The notes under the pieces: model-generated
Databases searched by the model: none
What the model was told of the DNA's origin: nothing
What the model saw: the letters and a program-made list of their open reading frames with translations, nothing else
Program-made: the position numbers and the translations under genes
In this document: positions 1 through 64,000 of the stretch, one piece after another
Numbering within the stretch: the stretch's first letter is position 1
Layout: every line of letters begins with the position of its first letter
Assembly (NCBI GenBank): GCA_009746045.1
Contig: RPFO01000240.1
Span: forward strand, 1 to 64,000
DNA from: Mesostigma viride
Lineage: Eukaryota > Streptophyta > Mesostigmatophyceae > Mesostigmatales > Mesostigmataceae
DNA: 64,000 bases
Reading direction: 5' to 3'

Positions 1-1775
1 GGACTCGCCCGTGGGCTGACATCCGCCTCACCAAAGCAACTCGGTTGTTAGCACCCCAGCCAAAACCCCCGGTGCCATCGAACCCTTCCCGCCGCAATTC
101 AACCTCAGGTTCTGCTGTCCGCGCCTCGCCTCCGCCCAACACCACTGGCCCGCATCGATGCCTGCCCGTCCACTGTTGACTGCAATGACGACCCTCTACG
201 CCACCAATCTGTCGTCCACTCCCGCATTAGCACCCAATTGCTGCTCAACTGTTGCGACTGTTGCTGGCATCTTGCGCTATGAATCTGCCCCGCAACACGC
301 CACCACTACCTCACGCGCTTCTGGTCCGCTCTCACCCACTGCGGGAACGCGAGAACCCCATTCGACCCCGACGACGTTCGCATGCTGCCTCCATTTGCAT
401 CCCCATGCTCGATCCTGCCGACTCGCGCATCTGCCCAGTCACCAGCTGACCGAATGGCAAAACAAGAACCAAACAGCCCTAGTTTCGCTGGAAGAAGCAA
501 CAAACCAAACTTAAAATCTGTCTCAAGACACCATCCTTTACAAACAGCAGCCAGCTTCCCTGTACTGCTGATGGTGATAAACATAAACCAATCCGTCTTG
601 CTTCGAACAGAAGGAAGCAGACTACCGGTCAGTCTCTCGAAGTACAAAGGAGCTCTCACGAGACAAGGAACGTCCCTCGTGCCGATATAACCACCTTAAT
701 TATGCCTCCCCTGCTATAGCAATAAGCTTCAAACCACACACTCTTCCACAGATCTGATATGAAGCCGCACATGCGCAATTTATGAGAAAGTTAATACAAT
801 TAACAACACGTTGATAGTTCTCAATATCGATGCACTCCCACTGCCACGAGACCGCCGTAGCAGCGCTCCATGACATCACCCGCACTTGCTCCCAAGGCAA
901 AGGAAACACGACAGCACTAACGAAGACTCGAAAGACGACCACGCTGCGATTAATCCTCCTTCGACTATAAACCCAAACCATTCGTCATCCACACGCATGC
1001 CATGACACACGCCACACTTGTCAGTCCAGCCAGGAATGCCAAAACTATCTTGCTGCCTGAACCATGCGAATAGAAACCGCATTCCAGTTGCCGTCCTGGC
1101 TTTCTACCACACATGCCAACAAAAGCAGGAAGGCATCCCGACAAATCTAAATTGCTACCCTGTTGCCGATCTCATCTCCTAGAGGCTCCGGCATTTCTGT
1201 CCCTGGGAATGTCCGACATTGAGTCACGTCCAGCAAGGTCGAAGCATAATATCCTTCAGACAATCTGCACGCTCACACCTTGCGTGTGAGTGGCCCAGCA
1301 AACATTGCGTCTAATCGTTCCTTTCTAGAAGAAATCCCTTTTTAGGGCTGCCAGCGATTTCGCATTCATTCCAGCGATCTGGCTCCGCACCGCAAATTGT
1401 CCTTTTCCATTTTCTGTCCAGTCCTCATAACGTTGACCCGCTATTCTACACCACAAAGACACCTGGCCTGTCAATAGCCTCGGCGCTGTTGAAGTCCAGC
1501 AGTCCAGCTTCAGCTCCAGCTGTCCACTAACACGCGTATGATCCTCTCGCCGCTGCACACTTGTGCTGCCGTCCGCTCAAGTCAGTGCTGCGCGCCCAGC
1601 TGTGCCTGGCCCGGCGCGCGTGCACGTACACTTTCGTCCGCTCTTATGCTGCAAGTGCTAGTGTCCCCCCCGGTCACTAGCCTTTGTCGAAAATGCGTAG
1701 AAGACAAATTCCTTGCGCACGTCACCGGTCTTGTGCATAGTGGGCGCCCGGATGACATAGCGCGCGTCCGTGACA
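1..1775 (-). mobile_element. Truncated copy of the Gypsy 5' end (LTR, leader, start of gag)
   Basis: Reverse complement of 20129-21940. About 640-1775 matches the LTR portion and 1-640 matches leader and gag start. The integration edge (base 1775, next to the reversed ATGGG target repeat) equals the edge in the right arm. The gag part cannot be read as an ORF here because of many small indels, which look like low-coverage sequence. The copy is cut by the window start. Confidence 0.85.
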
Positions 1776-2852
1776 CCCATGCCAGGTACCCACCTTGCCT
1801 AGTCCCGACTCCTTGTAGAATAGGACCTGATCCCCTTCTCTGAAGGTGGGACGTGGATGCTTTGCATCCTTGACAGCTAACCTGCTAGCTGTATGTGCTC
1901 GCTGTGCGTTGTATAGGGCTAGTACCTCAGGTGGATAAATGCCTGCATGCAATCCATCTGGTGTAATGATCACCCCTTGTGGGGTTTTCATGAGTGGCCT
2001 CCTGTTGAGGACTTGGCACAACCTGGTGGACCACAGAGCTCTGTCAGCATATGACCCACTGTCAGCCAGCAGATTACCATCTTCCTTGGCTACAAGGGTT
2101 TTAATGGACCTGATGGCCCTTTCAATAATGCCTTGCCTCTCATGATCTTCTAGCCCAGCCAGATCAATAGCCTCACACCCTGGTTCATTGGCAAGACACG
2201 TGAACTGCTGATCCAGTAACAATGCCTCCACAGGGTAGTACCTGGCCTGAGCAATCAAGAGAGCCCTGAGCAACTGTGTCTTGTCCATTCCAGGTAATGG
2301 TTCAATGGTTGTGTACCTTGACCATGCATCTTTAAGTGCCAAGTAAGATTGTCCTTTGATATGAAAGACATCTCCTACCACCCTGCCCTTGCACTTAGGT
2401 GGGGTAGCTACATGCCACTTAGGGGGTTTGGGTGCATTGAACTGACAATGCTGGCAGTGGGATCTGACCACCTGGCATGCACGTCTGAGTGCTGCCCCCC
2501 CTATTGCTGCTGCCACCACCTCTGCACTCACTTCATGCCCATAAAGGAAATGCAACTGCAAAGCAAGCTCCTGTATACTGATATGAGCATCCTCTGATGG
2601 GGACACTCTGCACACCTTGGGAACCATAGATGTGAAGGTTGGTTTAGAGACATAATCTTCTGAAACCAGCTGTAGCACCTTTCCAGAACTGCTCACTGCT
2701 CTGACAGTGGGGCATGCAGATGAAAGAGGTGAAGCAGGCACACTCAAGCCAGCATGAGAGGGAGACTCACACTTCTTGCCGTAAGGAGGCCGCTTGCAGT
2801 CCTTGGGGTCACCGTGGGGCGGCCCGTGGCACTTGTGGCACAGGACGTCCAA
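1776..2852 (-). pseudogene. Copia-A integrase fragment, left-arm copy
   Basis: A minus-strand ORF matching residues from the second zinc knuckle onward of the 18524-20128 ORF: HHCC zinc region, then the DDE integrase core, ending at the Gypsy junction. Relative to the right arm two bases are missing near 2861, which splits it from the upstream KG-rich and poly-Asn part. A few substitutions are visible, for example Tyr for Cys after LHFL. It is non-functional as read here, but could be repaired by sequence correction. Confidence 0.75.
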
Positions 2853-2973
2853 GTGCCAGCTCGTCCACGTTCTTGCGGCATTTGGGCCGCGAGTGGTACC
2901 TCATGCCACAGCGGGTGCACCGCTGAGAAGCCTTGTCCTCCTTGTCCTGCTTGTTGTTGTTGTTGCTGTTGTT

Positions 2974-3045
<72 letters not shown>

Positions 3046-3199
3046 GCTGTTGTTGTTGCTGGAGCTGCCCCCCTTGGAGGGAGACTGCCCCTTACCCTTG
3101 CCCTTGCCCCAGCCCCTGCCCTTGCCCTTGCCCTTGCCCTTGCCCTTGCCCTTGCCCTTGCCCTTGCCCTTGCCTTAAACATCTGTCCCAGCAGGGACT

Positions 3200-5313
3200 T
3201 CACCTCTGCCATGGTGACAGGCCTCTTGCTCCTGTCTTCCCTCTCCCTATCCTCCTCCTCCTCCCCTCCCCCCTGACCCTCTTTACAGAGGTACCCATGG
3301 CCCCCTGGCTAAGGGGGCCAGGGCCAGCTTGATATAATCCAAAGCCTCCTTCATGTCCTCCCAGTACTTTGCCATTCCTGTATACAAGCATAGCGTGAGT
3401 GTTTTTGTCAAGTTTGAGTTTCTCCAGGAAGGAATGCAGCAAGAACTTGTGATCTAGCTGCTGGACATCAGGACGTGCTTTGATGATGGCTAGCTCATAT
3501 TTCTTGGTCTCAGCCACGTAGTCTAGTGAGGTGACCCTGTATTCCTCTACCCACCTGAATGCCCCATACATGTCCACAGATGAGGGGGTGGAGAGGAGGT
3601 CAGTTAGCTCCTTCATGAATGCCTCCCAGACTGCCCTAGCCTGCGTGTCCTGCCACTGGGATATCTACGCTGGAAGACAAGGATGAGATTCTGAATCTGA
3701 GAGGAGGACTGATGGTAAAAATCCCCCTGCATGAGGATCCAAACCATTCTTGATATTCAGTTCCTCCCTAGCCAGCTGAGAGAGAGAAGTACATGATTCC
3801 CCTGCTCCCTAGTATGCCCCTCAGGCAACCCCCTGACATTGATCCTATCCACAGGACGGTTTTCATTGTATGTGGGCCACCTGTCCAGAGGGGGATGCAG
3901 GGGGAGAGGGAGAAGATGGAGTTGCTGCTGCAGCATTCACAGGAGCAACATGCTGAGAGGGAGGTGCTACTTGAGTGAACTGAGCAGGAGGGGCAAGCAT
4001 GGGCTGTGTAGGATGGGTAGGCAACATAGGGGTGGCTGGGTGGGGGTGTGAGTATGTGTGACTTCCCGCCTCCTGCTGCGGGCCTCCTCCCAATCATGGA
4101 AGGTGGGAGAGAGTGACACGTCATCGTCAGTAGGGTTAGTAAAATCATGATGCAGCCAGGTAGGCAACCACCTACCCGCCCCTTTCAGGATGGCATTGTG
4201 CAGGAGCTCCAGGAGTCGCACCAGGCGAACCCTGTTACCCTGCACCCTCCTTCCTGAGAGGAGGGCCTGCAGGGCAGGCAGCAAGTCGTCACACACCCTG
4301 CGTGTGTCCGCGTGGAGGTTGGGCAAGCCCAGGATGTGCGTGATAATCGCACACACCAGGCTGCCCGCCTCCGCGACGTGCATCTGCTGGCTCCTGTCGG
4401 CCAGCCCACGGAAGGAGGCTGTGGCAGCCTGTATGGCCCGCCACACAGGCTCATCACCCAGGGTGATGAAGTCCCGACCTTCCAGATCGCCGTCCAGCCG
4501 TGCCGGCTGCTGCCCTGCCAAGGTGGGACCCTGAGGCCCCTCCGGCCCTGCCAGGGCCTTGTCCTTGGTGCGGCTGGAGGGGGCCTGCCCCCCAGAGCCG
4601 CTGGAGGTGCCAGTGACATCCTCCATGGGAGTTGCCTCCCCCGCCTGCGCCGGAGGCGCCGGCGTCGCTGCCGGGGTCCCTGCGACCCCGGGAGCTGGCG
4701 TCGCCGCCGGGGTCCCTGCAACCCCGGTGGCCTCCTCAGCCACCTGGCCCCCCACGCTGGGCGGGGGAGCCCGCTGCTGAGGCTGGACCCTCTGCCCTGC
4801 CAGAGGGTCCTGGGTGGTTACACCACCCATGGGCGTGGTAGGGGCGACTGCCGCCCCGCGCTCCGTCGCAGGCGGCATCGCAGCCGCCTCGCGCCTGTCA
4901 GCTTCCCAGCCAACTGGCGTGACTTGTGGCCACGCCGGCAACGGTGTCAGCGTGATCTCCTGCTTGGCGACCACGCGCAGCGCCTCTTTCTGACGCTGCC
5001 TGGACGCCCACTGATCCACAGTGCCTGGATTGCGCCTCGGCCGATTGGCGAAACACCACATCCAAACTGCCACCTGGATCAGGTGGAACTGCATCCGCAG
5101 TCGACTCTCGAGCAGCGTGTGCGTCCGATGAACATCCATCGCATGCGTTGGCTCATCGGCGGTCAACTGAAAACGCTGACGAATGATCCAGCCGTTCACC
5201 GAGATGAACGCTGGGATGTCATCTTCCCCGATGGGGAGAAGATGCGGTAAGCGCCCGAACTCGACAGGCGGCGGAACATGCGCACCATACCGGTCGATGT
5301 CCAGTATGGCCAT
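3200..5313 (-). pseudogene. Copia-A gag region, left-arm copy
   Basis: Two minus-strand ORFs (3967-5313 and 3200-3616) correspond to the gag segments at 16580-18031 and 17958-18518. A one-base difference near 4037 makes the first ORF end early with an unrelated tail. Another, near 3388, lets the second run through the stop seen in the right arm into a wrong frame. Because the arms differ only by such indels, these frames should not be used to infer a protein. Confidence 0.7.
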
Positions 5314-5774
5314 CTGTCAGCCCAGTGACCGAAAGATTACCAGACGTCGCAGGCGTCTGTGAAGAAATCTCAAGCGAAGGCCGTGGCCTCGCAGGCTGCA
5401 CCTCCCCGTCCTCTTCCGAGGAGTCGCTTCGTTCACGACCCCCATCACCTGCGATGGGGGAATTACGTGCCCGGGGGACCTGCCCCCCGGGTGCCAGGGC
5501 GGACGAGCCGCCAGTGGCAAACGGGCGTCCGCTCGCCATCCCCCGGGCGCCGGGCCCCACCTGCGGGGTCCGACGCCTGGGGTGGTCGGCGACCACCGTG
5601 CGGAAGGTGACGCTAGGCGTCACCCTCGCTGCATCGTTGGCGGAGGGCGTGCCCTCCGGCGAGAGTCGGGGGATGTGCGCCTGGCAGGCGCCTTCCCCTT
5701 GTTGTTGTTGTCCTTGACGTTGTTGGAAGCCATATTTTTTGTTTTTCGAAAAAATAAAAAAGCTTTTCAGTCCA

Positions 5775-6236
5775 AGTTGGAACGAGTCTCACGACGATGG
5801 ACAATTGCCGAAAGCTGAAATGGAAGGATGGTTGTATTAGCAATAATACAATGAGAGTAGTGTAAGCTTGAGGGCTCAGAATGGAACGTCTGGGCAAACT
5901 CGGGTGCTGCGGCACTCCCCAGTACGTGCTACGCCTATATGCCTATGGCGGTGCTCACTGCAGCACCTGCCAGTGGACAACTGGACACTGCAATGCCATG
6001 CGACCACGTCACTAGCAACCAGCTAAGACTCGGCCCGTCAGGCCCGGCTACACCGGACCTGGCGGGTCGAGCTAGCACCTAGGAACAGTCTGGCACTAAC
6101 TGCACGTCAGTCCACCTGACGCCTCAGTACCGTACGCCCTTCCGTACAGTACTGAGGTGTCCCGCTCAGCCGCGGTAGGCAATACGCGGCGCGCAGGCCG
6201 GAAATCCGTGTGTCAGCCTAAGCATCTCATCTAACT
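5775..6236 (-). repeat. Copia-A LTR, left-arm copy
   Basis: The 462-bp mirror of 15657-16118, with the same AGTT/AACT ends. It is flanked inward by the primer-site complement and outward by the CAACC target repeat and satellite DNA. Confidence 0.85.
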
Positions 6237-6893
6237 CAACCACATGCACTAGGCCATCATGTAGTGTAAGTGGGGGCTTGCAGGCCCACCATCTAGGGTG
6301 GGTTATATATGCCAGGGGCTACCAAGGTCCCTTGTGCGCCTTAGCACGTACACCCACATTAGGGGTGGTGTATGCCACTAATATATCCAAATGAGCTCAG
6401 AATGGGCTACAACTTGGAGGCAATGTTCACCCACACTAGGCCATCATGTAGTGTAAGTGAGGGCTTGCAGGCCCACCATCTAGGGTGGGTTATATATGCC
6501 AGGGGCTACCAAGGTCCCTTGTGCGCCTTGGCACGTACACCCACATTAGGGGTGGTGTATGCCACTAATATATCCAAATGAGCTCAGAATGGGCTACAAA
6601 TTGGACGCAATGTTCACCCACACTAGGCCATCATGTAGTGTAAGTGAGGGCTTGCAGGCCCACCATCTAAGGTGGGTTATATATGCCAGGGGCTACCAAG
6701 GTCCCTTGTGCGCCTTAGCACGTACACCCACATTAGGGGTGGTGTATGCCACTAATATATCCAAATGAGCTCAGAATGGGCTACAAATTGGAGGCAATGT
6801 TCAACCACACTAGGGCATCATGTAGTGTAAGTGGGGGCTTGCAGGCCCACCATCTAAGGTGGGTTATATATGCCAGGAGCCATGCTGACTCCA
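6237..6893. repeat. 187-bp satellite array (left arm)
   Basis: About three and a half tandem units; equivalent landmarks recur at 6372, 6559 and 6746, so the period is 187 bp. Each unit contains GGTTATATATGCC and TAATATATCC. The short ORFs in it are repeat-derived and not genes. It is the outer target into which Copia-A inserted. The same unit recurs at 15016-15651 and 61478-62153. Confidence 0.95.
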
Positions 6894-7161
6894 ATTCAAT
6901 GTTCATATTAAGCAACAAGTACCGGGCCCATTCTCAGGGTTTGTGCATGGAGGGATTTATTTATGCAATTTGTATTATTCATCCACGCATGCCACGCATC
7001 CACCACACCCACACACGCATGCCAGCCCCCCAACCCACCCATCCACGCATGCCAGCCGGGCCCCACCACACCCACACACGCATAATGCCTAGTGTCCTCT
7101 TTTCTCATGTAGATTGCCAGGAGTGGCTCTTTACCTGCATTTTCGTGGTTGTGCGCAGGTA

Positions 7162-7464
7162 ATGCAACGCGGACAACGCATGTACCTCTATTACGATGGC
7201 ATGGAGGAACTGCTCGATGATCCACAAGTACAAGCTGTTCTTCGCAAGGGTGCCACGATGGGGTATGATTTTGCTGCCAAGGGACACCAATCCGTGCCAC
7301 AATACGCGGAAGCTGTGCTCAGGGCCAAGTTGGCGGGTGTGCCCAAGGAATACGATGACTATGACCTGTCGGATGATGCGCATGGAACGGCCGAGCACGA
7401 CGAAGATGAGGCTCAACGTGCTACGGTGCGAGAACATGGTACCATAGGGGAGGATGGATGCTAG
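7162..7464 (+). CDS. Small hypothetical protein (100 aa)
   Basis: ATG at 7162 just after a CAG/GTA context, ending at 7464. The product is hydrophilic: a Tyr-rich start (MYLYYDGMEELLDD), then a helical stretch and an acidic C-terminus rich in Asp, Glu and His. The frame is open upstream to 7114, so this may be the last exon of a larger gene or transposon ORF; an acceptor-like CATGTAG precedes it near 7110. An identical mirrored copy lies at 14429-14731. I do not recognise the family, and it may be a fragment of a mobile element. Confidence 0.35.
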   Translation: MQRGQRMYLYYDGMEELLDDPQVQAVLRKGATMGYDFAAKGHQSVPQYAEAVLRAKLAGVPKEYDDYDLSDDAHGTAEHDEDEAQRATVREHGTIGEDGC

Positions 7465-8692
7465 CTTTAGAATTCCATTTCTTTGCCCCATATTTAGTAG
7501 AAGGATAGGAGGATGACTTGCAATGTGCACCTCCACCGCCTTCCATGATTTGTGCGTGGTGGTAATGGGCATGCTGGCATACATGGTGGCGGGCAACTTG
7601 TAAAAGTGGCGCGATTGCCTTAGTTGCGTATAATTGAACCTAGCCCGTTATGGGATTTCTCTATCTTAGCCACTTGTAAATACTAGACACTAGATTTTTG
7701 TACATCCAAAGTACACCTAATGATGAGCTAAGTTATTTGTGGTCCATATTCCATTTCCTCGGAGGTCCGTTTGCATATAATTGTTGCTAATTAATCTATT
7801 TCTTGGGGTTAATCGAGACAACGTTCGTGAATTTGCCCCCATAATTCATTCATTAATTAATGAATAGGCACGTGACACATAAGTCCTCAGTGGGAGGGGC
7901 CCCCATAATGACTAGAAGTAATGATGCATGAATCATTAATCACTTGATTCATTCATTTACACGTAATTGCGTCACGCGATGCATGATGAATAATATAATT
8001 AACAGGTGAGGGCATGAGGCAATTAAATGTATTTGATCTGGGTTGTCGTATATGCGCGTTGTCATGTGGGGGGTTGTATTGCCCCCTCTGAGGTGATTTA
8101 ATTAATTCCTCGAAGCTAGGGCCGTTGTCCACGCTGAATGAATGAATGAATGAATGAATTAATTAATTAATTAATTAGACTCGTGCTCCCGTCACGGAGC
8201 ATTAACCCCGATGGATGGATGGATGGATGGGCGCAAACAGTCCTACCGGTCTACTCTATCTACAACATCTATCTACAAACATCCATCGACAACAACTCTA
8301 CCCTAGGGGACCTGTCTGGCGTGCTTCCCGTCCACGCTGAAGCTAGAGCAAAGCTTAGTCATGGCGACTCTTCTTTGCCTTCGTTTCCCACTGGACGTGG
8401 CCAGTCGCATTGCAAGTAGTCATGCCTTCCACCTTGATCCTGGAAAGGAAGGCAGTTGGCAACATTCATAAAAAAATCAAACAAGTACAACATTTGCAGT
8501 TGGTCAACCTTCACGAGGAACCAATCGTTATGCATGCATACCGACCAACATGGCAGGGGCAGCTAGTACAACCAACAATTCTCTCAACTAAATGGTAGAT
8601 ATTGGCAAGATATCCTCCCAGTTTAATCAATTTTATGCCAGGCCCAAGCCGCCATATCAGCATCCAGTAGCCACCACGCCCGCCCGGGGTGC
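7465..8692. other. AT-rich non-coding DNA with microsatellites
   Basis: No convincing gene. It contains (GAAT)n then (TTAA)n at about 8135-8178 and (GATG)n at about 8208-8230. It is mirrored in the right arm at 13205-14428. Confidence 0.7.
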
Positions 8693-9491
8693 TTGGTTGG
8701 TTGGTTAGTTGGTTGGTTGGTTGGTTGGTTGGTTGGTTGGTTGGTTGGTTGGTTGGTTGGTTGGTTGGTTGGTTGGTTGGTTGGTTGGTTGGTTGGTTGG
8801 TTGGTTGGTTGGTTGGTTGGTTGGTTGGTTGGTTGGTTGCTTGGTTGCTTGCTTGGTTGGTTGGTTGGTTGGTTGGTTGGTTGGTTGGTTGGTTGGTTGG
8901 TTGGTTGGTTGGTTGGTTGGTTGGTTGGTTGGTTGGTTGGTTGGTTGGTTGGTTGGTTGGTTGGTTGGTTGGTTGGTTGGTTGGTTGGTTGGTTGGTTGG
9001 TCGGTTGGTTGGTTGGTTGGTTGGGAGGTTGGTTGGTTGGGAGGTTGGTTGGGAGGTTGGTTGGGAGGTTGGTTGGGAGGTTGGTTGGGCGGGCGGGCGG
9101 GCGGGCGGGTGGGTGGGCGGGCGGGCGGGCGGGCGGGTGGGTGGGTGGGTGGGCGGGTGGGCGGGTGGGTGGGTGGGTGGGTGGGTGGGTGGGTGGGTGG
9201 GTGGGTGGGTGGTGGGTGGGTGGGTGGGTGGTGGGTGGTGGGTGGGTGGGTGGGTGGGTGGGTGGGTGGGTGGGTGGGTGGGTGGGTGGGCGAGCGGGCG
9301 GGTGGGTGGGTGGGTGGGTGGGTGGGTGGGTGGTGGGTGGGTGGGTGGGTGGGTGGGTGGGTGGGTGGGTGGGTGGGTGGGTGGGTGGGTGGGTGGTGGG
9401 TGGGTGGGTGGGTGGGTGGGTGGGTGGGTGGGTGGGCGGGCGGGTGGGTGGGTGGGTGGGTGGGTGGGTGGGTTGGTGGGTGGGTGGTGTT
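8693..9491. repeat. (TTGG)n then (GGGT)n tetranucleotide tract
   Basis: About 400 bp of TTGG repeats run into about 400 bp of GGGT/GGGC repeats with a few frame-shifting units. Long ORFs in all three frames (Trp-Leu-Val-Gly and Thr-Asn-Gln-Pro types) are artefacts of the repeat. The strand is extremely G-rich, with runs of three Gs every four bases. The mirrored tract at 12388-13204 is slightly longer, so copy number is uncertain. Confidence 0.97.
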
Positions 9492-9885
9492 ACGTCGCGT
9501 AACAATTCGTTGTAGTTACGGACGTAAATTAGGTCCCTTGCCTTGGTCGTTCATAGGTTTACGTGTAGTTCGTACTAGGACACTGTTGTCCTCGTAGCAG
9601 TACTGTGGTGCATTGGATGCTTTTGGGCGTCGCGCCGAGTACTTTATTAGTAGTCCTTATCCTTCGTGTAGAATGTAGTGGACCAGCGTGCATCTGTGCA
9701 ATTGTAGGCAAGGGCCAGGTCGGCCCGAGCAGGTTGGACCGTTGGTGACCATTTATGCACGTTCTACCCCTTGTGTTGGCACTCGGCGTGTGTTAAATGA
9801 ATTAACACATATAGGCTTGGGTCACGGCAGTGTAGTGTGTTTCCTTCCTCTATTCCTGGAGTAAACGGGTTCGTGTAAATGGCTT
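9492..9885. other. Non-coding DNA between tetranucleotide tract and ORF
   Basis: No ORF of note. It holds a short inverted repeat near 9790-9812 (TGTTAAATGAATTAACA) and is mirrored at 11986-12390. Confidence 0.6.
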
Positions 9886-10188
9886 ATGGCGTATTACAGT
9901 AATACATACGTGAATGCATTGAGATCTGCACCGTCTCGTTCGTCTTTCGCTAGGGGTTTGAGTAGAGGAGGCCTGACCAATTTAGGTTGGGTTAGACGAG
10001 GTCGAGGTAGAGGTGGTGGTAGAAGTTTAGGACGTAACAATGGTTCCGGAGGAACTTTCGTAGGTAGAGAGCGAGACGACGGTCCTTTGTCACAGACGCC
10101 TTTACAAGAACCCTTCCGCGTCCAGGGATACGAAGACGACACCTTCTTGACAGGTAATGGGCGGGTCGCCGTCAAGCTGGGAGAGTAG
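9886..10188 (+). CDS. Arg/Gly-rich small protein at the palindrome junction
   Basis: ATG at 9886, 100 codons. The central part is Arg-Gly rich (GRGRGGGRSLGRNN), as in RNA-binding RGG segments or small Gag/ORF1-type proteins. The first 20 codons lie in the inverted-repeat arm and the rest in the unique spacer. The mirrored copy starts the same ATG at 11984 on the minus strand but diverges and stops after about 30 codons. It is the first of three consecutive plus-strand ORFs in the spacer, perhaps from one retroelement. The function is not recognised. Confidence 0.4.
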   Translation: MAYYSNTYVNALRSAPSRSSFARGLSRGGLTNLGWVRRGRGRGGGRSLGRNNGSGGTFVGRERDDGPLSQTPLQEPFRVQGYEDDTFLTGNGRVAVKLGE

Positions 10189-10571
10189 TGCTGCCCGGTT
10201 CGGGACACGATCAGCCTAGATGCTAGACCTGCTCGTAGCGGATAAACCCTTTTTGTAGATGGCTCCTTCGCTTTACTATATAGCTCCTTCGCTTTGTTTT
10301 CCTGCGTATGATTGCTTCCTGTCGTAGATAGGGGATAATTGTTCGGATCGGCAAGCGTGAGACGATTAGCGTCGTGGTAGACTACACCTTTTTCCTTCGT
10401 GCTGCTGTTTTATTAGACGGCCGCACCCGCAGAGAGACGGGTCGCTGATTTTAGGACGAGCGCTGGACTATTCCGCCCTCATGCTGCTTTCGGTGCTCCA
10501 GATCACCCAGATAAGTCGCCTACTCCTTCTACTTCTAGCGTGACGTCACAAGACCCACCAGGTGCGTTACC
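10189..10571. other. Spacer DNA without a gene
   Basis: No supported ORF. Near-duplicate short phrases (GCTCCTTCGCTTT twice at 10262-10292) are the only structure noticed. Confidence 0.5.
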
Positions 10572-10967
10572 ATGAGCCAGCGTCGTGTTTTTACTGCTCC
10601 TTCCCATTCGTCCAGCGACAATAGCTTAATAGCCAAATATTACGTAGTTATTACCCCTCAATGGGCAGCCATTTTCCTTTCTTGGTCAGATGCTAGGAAG
10701 ATAGTGCAAAACCGTACATATAACGTAGTTAGGTATAAGAAATTTGTTACCTTTGAAGAAGCTCAGCAATTCCTTATAGACCATAGTGAATCAGATTTAG
10801 GCCTACATGTACGTTCTACTCCTCATGGTCGTCCTCCCGTAGAAGCCCTAGTTTTTGCTACTACTCCTTCTTCTCCCCCTAGGCGGGCTGCATCCTCATC
10901 TAGCTCAGATACTCCTCTCACCTTAGAGTTTGGTTCCCTATCCATTACTGTGGTTAAAAAGGATTGA
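10572..10967 (+). CDS. Viroplasmin (Cauli_VI)-like domain protein, 131 aa
   Basis: ATG at 10572. Residues about 22-70 resemble the viroplasmin fold found at the N-terminus of eukaryotic RNase H1 and in caulimovirus P6. They read YYVVITPQWAAIFLSW, a basic stretch, then FVTFEEAQQFLIDH, matching the family pattern of aromatic-V-V, G/A-I-F-x-S-W, and F-x-T/x-x-E-A-x-x-F-L. The rest is Ser/Pro-rich and ends FGSLSITVVKKD. Such domains also occur in retroelement ORFs. There is no RNase H, movement protein or coat protein beside it, so this is not evidence of an integrated caulimovirus. Neighbouring ORFs at 9886 and 11091 may belong to the same element. Confidence 0.5.
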   Translation: MSQRRVFTAPSHSSSDNSLIAKYYVVITPQWAAIFLSWSDARKIVQNRTYNVVRYKKFVTFEEAQQFLIDHSESDLGLHVRSTPHGRPPVEALVFATTPSSPPRRAASSSSSDTPLTLEFGSLSITVVKKD

Positions 10968-11090
10968 TTGTAATTGTTTTCCTTGCTTAAGACATTCAAG
11001 GTTTTTCCTTTTGTCTTTATTGCTTCAATTTAGATTCCTATTTCTTTCTTAACGCAACTTTTGTGTTTTCTTTCTTTTAATTAATTAAAC

Positions 11091-11675
11091 ATGGATCCAG
11101 TGGGTGGAGATATGTCGCCTATACCTACCAATACTACCGCTACTAATAATAATACTACTAATAACAACAACAATACTCGTGGTAACCTACGGGACTCCTT
11201 GGAAACGGTGCACCATCTCACTCCTCAAGGTAATCTGCGTACCTCACCTCCTTCTCCTGTTAATGGTGGTCGCCGTCGTCCCTCACATACCCCACCTACC
11301 TTTGAACAACGTGTCAGATTTAGTGATGACCCCTCTTTTACTCTGAACCAGGCCCCTGCCCCTCCTGCAACCTTGGCTCAACCCTCCAGTAGGTCCTCAC
11401 TAACTAACCATGCTTCTAGGCCTCCTTCCCACCCTGTGTCTTCCATTCCTGCTTATAACACGGGTCGTACCTCTGCCCCTGTTGGCCCTTCTGGTCGCCC
11501 TAGTGCAGTTCCCTTTTACCCCCCTGCTTCTTGGGCTTACCCTGATACGGCCTACGAGGCTGCCCAGGTCCCTACCCGTGTGGCTGATTTAGAAGTTAAC
11601 GGTGATTTCACGACACCATGCCTCTACGATGACAGAAATTATGATCATATTGCCTACTCCTCCCAAAAAGCGTGA
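11091..11675 (+). CDS. Disordered Asn/Pro/Ser-rich protein, 194 aa
   Basis: ATG at 11091 after an AT-rich leader. An Asn/Thr-rich N-terminus is followed by Pro/Ser-rich sequence with short basic patches (GGRRRPSHTPP), and the last 40 residues are more ordered. There is no recognised catalytic motif. It could be a Gag/ORF1-like protein of a truncated retroelement, given the RGG ORF and viroplasmin ORF upstream. The remaining 254 bp to the right arm is non-coding. Confidence 0.35.
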   Translation: MDPVGGDMSPIPTNTTATNNNTTNNNNNTRGNLRDSLETVHHLTPQGNLRTSPPSPVNGGRRRPSHTPPTFEQRVRFSDDPSFTLNQAPAPPATLAQPSSRSSLTNHASRPPSHPVSSIPAYNTGRTSAPVGPSGRPSAVPFYPPASWAYPDTAYEAAQVPTRVADLEVNGDFTTPCLYDDRNYDHIAYSSQKA

Positions 11676-12387
11676 GCAATATAGCAGGTCCCATCTCCTA
11701 TGGGTCCCATCCTGAAACGGTGGCTCCCTTCTAGACCTCGATCCAAAACCTTTCCTCTTCCTTCTTTCGTATCCCTCGATGTAGAAGTGGTCCTTGGGTA
11801 AATCTGACTGTTCTAATCCCCCTCGCCCCCTCTCTTCCCCTCTTTGCTAACCTTCCCAAGTTGGACTGTCAAGTCTACCCCTCAACAGTTTTTCACCTTT
11901 ATTATGTTGCTCTACCCAAACACAGAGCGAAAGCAAAACGAGACGGTGCAGATCTCAATGCATTCACGTATGTATTACTGTAATACGCCATAAGCCATTT
12001 ACACGAACCCGTTTACTCCAGGAATAGAGGAAGGAAACACACTACACTGCCGTGACCCAAGCCTATATGTGTTAATTCATTTAACACACGCCGAGTGCCA
12101 ACACAAGGGGTAGAACGTGCATAAATGGTCACCAACGGTCCAACCTGCTCGGGCCGACCTGGCCCTTGCCTACAATTGCACAGATGCACGCTGGTCCACT
12201 ACATTCTACACGAAGGATAAGGACTACTAATAAAGTACTCGGCGCGACGCCCAAAAGCATCCAATGCACCACAGTACTGCTACGAGGACAACAGTGTCCT
12301 AGTACGAACTACACGTAAACCTATGAACGACCAAGGCAAGGGACCTAATTTACGTCCGTAACTACAACGAATTGTTACGCGACGTAA

Positions 12388-13204
12388 CACCACCCACCCA
12401 CCAACCCACCCACCCACCCACCCACCCACCCACCCACCCGCCCGCCCACCCACCCACCCACCCACCCACCCACCCACCCACCCACCACCCACCCACCCAC
12501 CCACCCACCCACCCACCCACCCACCCACCCACCCACCCACCCACCCACCAACCCACCCACCCACCCACCCACCCACCCACCCACCCGCCCGCTCGCCCAC
12601 CCACCCACCCACCCACCCACCCACCCACCCACCCACCCACCCACCCACCCACCCACCCACCCACCCACCCACCCACCCACCCACCCACCCACCCACCCAC
12701 CCACCCACCCACCCACCCACCCACCCGCCCACCCGCCCACCCACCCACCCACCCGCCCGCCCGCCCGCCCACCCACCCGCCCGCCCGCCCGCCCGCCCAA
12801 CCAACCTCCCAACCAACCTCCCAACCAACCTCCCAACCAACCTCCCAACCAACCAACCTCCCAACCAACCAACCAACCAACCGACCAACCAACCAACCAA
12901 CCAACCAACCAACCAACCAACCAACCAACCAACCAACCAACCAACCAACCAACCAACCAACCAACCAACCAACCAACCAACCAACCAACCAACCAACCAA
13001 CCAACCAACCAACCAACCAACCAACCAACCAACCAAGCAAGCAACCAAGCAACCAACCAACCAACCAACCAACCAACCAACCAACCAACCAACCAACCAA
13101 CCAACCAACCAACCAACCAACCAACCAACCAACCAACCAACCAACCAACCAACCAACCAACCAACCAACCAACCAACCAACCAACTAACCAACCAACCAA
13201 GCAC
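12388..13204. repeat. (CCCA)n then (CCAA)n tract, mirror of 8693-9491
   Basis: Same repeat in the opposite orientation, about 20 bp longer than the left tract. The G-rich strand here is the minus strand. No genes. Confidence 0.97.
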
Positions 13205-14428
13205 CCCGGGCGGGCGTGGTGGCTACTGGATGCTGATATGGCGGCTTGGGCCTGGCATAAAATTGATTAAACTGGGAGGATATCTTGCCAATATCTACCA
13301 TTTAGTTGAGAGAATTGTTGGTTGTACTAGCTGCCCCTGCCATGTTGGTCGGTATGCATGCATAACGATTGGTTCCTCGTGAAGGTTGACCAACTGCAAA
13401 TGTTGTACTTGTTTGATTTTTTTATGAATGTTGCCAACTGCCTTCCTTTCCAGGATCAAGGTGGAAGGCATGACTACTTGCAATGCGACTGGCCACGTCC
13501 AGTGGGAAACGAAGGCAAAGAAGAGTCGCCATGACTAAGCTTTGCTCTAGCTTCAGCGTGGACGGGAAGCACGCCAGACAGGTCCCCTAGGGTAGAGTTG
13601 TTGTCGATGGATGTTTGTAGATAGATGTTGTAGATAGAGTAGACCGGTAGGACTGTTTGCGCCCATCCATCCATCCATCCATCGGGGTTAATGCTCCGTG
13701 ACGGGAGCACGAGTCTAATTAATTAATTAATTAATTCATTCATTCATTCATTCATTCAGCGTGGACAACGGCCCTAGCTTCGAGGAATTAATTAAATCAC
13801 CTCAGAGGGGGCAATACAACCCCCCACATGACAACGCGCATATACGACAACCCAGATCAAATACATTTAATTGCCTCATGCCCTCACCTGTTAATTATAT
13901 TATTCATCATGCATCGCGTGACGCAATTACGTGTAAATGAATGAATCAAGTGATTAATGATTCATGCATCATTACTTCTAGTCATTATGGGGGCCCCTCC
14001 CACTGAGGACTTATGTGTCACGTGCCTATTCATTAATTAATGAATGAATTATGGGGGCAAATTCACGAACGTTGTCTCGATTAACCCCAAGAAATAGATT
14101 AATTAGCAACAATTATATGCAAACGGACCTCCGAGGAAATGGAATATGGACCACAAATAACTTAGCTCATCATTAGGTGTACTTTGGATGTACAAAAATC
14201 TAGTGTCTAGTATTTACAAGTGGCTAAGATAGAGAAATCCCATAACGGGCTAGGTTCAATTATACGCAACTAAGGCAATCGCGCCACTTTTACAAGTTGC
14301 CCGCCACCATGTATGCCAGCATGCCCATTACCACCACGCACAAATCATGGAAGGCGGTGGAGGTGCACATTGCAAGTCATCCTCCTATCCTTCTACTAAA
14401 TATGGGGCAAAGAAATGGAATTCTAAAG
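13205..14428. other. AT-rich non-coding DNA, mirror of 7465-8692
   Basis: No gene supported. It contains (AATT)n and (ATTC)n microsatellites at about 13717-13759. Confidence 0.7.
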
Positions 14429-14731
14429 CTAGCATCCATCCTCCCCTATGGTACCATGTTCTCGCACCGTAGCACGTTGAGCCTCATCTTCGTCGTGCTC
14501 GGCCGTTCCATGCGCATCATCCGACAGGTCATAGTCATCGTATTCCTTGGGCACACCCGCCAACTTGGCCCTGAGCACAGCTTCCGCGTATTGTGGCACG
14601 GATTGGTGTCCCTTGGCAGCAAAATCATACCCCATCGTGGCACCCTTGCGAAGAACAGCTTGTACTTGTGGATCATCGAGCAGTTCCTCCATGCCATCGT
14701 AATAGAGGTACATGCGTTGTCCGCGTTGCAT
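14429..14731 (-). CDS. Small hypothetical protein, mirror copy
   Basis: Identical product to the 7162-7464 ORF, read on the minus strand from ATG at 14731. Same comments on family and possible exon status. Confidence 0.35.
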   Translation of the reverse strand: MQRGQRMYLYYDGMEELLDDPQVQAVLRKGATMGYDFAAKGHQSVPQYAEAVLRAKLAGVPKEYDDYDLSDDAHGTAEHDEDEAQRATVREHGTIGEDGC

Positions 14732-15015
14732 TACCTGCGCACAACCACGAAAATGCAGGTAAAGAGCCACTCCTGGCAATCTACATGAGAAAAGAGGACA
14801 CTAGGCATTATGCGTGTGTGGGTGTGGTGGGGCCCGGCTGGCATGCGTGGATGGGTGGGTTGGGGGGCTGGCATGCGTGTGTGGGTGTGGTGGATGCGTG
14901 GCATGCGTGGATGAATAATACAAATTGCATAAATAAATCCCTCCATGCACAAACCCTGAGAATGGGCCCGGTACTTGTTGCTTAATATGAACATTGAATT
15001 GGAGTCAGCATGGCT

Positions 15016-15651
15016 CCTGGCATATATAACCCACCTTAGATGGTGGGCCTGCAAGCCCCCACTTACACTACATGATGCCCTAGTGTGGTTGAACATTGCC
15101 TCCAATTTGTAGCCCATTCTGAGCTCATTTGGATATATTAGTGGCATACACCACCCCTAATGTGGGTGTACGTGCTAAGGCGCACAAGGGACCTTGGTAG
15201 CCCCTGGCATATATAACCCACCTTAGATGGTGGGCCTGCAAGCCCTCACTTACACTACATGATGGCCTAGTGTGGGTGAACATTGCGTCCAATTTGTAGC
15301 CCATTCTGAGCTCATTTGGATATATTAGTGGCATACACCACCCCTAATGTGGGTGTACGTGCCAAGGCGCACAAGGGACCTTGGTAGCCCCTGGCATATA
15401 TAACCCACCCTAGATGGTGGGCCTGCAAGCCCTCACTTACACTACATGATGGCCTAGTGTGGGTGAACATTGCCTCCAAGTTGTAGCCCATTCTGAGCTC
15501 ATTTGGATATATTAGTGGCATACACCACCCCTAATGTGGGTGTACGTGCTAAGGCGCACAAGGGACCTTGGTAGCCCCTGGCATATATAACCCACCCTAG
15601 ATGGTGGGCCTGCAAGCCCCCACTTACACTACATGATGGCCTAGTGCATGT
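15016..15651. repeat. 187-bp satellite array (right arm)
   Basis: Mirror of 6242-6890. It abuts the GGTTG target repeat (15652-15656) and the Copia-A 5' LTR, so this array is the 5' flank of the insertion and 61478 onward is the 3' flank. Confidence 0.95.
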
Positions 15652-15656
15652 GGTTG

Positions 15657-16118
15657 AGTTAGATGAGATGCTTAGGCTGACACACGGATTTCCGGCCTGC
15701 GCGCCGCGTATTGCCTACCGCGGCTGAGCGGGACACCTCAGTACTGTACGGAAGGGCGTACGGTACTGAGGCGTCAGGTGGACTGACGTGCAGTTAGTGC
15801 CAGACTGTTCCTAGGTGCTAGCTCGACCCGCCAGGTCCGGTGTAGCCGGGCCTGACGGGCCGAGTCTTAGCTGGTTGCTAGTGACGTGGTCGCATGGCAT
15901 TGCAGTGTCCAGTTGTCCACTGGCAGGTGCTGCAGTGAGCACCGCCATAGGCATATAGGCGTAGCACGTACTGGGGAGTGCCGCAGCACCCGAGTTTGCC
16001 CAGACGTTCCATTCTGAGCCCTCAAGCTTACACTACTCTCATTGTATTATTGCTAATACAACCATCCTTCCATTTCAGCTTTCGGCAATTGTCCATCGTC
16101 GTGAGACTCGTTCCAACT
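15657..16118 (+). repeat. Copia-A 5' LTR (462 bp)
   Basis: Begins AGTTAGATGAG and ends TTCCAACT, so the termini are AGTT/AACT rather than TG/CA. It matches 61020-61477. It contains an imperfect hairpin around 15736-15774 (CCTCAGTACTGTACGG and its complement). The TGG of the primer site follows immediately. Confidence 0.92.
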
Positions 16119-16131
16119 TGGACTGAAAAGC
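16119..16131 (+). other. Copia-A primer-binding site
   Basis: TGGACTGAAAAGC directly abuts the 5' LTR. TGG is the complement of a tRNA 3' CCA end. The priming tRNA was not identified. Confidence 0.65.
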
Positions 16132-16159
16132 TTTTTTATTTTTTCGAAAAACAAAAAAT

Positions 16160-18518
16160 ATGGCTTCCAACAACGTCAAGGACAACAACAACAAGGGGAA
16201 GGCGCCTGCCAGGCGCACATCCCCCGACTCTCGCCGGAGGGCACGCCCTCCGCCAACGATGCAGCGAGGGTGACGCCTAGCGTCACCTTCCGCACGGTGG
16301 TCGCCGACCACCCCAGGCGTCGGACCCCGCAGGTGGGGCCCGGCGCCCGGGGGATGGCGAGCGGACGCCCGTTTGCCACTGGCGGCTCGTCCGCCCTGGC
16401 ACCCGGGGGGCAGGTCCCCCGGGCACGTAATTCCCCCATCGCAGGTGATGGGGGTCGTGAACGAAGCGACTCCTCGGAAGAGGACGGGGAGGTGCAGCCT
16501 GCGAGGCCACGGCCTTCGCTTGAGATTTCTTCACAGACGCCTGCGACGTCTGGTAATCTTTCGGTCACTGGGCTGACAGATGGCCATACTGGACATCGAC
16601 CGGTATGGTGCGCATGTTCCGCCGCCTGTCGAGTTCGGGCGCTTACCGCATCTTCTCCCCATCGGGGAAGATGACATCCCAGCGTTCATCTCGGTGAACG
16701 GCTGGATCATTCGTCAGCGTTTTCAGTTGACCGCCGATGAGCCAACGCATGCGATGGATGTTCATCGGACGCACACGCTGCTCGAGAGTCGACTGCGGAT
16801 GCAGTTCCACCTGATCCAGGTGGCAGTTTGGATGTGGTGTTTCGCCAATCGGCCGAGGCGCAATCCAGGCACTGTGGATCAGTGGGCGTCCAGGCAGCGT
16901 CAGAAAGAGGCGCTGCGCGTGGTCGCCAAGCAGGAGATCACGCTGACACCGTTGCCGGCGTGGCCACAAGTCACGCCAGTTGGCTGGGAAGCTGACAGGC
17001 GCGAGGCGGCTGCGATGCCGCCTGCGACGGAGCGCGGGGCGGCAGTCGCCCCTACCACGCCCATGGGTGGTGTAACCACCCAGGACCCTCTGGCAGGGCA
17101 GAGGGTCCAGCCTCAGCAGCGGGCTCCCCCGCCCAGCGTGGGGGGCCAGGTGGCTGAGGAGGCCACCGGGGTTGCAGGGACCCCGGCGGCGACGCCAGCT
17201 CCCGGGGTCGCAGGGACCCCGGCAGCGACGCCGGCGCCTCCGGCGCAGGCGGGGGAGGCAACTCCCATGGAGGATGTCACTGGCACCTCCAGCGGCTCTG
17301 GGGGGCAGGCCCCCTCCAGCCGCACCAAGGACAAGGCCCTGGCAGGGCCGGAGGGGCCTCAGGGTCCCACCTTGGCAGGGCAGCAGCCGGCACGGCTGGA
17401 CGGCGATCTGGAAGGTCGGGACTTCATCACCCTGGGTGATGAGCCTGTGTGGCGGGCCATACAGGCTGCCACAGCCTCCTTCCGTGGGCTGGCCGACAGG
17501 AGCCAGCAGATGCACGTCGCGGAGGCGGGCAGCCTGGTGTGTGCGATTATCACGCACATCCTGGGCTTGCCCAACCTCCACGCGGACACACGCAGGGTGT
17601 GTGACGACTTGCTGCCTGCCCTGCAGGCCCTCCTCTCAGGAAGGAGGGTGCAGGGTAACAGGGTTCGCCTGGTGCGACTCCTGGAGCTCCTGCACAATGC
17701 CATCCTGAAAGGGGCGGGTAGGTGGTTGCCTACCTGGCTGCATCATGATTTTACTAACCCTACTGACGATGACGTGTCACTCTCTCCCACCTTCCATGAT
17801 TGGGAGGAGGCCCGCAGCAGGAGGCGGGAAGTCACACATACTCACACCCCCACCCAGTCCACCCCTATGTTGCCTACCCATCCTACACAGCCCATGCTTG
17901 CCCCTCCTGCTCAGTTCACTCAAGTAGCACCTCCCTCTCAGCATGTTGCTCCTGTGAATGCTGCAGCAGCAACTCCATCTTCTCCCTCTCCCCCTGCATC
18001 CCCCTCTGGACAGGTGGCCCACATACAATGAAAACCGTCCTGTGGATAGGATCAATGTCAGGGGGTTGCCTGAGGGGCATACTAGGGAGCAGGGGAATCA
18101 TGTACTTCTCTCTCTCCAGCTGGCTAGGGAGGAACTGAATATCAAGAACTGGTTTGGATCCCTCATGCAGGGGGATTTTTACCATCAGTCCTCCTCTCAG
18201 ATTCAGAATCTCATCCTTGTCTTCCAGCGTAGATATCCCAGGTGTCAGGACACGCAGGCTAGGGCAGTCTGGGAGGCATTCATGAAGGAGCTAACTGACC
18301 TCCTCTCCACCCCCTCATCTGTGGACATGTATGGGGCATTCAGGTGGGTAGAGGAATACAGGGTTACCTCACTAGACTACGTGGCTGAGACCAAGAAATA
18401 TGAGCTAGCCATCATCAAAGCACGTCCTGATGTCCAGCAGCTAGATCACAAGTTCTTGCTGCATTCCTTCCTGGAGAAACTCAAACTTGACAAAAACACT
18501 CACGCTATGCTTGTATAA
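16160..18518 (+). pseudogene. Copia-A gag region, frameshifted
   Basis: ATG at 16160 (MASNNVKDNNNKGKAP) opens a frame that stops at 16272. The reading then passes through a second frame (16270-16674), a 483-codon frame (16580-18031) and a fourth segment (17958-18518). These overlap at their ends, and the joins lie near 16270, 16570-16670, 18010 and 18515. Content is Gag-like: a globular N-terminal part (residues 1-130 of the 483-codon ORF), an Ala/Pro/Thr-rich linker, a helical region, then FRWVEEYRVTSLDYVAETKK. No nucleic-acid-binding motif appears until the next ORF. The breaks may be decay or sequencing indels, since the left arm breaks at different bases. Confidence 0.7.
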
Positions 18519-18523
18519 CAGGA

Positions 18524-18856
18524 ATGGCAAAGTACTGGGAGGACATGAAGGAGGCTTTGGATTATATCAAGCTGGCCCTGGCACCCCTTAGTCAGGGGGC
18601 CATGGGTACCTCTGTAAAGAGGGTCAGGGGGGAGGGGCAGGAGGAGGAGGATAGGGAGAGGGAAGACAGGAGCAAGAGGCCTGTCACCATGGCAGAGGTG
18701 AAGTCCCTGCTGGGACAGATGTTTAAAGGCAAGGGCAAGGGCAAGGGCAAGGGCAAGGGCAAGGGCAAGGGCAAGGGCAAGGGCAGGGGCTGGGGCAAGG
18801 GCAAGGGTAAGGGGCAGTCTCCCTCCAAGGGGGGCAGCTCCAGCAACAACAACAGC

Positions 18857-18928
<72 letters not shown>

Positions 18929-20128
18929 AACAACAGCAACAACAACAACAAGCAGGACAAGGAGGACAAGGCTTCTCAGCGGTGCACCCGCTGTGGCATG
19001 AGGTACCACTCGCGGCCCAAATGCCGCAAGAACGTGGACGAGCTGCAGCACTTGGACGTCCTGTGCCACAAGTGCCACGGGCCGCCCCACGGTGACCCCA
19101 AGGACTGCAAGCGGCCTCCTTACGGCAAGAAGTGTGAGTCTCCCTCTCATGCTGGCTTGAGTGTGCCTGCTTCACCTCTTTCATCTGCATGCCCCACTGT
19201 CAGAGCAGTGAGCAGTTCTGGAAAGGTGCTACAGCTGGTTTCAGAAGATTACGTCTCTAAACCAACCTTCACATCTATGGTTCCCAAGGTGTGCAGAGTG
19301 TCCCCATCAGAGGATGCTCATATCAGTATACAGGAGCTTGCTTTGCAGTTGCATTTCCTTTGTGGGCATGAAGTGAGTGCAGAGGTGGTGGCAGCAGCAA
19401 TAGGGGGGGCAGCACTCAGACGTGCATGCCAGGTGGTCAGATCCCACTGCCAGCATTGTCAGTTCAATGCACCCAAACCCCCTAAGTGGCATGTAGCTAC
19501 CCCACCTAAGTGCAAGGGCAGGGTGGTAGGAGATGTCTTTCATATCAAAGGACAATCTTACTTGGCACTTAAAGATGCATGGTCAAGGTACACAACCATT
19601 GAACCATTACCTGGAATGGACAAGACACAGTTGCTCAGGGCTCTCTTGATTGCTCAGTCCAGGTACTACCCTGTGGAGGCATTGTTACTGGATCAGCAGT
19701 TCACGTGTCTTGCCAATGAACCAGGGTGTGAGGCTATTGATCTGGCTGGGCTAGAAGATCATGAGAGGCAAGGCATTATTGAAAGGGCCATCAGGTCCAT
19801 AAAAACCCTTGTAGCCAAGGAAGATGGTAATCTGCTGGCTGACAGTGGGTCATATGCTGACAGAGCTCTGTGGTCAACCAGGTTGTGCCAAGTCCTCGAC
19901 AGGAGGCCACTCATGAAAACCCCACAAGGGGTGATCATTACACCAGATGGATTGCATGCAGGCATTTATCCACCTGAGGTACTAGCCCTATACAACGCAC
20001 AGCGAGCACATACAGCTAGCAGGTTAGCTGTCAAGGATGCAAAGCATCCACGTCCCACCTTCAGAGAAGGGGATCAGGTCCTATTCTACAAGGAGTCGGG
20101 ACTAGGCAAGGTGGGTACCTGGCATGGG
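18524..20128 (+). CDS. Copia-A nucleocapsid and integrase part of pol
   Basis: ATG at 18524. A basic KG-repeat (about residues 67-92) and a poly-Asn tract (about 107-140) lead into a CCHC knuckle C154-x2-C157-x4-H162-x4-C167 and a second (CHKCHGPPHGDPKDC). The integrase zinc site is H277, H282, C309, C312. The catalytic acidic residues read D337 (GDVFHI), D390 (LLLDQQF) and E420 (GIIERAIRSIK), a DDE set. No protease lies between knuckles and integrase, unlike standard copia elements. The frame runs off into the Gypsy LTR at 20129 (spurious stop at 20182). The true continuation is at 30779, giving ...GTWHG then PATILKF in the same frame. An acceptor for the integrase C-terminal segment is therefore the fragment 30774-30964. 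Confidence 0.82.
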
Positions 20129-21266
20129 TGTCACGGACGCGCGCTATGTCATCCGGGCGCCCACTATGCACAAGACCGGTGACGTGCGCAAGGAATTTGT
20201 CTTCTACGCATTTTCGACAAAGGCTAGTGACCGGGGGGGGACACTAGCACTTGCAGCATAAGAGCGGACGAAAGTGTACGTGCACGCGCGCCGGGCCAGG
20301 CACAGCTGGGCGCGCAGCACTGACTTGAGCGGACGGCAGCACAAGTGTGCAGCGGCGAGAGGATCATACGCGTGTTAGTGGACAGCTGGAGCTGAAGCTG
20401 GACTGCTGGACTTCAACAGCGCCGAGGCTATTGACAGGCCAGGTGTCTTTGTGGTGTAGAATAGCGGGTCAACGTTATGAGGACTGGACAGAAAATGGAA
20501 AAGGACAATTTGCGGTGCGGAGCCAGATCGCTGGAATGAATGCGAAATCGCTGGCAGCCCTAAAAAGGGATTTCTTCTAGAAAGGAACGATTAGACGCAA
20601 TGTTTGCTGGGCCACTCACACGCAAGGTGTGAGCGTGCAGATTGTCTGAAGGATATTATGCTTCGACCTTGCTGGACGTGACTCAATGTCGGACATTCCC
20701 AGGGACAGAAATGCCGGAGCCTCTAGGAGATGAGATCGGCAACAGGGTAGCAATTTAGATTTGTCGGGATGCCTTCCTGCTTTTGTTGGCATGTGTGGTA
20801 GAAAGCCAGGACGGCAACTGGAATGCGGTTTCTATTCGCATGGTTCAGGCAGCAAGATAGTTTTGGCATTCCTGGCTGGACTGACAAGTGTGGCGTGTGT
20901 CATGCGTGTGGCATGACGAATGGTTTGGTTCATAGTCGAAGAGGACTCTCACGCAGCGTGTAGTCTCTTCGAGTCTCTCGTTAGTGGCCTTCGTGTTTCT
21001 CCCTTTCCTTGGGAGCAAGGCCGGTAGCATGTCATGGAGCGCTGCCTAACTGCGGGCTCGTGAGCATGGAGTGCATCGATATTGAGACTATCAACGTGTT
21101 GTAATTGTATTAACTTTCTCAATAAATTCCGCATGTGCGGCTTCATCATCAGACTGTGCAAAGTGTGTGTTTTGAAAGCATTATTCTATAGCAGGGGAGG
21201 CAATAAGGTGGTTATCAGGCACGAGGGACAGTTCCTTGTCCTCGGCTGAGAGCCCTCCTTTCGTTA
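20129..21266 (+). repeat. Gypsy 5' LTR portion (block X)
   Basis: Starts TGTCACGGACGCG at the insertion edge and matches 29497-30633. The match includes a primer-site-like TGGTTATCAGGC at 21209, so block X appears to contain the LTR 3' part plus about 58 bp of leader. AATAAA at 21120 and the hairpin CCGCATGTGCGG after it could serve 3'-end formation. The 140-bp block Z that precedes X at the 3' end of the element is absent here. Confidence 0.85.
21209..21220 (+). other. Possible Gypsy primer-binding site
   Basis: TGGTTATCAGGC resembles the initiator-tRNA-Met primer site TGGTATCAGAGC used by many plant elements. It lies inside block X, which would put the LTR end near 21208. If the LTR instead ends at 21266 no TGG-start primer site is adjacent. 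Tentative. Confidence 0.4.
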
Positions 21267-21478
21267 CTCGAAGAGACTACCCGGTAGTCTGCTTCCTTCT
21301 GTTCGAAGCCAAGACGTTGGCTTTAGTGTTTATCAACCATCAGCAGTACAGGGAACGGCCTGGCTGACAGTTTGTAAAGGAAGTGTCTTGAGACAGATTT
21401 TAAAGCCTTTGGTTGTTGCTTCTTCTCAGCGAAACCTAGGCTTGTTGGTTCTTGTTTTGCCCATCGGTCAGCTGGTGC

Positions 21479-23287
21479 ATGCCACTGACGCGAGCGCAGA
21501 CTCGAGCCATGGCGGATGCAAATAGAGCAGATGCCGACACGTCCGCTCCGGGGTCGAATGGCGGGATTCCTCCCGCCGTACCCGCAGTGGGTGAGAGTCG
21601 CGACCAAGAAGCGCCGCTGAGTATGGTGGCGCTGTTCGCGCAGATGCAAGCGCAGATGCAGCAACAGTCGCAACAGTTGCAGCAGCAATTGGCGCTGCAG
21701 ATGCGGGAAGTGACCGACAGATTGGTGGCCGTAGAGGGTCGTCATCTGCAGTCCACACCATGGGACGGGCAGGCATCGATGCCGGGCCCCAGTGGTGTTG
21801 CCGCGGAGCCGAGGGAGCGGGACCAGCCGCCAACCTCAGGTAATGCGGCGGGAAGGGCTTCGATGGAACCGGGGGTTTTGGCTGGGTCGCTAACCCAACA
21901 CGACTTGCTTGGTGAGGCGGATGGTCAGCCACGGGGCGAGTATACGCTGGCGCCCAGGCGCCTGCCTTTCGATCAAGCGCGAGACGGATTGCACGAGGAG
22001 AACGGGGCAGGGCTGGCGCGCGCGATGGACCCACACAGGGGTGCACCAGGACGCATGCTGCCAGGCGGGGCCTCAATTCCGTTTGGGCGAGGCGGTGGGG
22101 CGCTGACCGGCGGGTCGACTGCACGGTGGTCAAGTGTGCCAATCGGGCGCATTCCGCCCATGGAGGACATAACCACGCCGCTGGCTTTCCGAGTACGGGA
22201 GGCAGCACGACCAAGCACGCTGGCGCAGGGACGCGCAGCTCAGCGACCGCCGGAGGATGCCGATGGGGTGCAGTACCCGCAAAGGGTGCGCCTCATACCG
22301 GAAGGCGCGAAGATGCCCACCCTACCACGGGTGGACATGCGCGAGAAGTTCTCCACAACCGGCAATCTGGCCACGCTGGCGCAGGCCTACAACGCGTACA
22401 AGTCATGGATTGATCTGCAATACATGACTACGCAAGGCGCTGTAATGCATGAGTTTGTGATGAACAACATGCATTTTTTCTTTCACGGCCTTACGCTGAG
22501 GCGAGTGGCTAGGCTGGTGGAGCAGTGGAGAGAGGTCTCGCTGTACACGCGTCACACGGACGTGTGGTTCGGCTTCGACGGGCGTGGCCAGCCCGACTAT
22601 GACAACATCATGTATGGTGTCGACCCTGCCGAGGAACTGTGGGGCCTCCTTCGCCAGGAATACCCGGTGGAGACCATCAAGGCAGAGCGTGAGTGGCGCA
22701 GTTTCAAGATAGCCGAGGGTGAAACCCCGGAGCAATCTTACGAGCGCCTCATGGAGTTCGCCGGCGAAGTGGAGGACTGGTCCGAAAAGCTGGCGTGTCA
22801 GAAATGGCTGCAAGCGCTAGGCTCCAAGGAGATGGAGCTGCCCACGCCGCCCAACGGCCAGCCGTGGCGATTGCGGTCACTGTGCATTGAGGTCAGGGCC
22901 ATGATGCGACGACACGCGCAAGGCCGGATCTCGGTAAGCACGGTGGTGGCCGAGCTGCAGGCCAAGGTCGACGCGCTGACCAAGGCCAAGTCGGGTGAGT
23001 CGTCTGCCACAAGACAAGCGCGCCCGCAAGGCGGCCACGGTGCTAGCAGGAACCAAGGGGGGTCTCGCAACGCCTCATCGCATGATGCAACCCAGGGTAA
23101 CGCCGCTGGCGGCAACAAAGACGCTGCCGCCCCGACGCGAGCTGGGGGGGCACGTCCTCACAGACGGGTACTAGGACGGATGCGCGCAAATCGGGCTGCT
23201 TCCTTTGCGACAAGGATGGGCACCTTAGTCGCGAGTGTCCAAGCCGCTGCACGAAGCCGCATGGGGCAGACACGAAGTGGCACCTGA
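21479..23287 (+). CDS. Gypsy Gag polyprotein
   Basis: The frame is open from 21452, but the first ATG is at 21479 (MPLTRAQTRAMAD); the ATG at 21509 is an alternative. A Gln-rich coiled-coil-like segment (LFAQMQAQMQQQSQQLQQQ) lies at about residues 50-80. A Gly/Pro-rich linker and a retrotransposon Gag capsid-like region follow, with VDPAEELWGLLRQEYPVETIKAEREWRSF-type sequence near residues 380-420. The last 45 codons look like an out-of-frame tail (Arg/Ala-rich). In the pol frame the same DNA (23197-23238) encodes a CCHC knuckle CFLC-DKDG-H-LSRE-C. The stop TGA overlaps the pol ATG by one base (TGATG). Gag therefore probably continues into pol by a -1 shift, or an indel at the G-run 23144-23150 splits one long ORF. 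Confidence 0.82.
   Translation: MPLTRAQTRAMADANRADADTSAPGSNGGIPPAVPAVGESRDQEAPLSMVALFAQMQAQMQQQSQQLQQQLALQMREVTDRLVAVEGRHLQSTPWDGQASMPGPSGVAAEPRERDQPPTSGNAAGRASMEPGVLAGSLTQHDLLGEADGQPRGEYTLAPRRLPFDQARDGLHEENGAGLARAMDPHRGAPGRMLPGGASIPFGRGGGALTGGSTARWSSVPIGRIPPMEDITTPLAFRVREAARPSTLAQGRAAQRPPEDADGVQYPQRVRLIPEGAKMPTLPRVDMREKFSTTGNLATLAQAYNAYKSWIDLQYMTTQGAVMHEFVMNNMHFFFHGLTLRRVARLVEQWREVSLYTRHTDVWFGFDGRGQPDYDNIMYGVDPAEELWGLLRQEYPVETIKAEREWRSFKIAEGETPEQSYERLMEFAGEVEDWSEKLACQKWLQALGSKEMELPTPPNGQPWRLRSLCIEVRAMMRRHAQGRISVSTVVAELQAKVDALTKAKSGESSATRQARPQGGHGASRNQGGSRNASSHDATQGNAAGGNKDAAAPTRAGGARPHRRVLGRMRANRAASFATRMGTLVASVQAAARSRMGQTRSGT
23144..23150 (+). other. G7 run where gag and pol frames must join
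   Basis: After this run the gag frame turns into low-quality Arg-rich sequence while the -1 frame continues with GTSSQTGTRT and the CCHC knuckle. A -1 ribosomal slip at the G-run or a single missing G in the sequence would both account for it. Confidence 0.55.
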
Positions 23288-26200
23288 TGAACAAGTGTCC
23301 AGCCGCGGGCATCAAGACGGTCCACTTCGCCGAGATGGCGGGCAAGACCGACTCGATGGAAGCCCAGGTGGCTGCCATCAAGCATGGTGAGGAGGCGACG
23401 GCGCCCCCCAACCAATTCGAGACGGTGTACCGGGAGGACCCATTCTGGGCGCCCATGCCGGGTGACGTCGAGATCAACGCTGCGGAGGCTACCAAAGGCA
23501 AGCAGGCACGCAGCCCGCTTTCTTTTCAGCAGGCACCCATGTTGCCTGCCGGGCAGTTGCCCGCGTCCTTTTCCATGCCGCTGGCTGGGGTGCAATCTGC
23601 TTTTGAGCATGCGAACCCTGCTGGGCTGGAGCAGCGTAGGCGATTGGCGCCTGTGTACCCAATGCCGTTCATTGTGGACGTACCCATGTTTTCAGCACGG
23701 CAGGTGGTCGACACCTTCGGGCAGAAGGGGGTTGAGTGGCTGGGGTCGGTTGTGTCCGAGATCCAGTTGTTCGCAGATGGGCATGATGTGCGCACCTTGC
23801 GCAATTCTGAGTCCGTCACCTACGGGCGCCAGCCGGTAGAAGCCGCAGTGCCCGTGGTGCAAGCGGGAGTGGTCAGCACAAGTAGCCAGCAGCGCACTAG
23901 TGCAGTCCCCCAGGTTCCCACGGTGGTTCCATACCCCAATGGTGAGCCGTCCATGGCGTTCCAAGCAGTTGGAGCCTGTGGAGATGTATGGAGCGACATG
24001 GTGACATGTCCGTTGGTTGGCGCAGTCAAGCTTGATAGCGGTGCTCAGCCGCTAGTCATCAGCACGGACTTGGCCACCATGCTGAACCTGACCTACGAGA
24101 ACGGTGGCTTAGTGGAAAGCCCCGTGTCTGTGTCAGGTTGGCAGGGTCCGGCTAGTAAGCCGTACGCTATGACGGCGGTTAAAGTCAACGTGATTTTCAA
24201 TCCGTTGCGCGCCTCTAGCATGACCACCGTGTCCGCGTATGCGCTGGTGGTCAACAAGTGTGGATATTCCGCACTACTCGGGGTGGATGTCCTTGCTCGC
24301 GCCATGGTTCAGGTGGACTATAGGGCGGAGGAGGCATCTTACATCCCTGATTGGGATGGGGCTGGCCTGAAGCGGGCCAGCGTGCCGGTCTCATGCTTCA
24401 GTTCTTCAGCCGGGGCTGCACGCCTCAACCCTTCCGCGGCTGCGGGCGTGGTGGAGGTCAGCATGGTGGAGGTACGGGCGGCGGGCTCATCGGCGTGGGA
24501 CAAGCATCGGACGGTGCTGCCCCAGCCAACGGCGAGCATTGCCAAGATGCGCACGCAGTGGTCGCTGGATGCTGTGACGTCCACGCGGCAGCTGGCTATG
24601 CGCAAGCGGGTAACTGAAGCCGTCATCACCATTCCTCAGATGGCCAGCCATGGCCTCACTTTGCTGCAACCGGGTGTCTCGGAGGCCCAAGGTAATTTTT
24701 CTGCTGCAATCTTACCGCAGGCCCCTGATTTTGCCAAGGGTGCGGTAGTGTTGGAACTGTTTGCGGGGATCGGAGGGGGCATTGCAGGCTTTTTGGCCGC
24801 AGGCGGCGTGTGCCGTAAACTCATCGCGGTAGAGCCATCGCACAAGGCGCGTCAGGTGTACTTCAGTCACTGTGGCGTGTTGTCGCGAGAGTATCCCGCG
24901 CAGTTTCCGCCATCAGCATGGCGTGACCCGTTTGGGGAATGTCCTCAAGATATCCGAGCCATCGGTGAGGTGCAGGTGCAGCAGTTGTTGCGCAGGCATC
25001 ATGCCATCGACTTGGTAATTGCGGGTTGGGAGTGCCAGGGCCTGAGCCAGGCAGGGCAAGGGCGGGGGCTAGCCGATCCGCGTAGCGCGCTGTTCTGGGA
25101 ACTGTTGCGTGTGGTGGGACTGTTGCAGTCGCGTCAGCCCCATCCGCCTGCGTATCTGTTTGAGAACGTTGTGGCGGGTGACAGCCCACATCAGGCGGTG
25201 CGGGAGGACTGGGCTACAATCGTGGCACTCCTGGGGGAGCCCATCGTGTGTGACAACGCAGGGCTGGGTGGGCTCACGCATCGTTTGCGTGCCTATTGGA
25301 CCAACGTGGCGTGTGCGACCGATGTGCAGGCGGTCTTGGGGGCCGTAGCAAGGCAGCATCCGAGTGTGTCTGCGGAGGTAGCATTGCCTTCCCACCTAGT
25401 CACGCAGAAGGTGGATAGCGAGGATCGCCCACCGTATGCACGCGTCAACCGGGTCGGGAGCCCCATGTGTGCACTGCCGACCCTGGTCAGTTACCAAGGG
25501 TCGACAGCATACCGTGATCGGGGTAAGGGTCTCGTTTGGGACACTACCACCGGTCTGTTGGTGCAGCCACCCGCAGAATTTCGTGAGGCCAGCATGGGTT
25601 TTCATGTCGGGGCCTCGGCGCTGCCGGGCGTGCTCGAGAGTGAGCGCTGGTCTTTGATAGGCCAGGCTATGTCGGTGTTGCAGGTCGGGTATGTGCTGCT
25701 TGCATCGGTTGCCGTGCGCCAGTCTGGGGGGGCGTCCCCAGCCAATCCGCCTCAGCAGGTTGAGGCGCGCGCAGCCAAACTGAAGCGCCCTGCAGCGACG
25801 GGGACTTCATCAGCATGGGGGTGGCGTCTGCGACAGGTGTGGACTATCATTCTCATGACCGCCCTGCTGACCAGCACCGTGCTGGCCGGCGAGCCCACGC
25901 TGCATCGGGTAATACACCGTGCGGCACGCGAGGCTCCGGCGGTGGGTGTCACACCAGGCGTGGCAGCCTTTTCCTTGTTCCACGACGATGCGGCTAGGGC
26001 GCCGCATCTTGAGGCACATGCGGTAGCTGTGGGTGATCCCGCGGATACGCACCCCTGGGCTATTGGCGAACACCTTTCTGATGCGCAGCGCTCAGCCATG
26101 CTAAAGTGGCTAGGCACTGCAAGGGGGGCCTTCGCTTTCACAAGTGATGAACTGGGGTGTTTCAATGGTGGGACCATGCGTGTTCCATTGGACACTGACA

Positions 26201-29200
26201 CTCCTTTGTTCCGACGCCAGCATCGCCTGAGTCAGGCCGAGTTGGATTTTGTAGCCGAGCAATGCAAGGAGTTAGAGGATGCCGGTATCATCAGGCAATC
26301 TTCCTCCAGCTATGCCGCTGCCGTTGTCGTTGCGCCCAAGAAGGACGCTATCACCGGGGCATGGACGGGTATGCGCATGGCCACCGATCTGCGGTTGCTG
26401 AATGCACACACACCCGTGGACCGTTACCCCATGCCACGTGTGGATGATGTCCTGGATAAGATATCTCCTCATGTGAAGTTTGTGTCCTCGCTGGACCTGC
26501 GTAGCGGCTTTCATCAGATCGCAGTTGCGCCGGAGGATCAGCGGAAGCTTGCATTCTGGGGGGGCGGCAATTTGTATGAGTGGGTGCGCATGCCCTTTGG
26601 GCACCGCAACGCTAGTGCTGTTTTCCAACGAGCTATGGACAAAGTGCTTGCAGGTCTTCCTTTCGCCGCTTGTTACATTGATGATGTAATCGTCTTTAGC
26701 GCGACATTTGAGGAGCACCTGGCGCACTTGGAGCAGGTTCGCTTGGCTCTCGAGGAGCATAATATGCGGCTGCACCCTGAGAAGTGCAAGTTCGCCCAGC
26801 GGACCCTCTCATTCCTTGGTCATCAGATTGTGCCGGGTGGCCGGACGCCTGATGCCGCCAAGGTCGAATCCATTGTGCAGGCCGCCGTACCCACGGATGT
26901 CTCAGGGGTGCGGGCGTATTTGGGTTTGGCTGGCTATTACCGAGGTTACATTGAGAACTTCAGCAGCAAGGTGAAGCCCTTGACCGAGTTACTCAAGAAG
27001 GGGTGCGTGTGGGCGTGGGGTCCCGCACAGCAACGCGCCATCGAGACAATCAAGCAGGAGCTCACGTCGGCCCCGATTCTGCGCGCCCCTGACTATGCTT
27101 TGCCATTTGTGTTATATACCGACTGGTCCAAGGTAGGACTGGGTGCGGTCTTGGCGCAAAAGGATGGTGATGGGCGCGAGCACGTTATTGCTTATGCTAG
27201 TCGCAGCAACAACCCAGCGGAGAGCCGGTATTCTTCCTATGAGGGGGAGGCACTGGCTGTGGTGTGGGCCATCAAGCACTTTCGCCCGTATTTAGTTGGG
27301 CGCGTGTTTACTCTGGTGACAGACCACCAGCCGCTTCAGTGGCTAATGACCAACACCAACCTGACGGGTAAGCTCGCCCGATGGGCCATGATTATCCAGG
27401 AGTACCACATGACCATTGTGCATCGGGCCGGCAAGGACCATGTCAACGCCGATGTGCTATCCCGATACGCCATGCCTACCACTGTTGACCACACTGGAGC
27501 CCGGGCCATGGGTGCCGAGGGCTCGTCGGGTTCTGTGGTCTTTGTGAACGCTGCTGGGTATGCGGCCGACGATGAGGAGGAGGCGTGGTGGCGCAGTGTC
27601 GAGTACTCTGTGGCGGACTTCGGCATCAGCGACGACCCGGTGCGGCCGTCGCCATTCACGCCATCCAAAGCTGTGTGCGCTATGGAAGAGGGTAGGTCTC
27701 TGTCCTTTGACATTGATCCTTCTCTGCAGCAGCTGATCGCTGTGCAGGCTCTCTTAGCGCGTAGCTCTCTTGCTGATTGCTACACCGCTGATATCTGGCT
27801 AGATGGTCGAGTTTTGGAGCAAGTGCAGGGTGCTGTCTTGACTCCTACTCCAGTCGATTGGACTCCTGCTCAGAAGGCGACGGAGTTGAACAGGGTGCAG
27901 CACAGGGCTGCAACCTATGGTTGGGAAGATGGGGTTTTGTACAAGCTGTTGGGCAAGCGTAGGGTGGTCGTCCCACCGCCTGACAAGCGCGTTGCTATAG
28001 TGCAGGCGTACCACGAGCGGTATGGTCACTTGGGTGGCAATCGCACGCTCAGCCTCGTACGGACCAGCTATTGGTGGAATAACATGCGACACACAGTGGC
28101 CCAGGTAGTGGCCAGCTGTGTCCCGTGTGCTCGAACCAAGGCTAACTTTAGCGCAGATCATGGTGCCAAGGAGCTGATGTCGCTTCCCATCAAGGGCTTG
28201 TTTTATCGCTGGCACGTCGATCTGTGCGGGCCGTTTCAGGAGAGCCCTGACGGCAACCTCTATGTCATGGTATGCGTGGAGAGCTTTAGCAAATGGGTTG
28301 AGTTGATCCCCATTGCTGACAAGCATGCCGCTACCACAGCGAAGCATTTTGCAGACATCATCACCAGGTTTGGGGCTCCCGCGGAGGTAGTCACGGACCA
28401 GGGTGGTGAGTTCAGGGGTGAGTTCCAGGAGTTGCTGGATGGATGTCTTATTGATCACCGTCGCACTTCTCGGGAGCATCCTCAGGCCAATGGTTTGGCT
28501 GAGAGATTGGTGCAGACCGTCAAGCAGGCGCTGCGCAAGTGGAGCCTGCAGGTGCCGGAGTCGGCCAGGTGGGATCGCGAGTTGGCATGGATTGCCATGG
28601 GTTATCGCATGTCTCCCCAGGAGTCTCTCGCTACCTTCTCCCCGTATTTCCTTCTGTTCGGGCGTAATCCTCTTTTGCCTACGGAGGCACAGGTTGCGCA
28701 CCCCGAACCCATGGCCTTCGACAACGCTCAGCAATTTTTGGTTGAGGTGCTGGCCAGGGCAGAGACTTTTAAGAAGGTCATGCCCATCGCGATGAACAAC
28801 TTGTTCATTGCTCAGCACAGGGACTCCCTGCGTTACGCTCAGCGCCGGGGGGGCGCATACATGGCTCGCCAGCTGCGGTTTAGGCCAGGGCAGTATGTTT
28901 TCCTGCGCACTCAGCTGAAGCACACTTTGGATGTGGAGGCGGGGCCCACCATTTTGCGCATTGTGGCTATCAAACCATCGGGAGTGGCAATTTTGGAGGG
29001 CGCCGACGGGAGCCGTACGACAGACAACCTCAGCAATCTCAGTCCCTGCTCACTGCCCAATTTGGTCCACGACCTCCAACCGCACACATCTCGCCGAGTC
29101 AAGGACGCCCAGTGTCAGGTTTGTCACCGGGTCGATCAGGCGGAGTCCATGTTATTGTGTGATCAGTGTAACTGTGGTTGGCACATGCAGTGCTTGCAGC

Positions 29201-29325
29201 CCGTGGTCACCAGCATTCCGGAGGGGGATTGGTTTTGTCCAGTGTGCACCGCTGCGCAGTTTACCTCCCGCAGCTTGACTGCGGTCACCGCTGCCCTTGT
29301 CTTGGTACGATCGCTGTCTTCGTGA
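23287..29325 (+). CDS. Gypsy Pol: protease, C5-DNA methyltransferase, RT, RNase H, integrase, PHD finger (2012 aa)
   Basis: Uninterrupted from ATG 23287; the frame is open upstream to the CCHC knuckle at 23197. Protease: D250-S-G and YSALLGVDVL. Methyltransferase about 485-815: motif I ELFAGIGG (E490, FAGIGG 492-497), motif IV WECQGLSQAG with candidate nucleophile C583 (Glu replaces the usual Pro before it), motif VI FENV (626-628), motif VIII THRLRAYW (664-671), motif X LIGQAMSV (790-797). A hydrophobic stretch follows at 851-868. RT about 960-1180 has YIDD (1130-1133). RNase H starts YTD1279. Integrase: zinc site H1576, H1581, C1611, C1614; catalytic D1645, D1704, E1739. C-terminal PHD, C4HC3: C1943, C1946, C1958, C1961, H1966, C1969, C1984, C1987. 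All core residues are present, so the enzyme set may be active. The methyltransferase sits between protease and RT. Confidence 0.93.
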   Translation: MNKCPAAGIKTVHFAEMAGKTDSMEAQVAAIKHGEEATAPPNQFETVYREDPFWAPMPGDVEINAAEATKGKQARSPLSFQQAPMLPAGQLPASFSMPLAGVQSAFEHANPAGLEQRRRLAPVYPMPFIVDVPMFSARQVVDTFGQKGVEWLGSVVSEIQLFADGHDVRTLRNSESVTYGRQPVEAAVPVVQAGVVSTSSQQRTSAVPQVPTVVPYPNGEPSMAFQAVGACGDVWSDMVTCPLVGAVKLDSGAQPLVISTDLATMLNLTYENGGLVESPVSVSGWQGPASKPYAMTAVKVNVIFNPLRASSMTTVSAYALVVNKCGYSALLGVDVLARAMVQVDYRAEEASYIPDWDGAGLKRASVPVSCFSSSAGAARLNPSAAAGVVEVSMVEVRAAGSSAWDKHRTVLPQPTASIAKMRTQWSLDAVTSTRQLAMRKRVTEAVITIPQMASHGLTLLQPGVSEAQGNFSAAILPQAPDFAKGAVVLELFAGIGGGIAGFLAAGGVCRKLIAVEPSHKARQVYFSHCGVLSREYPAQFPPSAWRDPFGECPQDIRAIGEVQVQQLLRRHHAIDLVIAGWECQGLSQAGQGRGLADPRSALFWELLRVVGLLQSRQPHPPAYLFENVVAGDSPHQAVREDWATIVALLGEPIVCDNAGLGGLTHRLRAYWTNVACATDVQAVLGAVARQHPSVSAEVALPSHLVTQKVDSEDRPPYARVNRVGSPMCALPTLVSYQGSTAYRDRGKGLVWDTTTGLLVQPPAEFREASMGFHVGASALPGVLESERWSLIGQAMSVLQVGYVLLASVAVRQSGGASPANPPQQVEARAAKLKRPAATGTSSAWGWRLRQVWTIILMTALLTSTVLAGEPTLHRVIHRAAREAPAVGVTPGVAAFSLFHDDAARAPHLEAHAVAVGDPADTHPWAIGEHLSDAQRSAMLKWLGTARGAFAFTSDELGCFNGGTMRVPLDTDTPLFRRQHRLSQAELDFVAEQCKELEDAGIIRQSSSSYAAAVVVAPKKDAITGAWTGMRMATDLRLLNAHTPVDRYPMPRVDDVLDKISPHVKFVSSLDLRSGFHQIAVAPEDQRKLAFWGGGNLYEWVRMPFGHRNASAVFQRAMDKVLAGLPFAACYIDDVIVFSATFEEHLAHLEQVRLALEEHNMRLHPEKCKFAQRTLSFLGHQIVPGGRTPDAAKVESIVQAAVPTDVSGVRAYLGLAGYYRGYIENFSSKVKPLTELLKKGCVWAWGPAQQRAIETIKQELTSAPILRAPDYALPFVLYTDWSKVGLGAVLAQKDGDGREHVIAYASRSNNPAESRYSSYEGEALAVVWAIKHFRPYLVGRVFTLVTDHQPLQWLMTNTNLTGKLARWAMIIQEYHMTIVHRAGKDHVNADVLSRYAMPTTVDHTGARAMGAEGSSGSVVFVNAAGYAADDEEEAWWRSVEYSVADFGISDDPVRPSPFTPSKAVCAMEEGRSLSFDIDPSLQQLIAVQALLARSSLADCYTADIWLDGRVLEQVQGAVLTPTPVDWTPAQKATELNRVQHRAATYGWEDGVLYKLLGKRRVVVPPPDKRVAIVQAYHERYGHLGGNRTLSLVRTSYWWNNMRHTVAQVVASCVPCARTKANFSADHGAKELMSLPIKGLFYRWHVDLCGPFQESPDGNLYVMVCVESFSKWVELIPIADKHAATTAKHFADIITRFGAPAEVVTDQGGEFRGEFQELLDGCLIDHRRTSREHPQANGLAERLVQTVKQALRKWSLQVPESARWDRELAWIAMGYRMSPQESLATFSPYFLLFGRNPLLPTEAQVAHPEPMAFDNAQQFLVEVLARAETFKKVMPIAMNNLFIAQHRDSLRYAQRRGGAYMARQLRFRPGQYVFLRTQLKHTLDVEAGPTILRIVAIKPSGVAILEGADGSRTTDNLSNLSPCSLPNLVHDLQPHTSRRVKDAQCQVCHRVDQAESMLLCDQCNCGWHMQCLQPVVTSIPEGDWFCPVCTAAQFTSRSLTAVTAALVLVRSLSS

Positions 29326-29339
29326 TGGGGCCGGTCGCC

Positions 29340-29353
29340 AGCGAGGGGGGGAA
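29340..29353 (+). other. Gypsy polypurine tract
   Basis: AGCGAGGGGGGGAA immediately precedes block Z. Its position argues that the LTR proper starts at Z (TCATGGGACAGG, with a TG at 29357) and not at block X. Confidence 0.7.
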
Positions 29354-30773
29354 TCATGGGACAGGTCCTCGCCCACCCCACAGGGCATGCAGTTAAGGCA
29401 GGCACATCAGCTCAGCTCATTTGGGTTTTACCAAATTAAGCTGAGTGGCCAGCCGCCATGGTGGCGCCGGAGATTGTGGCACGCAGACGCGACAGCTGTC
29501 ACGGACGCGCGCTATGTCATCCGGGCGCCCACTATGCACAAGACCGGTGACGTGCGCAAGGAATTTGTCTTCTACGCATTTTCGACAAAGGCTAGTGACC
29601 GGGGGGGACACTAGCACTTGCAGCATAAGAGCGGACGAAAGTGTACGTGCACGCGCGCCGGGCCAGGCACAGCTGGGCGCGCAGCACTGACTTGAGCGGA
29701 CGGCAGCACAAGTGTGCAGCGTCGAGAGGATCATACGCGTGTTAGTGGACAGCTGGAGCTGAAGCTGGACTGCTGGACTTCAACAGCGCCGAGGCTATTG
29801 ACAGGCCAGGTGTCTTTGTGGTGTAGAATAGCGGGTCAACGTTATGAGGACTGGACAGAAAATGGAAAAGGACAATTTGCGGTGCGGAGCCAGATCGCTG
29901 GAATGAATGCGAAATCGCTGGCAGCCCTAAAAAGGGATTTCTTCTAGAAAGGAACGATTAGACGCAATGTTTGCTGGGCCACTCACACGCAAGGTGTGAG
30001 CGTGCAGATTGTCTGAAGGATATTATGCTTCGACCTTGCTGGACGTGACTCAATGTCGGACATTCCCAGGGACAGAAATGCCGGAGCCTCTAGGAGATGA
30101 GATCGGCAACAGGGTAGCAATTTAGATTTGTCGGGATGCCTTCCTGCTTTTGTTGGCATGTGTGGTAGAAAGCCAGGACGGCAACTGGAATGCGGTTTCT
30201 ATTCGCATGGTTCAGGCAGCAAGATAGTTTTGGCATTCCTGGCTGGACTGACAAGTGTGGCGTGTGTCATGCGTGTGGCATGACGAATGGTTTGGTTCAT
30301 AGTCGAAGAGGACTCTCACGCAGCGTGTAGTCTCTTCGAGTCTCTCGTTAGTGGCCTTCGTGTTTCTCCCTTTCCTTGGGAGCAAGGCCGGTAGCATGTC
30401 ATGGAGCGCTGCCTAACTGCGGGCTCGTGAGCATGGAGTGCATCGATATTGAGACTATCAACGTGTTGTAATTGTATTAACTTTCTCAATAAATTCCGCA
30501 TGTGCGGCTTCATCATCAGACTGTGCAAAGTGTGTGTTTTGAAAGCATTATTCTATAGCAGGGGAGGCAATAAGGTGGTTATCAGGCACGAGGGACAGTT
30601 CCTTGTCCTCGGCTGAGAGCCCTCCTTTCGTTATCATGGGACAGGTCCTCGCCCACCCCACAGGGCATGCAGTTAAGGCAGGCACATCAGCTCAGCTCAT
30701 TTGGGTTTTACCAAATTAAGCTGAGTGGCCAGCCGCCATGGTGGCGCCGGAGATTGTGGCACGCAGACGCGAC
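29354..30773 (+). repeat. Gypsy 3' terminal repeats in order Z-X-Z
   Basis: Block Z (29354-29493, TCATGGGACAGG...CGCAGACGCGAC, then the linker AGC) is followed by block X (29497-30633, same as 20129-21266) and by a second Z (30634-30773). A normal element would end with the same LTR as it began. Here the 5' end has X only and the 3' end has Z-X-Z. The outer Z ends exactly at the ATGGG target repeat. Confidence 0.85.
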
Positions 30774-30964
30774 ATGGGCCAGCCACCATCCTAAAGTTTA
30801 ACACCACTGGCAGGACAGTGCTGGTTAAACACAATGACACGGGCAAGATTCACAGGATGAAATTGTATTTTCCAACTGTGTCAGACGTGGCAGAGGAGGA
30901 AGAGCTGTTGGCCGACAGCCCTGTACAGTTGCCTGGCATCCCAGCGTTGCCCAGTGAGTGGTTG
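30774..30964 (+). CDS. Copia-A pol fragment (integrase C-terminal segment)
   Basis: After the ATGGG repeat the frame reads PATILKFNTTGRTVLVKH and continues through an acidic stretch to PSEWL at 30964, where the DNA transposon begins. W-x-G-P-A-x-I is the usual start of an integrase C-terminal SH3-like region. It continues at 57587 (FGTPTGE) after the GTTG repeat. Confidence 0.85.
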
Positions 30965-31036
30965 GGGTGGTCCCACGCGGAATGGGGTCATTTTTGGCGC
31001 ATTTTGCAAGAAAAAAACGCTAGTTTCAATCGTCCG
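30965..31036 (+). repeat. Left terminal inverted repeat of the DNA transposon
   Basis: The first 23 bases match the right end perfectly. A gap of about 12 bases follows, then about 35 bases of near identity (TTGCAAGAAAAAAACGCTAG). Inside it, CGTCCGATCGCG occurs twice as a subterminal direct repeat (31031 and 31063). Bases 31037-31247 are non-coding. Confidence 0.9.
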
Positions 31037-31247
31037 ATCGCGTTTTTTTGCGCGAATTTGGCGTCCGATCGCGTATTTTCGAGCTAATTTGGTGTCATAA
31101 TGCTTAATTCATGTCAATTTGAGCGTACATTCCACATCGAGAGGCTTGAAAGTTAGTAATTCATGTAAATTTTACGTGGAGAGACTCGACATCATCCTAA
31201 CCTTTGTATTAACCATAGGACGAGCATTGCTAGCGCATGTCCAAGTG

Positions 31248-31781
31248 CTAACTTTCCCTCAAGCTTAATTTCGAAGGCCTCTTCCGTAATTTCGCTTCCG
31301 CGATCTGCTGTTCCGTTTTCGAGTTCCTCCTCTTCTTATCGATCTCCTTTGCAGGCGCCCAGACTTCCACATCCTTCCAGCTCTTGCCATCCGTCAGCTT
31401 TACCACCTTCATCGCGTAGTCCAGCGGCATCCACCACAACTTGTTCTTCAACTTCCCTCCCTTCTCCCCCTCAGCGAAAAACTTAAATGCGACGTCCCTC
31501 CACTTGGTGTCGTATCCAGACACCTGCCCATAAAGCATGACGTCTTCTAGCTTGGCATACATTGGCGTAGCCGTATCCTTGTTCCCTGCTTGCATAATGG
31601 CTGAAGTCCACCCATCACACCAAAAGGCCTCTGGTGCTCCGAACCCCATTTCCCCGTCCATAAGTCTCATTTCCAACGTGGGCTTCTCATCATCCTCATC
31701 GCCCGCCTGACTGTCTTCCGCCCCCTTAGGCTCCTCCCGTCCGGAAGTGTCAGCATGTACAGCCGCTGGTCCGAAGCCCAC
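31248..31781 (-). CDS. Cargo gene, last exon, distal part (after Copia-1)
   Basis: The C-terminal 177 codons of the cargo gene. The exon starts at 37777 and is split by Copia-1. Across the insertion the frame reads ...RLANVAV then GFGPAAVHADTSG once the CCCAC duplicate is removed. The product ends with a compact region containing FWCDGWTSAIMQAGNKD, a Trp-rich stretch (LWWMPLDYAMKVV) and a basic tail (KEIDKKRRNSKTEQQIAEAKLRKRPSK) that could be a nuclear signal. No family is recognised. The frame is open with no internal stop, so apart from Copia-1 this end is intact. Confidence 0.65.
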   Translation of the reverse strand: MGFGPAAVHADTSGREEPKGAEDSQAGDEDDEKPTLEMRLMDGEMGFGAPEAFWCDGWTSAIMQAGNKDTATPMYAKLEDVMLYGQVSGYDTKWRDVAFKFFAEGEKGGKLKNKLWWMPLDYAMKVVKLTDGKSWKDVEVWAPAKEIDKKRRNSKTEQQIAEAKLRKRPSKLSLRES

Positions 31782-32559
31782 TGTTGGAAAGGTAGAGGAA
31801 ACTAATGGGTTTTACACAATGCCTTGTGCTTGGCCTTGTTACCCTTGCACCTTGCAGGTGATGAAAGACTGAGCTTGAAGACAATGGAAGAGAGACCAGA
31901 AAAAGAGTTTTATTTCTTAGGCTGAGAGGTTAGGAAAAGAGGTACCTGGCCTTAGGAGCCAGTTTCTTTTTATACCTTTCTAGCTAGGAAGGATGACATC
32001 AGATGCTGATGTCATCATAGAAGCTTGTAGAAACATCTAAGCATATTCCCAGCATATTCTCAGTATATTCCAGGAATATTCCTGGCATATTCCTAGAACA
32101 TTCCAAGGTCATTCTAGAAAGGTTCTAATGAGCTGGCATGACAGTTGATTGCCAAATGTCCTCTGAACAATGTGCCACATCTAATGCTTAATAAAGTGAC
32201 ACATGGTTTCTACTTGGAATGACAAGTGTAATCCAATGAGTCTATCCACTTGTCAGTCAATGGAATGCAACACTTGTCACTATGAGCTTCCAACACATGT
32301 CAGCTCATGGAATGGACACTTGTCTACCAAAGAAGTACACCACTTGTCAAGCATGGAAGTGATGCTACTAGACCAACTCAGGTACAAGAGATCTATGGCC
32401 AAATATAGGACTATGGCACATGAACATTGATCAGCTCATTGAGAGCAATTCATCTAACTTATCAAATCTATCAAATTCTCAGCCCTTGTGAAGTAAAACA
32501 AAGAAGAATAAAGTCAGGCTGGAATATAGTGTGGGCAGGTGGGTATATGATCCCCAACA
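31782..32559 (-). repeat. Copia-1 3' LTR (minus-strand sense)
   Basis: 778 bp; the plus strand starts TGTTGGAAAGG and ends CCCCAACA. The polypurine tract complement CCCCCCTT follows at 32560-32567, as expected for the 3' LTR on the minus strand. Confidence 0.95.
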
Positions 32560-32567
32560 CCCCCCTT
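32560..32567 (-). other. Copia-1 polypurine tract
   Basis: AAGGGGGG on the minus strand, adjacent to the LTR start TGTTGGGG. Confidence 0.8.
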
Positions 32568-32587
32568 AGCCAGCTGAACACAAAGGA

Positions 32588-35500
32588 CTAAGTTGACATG
32601 AGTTTGCCACGCAGGGCAGTGAACCTGGCACGTGAAAGTGCCTTCGTCAGAAGATCAGCAAGCATGTCCTCCCCAGGACAATGCTTCATGGCGATGAGTC
32701 CCCCCTCCACCTTCTCCCGGATGAAATGGAAACGCACGTCAATGTGCTTCGTGCGCTTGGGATGAACAGGGTCACGAGCGAGTGCCACGGCGCCTGTGTT
32801 GTCGCAGAAGACAGGCGTGGGCCCCTGAACTGGATGCCCCAGCTCCCCCAACATGTGCCTCAGTGGAAGCACTAGCTGGGTTACGCTGCTAGCAGCAATG
32901 TACTCCGCCTCGCAGGAAGACAGGGCGGTAACGTGCTGCTTGCGGCTGCACCACTCGACTGCGGCCCCCCTGAACATCACTACATTGCCAGAGACAGATC
33001 TGCGTGTCTCAGGGCAGTTCCCCCAATCGGCATCCGTCCACCCCTCCAGCCCCCCTTGGCCACCATAGCGCAGTCCCAAATCCTTGGTGTGGACAAGGTA
33101 GCGCACCACTCGCTTGGCCAGCTCCAAGTCGCCCTCCGTGGGTGCCTGCATGCATTGGGCCAGCTGGTTGACAGCAAAAGCAATGTCTGGGCGCGTCCAT
33201 GTCGCGGCGTACATGAGAGCACCAACAATCTGCTGAAAGAGTTGATGGTTTGGGGCATCACACATTCCCCCCTCGCGACGGGGACTACCAGGCACTATAG
33301 GGGTGTGCACAGGGTGAGGGGTAGAAAGCCCAAAACGGGCAGCAATAGCTTCAATGTAGGGCCGTTGGTGCATGGTAAGGGAACGAGACGCAGGGTCGAT
33401 AGTAAGGGAAACACCGAGGAAAAGAGAGGGATTGTCCGACTCAGTGATTTGAAAAGTATTAGCCAAACGGCGAGACCAGGATGCCAGCCAGGAAGGGGAA
33501 GGATGAGCAGCAAGAATGTCATCGACGTGCACGAACACGAAACCACGAGACGAAGGGTAGTAATACAGGCACGCATCAATTTGGCTTTGGATGGCGCCGT
33601 CAGAAAGAAGGTGTGCACGGAACGTTTTATGCCAATTGCGTGGCGCTTGCTTGATGCCATACAAGCTGCGGTGCAGCTTCCACACAAGCACATCGCCATT
33701 GGCATCCCGCTCTTCAAAGCCAGTAGGGGGACGCACAAAGACATCCTCCTGTAGGGGAGCATAGAGAAAAGCGGTTCGGACATCGAGCTGCTTGACAGTA
33801 AAGCCAGACGTGACAGCTAAAGCAAGAGCAAGTCGCACGGTGGACGCACGAACAGTGGGGGAAAAGACTTCATTAAAGTCGATACCTTCACGTTGGGCAA
33901 AACCTTTCACGACAAACCTGGCCTTGTGACGGCCGTCGGACTTGACAGCAAATACCCACCGGGAAGGGAGGACCTTGGCACCGGCGGGCAAAGTACGCGG
34001 GCTCACAAGCGAGTATACTGCATGATCACGAATGCTATTAATTTCGCTCAACATCGCAGCCCACCACTCTGGACTGTTGTTAGCCTCAGTAAAGGAGACG
34101 GGAAGGGAAACGTCACTGCCAGTAAAATGCACTGTGTCAAAAAGATCACGAACTGACTGGTAATGCGGAAAAAAACGAGCCCATTTAGGCGACACCGTGA
34201 CAGGGGGAGCATAGGTAGTAATCTCCATCGCGAGGGGTTCACGGGTGCTACCGCAAAACATCAGCTCATCAGCAGTTGCCATGGCGACATTACCAGCTGG
34301 GTTACGTCGCAGCGCAGAGATTGTACTTTGCAGTCGAGCAGCACTTGAAGTGGCAGTGACCGGTGGACCAGCAGACAGCTCCCGTGCGTCACTTGGGGAG
34401 ACGTCGTCAGTAGTTAGGACGGGCTGTGAAAAGTTTGGAGCACCGTCGAGCGCCTCCGGAACTGGTCTAGGACTTGGGACGTTGACTGCATCAGGACTTG
34501 GTGCGTCCGCTCCCTCGTGGCGAAGCTCCTCAGGAATATCCCTTCTGGTGGCGTCCAGAAACCTCGCCTGAGACCGGGTGACCGGTCCGCTACGTTCGGC
34601 CAGAGAATTTGGCTGAACTTCTGCTACAGCCGGAAGATCAGTTGGTGAAGTTTCCTCCAGTGCGGCAGAACTTTCCAGAAGCGGCGCAGGAGTTGGCATG
34701 GCTCCATTGCGCCAGGCCTCATTGAAGGTGACATGCAGGCGGCGAATGACATCCTTGGATTCTGGACGGTAAATGAGGTACGCCGGCGATTCCAGATCAT
34801 AGCCGACGAAGATTCCAGGCAGAGCCTTGGCCTCCAGCTTGCCACGTGGGCCCTCCACCCGATAGAAGGCAGGGCAGCCGAAAATTCGAAGATTCGAGAG
34901 ATCCGCATTGCGACCGGTGAGCAGGAAGTGTGGCGTGGCACCTCCAGGATTCGAGCTAGACGGCAGGCGGTTAAGTATATAAACCGCGCAATTGAAGGCT
35001 AGTGCCCAGAATCCTTTGGGCAAACCGGCATGCGTGAGCATTGCCAGTGTCATGCCCATGGCCAGACCCCACAGCCGCTCCGCCACTCCGTTCTGCTCAG
35101 GAGTGTAGGGGCTGGAGAACTCCTGGTGCACTCGGTGTTCAGCGCAGACGGCCCGCCACGCCTGCCCAGTGAAGACTGCGTCGTTGTCGGTCCGGAGAAG
35201 AATCGAACCGTTGTAGAAGGGGCGAATTTCGCGCGCGAGCAGCTGCTGTAGGGCGTCAACAGCCTCGTCCTTGTGTCGAAGCGGAAAGCACCATCGCCAG
35301 CGGGTAGCATCGTCGGTGAAACCGAGCATGTAGCGGGCGCCTCCAATTGCTGGCTGCATCGGCCCGAGAATGTCGCTGTGAAGCTTGGCTCGGGGAACAG
35401 TCGATCGGAGCTGTCCAGGCGAAAATGAGCGCCTCTTGATGAAGCCAGCAGGGCAGGATGGGCAGCCAGGCGATGACAGGCGCCTCGAAAAAAGGTTAGA

Positions 35501-36931
35501 CTCCGGAATGGCGGCCAGCCTCTTGATCCGATCTTCGCCAGCATGCCCAAGACGCCAGTGCCAGAGCAGGCTCGCCGGCCGCTCGATGGCCGTGGCAGCC
35601 ATTGCCGCCTCGTCGCGCTCCGCAGGTAACACGTAGATGTTGTTCTGCAGCGCAATCTTGTGCGTCTCGTTGTCCAGCACCACTGTCTGCTCGGTGAGGT
35701 CGACTTTGTGGCCGTCCTTGGCGAGCTGCCCAGCTGATAGCAGTCGGGCGCTCAAGCCGGGCACGAAGAGCGCACCATTCAGGTGCACATGCTGGTTGGG
35801 CAGTTTGAGCCGAATCGTGCCCACTCCCGTCGCGCGAAGACGTCCTCCTGATCCGACGATGTTCCTAGTGGTGGGGGTGAGGGACACAAAGTCAGTGCGG
35901 CATGGGGACATGTGGCTGCTTGCAGCGGAGTCCAGAACCCAGGCAGGGGGCTTGGGGCTATACTGCGTGAGTGCAGCAGCCTCCTGCGACGGCGCCGACT
36001 CGGCGATGGTGGTGAAGACGAAGCCCTCCGGCAGCTCCGCGGCCTCCTGGGTGTTGTTGGCCACGCTTCCGCCAGGTGAGGTCTCCTTCTTGGTCGCTTG
36101 GTTGCCCCTCCTGCGCTGGTTGCCCCGCCGTCCTTGGTTCTTGCTTCGTGGCTTGAGCTGGGAGTTCTTTTGCCAGCACTGGGTCTCCGCATGCCCACTC
36201 CTGTTGCAGTAGGCGCAGTGCTTCCTCTCACCACCCTTGTTGGCAGTGTGGAAAGCTTGACCTTGGGCTGGCTCCTCCTTGGTAGCTTGAGAAGGCCGTC
36301 CTCCCAGCAGCATGTCCTCCGCCTCCAGCAGCGCAGCCTTGACCTCCTCCAAGCTGTCCTCCTCTTTGAAGTGCGCTGAAATCAGGGCAGGGCGATATCG
36401 GTCAGGCAGGCCGCTCTTGAGGATAGCCGCAAAATCTTGGTCGCTCATGACGCCTCCCACCGCACGGTAGTCCGCCAGCAGCAGCAATCCACGTAGGATA
36501 TACTGCCCCATGGTCTCCCCAGGCTTCATTTGCAGCCGGTGAAGCTGAATCCTGAGGTCCATGCGGTGACTCTTGGTGAGCTTTTGTTGCTCGTAGACCT
36601 CCCTCAGCGTCTTGTAGAGCTTGCTGCCAGATTGGTCTGGCACGAGCGATAGGATGCGCCTCGCTTCTCCCACAAGTGCAGCTGAGATGACAAGGCCAAC
36701 AGCTTGGTCAGCCTTGCGGTCCTGCCTGGTGCCCAGCAGGACGTCCTTAACCTCATAGAAGGAACAGAAACCCTCAAGAGATGTCTTGGTCTCCTCCCAG
36801 CCACGTAGGCTTGTGCCATCGAATTTCAGCACCATCTTGGAGCACACATTCAGCATAGGAGTGTAGTCGACGTCGCTTGCCATGGAGCTTGTAGCTGGGC
36901 TGGGTTTCTTGGTGGTCTTCTTGGAGCTCAT
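32588..36931 (-). CDS. Copia-1 gag-pol polyprotein (1447 aa)
   Basis: ATG at 36931, TAG at 32588. It has the standard Ty1/copia order. UBN2-type Gag lies at the N-terminus with knuckle CAYCNRSGHAETQC near residue 235. Protease VLDSAASSHM is near 330. Integrase zinc site H-x-GH...CPSC is near 470-500, and catalytic motifs LHSDILGP (near 520), RTDNDAVF (near 583) and NGVAERLWG (near 618) follow. RT has KQLDVRTAFLYAPL and FVHVDDILA (near 1136). RNase H has GWTDADWGNC, SSCEAEYIAAS and a C-terminal ADLLTKAL. No stop or frameshift, so it is probably autonomous. It shares no close sequence with Copia-A, whose domain order differs. Confidence 0.97.
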   Translation of the reverse strand: MSSKKTTKKPSPATSSMASDVDYTPMLNVCSKMVLKFDGTSLRGWEETKTSLEGFCSFYEVKDVLLGTRQDRKADQAVGLVISAALVGEARRILSLVPDQSGSKLYKTLREVYEQQKLTKSHRMDLRIQLHRLQMKPGETMGQYILRGLLLLADYRAVGGVMSDQDFAAILKSGLPDRYRPALISAHFKEEDSLEEVKAALLEAEDMLLGGRPSQATKEEPAQGQAFHTANKGGERKHCAYCNRSGHAETQCWQKNSQLKPRSKNQGRRGNQRRRGNQATKKETSPGGSVANNTQEAAELPEGFVFTTIAESAPSQEAAALTQYSPKPPAWVLDSAASSHMSPCRTDFVSLTPTTRNIVGSGGRLRATGVGTIRLKLPNQHVHLNGALFVPGLSARLLSAGQLAKDGHKVDLTEQTVVLDNETHKIALQNNIYVLPAERDEAAMAATAIERPASLLWHWRLGHAGEDRIKRLAAIPESNLFSRRLSSPGCPSCPAGFIKRRSFSPGQLRSTVPRAKLHSDILGPMQPAIGGARYMLGFTDDATRWRWCFPLRHKDEAVDALQQLLAREIRPFYNGSILLRTDNDAVFTGQAWRAVCAEHRVHQEFSSPYTPEQNGVAERLWGLAMGMTLAMLTHAGLPKGFWALAFNCAVYILNRLPSSSNPGGATPHFLLTGRNADLSNLRIFGCPAFYRVEGPRGKLEAKALPGIFVGYDLESPAYLIYRPESKDVIRRLHVTFNEAWRNGAMPTPAPLLESSAALEETSPTDLPAVAEVQPNSLAERSGPVTRSQARFLDATRRDIPEELRHEGADAPSPDAVNVPSPRPVPEALDGAPNFSQPVLTTDDVSPSDARELSAGPPVTATSSAARLQSTISALRRNPAGNVAMATADELMFCGSTREPLAMEITTYAPPVTVSPKWARFFPHYQSVRDLFDTVHFTGSDVSLPVSFTEANNSPEWWAAMLSEINSIRDHAVYSLVSPRTLPAGAKVLPSRWVFAVKSDGRHKARFVVKGFAQREGIDFNEVFSPTVRASTVRLALALAVTSGFTVKQLDVRTAFLYAPLQEDVFVRPPTGFEERDANGDVLVWKLHRSLYGIKQAPRNWHKTFRAHLLSDGAIQSQIDACLYYYPSSRGFVFVHVDDILAAHPSPSWLASWSRRLANTFQITESDNPSLFLGVSLTIDPASRSLTMHQRPYIEAIAARFGLSTPHPVHTPIVPGSPRREGGMCDAPNHQLFQQIVGALMYAATWTRPDIAFAVNQLAQCMQAPTEGDLELAKRVVRYLVHTKDLGLRYGGQGGLEGWTDADWGNCPETRRSVSGNVVMFRGAAVEWCSRKQHVTALSSCEAEYIAASSVTQLVLPLRHMLGELGHPVQGPTPVFCDNTGAVALARDPVHPKRTKHIDVRFHFIREKVEGGLIAMKHCPGEDMLADLLTKALSRARFTALRGKLMST

Positions 36932-36937
36932 GAAGAT

Positions 36938-36950
36938 TCCTCCGATACCA
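36938..36950 (-). other. Copia-1 primer-binding site
   Basis: TGGTATCGGAGGA directly follows the 5' LTR on the minus strand, close to the initiator tRNA-Met primer site TGGTATCAGAGC. Confidence 0.85.
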
Positions 36951-37728
36951 TGTTGGAAAGGTAGAGGAAACTAATGGGTTTTACACAATGCCTTGTGCTT
37001 GGCCTTGTTACCCTTGCACCTTGCAGGTGATGAAAGACTGAGCTTGAAGACAATGGAAGAGAGACCAGAAAAAGAGTTTTATTTCTTAGGCTGAGAGGTT
37101 AGGAAAAGAGGTACCTGGCCTTAGGAGCCAGTTTCTTTTTATACCTTTCTAGCTAGGAAGGATGACATCAGATGCTGATGTCATCATAGAAGCTTGTAGA
37201 AACATCTAAGCATATTCCCAGCATATTCTCAGTATATTCCAGGAATATTCCTGGCATATTCCTAGAACATTCCAAGGTCATTCTAGAAAGGTTCTAATGA
37301 GCTGGCATGACAGTTGATTGCCAAATGTCCTCTGAACAATGTGCCACATCTAATGCTTAATAAAGTGACACATGGTTTCTACTTGGAATGACAAGTGTAA
37401 TCCAATGAGTCTATCCACTTGTCAGTCAATGGAATGCAACACTTGTCACTATGAGCTTCCAACACATGTCAGCTCATGGAATGGACACTTGTCTACCAAA
37501 GAAGTACACCACTTGTCAAGCATGGAAGTGATGCTACTAGACCAACTCAGGTACAAGAGATCTATGGCCAAATATAGGACTATGGCACATGAACATTGAT
37601 CAGCTCATTGAGAGCAATTCATCTAACTTATCAAATCTATCAAATTCTCAGCCCTTGTGAAGTAAAACAAAGAAGAATAAAGTCAGGCTGGAATATAGTG
37701 TGGGCAGGTGGGTATATGATCCCCAACA
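36951..37728 (-). repeat. Copia-1 5' LTR (minus-strand sense)
   Basis: Identical by eye to 31782-32559. Followed outward by the target repeat CCCAC at 37729-37733. Confidence 0.95.
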
Positions 37729-37777
37729 CCCACCGCCACATTTGCCAAGCGAAGTAACTGCTCCACATCCTCCTTAC
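37729..37777 (-). CDS. Cargo gene, last exon, proximal part
   Basis: The exon starts after CTCGCAG (37784-37778). GT completes a Gly codon split by the intron (donor AAGG/GTAAGA at 37901/37900), then KEDVEQLLRLANVAV reads to the Copia-1 edge and on to 31776. The intron is 37778-37900 (123 bp). Matching phase across the intron and across Copia-1 supports the exon. Confidence 0.65.
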
Positions 37778-37900
37778 CTGCGAGCAAACCGATCATGCCA
37801 TCAACGCATGACTAAAATCGAGTTAGTAGAAATCGGACTGCCAACCGTAAAAAATGAAAACACTCGACATAACAGAATTCACTCGCAGATTTTTTCTTAC

Positions 37901-40395
37901 CCTTTTTGGCCTTTTCCTTCGACCTCTGCTCGCAGGTAGACCCCGTCTGGGGGTGGGGGGCAGGCGCCGGGGCGGGTTTGGCGGGCTCGGCAACCTTGGC
38001 AGTCTTCGCGGTCTTGGGTAACTTCTTGGAAGCAACGCGCTCCTTTCCCCCGTCCTCCTCCTCTCCGCCGCCATCCTCCTCCTCCTTCTCCTCCTCATCG
38101 TCCGAATCTGAAAGCACAACTGCTTTTCGACGCCGTTTCTGAGGCAGGGCAGGCTTGGCAGCCTTCCCCACCTTGGCCGATTTCTTGGAAGCAACGTGCT
38201 CCGCAGCCTTCCCACCCTTGGCGGATTTCTTGGTAGCAACGTGCTGCTCCTCCTCCTCCTCCTCCTCCTCCTCCCCCTCCTCCTCCTCAGCATCGTCGTC
38301 CTCCTCCTCCTCCTCCTCCTCACTCAGCATCGTCGTCCGAATCAGCCACTGCCACAAGTTGCTTACGAAGCTGCTTCTTCGGTACCTGAGAAATGGGCTG
38401 AGTCCGCGGGGGAACCCGAAGCGTACTCTTCGGTACTTGAGAACTGGGCAGAGGCGCCGGGGTGGGCAGAGTCGGCAAGGGAACCCGAAGCTGCTTCTTC
38501 GGAACCTGAAAAACGGGCTGCGGCGCGGCAGGCTTGGAAGGCCCACCTCCATCATCCTCAACAAGTGACACGACTGCACGTCGAGTCACTTGAGAAGCGG
38601 GCTTCTTCGCCGCAGGCGGATCCGAATCACCTTCAGGCCCCGTCATCTGTTCGGCCTGCTGCGTTCTCACCTCGACGGGGGTCTCTCCGCGGTTAGACCC
38701 TCCTGCCGGACCTCCATCCCCTCCATCCCCTCCCTCCAACAACTGTTGGTCATCCCTCTCCACCACGGCGGACAATCCCCCAGCTTCGTGGGAAGCTTTT
38801 CGCTTCTTCGCCCTTCCGAGCCTAGGCCCCCATCACCTTCCCCCGTTCAAGCCGCTCCCACAATTCAGTCCCAATCCCGATCCTTTCCGTTATCTCTTGA
38901 AACCCCTTAATCTCCGGCCTGGTACCAAACACGATCACCATCGGTTCGAACCTGGAGAAAAACTCTTGGGCGCAAGCCTTCAGCACATGATCGTAGATCC
39001 CGCCCGGTTGGGGAATGTCCGATTCTGGCGGGCAAGGACCAAACGCCCACCACCTGGACTGAAAGTCAACTCCACTTATCACCCCAAATGTTCGCCAAGT
39101 TCAGCAGGCTCAGGCACGGAAGGGACCTGCCCAAGGGAAAGGGTGGGCTGAAGCTGAGGCAACCTCGCCTGCCACCTGCTTGACGAGCGACTCGTCATCT
39201 TTATCACCGAGGAGGACGTGACAGCAAAACCAGACCCGGCGACGGCCCCAGTCCACACTACGCCACTCATACACAACGTCCCACTCCTCCTTCCCCTTCG
39301 CCTCCTCCTCCTTCTTCGCCACCGTCTCCTTCCCCTTCCCCTTCCCCTTCTCCAGCCCCTTCACCGGCCCCTTCATCGCCGCCTCCTTCACCCCCCTTCG
39401 AGTAATCCAACTTTTGGAGCGTACTTCCTGAACGCTTCCGGAGCCAAAAGTGCCAAACCCACCGTCTTGTCCTCGCTCTCTTTTAGCAGAATCTCCTGAA
39501 AGTCGATCTTGCCACTACTGAGATCCTTTCTCGGAATCCTCAGATGTGCGGCGTGTTTTTTGGCTTTAAGAAGGTAGGCGATGTTCCTCGTTATGATGAC
39601 GGCCACATCCCAAAATTCCCGGTATCTGGCCACAATCTGCTCCCTGCCGACTGGCCGAGGGAGAGGATGGAGATTGAAGACGAGTTCGAAAATATGAGAC
39701 GCCACAAACTCCTTGCCCTTTGCGTCCTTGCATTTCGCTTCCAGCGTCACATCCTCCTTGAATCTGGCGCAAATGGTCAGCCGCAGGCACTCCAGCACAT
39801 CCTTGGCGAACTCCACCAACTTGGTGAGCTTTTCCGGTCCAACCTGGCAGCTCATGATGCAATCGATCACGGCGTCCATCATAGGAAGGCTGGCCAAGTT
39901 CCTGAAAGCGGTCCAAGAGACCTTCTGGCCTTTCTTCTCCCCCTCTGCATTCGCGAATTTGCACCTTTGCATCATCACCTCCTCAGGCGCGGGTTTCGTT
40001 GAGGCAGGATCATCAGTCTGCTCCTGTGTCAGACGGAGAAACGTGTTGGCCAGCGTGCGACTGTAAGCGGAATGCACTGAAGCAATGCTGTGGGCCGGCT
40101 TTTTCTTTCCTTCTGCTTCCTCCTCGTGTACATCCACCGCTGCCGGCTCCACATTCCCTTCCCTTCCCCCCGCTTGCCGCATAGCCGGGAGGATGTACGT
40201 GAGCAGATTGGTATAGTGGCCATCCGCAATATAGTGGCCCTTCCCACGCGTGACTTTGCCGTGTAGATATAGCTTGTTGTAGTTCCACACGTCAAGCAAC
40301 GCCTGGCCCAGCGTACGATCCGCCACGGCTAAGTCCTCCGAATTCGCCCCCTTGGCGATGTCGAACAGCTTCTCCAGCTTGCCGGTCAGCACCGC
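37901..40395 (-). CDS. Cargo gene, large internal exon region with frameshifts
   Basis: Acceptor GTCGCAG before 40395. From 40395 to about 39400 one frame reads AVLTGKLEKLFDIAKG... to RKYAPKVGLLEGG, a helical region of about 330 residues. A G-run near 39396 shifts the frame to VKEAAMKGPVKG (to about 39110). Further changes join segments 39082-38822, 38775-38320 and 38323-37901. The C-terminal half is low-complexity: VPKK repeats, an acidic Asp/Glu tract from a (TCC)n microsatellite (38230-38330), KKSAK repeats, a basic KRRRK then SDSDDEEE. This looks like a nuclear or chromatin-associated protein, which is only composition-based inference. The breaks fall at homopolymers or microsatellites and may be sequencing errors; a small intron near 39080-39120 is also possible. 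Confidence 0.5.
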
Positions 40396-40650
40396 CTGCG
40401 ACATCAATTAACATCGAGCGAGCAACGACAAAACTCAGTCATAAAAGGCGAGGGGTATAGCTGCGGATAGACCCTAACAAAATTCGAAAAAGAAACGGCC
40501 GACAATACGCAACGAAAATTCCAACAAAAAAAAGGAGAGGGTCTAGCTGCAGCGAGACCCTCGCAAAAAACTTGAAGCGCACACAAAAAACAACCACGAA
40601 AATTCCGAGGGTCTACCCGCAGCTAGACCCTGCCAAAATAGATAGCTTAC

Positions 40651-41812
40651 ATCTTCTTTTGCTTAGGTAGATTTCGCTGCTCACTCCACGACGGGAGCAG
40701 GTCGCCACCCTTGAGAAGAATGACATTCGTACCCATGTAACCACCACGGAATTTCCGCAACAGGTCCTGGAAGGCGTGCTCCGCCTCCTTAGGAGTATTT
40801 GCGAAATTGGACTCCGCCCCACCCTCGCACATCATTGCCCGAACCTCTCCCCACCCGCCATCCGGCCCCCTGAGAAACGACTTTAACCCCTTAAAGTAGT
40901 GGTTCCCATCCACCACCGCGTACCGGAGAACCAGATACGGTACCGGTACCCGTTCCTCAAAAAATTTCGGATCGTAGGACTTCATCGCAGTATTGCACAG
41001 CAGGTTGAAACACCCGACTGCCCTCGATCTCCTGAGGCAAAACTGCTTCCACTCGTCCACCTGGCGTAGGTACGCCACTCAAGTCCTCTCGCGAGGAAAG
41101 AGGTGGTGGACTCCGTGTTAAGCCACACGTCGACTTCAGTATCCGAAAGGGGCCGGAAGTACCTGGACCCCACATCCTCCGCGTCAATCTTGGCGCCGTG
41201 GTGAATCTTCAGCCACTTGACGAAATCCGGCATGCACAAGATTTGCTTGTCGAACAGGTCAGGTTGAGATTCGGCAAGCGCCTGGAAAGGGAACTGCCAG
41301 ACCGGGACAACAACCTTGAAGTGCAAGGCGTTGTCCCGCGCATTGAGGAGAATGCGGCCGTTCTCCTTAATGGTTTCAAGGTTTAAACGCCGCTGCCTCA
41401 AAGCCTCTGGCAAAATAAGCGCGTTGACCGTCTGGATCCGCATACTGAAACATCCGGTCTGCTTAAAATCGGCCGGCCGAATCCAACGCGTTTCCCTGAG
41501 AGTATTGGCCTTCCGGATGTTCTGGTCCCTGACCTCCTTGTTCGAGTCGACCTTTTTCGAAGGCTTCCAGCTTTCAATGATAGGGTCGGTGTCCGGGTTC
41601 CCACTGCTCGTGAGCACCCCCTCCTTAAAAAGCTTGTTGAGTGACCGGAGCAGCTCAAGAAAGGGGGAGAACTCGGGCCAGTTTGGCAGGTCATCGACGT
41701 CCGCCATCCGCCTACTCGAGCAGTACTTGAGCATATCCTTCACCAGCGCGAACACGGCGTCATGACCAGGTAACTTCTTCTCCACCGTGGCGTCTTCGTC
41801 CCCCCCGTCATC
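40651..41812 (-). CDS. Cargo gene, internal exon
   Basis: Acceptor TTACTTCAG before 41812 (DDGGDEDATVEKKLPGHD), donor GTAAGC at 40650. Two ORFs (41785-40982 and 41078-40647) overlap. The exon is 1162 bp, one more than a multiple of three, so one indel near 41080 is needed to join LNTESTTSFLAR to YLRQVDEWKQF. Content is a mixed alpha/beta region with ILCMPDFVKWLKIHHGAKI and VPVPYLVLRYAVVDGNHYF. No family recognised. The following intron (40396-40650) holds three copies of the 22-bp palindrome. Confidence 0.55.
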
Positions 41813-42001
41813 CTGAAGTAAAAAATCGAAAAGGACCGCAGGATTTGCTCAAGTCAGTAATATTTAGGCCGACCACGACATCCTGTTCAGGGACGAACAA
41901 AGTTCTGTTGGAATAATACCTTACTGACACTAAACACCAAGTCCCGCAGCCAGTCAGCGTCTACCCGCAGCGAGAGGTCTAAATTTTCACAACAATCGTA
42001 C

Positions 42002-42544
42002 CTGTCCAGTTTTCTGCTGCTTCTTGGCCTCCTTAGCCTTCTCCTTCTCCGCCTTCTTCGCCTCCTTCTCCGCCGCCTTCGCCTCCGCGTTCTTCTTACT
42101 GTTAGCCTTTGCCACCGCATTCAGCGCCCTTTTTCCCTCAGCGGCCCGACGACGAAAATCAGACTTCATGAATTTCTCGATCTTGTCAACCTTTGCCTCT
42201 GAGTACTCCTTAGGCTGCCACTTGTAATTCTTGGTGGCTTTCGACTTCACCAGATTTACAAATTCATATGCCAATTCACTCTGAAAGGTAGCGGCACCCA
42301 ACACCTCCGTATCGAAATCGGCATCGACTTCCGCCTCAAGTCGTGTCAGGTACTTGCGAAACTCGGACCCCGCAGGTCCCTCCGAATCGACGCCATCGGG
42401 CGGAGACTTAAGCATGATCAGGCCAACAGCAATAATATGATCCTTCGCAACCTTCTTGCGGGAATCCAGCTTTTCCCTTTCATGCTCAGTCAATTCGGGC
42501 TTCGCCGCCTTCCCCCCCGCAGTACCCCCAGCGACAGCCCCCGC
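42002..42544 (-). CDS. Cargo gene, internal exon
   Basis: Acceptor CATGCAG before 42544 and donor CAG/GTACG at 42001; 543 bp, phase 0. It encodes AGAVAGGTAGGKAAKPELTE, a helical region, and a Lys/Ala/Glu-rich charged helix (KKNAEAKAAEKEAKKAEKEK) that would form a coiled coil or single alpha-helix. Open throughout. Confidence 0.6.
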
Positions 42545-42670
42545 CTGCATGACAAAAAAAAACCAACAAGAAGGGACTTGACCTCAGTTCGATTGTTGCA
42601 CCATCGTCTCTCTGCGGAGATACCCCTCAGCACGAAAAAAATCACACGAACTCGCGGCGGATGAACGTAC

Positions 42671-42797
42671 CTGCACAGCCACTTCTCCCTCAGCGTCTCC
42701 CCATCCTCATCTCCTCCAGCGTTTTCATCCCCCCATCCTCATCTCCTCCAGCGTTTTCTTCCTCTCCGGCAGCGCCTGCTGAGGCCAAACCCCCCAC
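42671..42797 (-). CDS. Cargo gene, short internal exon with one indel
   Basis: Acceptor GTTGACAG before 42797, donor CAG/GTACGT at 42670. Its 127 bp is one off a multiple of three. It encodes VGGLASAGAAGEEENAGGDE and then a near-duplicate of the same 30 bases. A G-run difference at the duplicate shifts the frame. Confidence 0.45.
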
Positions 42798-43140
42798 CTG
42801 TCAACACCGAATACGACAGCTCATTGGAAATCAAAATTAGTCGACATTTGTATATTTCGCATAATGCGCTCACTAAAACTTCAGGCGAAATGCAGACATC
42901 CGGATATCGTTCAATGCTTACCATTTCCATCTCGAGTCCCGGACTCGAGATGGTCTGGCAGACCAAAGACCAGCACTGTCAACAGCCATCGCCGCAGCCG
43001 CCCCCTGAAAAAAGACAACAGATTGGTGGGGGGCACCGTTGAAATTAGCCGAAGATGTCAGTTACAATAAAAGGGTGAGGGTCTACCTGCAGCTAGACCC
43101 CATGTAAGACTAAGTGGAAACTCGACGGACAAGCACCCAC

Positions 43141-43203
43141 CTTATCAACCAAGTCTGACAAATTCGTTCCATCCTCCGATACGTCCCCTGGCATGGAGCC
43201 CCC
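43141..43203 (-). CDS. Cargo gene, 21-codon exon
   Basis: Acceptor CATGCAG, donor AAG/GTGGGT; 63 bp, phase 0, encoding an acidic peptide (GGSMPGDVSEDGTNLSDLVD). The phase agrees with the exons on both sides. Confidence 0.55.
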
Positions 43204-43310
43204 CTGCATGATATGACAGGACAAACCATGAAGGTTGGTCAGCATATAGAGCCGTATTCAGGGAATGGAAACAAACCAAATCGATAAACGATATCGGCAA
43301 GTTAACGTAC

Positions 43311-44366
43311 CGAAACGTAGAACTTCCACCTCCTCAAAATCTTCCCCAAAGGCCATATCGGCACTTGATGGGCTCTCTCCTTTTCCAGATGCCGCCTCAA
43401 TTCCGCCTCGAAGAACAACTCGAGGGACTGCCAATGGCCTCCCGCCTCTAAATCAGACCACTCCGTGTCTATCTTCTTTCGGATACTCTGGAGACAATCA
43501 ACCAACGAGATTTGATCCAACCATTCCTGGACGACTTCCCGGTGTGGCTTATATGTCTGAATAACATTGAAGTCGGCCCGGTGCCGGAAACTTTGGATCA
43601 CCTGTCCAGCCAAATCCAAAAAGAAAGCGACCGCTTCCCGCGAAAGGCTGGCGTCCGGGCTGACAAGAAAGTCGGTCCGCCACTTAACAAAAGATTGCAG
43701 TAAGTGGTCTCTTGTCATGTCCAAATGCGCGATCACTTCATGTGCGCGCACCTCCAATCCTCCTACGTCATTCATTCTTCCCGGCACAATTACGATAAAG
43801 TCACTGTTGGACATGTCAACAAATCCTTGCCTGACAATATCAAACACTTCATCTTCCGACAGTGAAGCCCTCGAATCCGCTTTCATATCTCCAGTCATGA
43901 GTTTAAAGAGCTGATGCAACGCAGTGATTTTCAAGGTTTCCATATAGGAAGCCTCGTAAAATGTGACGCCCGTGTTGACCTCGAACTTTTCAACCTCATC
44001 AAAGAGCGTCGACCATATTAAAGCACGACGGGGAAAGTAACGTCCGACATCCTCCTTCAGATGAAGGATGCACGAGTGCGCGATCTTCAAAACCTCATAA
44101 ATGTCGTCACCAACGACCCTCTTCCCATGAATGGCTCGCTGTGTGGCTTCGAACAAAGCAAGCTGGCCGCAGCGGTCGTTCTTCCAAATTACGTTCTGAA
44201 ACTGGAGGACACTCGGGTTGGCGACGACACCGGACTTCTCTGCAAACCCTATCTCGGCCGAAAGAAAGCGGATCAAGCCTCGCAAGCCCTTTTCGGCTTT
44301 ACGACTCGCCCCAGACTCAGACTCAGCCTGAGCCAGGTACTGTTTCAGAATGGCCAGCGTGTCGGG
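43311..44366 (-). CDS. Cargo gene, exon of 352 codons
   Basis: Acceptor GTCTGCAG before 44366 and donor TCG/GTACG at 43310; phase 0 at both ends. It encodes a helical, ordered protein region starting PDTLAILKQYLAQAESES and ending ILRRWKFYVS. Noticeable segments are LRGLIRFLSAEIGFAEKSG, GRYFPRRALIWSTLFDEVEKF and DFIVIVPGRMNDVGGLEVR. I recognise no domain. The stretch is free of stops and low-complexity sequence, so it is the best query for homology searches of this gene. Confidence 0.65.
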
Positions 44367-44551
44367 CTGCAGACAACAAGAGTAAAAAAAAGGCCACACA
44401 TCGTCGTCGTCAACAACCTTAACTCCTAGGTCAACGTCTCTCCGCAGCTAGACCCTTACGATCAATGTATGACATAAAACCACCCTTTCTACGATACACA
44501 AACGCCGTTCAAGCCATCTGAAAAATGTACGTCTCACATTAATAAACATAC

Positions 44552-45785
44552 CTGATAATCGACTGAAAATCCTTCGGGAGCCCACCCCTTCTTCACGTTC
44601 TCGTCCTTCTCCCCCTCAACCGCCTTCGCAGCCTCCTCCTCCTTCCTCGCAGCCTCCTCCTCCATCTTCCTCGCGGCCTCGTCCGTCTTCATCCTCTCCT
44701 GTCGCATCTGCAAAAAAAAAGCGGCCTCCTCCGCAAGAAGGTCCTTCGCTGCCGCCTCCGTCTTCTTCTTCGCCTCCTCCTTCTGCTTCGCCACCAGGAT
44801 CCTGTGCTCCTTCTCCTGGGCAGCCTTTTTCTCCTTGTACTCCCTCTCCTCCTCCTCCCTCTCCGCCTTCTCCAGCCTCTCCTTCTCCTCCCTCTCCACC
44901 CTCTCCCTCTCCGCCTTCTCGATGGCCTCCCTCTCCGCCTTCTCCTTCTCCTTGTCCTTCTTGTCGAGAGCCGCGTAGTCGTCAGCAAAGCTTGCGGCCA
45001 TTGCTAACAAATCGGACAACCGCTTCCGACGCGACTCCCGAACCGGCGAGTCCGGGTCTTCAGGCCTCCCGTTAGTCTGATCGCGCTCGTCCTCCTCAAC
45101 AAGCTCATTGATAGACTTCCTCAGCTTCCTGAGCTCTTTGGTGCGGTCGTCTTCCTCTACCCACTCGGTCGCAGGCTTACGCTTAGAACTGGAATGCTTG
45201 GGGGACGGCGAGCGGGACGCAGAAACGGGGGACTTGGGTGGCGGCGAGCGGGACGCAGAAGCGGGGGACTTGGGTGGCGGCGAGCGGGACTTGGGGGAAG
45301 GAGAGCGGGACGGCGAGCGGGACGCAGTTGCGGGGTTCTTGGTTGACGGCGAGGGGGACTTGCGAGAAGGAGAGCGGGACGCGGTAGCGGGGGGAACTTT
45401 GGGCGGAGAGGGGGACTTGCGGTTCGGCGAACGGGTCGCAGCTGCGGGGGACTTGGGGGACTTGCGGGGCGGCGAGCGGGACGCAGTAGCTCCGGCCGAC
45501 TTGGGGGGCGGCGATGGAGACTTACGGGGCGGAGAGCGGGACGGAGCGCGAGACGTGCGCAGCAGCGAGAGAGTTGGGGGGTAAAATTCTGTCCAACTCG
45601 CTGGGGGGCAAGTTGGACTTGGAGGGCGAGGGGGACTCGGTGGGGGGGGACCTCGCCAGAGCATTTACGGGACCGACCGGCAACCCAGGAAACGCCTCTG
45701 TTGCCGTTCGGTCCGGCGAGGTGTTCGACGTCATCTTGGGTGAAACGGGAGTGGCCTTGACAGAATCGGAATAGGAGGACGACAT
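44552..45785 (-). CDS. Cargo gene, first coding exon: KSPSP repeats and coiled coil
   Basis: The likely start is ATG at 45785 (MSSSYSDSVKATPVSPKM). The N-terminal 85 residues are Ser/Pro-rich. A C/G-run near 45590 then shifts the frame to a long repeat of SRSPPRKSPSP-type units (about 120 residues), like SR/KSP-repeat nuclear proteins and probably heavily phosphorylated. A charged coiled coil follows (about residues 240-360, KEKEKAEREAIEKAERE), ending VDYQ at donor GTATGT (44551). Phase 0 joins the exon starting 44366. The exon needs one indel to be continuous. Several palindrome copies lie just upstream (45863-46325) between this start and the minisatellite. Confidence 0.55.
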
Positions 45786-45928
45786 CTGCAGAACAATATC
45801 AAAAAAGCAAGTTTCACAAATGTCATTCAGAATCTGAATCGCCGGCAGAAAAACGATGGGGAGGGTCTCGCTGCAGCTAGACCCTTTCGTGGATTCTAAA
45901 AGGGACATTTACTTTAATCCAAACTTTG

Positions 45929-46275
45929 GCGTCTCGCTGCAGCGAGACCCTCACTTCAAGCAAAAACAAATCATTTTTAAGGTGAGCGAAAAAAAGCAAC
46001 CTCCCATCATGCAAACATAAAAAAGTATACATTCCTTGGGGTCTCGCTGCAGCGAGACCCTAACGTCAAACAAAAACAAATCATTTTTAGGGTGAGCGAA
46101 GAAAGCCCCCTCCCATCTTTCAAACATTAAAAGTCGACATTCGTAGGGGTCTCGCTGCCGCGAGACCCTAACATCGATACAAAAACAAATCATTTTAAGG
46201 GTGAGAAAAGAAAGACCCCCCATCATGAAAACATGAAAAATTGACATTCCTTGGGGTCTCGCTGCAGCGAGACCC
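45929..46275. repeat. 108-bp tandem repeat bounded by palindromes
   Basis: Three units of 107-108 bp. Each ends in the 22-bp palindrome (starts 45929, 46039, 46147, 46254) and has AACAAATCATTTTTAAGGGTGAG inside. It lies just upstream of the cargo gene start. Confidence 0.85.
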
Positions 46276-46335
46276 TAACGTCAATACAAAAACAAAATTC
46301 CGAGGGTCTACCCGCAGCGAGACCCTTACGACCAC

Positions 46336-47113
46336 GTATAAATACATGTGGGGGGGGAAGCTACGTATAAATACATGTGGGGGGGGATGCTATGTATAAA
46401 TGCATGTGGGGGGGTGCTGGCATGAAGAAATTAATGTGGGGGGTTGCTGGCATGAATAATTACATGTGGGGGGGTGATGGCATGAATAAATGAATGTGGG
46501 GGGGTGCTGGCATGAATAAATGAATGTGGGGGGGTGCTGGCCTGAATAAATGAATGTGGGGGTGTGATGGCATGAATAAATAAATGTGGGGGGTGCTGCT
46601 ACGTATCAATACATGTGGGGGGGTGCTGTCATGAATAATTAAATGTGGGGGGATGATGGCATGAATTATTAAATGTGGGGGTGCTGCTACGTATAAATAA
46701 ATGTTGGGGGGTGCTGGCATGAATAATTAAATGTGGGGGGTGATGGCATGAATAAATAAATGTGGGGGGGTGCTGCCATGAATAAAAGAATGTGGGGGTG
46801 TGATGGCATGAATAAATGAATGTTGGGGGGTGCTGGCATGAATAATTAAATGTGGGGGGTGATGGCATGAATAAATAAATGTGGGGGGGTGCTGCCATGA
46901 ATAAAAGAATGTGGGGGTGTGATGGCATGAATAAATGAATGTTGGGGGGTGCTGGCATTAATAATTAAATGTGGGGGGGTGATGGCATGAATAAATAAAT
47001 GTGGGGGGGTGCTGCCATGAATAAAAGAATGTGGGGGTGTGATGGCATGAATAAATGAATGTTGGGGGGTGCTGGCATTAAAAATTAAATGTGGGGGGGT
47101 GATGGCATGAATT
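46336..47113. repeat. Minisatellite array, orientation 1 (~31-bp unit)
   Basis: Units of about 31 bp, such as GAATAAATGAATGTGGGGGG followed by GTGCTGGCAT, diverged from one another. It is the reverse-complement form of the next array. ORFs here (HLFIHA-type peptides) are repeat shadows. Confidence 0.92.
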
Positions 47114-48235
47114 ATTAAATGATACGTAGCAGCACCCCCCCACATGTATTGATACGTAGCAGCACCCCCCCACGTGTATTGATACGTAGCAGCACCCCCC
47201 CACATGTATTGATACGTAGCAGCACCCCCCCACGTGTATTGATACGTAGCATCACCCCCCCACGTGTATTGATACGTAGCATCACCCCCCCACATGTATT
47301 GATACGTAGCATCACCCCCCCACATGTATTGATACGTAGCAGCACCCCCCCACATGTATTGATACGTAGCAGCACCCCCCCACATGTATTGATACGTAGC
47401 AGCACCCCCCCACATGTATTGATACGTAGCAGCACCCCCCCACATGTATTGATACGTAGCAGCACCCCCCACGTGTATTGATACGTAGCAGCACCCCCCC
47501 ACATGTATTGATACGTAGCAGCACCCCCCCACATGTATTGATACGTAGCAGCACCCCCCCACATGTATTGATACGTAGCAGCACCCCCCACATGTATTGA
47601 TACGTAGCAGCACCCCCCACATGTATTGATACGTAGCAGCACCCCCCACATGTATTGATACGTAGCAGCACCCCCCACATGTATTGATACGTAGCAGCAC
47701 CCCCCCACGTGTATTGATACGTAGCAGCACCCCCCCACGTGTATTGATACGTAGCAGCACCCCCCCACATGTATTGATACGTAGCAGCACCCCCCCACAT
47801 GTATTGATACGTAGCATCACCCCCCCACATGTATTGATACGTAGCAGCACCCCCCCACATGTATTGATACGTAGCAGCACCCCCCCACATGTATTGATAC
47901 GTAGCAGCACCCCCCACATGTATTGATACGTAGCAGCACCCCCCCACATGTATTGATACGTAGCATCACCCCCCCACATGTATTGATACGTAGCATCACC
48001 CCCCCACATGTATTGATACGTAGCAGCACCCCCCCACATGTATTGATACGTAGCAGCACCCCCCCACATGTATTGATACGTAGCAGCACCCCCCCACATG
48101 TATTGATACGTAGCAGCACCCCCCCACATGTATTGATACGTAGCAGCACCCCCCCACATGTATTGATACGTAGCAGCACCCCCCACATGTATTGATACGT
48201 AGCAGCACCCCCCACATGTATTGATACGTAGCAGC
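47114..48235. repeat. Minisatellite array, orientation 2 (30-bp unit)
   Basis: About 37 nearly identical 30-bp units of GATACGTAGCAGCACCCCCC plus CACATGTATT, varying mainly in the C-run (6 or 7) and AGC/ATC. Long ORFs in it are repeat shadows. Orientation flips relative to the preceding array near 47113, so the two together form an imperfect giant inverted repeat. Confidence 0.95.
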
Positions 48236-48236
48236 A

Positions 48237-48965
48237 CAATTTTAGTCAGCCTACCATCCACGTTGCGGCAAAAGATCACCTTTTTTTGTGTTTCGGCAAA
48301 ATGAAGATTTCTTGCAAACTATCGTTATGCAGGCAGGTAGCAACGTCCGATGTTATAATCCGGCAGGTAGCATGCAAACGTCGAAACGATATGAAGGGGA
48401 AAAAAAGCATCAAACAGGAGCACCGATTAGAAACGCAGCAAATGCAGTATGTGCACATCTACACCTATAACCTAACCAGACCAAAGGCATAGCAAACATG
48501 GAAAGGGTGACCCAAGTGAAAGCCTAGCACCACCATGATCGACATGTGCGAGACCAAGAAACGCTCCATGGCAACTAGACTAAAGGGATGGATGCCAGAT
48601 GTGGATTAGGATCGGCTTAGCTGACTCTACCGAGATGTCTGCAGGGTTTAGCTAGCAACGAAAAGAAGGAAGCCAGACATTTTTATCACTCTTGCTGCAA
48701 CATAGAGTTTCTTGCGATGGCAACAAAGACATAGTCGTCGCCCAGCTGGCTAACTGTGTCGTCGGCGTGCATGCGCTGTTTAGTTGCCGTTTTTGATAGA
48801 ACAATTTTAGTCAGCCTACCATCCAGGATGCGGCAAAAGCTCACCTTTTTTTCGTTGTGCGGCGAAAGCAGACCGATTTCCTTGTAAACTTCCGGCACCA
48901 GGCAGGTATCAACGTAGGATTTTATAATCCAGCAGGTAGCATGCAAACGTCGAAACGATATGGCA
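48237..48965. repeat. Direct repeat of ~165 bp (48237-48400 and 48799-48965)
   Basis: Both copies start ACAATTTTAGTCAGCCTACC and end GCAAACGTCGAAACGATATG, with about 15 percent difference. About 400 bp of unique, non-coding sequence lies between. Confidence 0.8.
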
Positions 48966-50061
48966 GCTCGTATCAGCTATGGGGTCTCTCTGCGGCTGCG
49001 CTTCTTTTTCGATGGGCGATGGGACGGTCGCAATTCGCAAACCGGACGCGGCGTCACAGGGCTGAACGGTATTGAAAAAATTGGAAACGTGGCATCCTCG
49101 TTCCTCCCCACGGAACTGAAAACTGGAAGCGCGGCGCTGGTGCAAAAGCTCGATCCCATCTTTTGGAACCAAGCTATATAGCGGATTGGACGACATCCAA
49201 TATGCCGTCACCCGTGCTTGTGGCCGCAGGTATAAAAAGAGACGACCTCCAGCCCATTTACCTGGGAACATTCGGATGTTTGGCTGACATCGTTACCATG
49301 CAGAAATGTACAATGAGGTTCTGGGTTCGATTCCTGGTGTGGTCATGGTAATAAATTTTTTTCTGCACATCTACTGAAATCAGTCATAGCACCAAACGGT
49401 CACGCTGCAGCGAGACGCTATAGCCCTGGAGGCCGCTGATAAACCTGACATCCGGTATGTCTTACTATCATAGATTGCCGAACTATATAATAATAATAGT
49501 CTATACCACTTTTTCTTGTAAATGATTTACTAAATAATGATTCTATATACTTTAACATACCATATTATTAAAGTATGTGGAATTAATCCATGCTATTCAC
49601 AATATATTATAAAATCTTTTGCAAAATATACTGTAATTAGTATATATATTTTCTGATAAACAATTTTATCAATGCTACTGTGTTATTTTTGTTATTCTCG
49701 CCATGCAGGTATCTGAGTGTTCTGGGAGAACTAATAAGAGAATGAGCCGCGAAGGTGAGGAAAACCTGAAATCTTTTCGTCCTTATTGGGGTCTCTCTGC
49801 AGCTAGACCATTTATGACCACAAGCAATAGCTTAAACTCATGGGTCTTGCTGCAGCTAGACCCTCTTTATGGTTGCTATAAAATTAATGAATCAGAAGTC
49901 TGTGATTTAACAATCGCACGCCGCAATCAAGGGTCTAGCTGCAGCGAGACCCCAATCTTGGTTGGGGTATGCTAAGTTCACCACATCAGGTAATCTTTTC
50001 GTCTAACGGAAAAAGCCCCTCTAAGGGTCTAGCTGCAGCTAGACCCCAATCGTGGTAAAAA
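48966..50061. other. Non-coding DNA with a tRNA-like T-arm and palindromes
   Basis: No convincing gene; the 48960-49181 ORF is short and unsupported. GGGTTCGATTCCTGG at 49324-49338 fits the Pol III B-box, in a context (TGGTCATGGTAATAAAT) suggesting a tRNA-derived SINE and not a tRNA gene. 49460-49680 is very AT-rich. Palindrome copies occur at 49397, 49789, 49842, 49931 and 50024. Confidence 0.5.
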
Positions 50062-50382
50062 ATGATACACTTTCGAACTTTGTCTGTAATTGTCGCTTTT
50101 CCCAACGATACTCGATTTGCATGGATTTTGTTATGCCGGTCGTCATGGCATGCAGCACGCGAACGGGTGGGAGTTTTCGCCCTTGCGTCCGGTCGTCCAG
50201 GATTCAGTGCAATTAAGTTGAACACCGGGACGAAGCAGCCAACTGGCGCAAAAAGGGTTTTCGGAGATGAGAACCAGAATCCAGCGCAGCCTGAAGCCAA
50301 GGAAGTCAAGCGGCCGGGAGAATACAAGAAATCAAAGAGGGTTATGACACTTGAGCTCCCAAGAAAACCAGCATTTGATTGA
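50062..50382 (+). CDS. Possible upstream exon of the transposase gene
   Basis: An open frame whose second half (from about 50200) reads like protein: LNTGTKQPTGAKRVFGDENQ then a Lys/Pro-rich segment. CATGCAG at 50148-50154 could be an acceptor. The frame ends at 50382 inside a duplicated block, so any link to 52527 is broken or spliced in a way I cannot trace. Weak call. Confidence 0.25.
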   Translation: MIHFRTLSVIVAFPNDTRFAWILLCRSSWHAARERVGVFALASGRPGFSAIKLNTGTKQPTGAKRVFGDENQNPAQPEAKEVKRPGEYKKSKRVMTLELPRKPAFD

Positions 50383-52483
50383 AAACAATGAGTAGAGCCC
50401 CTGCCAAAGGCAGGTTTAAGTAGTCATCTCGTCTCCCTCGCATGCAGGAGCAAGAGCCCCCCAAGGGTGGGATGGGTGGGAAGAAACAATTACGGGTCAC
50501 AACCCGCCGACCATGCTTATCAAGCCTACCGTCAAAATGGAAAACGGCAAAACCAGAAATATCCTAACGCTGACAATTTAATAATTCAGCCAGCCAGCTC
50601 ATCTGTCACACGTCTGAGCTGTCAGGCCATGTGTACTCTTCGAATGCAACCCTGAACACACTACCCAACCAAGCAGCACACCAATCAATTGGTGAGTGCT
50701 GGTTACATCAGATTTTATTACAACTTTTTGACGCAACTTCCGTCAGCATTCAACACATGGCCGGCCGTTCAAACAAACGGCGCCTGACTTACAAAAGGCA
50801 AAGCTAGTTGCCAGTAGGATTCCCCGGTAAACAACAAGCCGTCCCCATTCGTCTAACAAGCCTTTCTGCATGTACAGCCACAAGGTTGTGGCGGCCCTTT
50901 CTTTCCCGCATGCTGTTTAATAAACTATTTTCAGAGAAATCCGATTATGACACTTGAGCTCCCAAGAAAACCAGCATTTGATTGAAAACAATGAGTAGAG
51001 CCCCTGCCAAAGGCAGGTTTAAGTAGTCATCTCGTCTCCCTCGCATGCAGGAGCAAGAGCCCCCCGATCCACCCCAGTCCCTGGCGCCGTTACCCTCCTC
51101 CCCCGCACTGTCGCCGCTCAGGAAACAAAACTTGATAGGATCACTGTTGCCCCAATAACAGTGAACAAAGAAAAGGAGAAGACCCCCCCCCTCTTCCGAG
51201 CAGCCTCGAGGGTAGCCGCTTCCATAAAAGACCACAAAGTGGGGCGTGTCGCAACATCTCCTTCATGGCGACTCAGCCCGCACAAGGCTATAATAACCCC
51301 CTAAGGGGCCCGACAATAAAAGGTTAGCGAATCCGCGGAGCCGCCTCAGCAAAATATTATTCCGGATAAAAACCCAGAAAATTCGCATTCCGACGCCACC
51401 AGGGTTTGAACCGCTACCTGCCGGGTGCTGAGCAGGGAGAGACGACAAGGCCAGACACTGCCACTGTCAGCCGAGACGCCTTTCCGATACTCGGTTCCTT
51501 TTGTGGGAATTTTGCAAATATATTTTCTTCCGGAACGCAAGAAATTAGCCGGCCGCGCGTCACCCTTATATCCCTCGCTGGCCCATAACAAAAAAGGGCC
51601 GCGCACCAAGCCGAAGGCAGCGCCATGCAGCGCCCTAGGCGGTGGGCCGCTGACTGACTACCAGCGCAGTCTCATGGAATCCAAATTAATCTATTGACCT
51701 TCGCACAGTTTCCGCATCAGCTGCGGACTTCTTAGTCGACATGATTGGCTCCGCTGCTGGAATTACCAGCAGCCGGGGCGGGGCGCCCAGCCCACTTTCT
51801 ATGACCACCGAGACGCTGCCCAGCAAGGTGCCAACCAGAACCACTTGGCACATTGGTAACGCGAAATTTCCGTTCCGTTCAAACCGCCCCTACCTGCCGT
51901 GAAGTCGCAAAGCCCGCGACTTCATAGCAGGCAAGGACGGGGTCTTTGCCTAATTTTCTTTAGCCCCGCCGCCATAGCAGCGAGGGCGCGCATACTGCTT
52001 CAGTGAGCACATTCAAAGAAACAATTACGGGTCACAACCCGCCGACCATGCTTATCAAGCCTACCGTCAAAATGGAAAACGGCAAAACCAGAAATATCCT
52101 AACGCTGACAATTTAATAATTCAGCCAGCCAGCTCATCTGTCACACGTCTGAGCTGTCAGGCCATGTGTACTCTTCGAATGCAACCCTGAACACACTACC
52201 CAACCAAGCAGCACACCAATCAATTGGTGAGTGCTGGTTACATCAGATTTTATTACAACTTTTTGACGCAACTTCCGTCAGCATTCAACACATGGCCGGC
52301 CGTTCAAACAAACGGCGCCTGACTTACAAAAGGCAAAGCTAGTTGCCAGTAGGATTCCCCGGTAAACAACAAGCCGTCCCCATTCGTCTAACAAGCCTTT
52401 CTGCATGTACAGCCACAAGGTTGTGGCGGCCCTTTCTTTCCCGCATGCTGTTTAATAAACTATTTTCAGAGAAATCCGATTAT
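50340..52483. repeat. Tandem duplication with an internal deletion in one copy
   Basis: Block A (GTTATGACACTTGAGCTCCC..., about 120 bp) occurs at 50340 and 50946. Block B (AAGAAACAATTACGGGTCAC...CCGATTAT, about 470 bp) occurs at 50479-50947 and 52015-52483. The order is A-B-A-C-B, where C (51066-52014) is unique. The two units 50340-50945 and 50946-52483 differ by the presence of C. C has no supported gene; a B-box-like GGTTCAAACCC lies on the minus strand near 51400-51410. Confidence 0.85.
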
Positions 52484-52526
52484 CGGGGAATTTTTCGCTG
52501 ACAAGGCGTTTGAAGTGGCTCAGGCG

Positions 52527-53765
52527 ATGACAAAACCCGAGGGGCGGGGGCCGGCATTCGAGCAGATGATTGCTGGCTTTAACTCTAGGGCCGCTGAACT
52601 AGGTCACGGGCTGTATCATGAGGAGGCGAAAAAACTTTACAATCAGGATCGGATGGCAGAACTGAACAGGTTCTGGGTGGCTCGGATTAACGGCTTTTTT
52701 GATGGTCTGACAAAAAGCGACCCAGACAGAGACGTCAGAATGGTGCTGATGTCCACGCTTTACTGTGGTGACGACTTGGAGAAGGAGTTTTCGGCCGCGG
52801 AGTTGGAGAAGCTAACGGGGGCGGACGCCAAGAAGATTCGCGGAATTCGCGCGATTCGAAGGCAGCAGAAGCTGAACTACCTCAGACACGCGCAGGCTCG
52901 CCAGGGGCGCCCTTTGCCGCAATTCGTGATTGACGCGATAGTGGACGCGTGGATGCACGATGATGAGTCGCGCGCCTCCTCCCAGATGAAGGATGTCAAG
53001 CGCACTTACAGCAGGGAGGGTCATGGCAATCGCGGGGTGCTCGTCGCCGTTGAGGGAGCGCGCTATTACATGACCTCCAAGGAGGACATGTACAATCACT
53101 TTCTCGAAAAGCACGCGTACTGGAACAAAAGGAGTGACCAGTATGATAAGGACGTGGGCATTCACGTGGGCTACACGACCTTCTGCAAATACGCGCCCGA
53201 TTGCATCAAGGGCAAGTGGAAGGAGAGGAACCTGTGCGCGTGTGAGAAGCACGTCACCATGCAGTCGGCCATGGGGGCGTGGACCAAGCACTGCAATGCG
53301 AACCACGGCAAGAACTGCAAGTGTGGCGCGGAGTGTGCGGGATGCTCCAAGTACAGACTGCCGGATGGTACTTGCGGAATGTGGAAAGCCATTCGCTCGA
53401 CGGACTGGATCAAGCACTTTCACTGCCCGGTGTCCGCCGAGACTGACGGCAGGGATAACGGGCTGCGTGAAGGGGGCGGAATGGGCGGGGGGATGGAAGA
53501 GGGGGGGGGGGAAGATGAATGGCGGGGACGGGACCTGGAAGACCTCGACATTTCTGAGAGGCTGGTGGAGGACGAAGATGGGGTGCCGAGGACGGAGAGG
53601 GTTCACCGCATACTGAAGATGGCGTGTGTGGAGGGGTTCTGTCCTGAGGAATCATGCGGCATCCATAATAACTGGGTGCAGTGTGATCGGGACAAGAATT
53701 CCACGGAGATTCTGAATTGGTTCAAGTTTGAGATGGTGGAGCAGACTGTGACCCGAGGGGTGAGG
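52527..53765 (+). CDS. Transposase-like gene, exon 1
   Basis: First ATG at 52527 (the frame is open from 52515). 413 codons to donor AGG/GTGAGT, phase 0. The N-terminal half is helical. The second half has Cys/His clusters: TTFCKYAPDCIKGKWKERN, CACEKHVTMQ, HCNANHGKNCKCGAECAGC and a final CVEGFCPEESCGIHNNWVQC. These are likely zinc-binding, as expected upstream of a transposase catalytic core. An acidic Gly/Glu-rich linker follows at about residues 310-345. Open throughout. Part of the N-terminus may be missing because the duplicated block ends at 52483. Confidence 0.72.
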
Positions 53766-53921
53766 GTGAGTAGGTTTCGATTTTATTTCTCCGTTAAAAT
53801 GTTGTTGACTTTTTGTTTTTGTGACCTATAGCTGCAGCGAGACCCTTTGTGAGTTGCAGTTATCTGATCGAAATGCGATTTTATTGCAAATCGAAACTGT
53901 CTGCGGACCTTTGCGAAACAG

Positions 53922-54698
53922 GGCGAGACCGATGGCAGGGCGGCGAAGAAGGTGAAGCGGCCCGAGCAAGTCCAAATGAGGTCCACCCCAGCTGAGCTGC
54001 GGGACGAGATTCTTAAGAGGTGGGACAAGTTCACCGTGCACTGCTTTACGGCCTGGTCGCAGGCGGATACAATCAAGGATCGGGAGAAGAATCTGAGAGA
54101 GGGGGACGTGCTCGTGCACGGCGACTGGGCCGAGAACTACGAGAACAGCAGCTACGTCCAACTGCAGTCGCAGTACTTCCACAAGCGCAGCCACATCCTG
54201 ATGCCCATGATCGTGCGTTATCGGCTCAACGGCGAGCTGGAAAAGCGCGTCTTCTTTTTCCTGGGGGATTCCAGTATCAAGCGGGGCGAGCGCGCACTCG
54301 TATACGCTCTTCGCAAGATTCTGGAAACCCTGCGGGTAGAAGTAGGGGTAGAGGTGCGAAACCTGTACATGTGCTCGGACAACTGCGCGGTGCAGTTTAA
54401 GTCCAGGTACGTGATTAACCAGATTAACGGTCTGCTCATGGGGGATCCCGACCTGCAGGCCTTTGAGTTCCACTACATGGGGGAGCAGCATGGGAAGGGG
54501 GAGGTGGATGGTCAAGGAGCGAAGTGCAAGTGCGTCTTGAGGGAAATGCAGAGGATTCCCGAAAACCAGCAAATACTTGAGACCCACCAGCTAGTCGCCT
54601 ACTTGAACCAGAACTGGCAGGGCGGCAAGACATCGAGCAGGGAGTCGGCCCGCGCGCGGGCCGAGAACGTCACTCGCCACTTCTTCCTTTTACCCCCG
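53922..54698 (+). CDS. Transposase-like gene, exon 2 (catalytic core)
   Basis: Acceptor GCGAAACAG before 53922 and donor CCG/GTACGG at 54699; phase 0 on both sides. Catalytic candidates (numbered on the spliced protein) are D481 in VLVHGDWAENY, D566 in MCSDNCAVQFKSRYV, and E601 or D609 in GEQHGKGEVDGQG. The pattern D-[WF]-A-E-N-Y, S-D-[NG]-C-x-x-Q-[FY]-K and H-G-K-G-x-x-D-G is one I associate with transposase-derived proteins in animal genomes, but I cannot name the superfamily. The intron before it (53766-53921) has one 22-bp palindrome and the one after (54699-55104) has four. Confidence 0.75.
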
Positions 54699-55104
54699 GT
54701 ACGGAATTTTGTGTTATTTCAGGTTTTAAGACGTCAACTGCCGATGTTCTACAAAAATTCAAACCCAATAAAGGTATCTCTGCAGAGAGACCCTATATAC
54801 TGTCAATGGGTTGCTTTTCTTTTAGGTATGAAATTTCGCTTGTTCTATCGGTATGAAGGGGTCTCTCTGCAGCTATACCCTGTGTCGAATTTCGATCACT
54901 TGATATCTTGTCGTACGTTGTTATTATGATTCGAATGGGGTCTCTCTGCAGCTATACCCTGTGTCGAATTTTGATGACTGTATGTCTTGTCGTTAATTTT
55001 TTTTTTGTAAGGGGTCTCTCTGCAGCTATACCCTGTTTTATTGATTTTTGGTCAATTTTGCTTACTTGAACGGTATTCTTTTTGTCCTAACTATTTGATG
55101 ACAG

Positions 55105-55851
55105 GACGTCGAGTCCGGCCGACGCGCGGAGGTGGAGGAGGTGCCTGGCATCAAGAAGGCGCATTGGTGGCGACTGGACAAGTCCGACCCTGGCCTTTTG
55201 ATGATTAGGCGCTATTCCTGCTACTGTCCGCCCTGTTTGGCTGGGCGGTTTGAGGGATGTCTAAGCGAGTGGTCGTTTATCATCGAGTTCAATGATGCAG
55301 GAAGCTCGATGAAAACTGTCCGTTTGCTGCCACCGAGCCAGCCCAACCCTCCGGTTCGCATGGTGACGCGGGGGGAGCAGCTGAAGGACAAGCGGGAGGC
55401 GATGGGCCGGCAGATGAGACTCCACGACTATGTGGCAGTTCCATCGGACAAGGACACGGATCACGATCCCATCCACCCGTTCTGGTTGGCTGAGGTTGTA
55501 AGCGAAGCCGGGCCGATCGTGTTAGACGAGAACTTCGAGAGGTGGGTCGAGGGCCGGAACGGACGGGAGAAGGAGCTGTTCCTCGCCGGGAATGGCATTC
55601 TTCCCGTTCGGATTTGGAAGCGGGATAAGCATGACCCCCTGCATTTCACGCTCAACGTTGAGGATTGGCCACCGTCACGCCAGCCCGAGCTTGTGAATTG
55701 CTATCTCTGCGTCGCTCCGGCTCTCCGGCTAGAAGCACGCGTGCGCAGCGACGGAATGTGTGCCGACATCAGGATGAGCAAGGAGCTCGACAAGTGGCTT
55801 ACTGCGCTGGTGATCAAGGATGAAGCCCCGGAGGGGCCGGCACCGACTTAA
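55105..55851 (+). CDS. Transposase-like gene, exon 3
   Basis: Acceptor GATGACAG before 55105, TAA at 55849-55851; phase 0. It starts DVESGRRAEVEEVPGIKKAHWWR. It has a Cys cluster (RRYSCYCPPCLAGRFEGC), a central region (LHDYVAVPSD...PFWLAEVV) and an ordered C-terminus ending PEGPAPT. The spliced protein is about 920 aa and has no stop or frameshift, in contrast to the cargo gene. This makes it the best candidate for the enzyme mobilising the 26.6-kb element. Confidence 0.72.
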   Translation, partial: DVESGRRAEVEEVPGIKKAHWWRLDKSDPGLLMIRRYSCYCPPCLAGRFEGCLSEWSFIIEFNDAGSSMKTVRLLPPSQPNPPVRMVTRGEQLKDKREAMGRQMRLHDYVAVPSDKDTDHDPIHPFWLAEVVSEAGPIVLDENFERWVEGRNGREKELFLAGNGILPVRIWKRDKHDPLHFTLNVEDWPPSRQPELVNCYLCVAPALRLEARVRSDGMCADIRMSKELDKWLTALVIKDEAPEGPAPT

Positions 55852-56509
55852 ACAAGAAATTGGGGTCTCGCTGCGGGTAGACGACGCCCTAGTTTCGGCT
55901 CGTATTATATCTTTAGAGTGGGGCTTCAGTAGGGTGTAAAAAGGTGCCCGCATATATTGTATATACTTTTCGAGATCTTTCTGTGGTCAAGTTTAAGGGT
56001 AGTTGATAATTTTTTGCGGCCTTCAATTAACAGTTATTTTTTACTGCAACATAATTTTATGCTGTATATTTAAATAATGATAAGGATTTCGATATTTTTT
56101 TGCACAATCTATTCGACATTTGTTTCTGCAAATGTCGAGAATTTATTGCTCCACCCCCACAAAAAAATCGTTCCGGAACTGTTCGAAGAGAATAGCAATG
56201 ACAGGATTCGAACCCGGGTCCACATTGATGTTCGGAGTGAGGTAGGCCAGCCACCATGTTCTGCACTCAAATCTGGCTCGGGTCCGATCCCTTGCAGTGC
56301 TCTTCGCTTCGAACAGCTCCGGAACAAGTTTTTTGTGGGGTTGGAGCAATAAATACTTATTTGCCGGGCGCAGTTGTCATTCCGCCTAGTACAATTGCGT
56401 CACTAGTACAATTTTTGTCTGGGTACGGTACGAACCAATAACGCAATATTTAGTATCTAATCGCCGCTGCTCTTGCTGAATTTTAACCGGAAGCTGAAGA
56501 AGGTGTCCG
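55852..56509. other. Non-coding DNA holding a 214-bp MITE-like element
   Basis: A palindrome copy is at 55863. 56141-56354 has about 48-bp inverted ends (ATTTATTGCTCCA... and its complement, with about five mismatches). Its left half holds GGATTCGAACCCGGG at 56203, a perfect Pol III B-box/T-arm on the minus strand. No clear target repeat was found. Confidence 0.65.
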
Positions 56510-57112
56510 GTGAAGCGAATAGTAGTGACTGGTGGTCGTGCCCTTCCATTACTCCTTATCGACAAATTTTGGGTTCTACCTGCAGTGATAACCCTTGCGC
56601 GTCTGGCTGTCGGGGTCACCAATTTCCTGTCGATTGCAAGCAGCCAAGCTTGCCGAAATTTAACACTGTCACAAATGGAGCAGAGCGATATTTTCGGTTC
56701 TCAGCATACCTATGTGATGGTCGACAAAAATGAGCACGCTGCAAACATCAGAATTGATGTAGAGTTGCTCGGACCTTCTGCACAGTGGGGTGCAGGTGTC
56801 ATTGCGTTCGGCAATGGCATGATCGATCTGGTGCCACCCGATTCAGATTTGAACCCTGCTTACCAATGCGTGCCTGACAATCAGGCGAGAGTGGTGGTGG
56901 AGAGCACGGAAATTCCGGGCTCTCCCAATGTATCAATGATGCGCCTGAGGGCTGAGGCCCAGCAGGAGTTCCTGGCTGCTGCGGAGAACGGCGGGGCCAA
57001 GTGGAACACCAAAATGTATACAGGCGAGCCTCCCAACTACAGGGGAGACCTGTACCAGGGAGTGTACTCCTTCGGCGATTTTGACATCGACGGATGGGGC
57101 ACCTTTTTCTAG
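56510..57112 (+). CDS. Hypothetical protein ORF near the right end of the DNA transposon
   Basis: An open frame of 200 codons starting with GTG; the first internal ATG is at 56675 (MEQSDIFGSQH), giving 146 codons. The part after it looks like an ordered beta-rich protein: HTYVMVDKNEHAANIRIDVE, GAGVIAFGNGMIDLVPPD, and an aromatic C-terminus (YQGVYSFGDFDIDGWGTFF). It may be the last exon of a spliced gene. I recognise no domain. It lies inside the element, so it is likely cargo. Confidence 0.4.
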   Translation: MKRIVVTGGRALPLLLIDKFWVLPAVITLARLAVGVTNFLSIASSQACRNLTLSQMEQSDIFGSQHTYVMVDKNEHAANIRIDVELLGPSAQWGAGVIAFGNGMIDLVPPDSDLNPAYQCVPDNQARVVVESTEIPGSPNVSMMRLRAEAQQEFLAAAENGGAKWNTKMYTGEPPNYRGDLYQGVYSFGDFDIDGWGTFF

Positions 57113-57519
57113 GCGCAATGCCTAAGTTGTCAAATACTCGACAATGTCGACTTTATGTGCACATATTTATATTCATTGAGAATGATAAAATTACGGACAT
57201 GTGCACATTTATATACTGATTCAATAAAAAATTTCGGCAACTTTGTTCCCGGCATTGATAATCAAAAGCTGCTAGCAGGCCAAGGACTTCAAAAGTGGCA
57301 ATAGATCGATGTAGGTCGTCGCTAAACTTGTCTAGTCGTCATATTTCGGTCGCAAAATTCGTGCGTGGCCTGCAGGCATCGGACAAAGTGCACGCAAAAG
57401 CAGGAGTCGGTTGAGTTCGAAGCACGGCAGACAAAAAATTTCGGCGCAGAGTCCGTCCGGCGAAAAATTCGCTCGGCTGCCAAATTTTCGGCAAGAATTT
57501 CGGCGCAATGTCCGGTTTT
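57113..57519. other. Subterminal non-coding DNA of the DNA transposon
   Basis: No gene. Short CGCCGAAATT-type and AAAATTTC-type repeats approach the right end. Confidence 0.5.
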
Positions 57520-57582
57520 CGGACGATTGAAATTAGCGTTTTTTTCTTGCAAAAATCTACCCCATTCCGCGTGGGACCACCC
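57520..57582 (-). repeat. Right terminal inverted repeat of the DNA transposon
   Basis: Reverse complement of the left end, 63 bp. Subterminal DNA (57420-57520) is rich in CGCCGAAATT-type short repeats. The next bases, GTTG, are the target repeat. Confidence 0.9.
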
Positions 57583-58072
57583 GTTGTTTGGAACACCCAC
57601 TGGTGAGTGTGAGAGCCACACCCACTGTGACACCCAGGTCACCCTTGATGATTGTAGGCAGTCACTGCAGGCTTGGCCCCCTGCAGCAGAGGGTTACAAT
57701 GGCAAAACAGGTGAGCAGCAACCTCTCACCTCTTCAATTGTGAACACAGCTCAGCCACCAGCTGCATCTTCCAAACGCAGCCTAGCAGAAGCTGTTCGCA
57801 TTTTACAATCAGCTCATAGAGCTAAAGCTCAAACTGCTGCAGGATCAGCTAAGGTGGGGAAGGTTGGGCAGAATGACAATAGCCCATTTATGGTTGCAGT
57901 GGACACACAAGCCCAGGTCAGCATTATCAGTGCCCTGGCTGTGCCCCATATGCCTTTGGAACCTTCACCCTGGCACCATGTAGCTGACTTCTCAGGGCAG
58001 TCATCCCTCAAGGTACTAGGTCAGGTCATGTTGACTATACTCGGTATCCCCACTCCTTTTCAGGTATTGTAA
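57583..58072 (+). CDS. Copia-A pol fragment: aspartic protease
   Basis: After the GTTG repeat the Copia-A frame resumes (FGTPTGECESHTHCDTQVT). After a linker comes a retropepsin-like domain: FMVAVDTQAQVSIIS (catalytic Asp codon 57902-57904, with Gln in the usual Gly position of D-T/S-G), VADFSGQSSLKVLGQVMLTI, then an in-frame TAA at 58070. The same frame continues with GYKGNALLGDPFLSYPGVII, the expected second half of the fold (LLGxxFL). The stop therefore splits the protease itself and is most simply a nonsense mutation. Its position after integrase and before RT is unusual for copia. Confidence 0.72.
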
Positions 58073-59950
58073 GGTTATAAAGGGAATGCTTTGTTGGGGG
58101 ATCCTTTTCTCTCTTACCCTGGTGTCATTATCTCCAGTGATAGACTATCCATCCAGGACCTGGGTGGTGTTGATCTCAATCATTTCAAAATTTCTCTTCA
58201 AAAACTTCTTAACACCAACATTGCTTCTGTAAAATTTGCTACACCCAAGTATGCCCCAGGGCAAGAACCCTGTATGGCAGATTTGGTTCATAACCAAAAA
58301 CTTCATCCCACCTCCTTTGGATTGGGCAAGCATGATGTGGCTAAAATGTCTCCTCTTTCTTATGAACAGATAGAGCAAGATTGTCGCACACACATAGGTT
58401 TCCTAAAATGGGTGGAGGCCTTCAACAAGGCCAGGGAAGAATGGGTAGTGCCAGATCCTCTCAGCCCTTCTCACACTCCACCTGTTACACCTATTGACAA
58501 AAAGCCTGCAGGGTGCAAGCACTTGCGCCTGAAGTTTGTGTGTAAACATAAGCCAGCAGCAGATGGGTCAGTCATTTTCCATGCTAGACCTTGTGTGACA
58601 GAGTTCAAGGGCACCACTGATCTGACAGAGGCAGAGTTGTACACGCCAGGCATTCAGCAAACCTCCCTAAAAATCTTGCTGTCTGTCTTTGTGGGTCATC
58701 TCAATGACGGGGATGACTATGTATGTAAGGCTACAGACATTACAAGGGCTTTCTTGAAAGGCTCACCTGAGATAGCACAACAAGTGTGGCATGGTCAGGT
58801 GTATGTAGTCTCCACTCCCAGAGTTTGGGCAAAACACATCCCTCAGCAGTACCTGAAAGCTAACATAGGTGTTGAAGGGCTGCAATCAGCTCCTCAAATT
58901 TTCAGGATGTCAGCTCAGGCTGTGTTTGAAAAGCTAGGGGCTAGATATGATGATATAGACCCTTGCTTCTTTGTGGTCCCACACCCTCATGGCATACTCA
59001 CCTTTGTGTGGCATGGGGATGATCAGCTGATTGCTGGGCCAAGGCGTGCTGTAGATGATTTTATTCAACAAGTGTCACAGCATTTTGAGATTGGCAAGCA
59101 AGTAGAGCTGGGCACCACTGCCATAAAATTTTGTGGCACAATGTTACAACTCCAGCAGCATCAAAACCAGTGGGTGTGTGCACTTTATTCTCCCAATGAT
59201 TACATGCACAGCTGCTTGGAGGTTTTGCAAACCAAAATCAAACCTGGAGCCTGTCCCACCATTAGAGGCAAGCTGGGGTGGTTGTGCTCAACCTGTGCAC
59301 CTCACCTGGCTGTGGTTAGCAGAGTTGATGATGATGTCTTGATGCAAGTAGGTCACAAAGCCATCACCAAAGCTCTCCAGGAAGGCCCTCCCCTTATCTT
59401 GCATTCTTTGGATCTCCACAAAACCATTCACATCCAAGCTATGATGGATAGTTCCATGGAGTCCAGGCAGATTACCAAGTTGCAGGCAAGGGAGTCAGGC
59501 TTGTATTTTGTGCAGAATGATGATGCACCCTTGTCTCTCATTTCATGGTACAGCCGGTTGCATAGACGCAAGGCTGTCAGCAGCAATGCTGCTGAGTGCA
59601 GGGCAGTGGTGTCAGCAGTGCTTCATGCCAGGTACTCGAATCATGTGCTGGTTTGGTTGCAGATGCAAGCAGGCAGCAATGCTGGGGTGGTGGCACAATT
59701 GCTCACTGACAGTCAGTCAGTCCTCAGTTTCCTTGCTAACCCCTATGCTGTGCACACTGATCTTGACTGGGTGGTCCTTAAACAGGAGTCCACCTACTGG
59801 GAGTCCACCCGTCACGTGGAGGACAAACACAACGCTGCTGATGCACTCACTAAAGTGCCTCAGCAGGCAGCTGAACAATATCAGCTGTTGTACCACTTGA
59901 TGAACCCGTATGGCAAGCAGGCAACCCTGCCCCATCGGGGGGACGCCTAG
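58073..59950 (+). CDS. Copia-A pol fragment: reverse transcriptase and RNase H
   Basis: An open frame of 625 codons after the TAA; there is no ATG at the start. Numbering from 58091: RT motif D216 in VCKATDITRAFLKG, catalytic D310-D311 in VWHGDDQLIAG (GDD-type in place of the usual VDD), and the copia-type connection LGTTAIKFCGTMLQ. RNase H D453 (IQAMMDSSMESRQ), E502 (SNAAECRAVVS), D540 (LLTDSQSVLSF) and the copia-like end NAADALTKVP are all present. TAG at 59948-59950. The 3' end is intact, so defects in Copia-A lie upstream. Confidence 0.85.
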   Translation, partial: GYKGNALLGDPFLSYPGVIISSDRLSIQDLGGVDLNHFKISLQKLLNTNIASVKFATPKYAPGQEPCMADLVHNQKLHPTSFGLGKHDVAKMSPLSYEQIEQDCRTHIGFLKWVEAFNKAREEWVVPDPLSPSHTPPVTPIDKKPAGCKHLRLKFVCKHKPAADGSVIFHARPCVTEFKGTTDLTEAELYTPGIQQTSLKILLSVFVGHLNDGDDYVCKATDITRAFLKGSPEIAQQVWHGQVYVVSTPRVWAKHIPQQYLKANIGVEGLQSAPQIFRMSAQAVFEKLGARYDDIDPCFFVVPHPHGILTFVWHGDDQLIAGPRRAVDDFIQQVSQHFEIGKQVELGTTAIKFCGTMLQLQQHQNQWVCALYSPNDYMHSCLEVLQTKIKPGACPTIRGKLGWLCSTCAPHLAVVSRVDDDVLMQVGHKAITKALQEGPPLILHSLDLHKTIHIQAMMDSSMESRQITKLQARESGLYFVQNDDAPLSLISWYSRLHRRKAVSSNAAECRAVVSAVLHARYSNHVLVWLQMQAGSNAGVVAQLLTDSQSVLSFLANPYAVHTDLDWVVLKQESTYWESTRHVEDKHNAADALTKVPQQAAEQYQLLYHLMNPYGKQATLPHRGDA

Positions 59951-61019
59951 CAGGGTCCTGATCACCAGGGCCGCCTAGGTAACCCAGTACCCCTTGGGCA
60001 GGTCCAAGGGGTAGGTTGTGGCTTCCAGCAAGGGGGGTTGGTTGGAGTCTGTTTTCATGCATCTGCGTGCCCTATGCCAATAAAATCTGTTTTGATTTTT
60101 TCAACACCATGGAATTTCGTTATGCCCACCTTCATAGGTGGGCAGGGGATGTATCTCACATTCTTTCTCCACTAGGGTTGTATGCCTTGGTGGATTGGCC
60201 TTGAGCTCAGTGGCTCAGGTGCCTCCCATTCAAGTGGAGGGTCAAAGCTCCCTTGACAGGTGGTTACCCAGGACCCCAGTTCACTGTGGCTCTCCTGGGC
60301 CACCTGGCCTCACTGTTCAGTGGCAGTAAAGGCATGGGTGCTGTCATGTTGTCTAGTACAACGTGCTCAGCACAGGTGCAGGATGAAATATTCCTGTCAC
60401 CTGTCACCAGGAATTCAGCCACCACTGTGCAGGGCAGGGGTGGCTGGTCCTCACACGTTGTGCAGGGGCAACGTGGACAGGCCCAGGATGTCATAGTCCT
60501 GTCACCTGTCACTAGGACTTCAGCCCCCTCTGTGCAGGGCAGGGGTGGCTGGTCCTCACATGTTGTGCAGGTGCAACATGGACAGTGCAGGGTGCATTAA
60601 ACCTGTCTCCTGTCACTCCTCAGGTTGCAGGTAACCTGAGCTCAGTTGACCCAGCCTGGCTGGGTATTTTTTCTCTGAGTGGGCGATGATGATGGAACAA
60701 CATGGAACCTCTTAAACGGTTACCTTGGCATTTTTTGACAATGGCTCTCTTGGCTGGTGATGCACTCCCTGGATAGGCAGACAGGCATAGCTATCTCCCT
60801 TGTGAGCTCGCGAGGAGGAGGAACTCCCCGGGCATGTTGAGCTAAACGTGATGCCATCACAAGTATTGCACGAGTTCTGGGGCCCATCTTTTTCAGTCCA
60901 GATGTTGCAGTATGGGTGTCAGTTGCTCAGCACCTCAGTCAGATTGGAGTCAGTCTCCTAGCTGGGCAGGATCAGGCTTGAAGTCGCTAGCCTTCAACCT
61001 GAAAGGAAAACATAATGGG
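59951..61019 (+). other. Copia-A 3' untranslated region with ~105-bp tandem repeat
   Basis: No gene. About 2.5 copies of a 105-bp unit occur at 60345-60600 (TGGCTGGTCCTCACACGTTG at 60441 and again at 60546). A purine tract GAAAGGAAAA (61001-61010) lies nine bases before the 3' LTR and may be the plus-strand primer. Confidence 0.65.
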
Positions 61020-61477
61020 AGTTAGATGAGATGCTTAGGCTGACACACGGATTTCCGGCCTGCGCGCCGCGTATTGCCTACCGCGGCTGAGCGGGACACC
61101 TCAGTACTGTACGGCAGGGCGTACGGTACTGAGGCGTCAGGTGGACTGACGTGCAGTTAGTGCCAGACTGTTCCTAGGTGCTAGCTCGACCCGCCAGGTC
61201 CGGTGTAGCCGGGCCTGACGGGCCGAGTCTTAGCTGGTTGCTAGTGACGTGGTCGCATGGCATTGCAGTGTCCAGTTGTCCACTGGCAGGTGCTGCAGTG
61301 AGCACCGCCATAGGCATATAGGCGTAGCACTGGGGAGTGCCGCAGCACCCGAGTTTGCCCAGACGTTCCATTCTGAGCCCTCAAGCTTACACTACTCTCA
61401 TTGTATTATTGCTAATACAACCATCCTTCCATTTCAGCTTTCGGCAGTTGTCCATCGTCGTGAGACTCGTTCCAACT
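61020..61477 (+). repeat. Copia-A 3' LTR (458 bp)
   Basis: Matches 15657-16118 apart from two substitutions and a 4-bp gap (GTAC missing near 61327). AGTT/AACT ends; followed by the target repeat GGTTG at 61478-61482. Confidence 0.92.
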
Positions 61478-62153
61478 GGTTGAACATTGCCTCCAATTTG
61501 TAGCCCATTCTGAGCTCATTTGGATATATTAGTGGCATACACCACCCCTAGTGTGGGTGTACGTGCTAAGGCGCACAAGGGACCTTGGTAGCCCCTGGCA
61601 TATATAACCCACCCTAGATGGTGGGCCTGCAAGCCCCCACTTACACCACATGATGGCCTAGTGTGGGTGAACATTGCCTCCAATTTATAGCCCATTCTGA
61701 GCTTATTTGGATATATTAGTGTCATACACCCCCCCTAGTGTGGGTGTGCGTGCTAAGGCGCACAAGGGACATTAGGGGTGGTGTATGCCACTAATATATC
61801 CAAATGAGCTCAGAATGGGCTACAAATTGGAGGCAATGTTCAACCACACTAGGCCATGATGTGGTGTAAGTGGGGGCTTGCAGGCCCACCATCTAGGGTG
61901 GGTTATATATGCCAGGGGCTACCAAGGTCCCTTGTGCGCCTTAGCACGTACACCCACACTAGGGGTGGTGTATGCCACTAATATATCCAAATGAGCTCAG
62001 AATGGGCTATAAATTGGAGACAATGTTCAACCACACTAGGCCATCATGTGGTGTAAGTGGGGGCGTGCAGGCCCACCATCTAGGGTGGGTTATATATGCC
62101 AGGGGCTACCAAGGTCCCTTGTGCGCCTTGGCAAGTACACCCACACTAGGGTG
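61478..62153. repeat. 187-bp satellite with an orientation flip
   Basis: Satellite units resume directly after Copia-A in the same orientation as 15016-15651. They flip to the opposite orientation at 61770/61771 and end near 62153 beside GCATGC-rich DNA that resembles 6990-7080. Confidence 0.92.
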
Positions 62154-64000
62154 TGGCGGATGCGTGGCATGCGTGGATGGGTGGGTGGGGGGCTGGCATG
62201 TGTGCGTGGGTGGCGTGGATGCGTCGTAGGACAATTATGGACAATAGCATGACTAACTATTATGCATGCAAGGCCATGTGGCCCGTCCGATAATGAAAGA
62301 CCATGCATTGAAGGCTAAACGAGCATTGCATACCTGCAGGAGGGGCTCGTTGGGCACATGCACACGTTCGCCCTTGGCATGAATACGGCCGCATGTCCCT
62401 GCGGTGTTGATTGGAACCTGTAACTATAGCGACTAATTGTTGATGACACCACTAGTTGAGGGTACTACCCCGCCCCCACCATACACCAATGGTGAGCTAC
62501 AAATGCATGCACCAAGCAAGAAAAAATAAACCCAAGACTGCAAAAATATGAGAAACAAGACCCCCTACTATTAACAAAGGAATTTGCCATCATAACGAGC
62601 TGAAATTTTGCAGCAGTGCGGTTCAGCCCCCTCGGCCCTCGGCCAGTTTTGAATACAAGTACGTGGTGTTGATCATTTTACAATGTGATTGGTCTGATTT
62701 CACTAATTAAGAGGGAAAAAAGACGCGACTTTGGGAGAGAAACTGATTAACTATGAGGAATACTCATTCTTTTACTGAGCTGAATAGCCACAATGTTTCA
62801 CCAAGGGGGCAGCTACATGGGAGTACATGGTTTGCATAAGAACGGTTTGCCCATTCTCCTAAATGATAATATTCGTCCTAAATAGCGTCGTTTTCCTTAG
62901 CTCACCACCGGTGCGTGGTTGGGGGTAACCCCCAATAACCCCCAACAAAAAAGTACCCCCAACAAGTGCAGTGGGATAAATGCCAAACAAACATCATCTT
63001 TACGGTCCCCAAGCATTATTGGATATGCTTCAAATGCATTACATTTATAAAAGGTATTTTTGGTGGGGTGCTAGGGATGTCCCCTCCCCTTAAGATGAAT
63101 CGCAGAGTTCTAAGCAAAGAAACAATTCCAAAGCAAAGAACCAACTCCATTATTAACATACAGCTACCAATGCACTCGGTGCACTAAATTACATGCAAGA
63201 GGCCTACCTCCATTTGCTCAATTGCACAAGTAAAACAGTCACGTCATTGCTAATATCCTAGGCACACAACTGCTCACAACACAAGACCCTTTTTACCAAT
63301 GCTGTGAGAATATATTATTTCAAATCCTGTGAGAATCTCAGCTGGGCTAGTGAATATCTGAAGGATGAGCTGTGAGGGAGAACGAGGAATGTAAACTGAA
63401 AAGAAGTTTATGTTGGAACACAAGTTTTTTTCCAGTTCAGAACCAGTAATGGCTTCAATTGTAAATTAAAGCACGCCAGCAGTATCAAAATGCATGGAGC
63501 CACTTAAAGCTGTAAAGTCTTCAACCTAGAAGGAGGCCTAAAATGCATGGAAAGGATGTCCACGTGGGTTTGTTGCCATGTACGTACCTTCCACGAGGGT
63601 GGCCAACGTTGCCACTGGCTGTTGCCTTTGGGAGATTTTATCAGGCATCTGCATGCAGCAAACGGGTACATTTTGCATTGCAGAAACGATTGCATACAAC
63701 GCATGTTCATAGCGTCAGGCGAGTGCGGGACACAAGTTCACTGCGATAAATTGCGACGGCAGTGCAGGGCGCGTTTAGGAACGTGATGCACCAATACTGC
63801 GTGCACCGAGACGTGGCATCGCAGGCGTGGCAGTGCTGCACATTGTTTCTAAACTACAGTGCAGCACATTGCACCACGGCACGTGACTAATTAAACCAAA
63901 GCCTGGCCTTAAAGCCTAGAAAAAGCCGACACGGTGTTGCCTGCAAGGGGCAGCGCTTGTGGCCGGCAAAGGAACTTGAAATGCCAGGAACTTGAAAAAG
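62154..64000. other. Right flank, no gene seen
   Basis: Only short unsupported ORFs. 62154-62230 repeats GCATGCGTGG-type phrases. 62920-62960 has AACCCCCAATAACCCCCAAC. Nothing else was interpretable. Confidence 0.6.

Follow-up and report, generated by a model that had tools for sequence, protein, structure and literature searches.

En/Spm-CACTA transposons have two proteins, TNPA and TNPD, and carry repeated binding motifs. As far as the accessible text of PMC12730594 goes, EnSpm/CACTA elements have CAC termini, a 3-bp target repeat, and C(2)C and H(3-4)H motifs between the second D and the last E, and Zisupton elements of the KDZ group have 8-bp target repeats. The accessible part of PMC10741241 describes Ginger elements by TG...CA termini, and Sola elements by terminal inverted repeats (TIRs), 4-bp target repeats, a DDD transposase and sizes up to more than 15 kb. 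Giant DNA transposons of algae that carry accessory genes and contain nested insertions have already been published. According to the available text of PMC12477816, Ectocarpus contains giant KDZ, EnSpm and Sola1 elements of more than 10 kb, in which accessory genes occur alongside nested insertions and disrupted transposase genes. The accessory genes are mostly of unknown function, and a 21.5-kb Sola1 element carries one on the opposite strand. An active 31.7-kb KDZ element of Chlamydomonas is mentioned in the same source. No description of the Mesostigma viride element was found in the literature searched, and the accessible parts of two Mesostigma genome papers (PMC6947507, PMC7027972) make no mention of such a family. 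The original prediction knew of no described family with this set of features, which holds for the exact set in the literature searched and fails for the kind, described in Ectocarpus in the available part of PMC12477816.

The DNA analyzed here is a 64-kb window (C2111:1-64000) of the M. viride assembly (439.9 Mb, 2243 contigs). The window very probably (probability about 0.88) contains a copy of a family of large TIR cut-and-paste transposons, about 18.5 kb long without nested elements and flanked by 4-bp target repeats. The ends of the window copy are as follows:

30961..30964, no strand: left target-site duplication GTTG
30965..31037, plus strand: left terminal inverted repeat, beginning GGGTGGTCCCACGCGGAATGGGGT (self-alignment; first base common to 19 other copies)
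57519..57582, minus strand: right terminal inverted repeat (self-alignment)
57583..57586, no strand: right target-site duplication GTTG

The outer bases of the element are 30965 and 57582, with GTTG directly outside each, exactly as predicted. The aligned TIRs are perfect over the first 24 bp and then equal at 37 of 40 aligned positions, with gaps totalling 9 bp, and the termini read GGG...CCC. In silico removal of the element together with one GTTG yields an uninterrupted frame of 241 codons that runs across PSEWL^FGTPTGE, in line with the predicted in-frame joining of a Copia-A reading frame; downstream of the insertion, this host frame matches a Copia-type reverse transcriptase. Joining the flanks of a Gypsy element gave no long Copia-A frame, indicating that the host frame is otherwise damaged. 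Scans of the 64-kb window for tRNAs and Rfam families returned no matches.

The family is present in many copies. A whole-assembly search with the left 136 bp of the element gave 468 candidates, 40 of which were scored and match the left end at 98-100% (window included). All 20 loci fetched (the window and 19 others) share the start base, 17 with the exact 20-mer and three with one mismatch, and the 4-mers flanking the left end are of 19 different kinds. When the loci are compared pairwise (190 pairs), identity over the 100 flanking bases next to the element never exceeds 42%, and the 500-bp flanks contain two short weak matches, both away from these 100 bases. No homology past 30965, which the original prediction had named as evidence against its boundary, was seen at the left end among the loci compared; right ends were compared in the copies where one was found. 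Seven copies were followed for 20-30 kb, and three of them have a right end, each with 4 bp equal to those at the left (17,123 bp, TGCC; 10,383 bp, AGAG; 10,314 bp, TGCT). The right end was absent over this distance in the other four, two of which were also read to 39.6 kb with the same result. For 15 further copies, the position of the right end was predicted from the 10.3-kb length and a 0.9-kb stretch was read in each. Four of these stretches contain the right end with matching repeats (TCCC, TGCA, TGCG, TGAA), giving copy lengths of 10,164-10,562 bp, and it was not found within the stretch in the other 11. Ends occurring independently of each other, the second result named beforehand as evidence against the element, are conceivable for the copies in which no partner end was found. 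The search for further copies that had been proposed returned the same end base in 19 other loci, and equal 4-bp target repeats of varied sequence in all eight copies whose two ends were both read, the window copy included. The element would have inserted with a 4-bp stagger at varied targets.

Two sister copies share genes with the window copy. An inverted copy, c1469, carries, ordered as in the window copy, the right end, the transposase gene, the minisatellites and the second gene's 5' exon; its left end was not found in one 4-kb stretch of C1469, which carries second-gene DNA in the other orientation. Another copy, c1435, includes the left end together with the larger part of the second gene. 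Of the full-length copies with the same two genes that had been anticipated, these two are each a partial counterpart, and no copy with both genes from end to end was obtained. The sister copies also contain empty sites for two elements nested in the window copy:

31782..37728, minus strand: nested Copia LTR retrotransposon, foreign to the element (LTRs without mismatch, CCCAC target repeats; empty site in c1435)
50346..52483, no strand: nested non-autonomous PAT-like (DIRS-order) element, foreign to the element (empty site in c1469)

The Copia element (5.9 kb; an LTR stretch of 781 bp without mismatch, or 778 bp when trimmed to TG...CA ends) interrupts the second gene's final exon, at a site where c1435 is continuous and has a single CCCAC. 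PAT elements have a split direct repeat layout, A1-B1A2-B2. The 2,138-bp insert splitting transposase exon 2 has identical split direct repeats of 121 and 468 bp in the order A-B-A-B and TTAT at both ends, while in c1469 the exon is uninterrupted and TTAT occurs once. Neither a tyrosine recombinase nor a reverse transcriptase was found in the insert, and it would be a non-autonomous member because no frame of at least 150 codons lies inside. By these empty sites, both insertions are younger than the element. Without them the element measures 26,618 - 5,952 - 2,138 = 18,528 bp; the predicted size of 26.6 kb included 8.1 kb of younger nested elements and has to be lowered to about 18.5 kb. The impression of an intact element also has to be given up. 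The window copy is damaged: both its genes are interrupted, so that its mobility, like that of the transposase-free relatives, would depend on transposase supplied by another copy.

The right-hand gene was modelled as follows:

49709..49754, plus strand: transposase exon 1, approximate start (tblastn of P0001, ends set by eye)
50156..50345, plus strand: transposase exon 2, first part (start set by eye)
52484..53765, plus strand: transposase exon 2, second part
53922..54698, plus strand: transposase exon 3, predicted catalytic core
55105..55851, plus strand: transposase exon 4

The gene has at least four exons and starts at about 49709. The earlier model of three exons at 52527-55851 was right in its splicing and DDE-like character and fell short in exon count and start. 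The core is predicted to be RNase H-like, with two acidic residues after the expected strands and E700, E706 and D708 as candidates for the third; the structure model of whole P0002 (mean pLDDT 36) was used for strand order only. Among the 50 matches listed by VIA-align, 48 are Argonaute/PIWI proteins, two are designed proteins and none is a transposase, which is not evidence of absence. Protein searches returned M. viride gene models as the only relatives. No match was found in phages or plasmids or by a sequence search of the PDB, and none in prokaryote genomes and viral contigs, which were scanned by 2-6 short peptide patterns only. Pfam, NCBIfam and PHROGs scans of the transposase and the second gene gave nothing above cut-off; a weak Pfam match to DUF7869 (E 0.12, below cut-off) covers the second acidic residue and an HGKGEVDG motif. 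The gene is predicted to encode an RNase H-fold DDE/DDD transposase, and the protein from an intact copy would bind and cut the terminal repeats, which, judged from sequence, would make this a DDE-like cut-and-paste element.

The superfamily is a filing question that leaves the TIR-transposon explanation untouched. That the element is a giant member of Sola has a chance a little short of even. The 4-bp repeats, size and TIRs fit the published description in the available part of PMC10741241, a 21.5-kb Sola1 element with an opposite-strand accessory gene exists in Ectocarpus (PMC12477816, accessible text), and the weak DUF7869 match would point the same way if that domain is linked to Sola. Against this assignment, no curated family reached cut-off for the transposase. 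The element is Sola-like by target repeat and size, with a transposase unassigned to curated families.

Between and within the two genes lies a system of internal repeats:

45863..46325, no strand: six palindromic sites, GGGTCTNNCTGC/GCAGNNAGACCC, clustered upstream of the second gene
46338..48237, no strand: pair of opposed minisatellites with 30-bp units (26 and 37 of them), separating the divergent genes
49789..50046, no strand: four palindromic sites in transposase intron 1
54772..55033, no strand: four palindromic sites in transposase intron 3

The opposed arrays, individually at 46338-47121 and 47120-48237, agree with the central minisatellite originally described, and the palindrome family is, as claimed, confined to the element. 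All 26 sites of the 64-kb window lie inside it, against 1, 3 and 1 sites in three Markov simulations, and a stricter pattern gave 18 sites inside and 0 outside. Palindromes occur in all three transposase introns tested, in 5/7 second-gene introns and upstream of both genes. The two arms show independent variation (p 0.42, or 0.41 with tandem copies removed), and this lack of co-variation disfavours reading them as RNA hairpins. Consisting of two half-sites, the palindromes may instead be DNA-binding sites for the transposase or the second protein.

The layout recurs in the transposase-free relatives. Three complete copies (10.4, 10.3 and 17.1 kb) keep the ends and second-gene remnants, and by the stricter pattern each contains 20 palindromes in arrays of 9 and 11 sites, with 0 in 41.4 kb outside the three. 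In c1579, the one such copy examined for minisatellites, the palindrome arrays (2800-3318 and 7712-8343) lie on the outer sides of a pair of opposed minisatellites with a 30-bp period, one of 38 units (3422-4558) and one of 37 (6517-7597), which have the same period and opposition as those of the window copy but a different unit sequence. The c1579 copy is 99.97% identical to c1691 over 8.8 kb and to c1923 over 6.0 and 2.7 kb; since the three occupy different sites with different target repeats, the group moved very recently, and the family is recently active. Their second-gene remnants comprise two last-exon pieces at 61% and 53% amino acid identity, the latter in inverted orientation, together with 67 residues of exon 2 at 43%; these copies therefore descend from a diverged relative rather than from the window copy.

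The palindromes and minisatellites could also be functionless by-products of local duplication and replication slippage, a reading that is conceivable yet doubtful. Several palindromes sit in tandem units of 57-120 bp, so that duplication alone can raise their number, and 25 of the 26 lie in non-coding DNA by the exon model used. However, such by-products would not readily account for a layout kept in both the two-gene element and a transposase-free relative despite a different minisatellite unit, or for the absence of palindromes from the flanks and the nested elements. Its retention in the transposase-free relatives suggests that this arrangement of repeats probably works as a structure in cis.

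The left-hand gene, called cargo in the original prediction, and a possible third gene comprise:

31248..31781, minus strand: 3' part of the second gene's final exon (resumes at 37734-37811 beyond the nested Copia)
37734..45785, minus strand: second gene, multi-exon, with several frame breaks in the window copy
44366-43311, 43203-43141, 43004-42922, 42544-42002, 41812-40650 and 40395-39397, minus strand: exon pieces included in the second gene
56675..57112, plus strand: possible third gene, a short open reading frame (145 codons) that scores highest for codon usage in its own frame

The second gene runs from 45785 toward the left end, divergent from the transposase gene. Its last-exon frame continues across the Copia site and is continuous in c1435 at 97.8% amino acid identity. 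GT and AG are present at four of the seven entered intron coordinates (c1, c2, c3, c6), the other three having been entered roughly. Scored with transposase codon usage, 9 of 9 pieces are best in the predicted frame, which upholds the multi-exon coding gene, although it is not intact in the window copy, being broken by the Copia element and by frame breaks. The protein starts arginine-serine-proline-rich and has acidic and basic low-complexity stretches; protein-family scans recognized no domain, and one low-complexity piece matched BSP_II at E 0.0025, below its cut-off. The c1435 gene is 96.9% identical to that of the window over 7.1 kb of DNA and has its own break in exon 2, but its exon 7 is one open frame, and the frame break at 41063 is therefore absent there. 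C1469 also carries parts of the gene.

That the second gene is a captured passenger with a function outside transposition is unlikely, even though it is very large and shows no similarity to any transposon protein found, and even though most accessory genes in Ectocarpus are of unknown function in the available text of PMC12477816. Parts of it are present in at least two other copies (93-97% DNA identity), and remnants persist in the transposase-free relatives (43-61% amino acid identity), which together indicate that the gene has long been part of the family. Nor was a host relative found: none appeared at E <=1 among 7992 candidates from a large protein set, a weak search because low-complexity words probably filled the candidate list. 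The left-hand gene most likely encodes an accessory factor of the transposon, and that this second protein binds the palindromes is a guess with about one chance in three. An integrated virus or Polinton-like element, suggested by the large size, several genes and inverted termini, is most improbable, as the element's own proteins (nested Copia apart) gave no polymerase, capsid or packaging match, and scans of viral contigs, by short peptide patterns in the case of the transposase, turned up no relative of this protein or of exon 43311-44366.

These observations describe a base-exact, recently amplified family of giant DNA transposons close to the root of the streptophyte (land plant) lineage, whose parasitic relatives show which parts stay in cis. 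With this family, the role that accessory genes and internal repeats play in giant DNA transposons can be put to a direct test. A bolder and distinctly less likely proposal is that the family represents a lineage of DDE transposons with 4-bp duplications, new at the superfamily level, in streptophyte algae. It would move by a two-protein system in which the transposase would act at the ends and the second protein would bind a palindrome/minisatellite core, and transposase-free relatives would keep the core layout while the minisatellite sequence changes.

Compared with known systems, the element resembles En/Spm-CACTA in being a putative two-protein element with repeated motifs. It differs in its GGG termini, its 4-bp repeat and the lack of C(2)C between the second and third acidic residues, and membership of EnSpm/CACTA was rejected on these grounds (no CxxC in P0002 665-708, which applies if the third acidic residue lies within E700-D708). 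Ginger membership was rejected by the GGG...CCC instead of TG...CA termini, and KDZ (Zisupton) membership by the 4-bp instead of 8-bp target-site duplication described in the accessible part of PMC12730594. With Sola, as described in the accessible part of PMC10741241, it shares 4-bp target repeats, TIRs and the size range. It is a very large green-algal DNA transposon, as is the Chlamydomonas KDZ element of 31.7 kb noted in PMC12477816. Unlike the Ectocarpus giants, its second gene has no ParB or methyltransferase match, its transposase could not be placed in their superfamilies, and its internal palindromes and opposed minisatellites are a feature that the available text of PMC12477816 does not mention for them. 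With these giants the Mesostigma element nevertheless shares a size above 10 kb, an accessory gene (on the opposite strand, as in the 21.5-kb Sola1 element), nested transposable elements and a broken transposase gene.

On contig C1469, which carries a sister copy of the large transposon, a left end, an inverted second copy and second-gene DNA in the original orientation follow one another within 50 kb (stretches L036-L038, L041 and L043), so that members of the family are clustered here in a nested or inverted arrangement. One transposase-free copy (L033-L034) is built symmetrically: from each end inward come a palindrome array and then a minisatellite, and the two minisatellites are opposed to each other across the centre.

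Features of the window and of one transposase-free copy
3-9967 and 11910-21941: 10-kb arms in inverted orientation, 97.7% identity
20129-30635: Gypsy element, target repeats ATGGG
50342-52483: non-autonomous PAT-like element, split direct repeats A-B-A-B
56140-56370: short inverted arms with a tRNA-like stretch between them, by eye
L033-L034, 0.08-10.46 kb: transposase-free copy, 10.4 kb

The PAT-like element, which splits transposase exon 2, is young, because the copies of its split direct repeats are identical to each other. Near the right end of the transposon, the stretch enclosed by the short arms resembles, on visual inspection, a degenerate repeat derived from a tRNA; an ARAGORN scan of the window, including this interval, detected no tRNA.

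To the left of the transposon, the Gypsy polyprotein includes a C-5 cytosine DNA methylase and a PHD finger alongside reverse transcriptase, RNase H and integrase. The inverted arms at the window start are spaced by about 1.9 kb, and both contain a GGTG/CCAC tetranucleotide array. Short arrays with a 30-bp period also lie inside these arms (6984-7083 and 14836-14913) and, judged by eye, resemble the unit that makes up the minisatellites in the transposase-free relatives.
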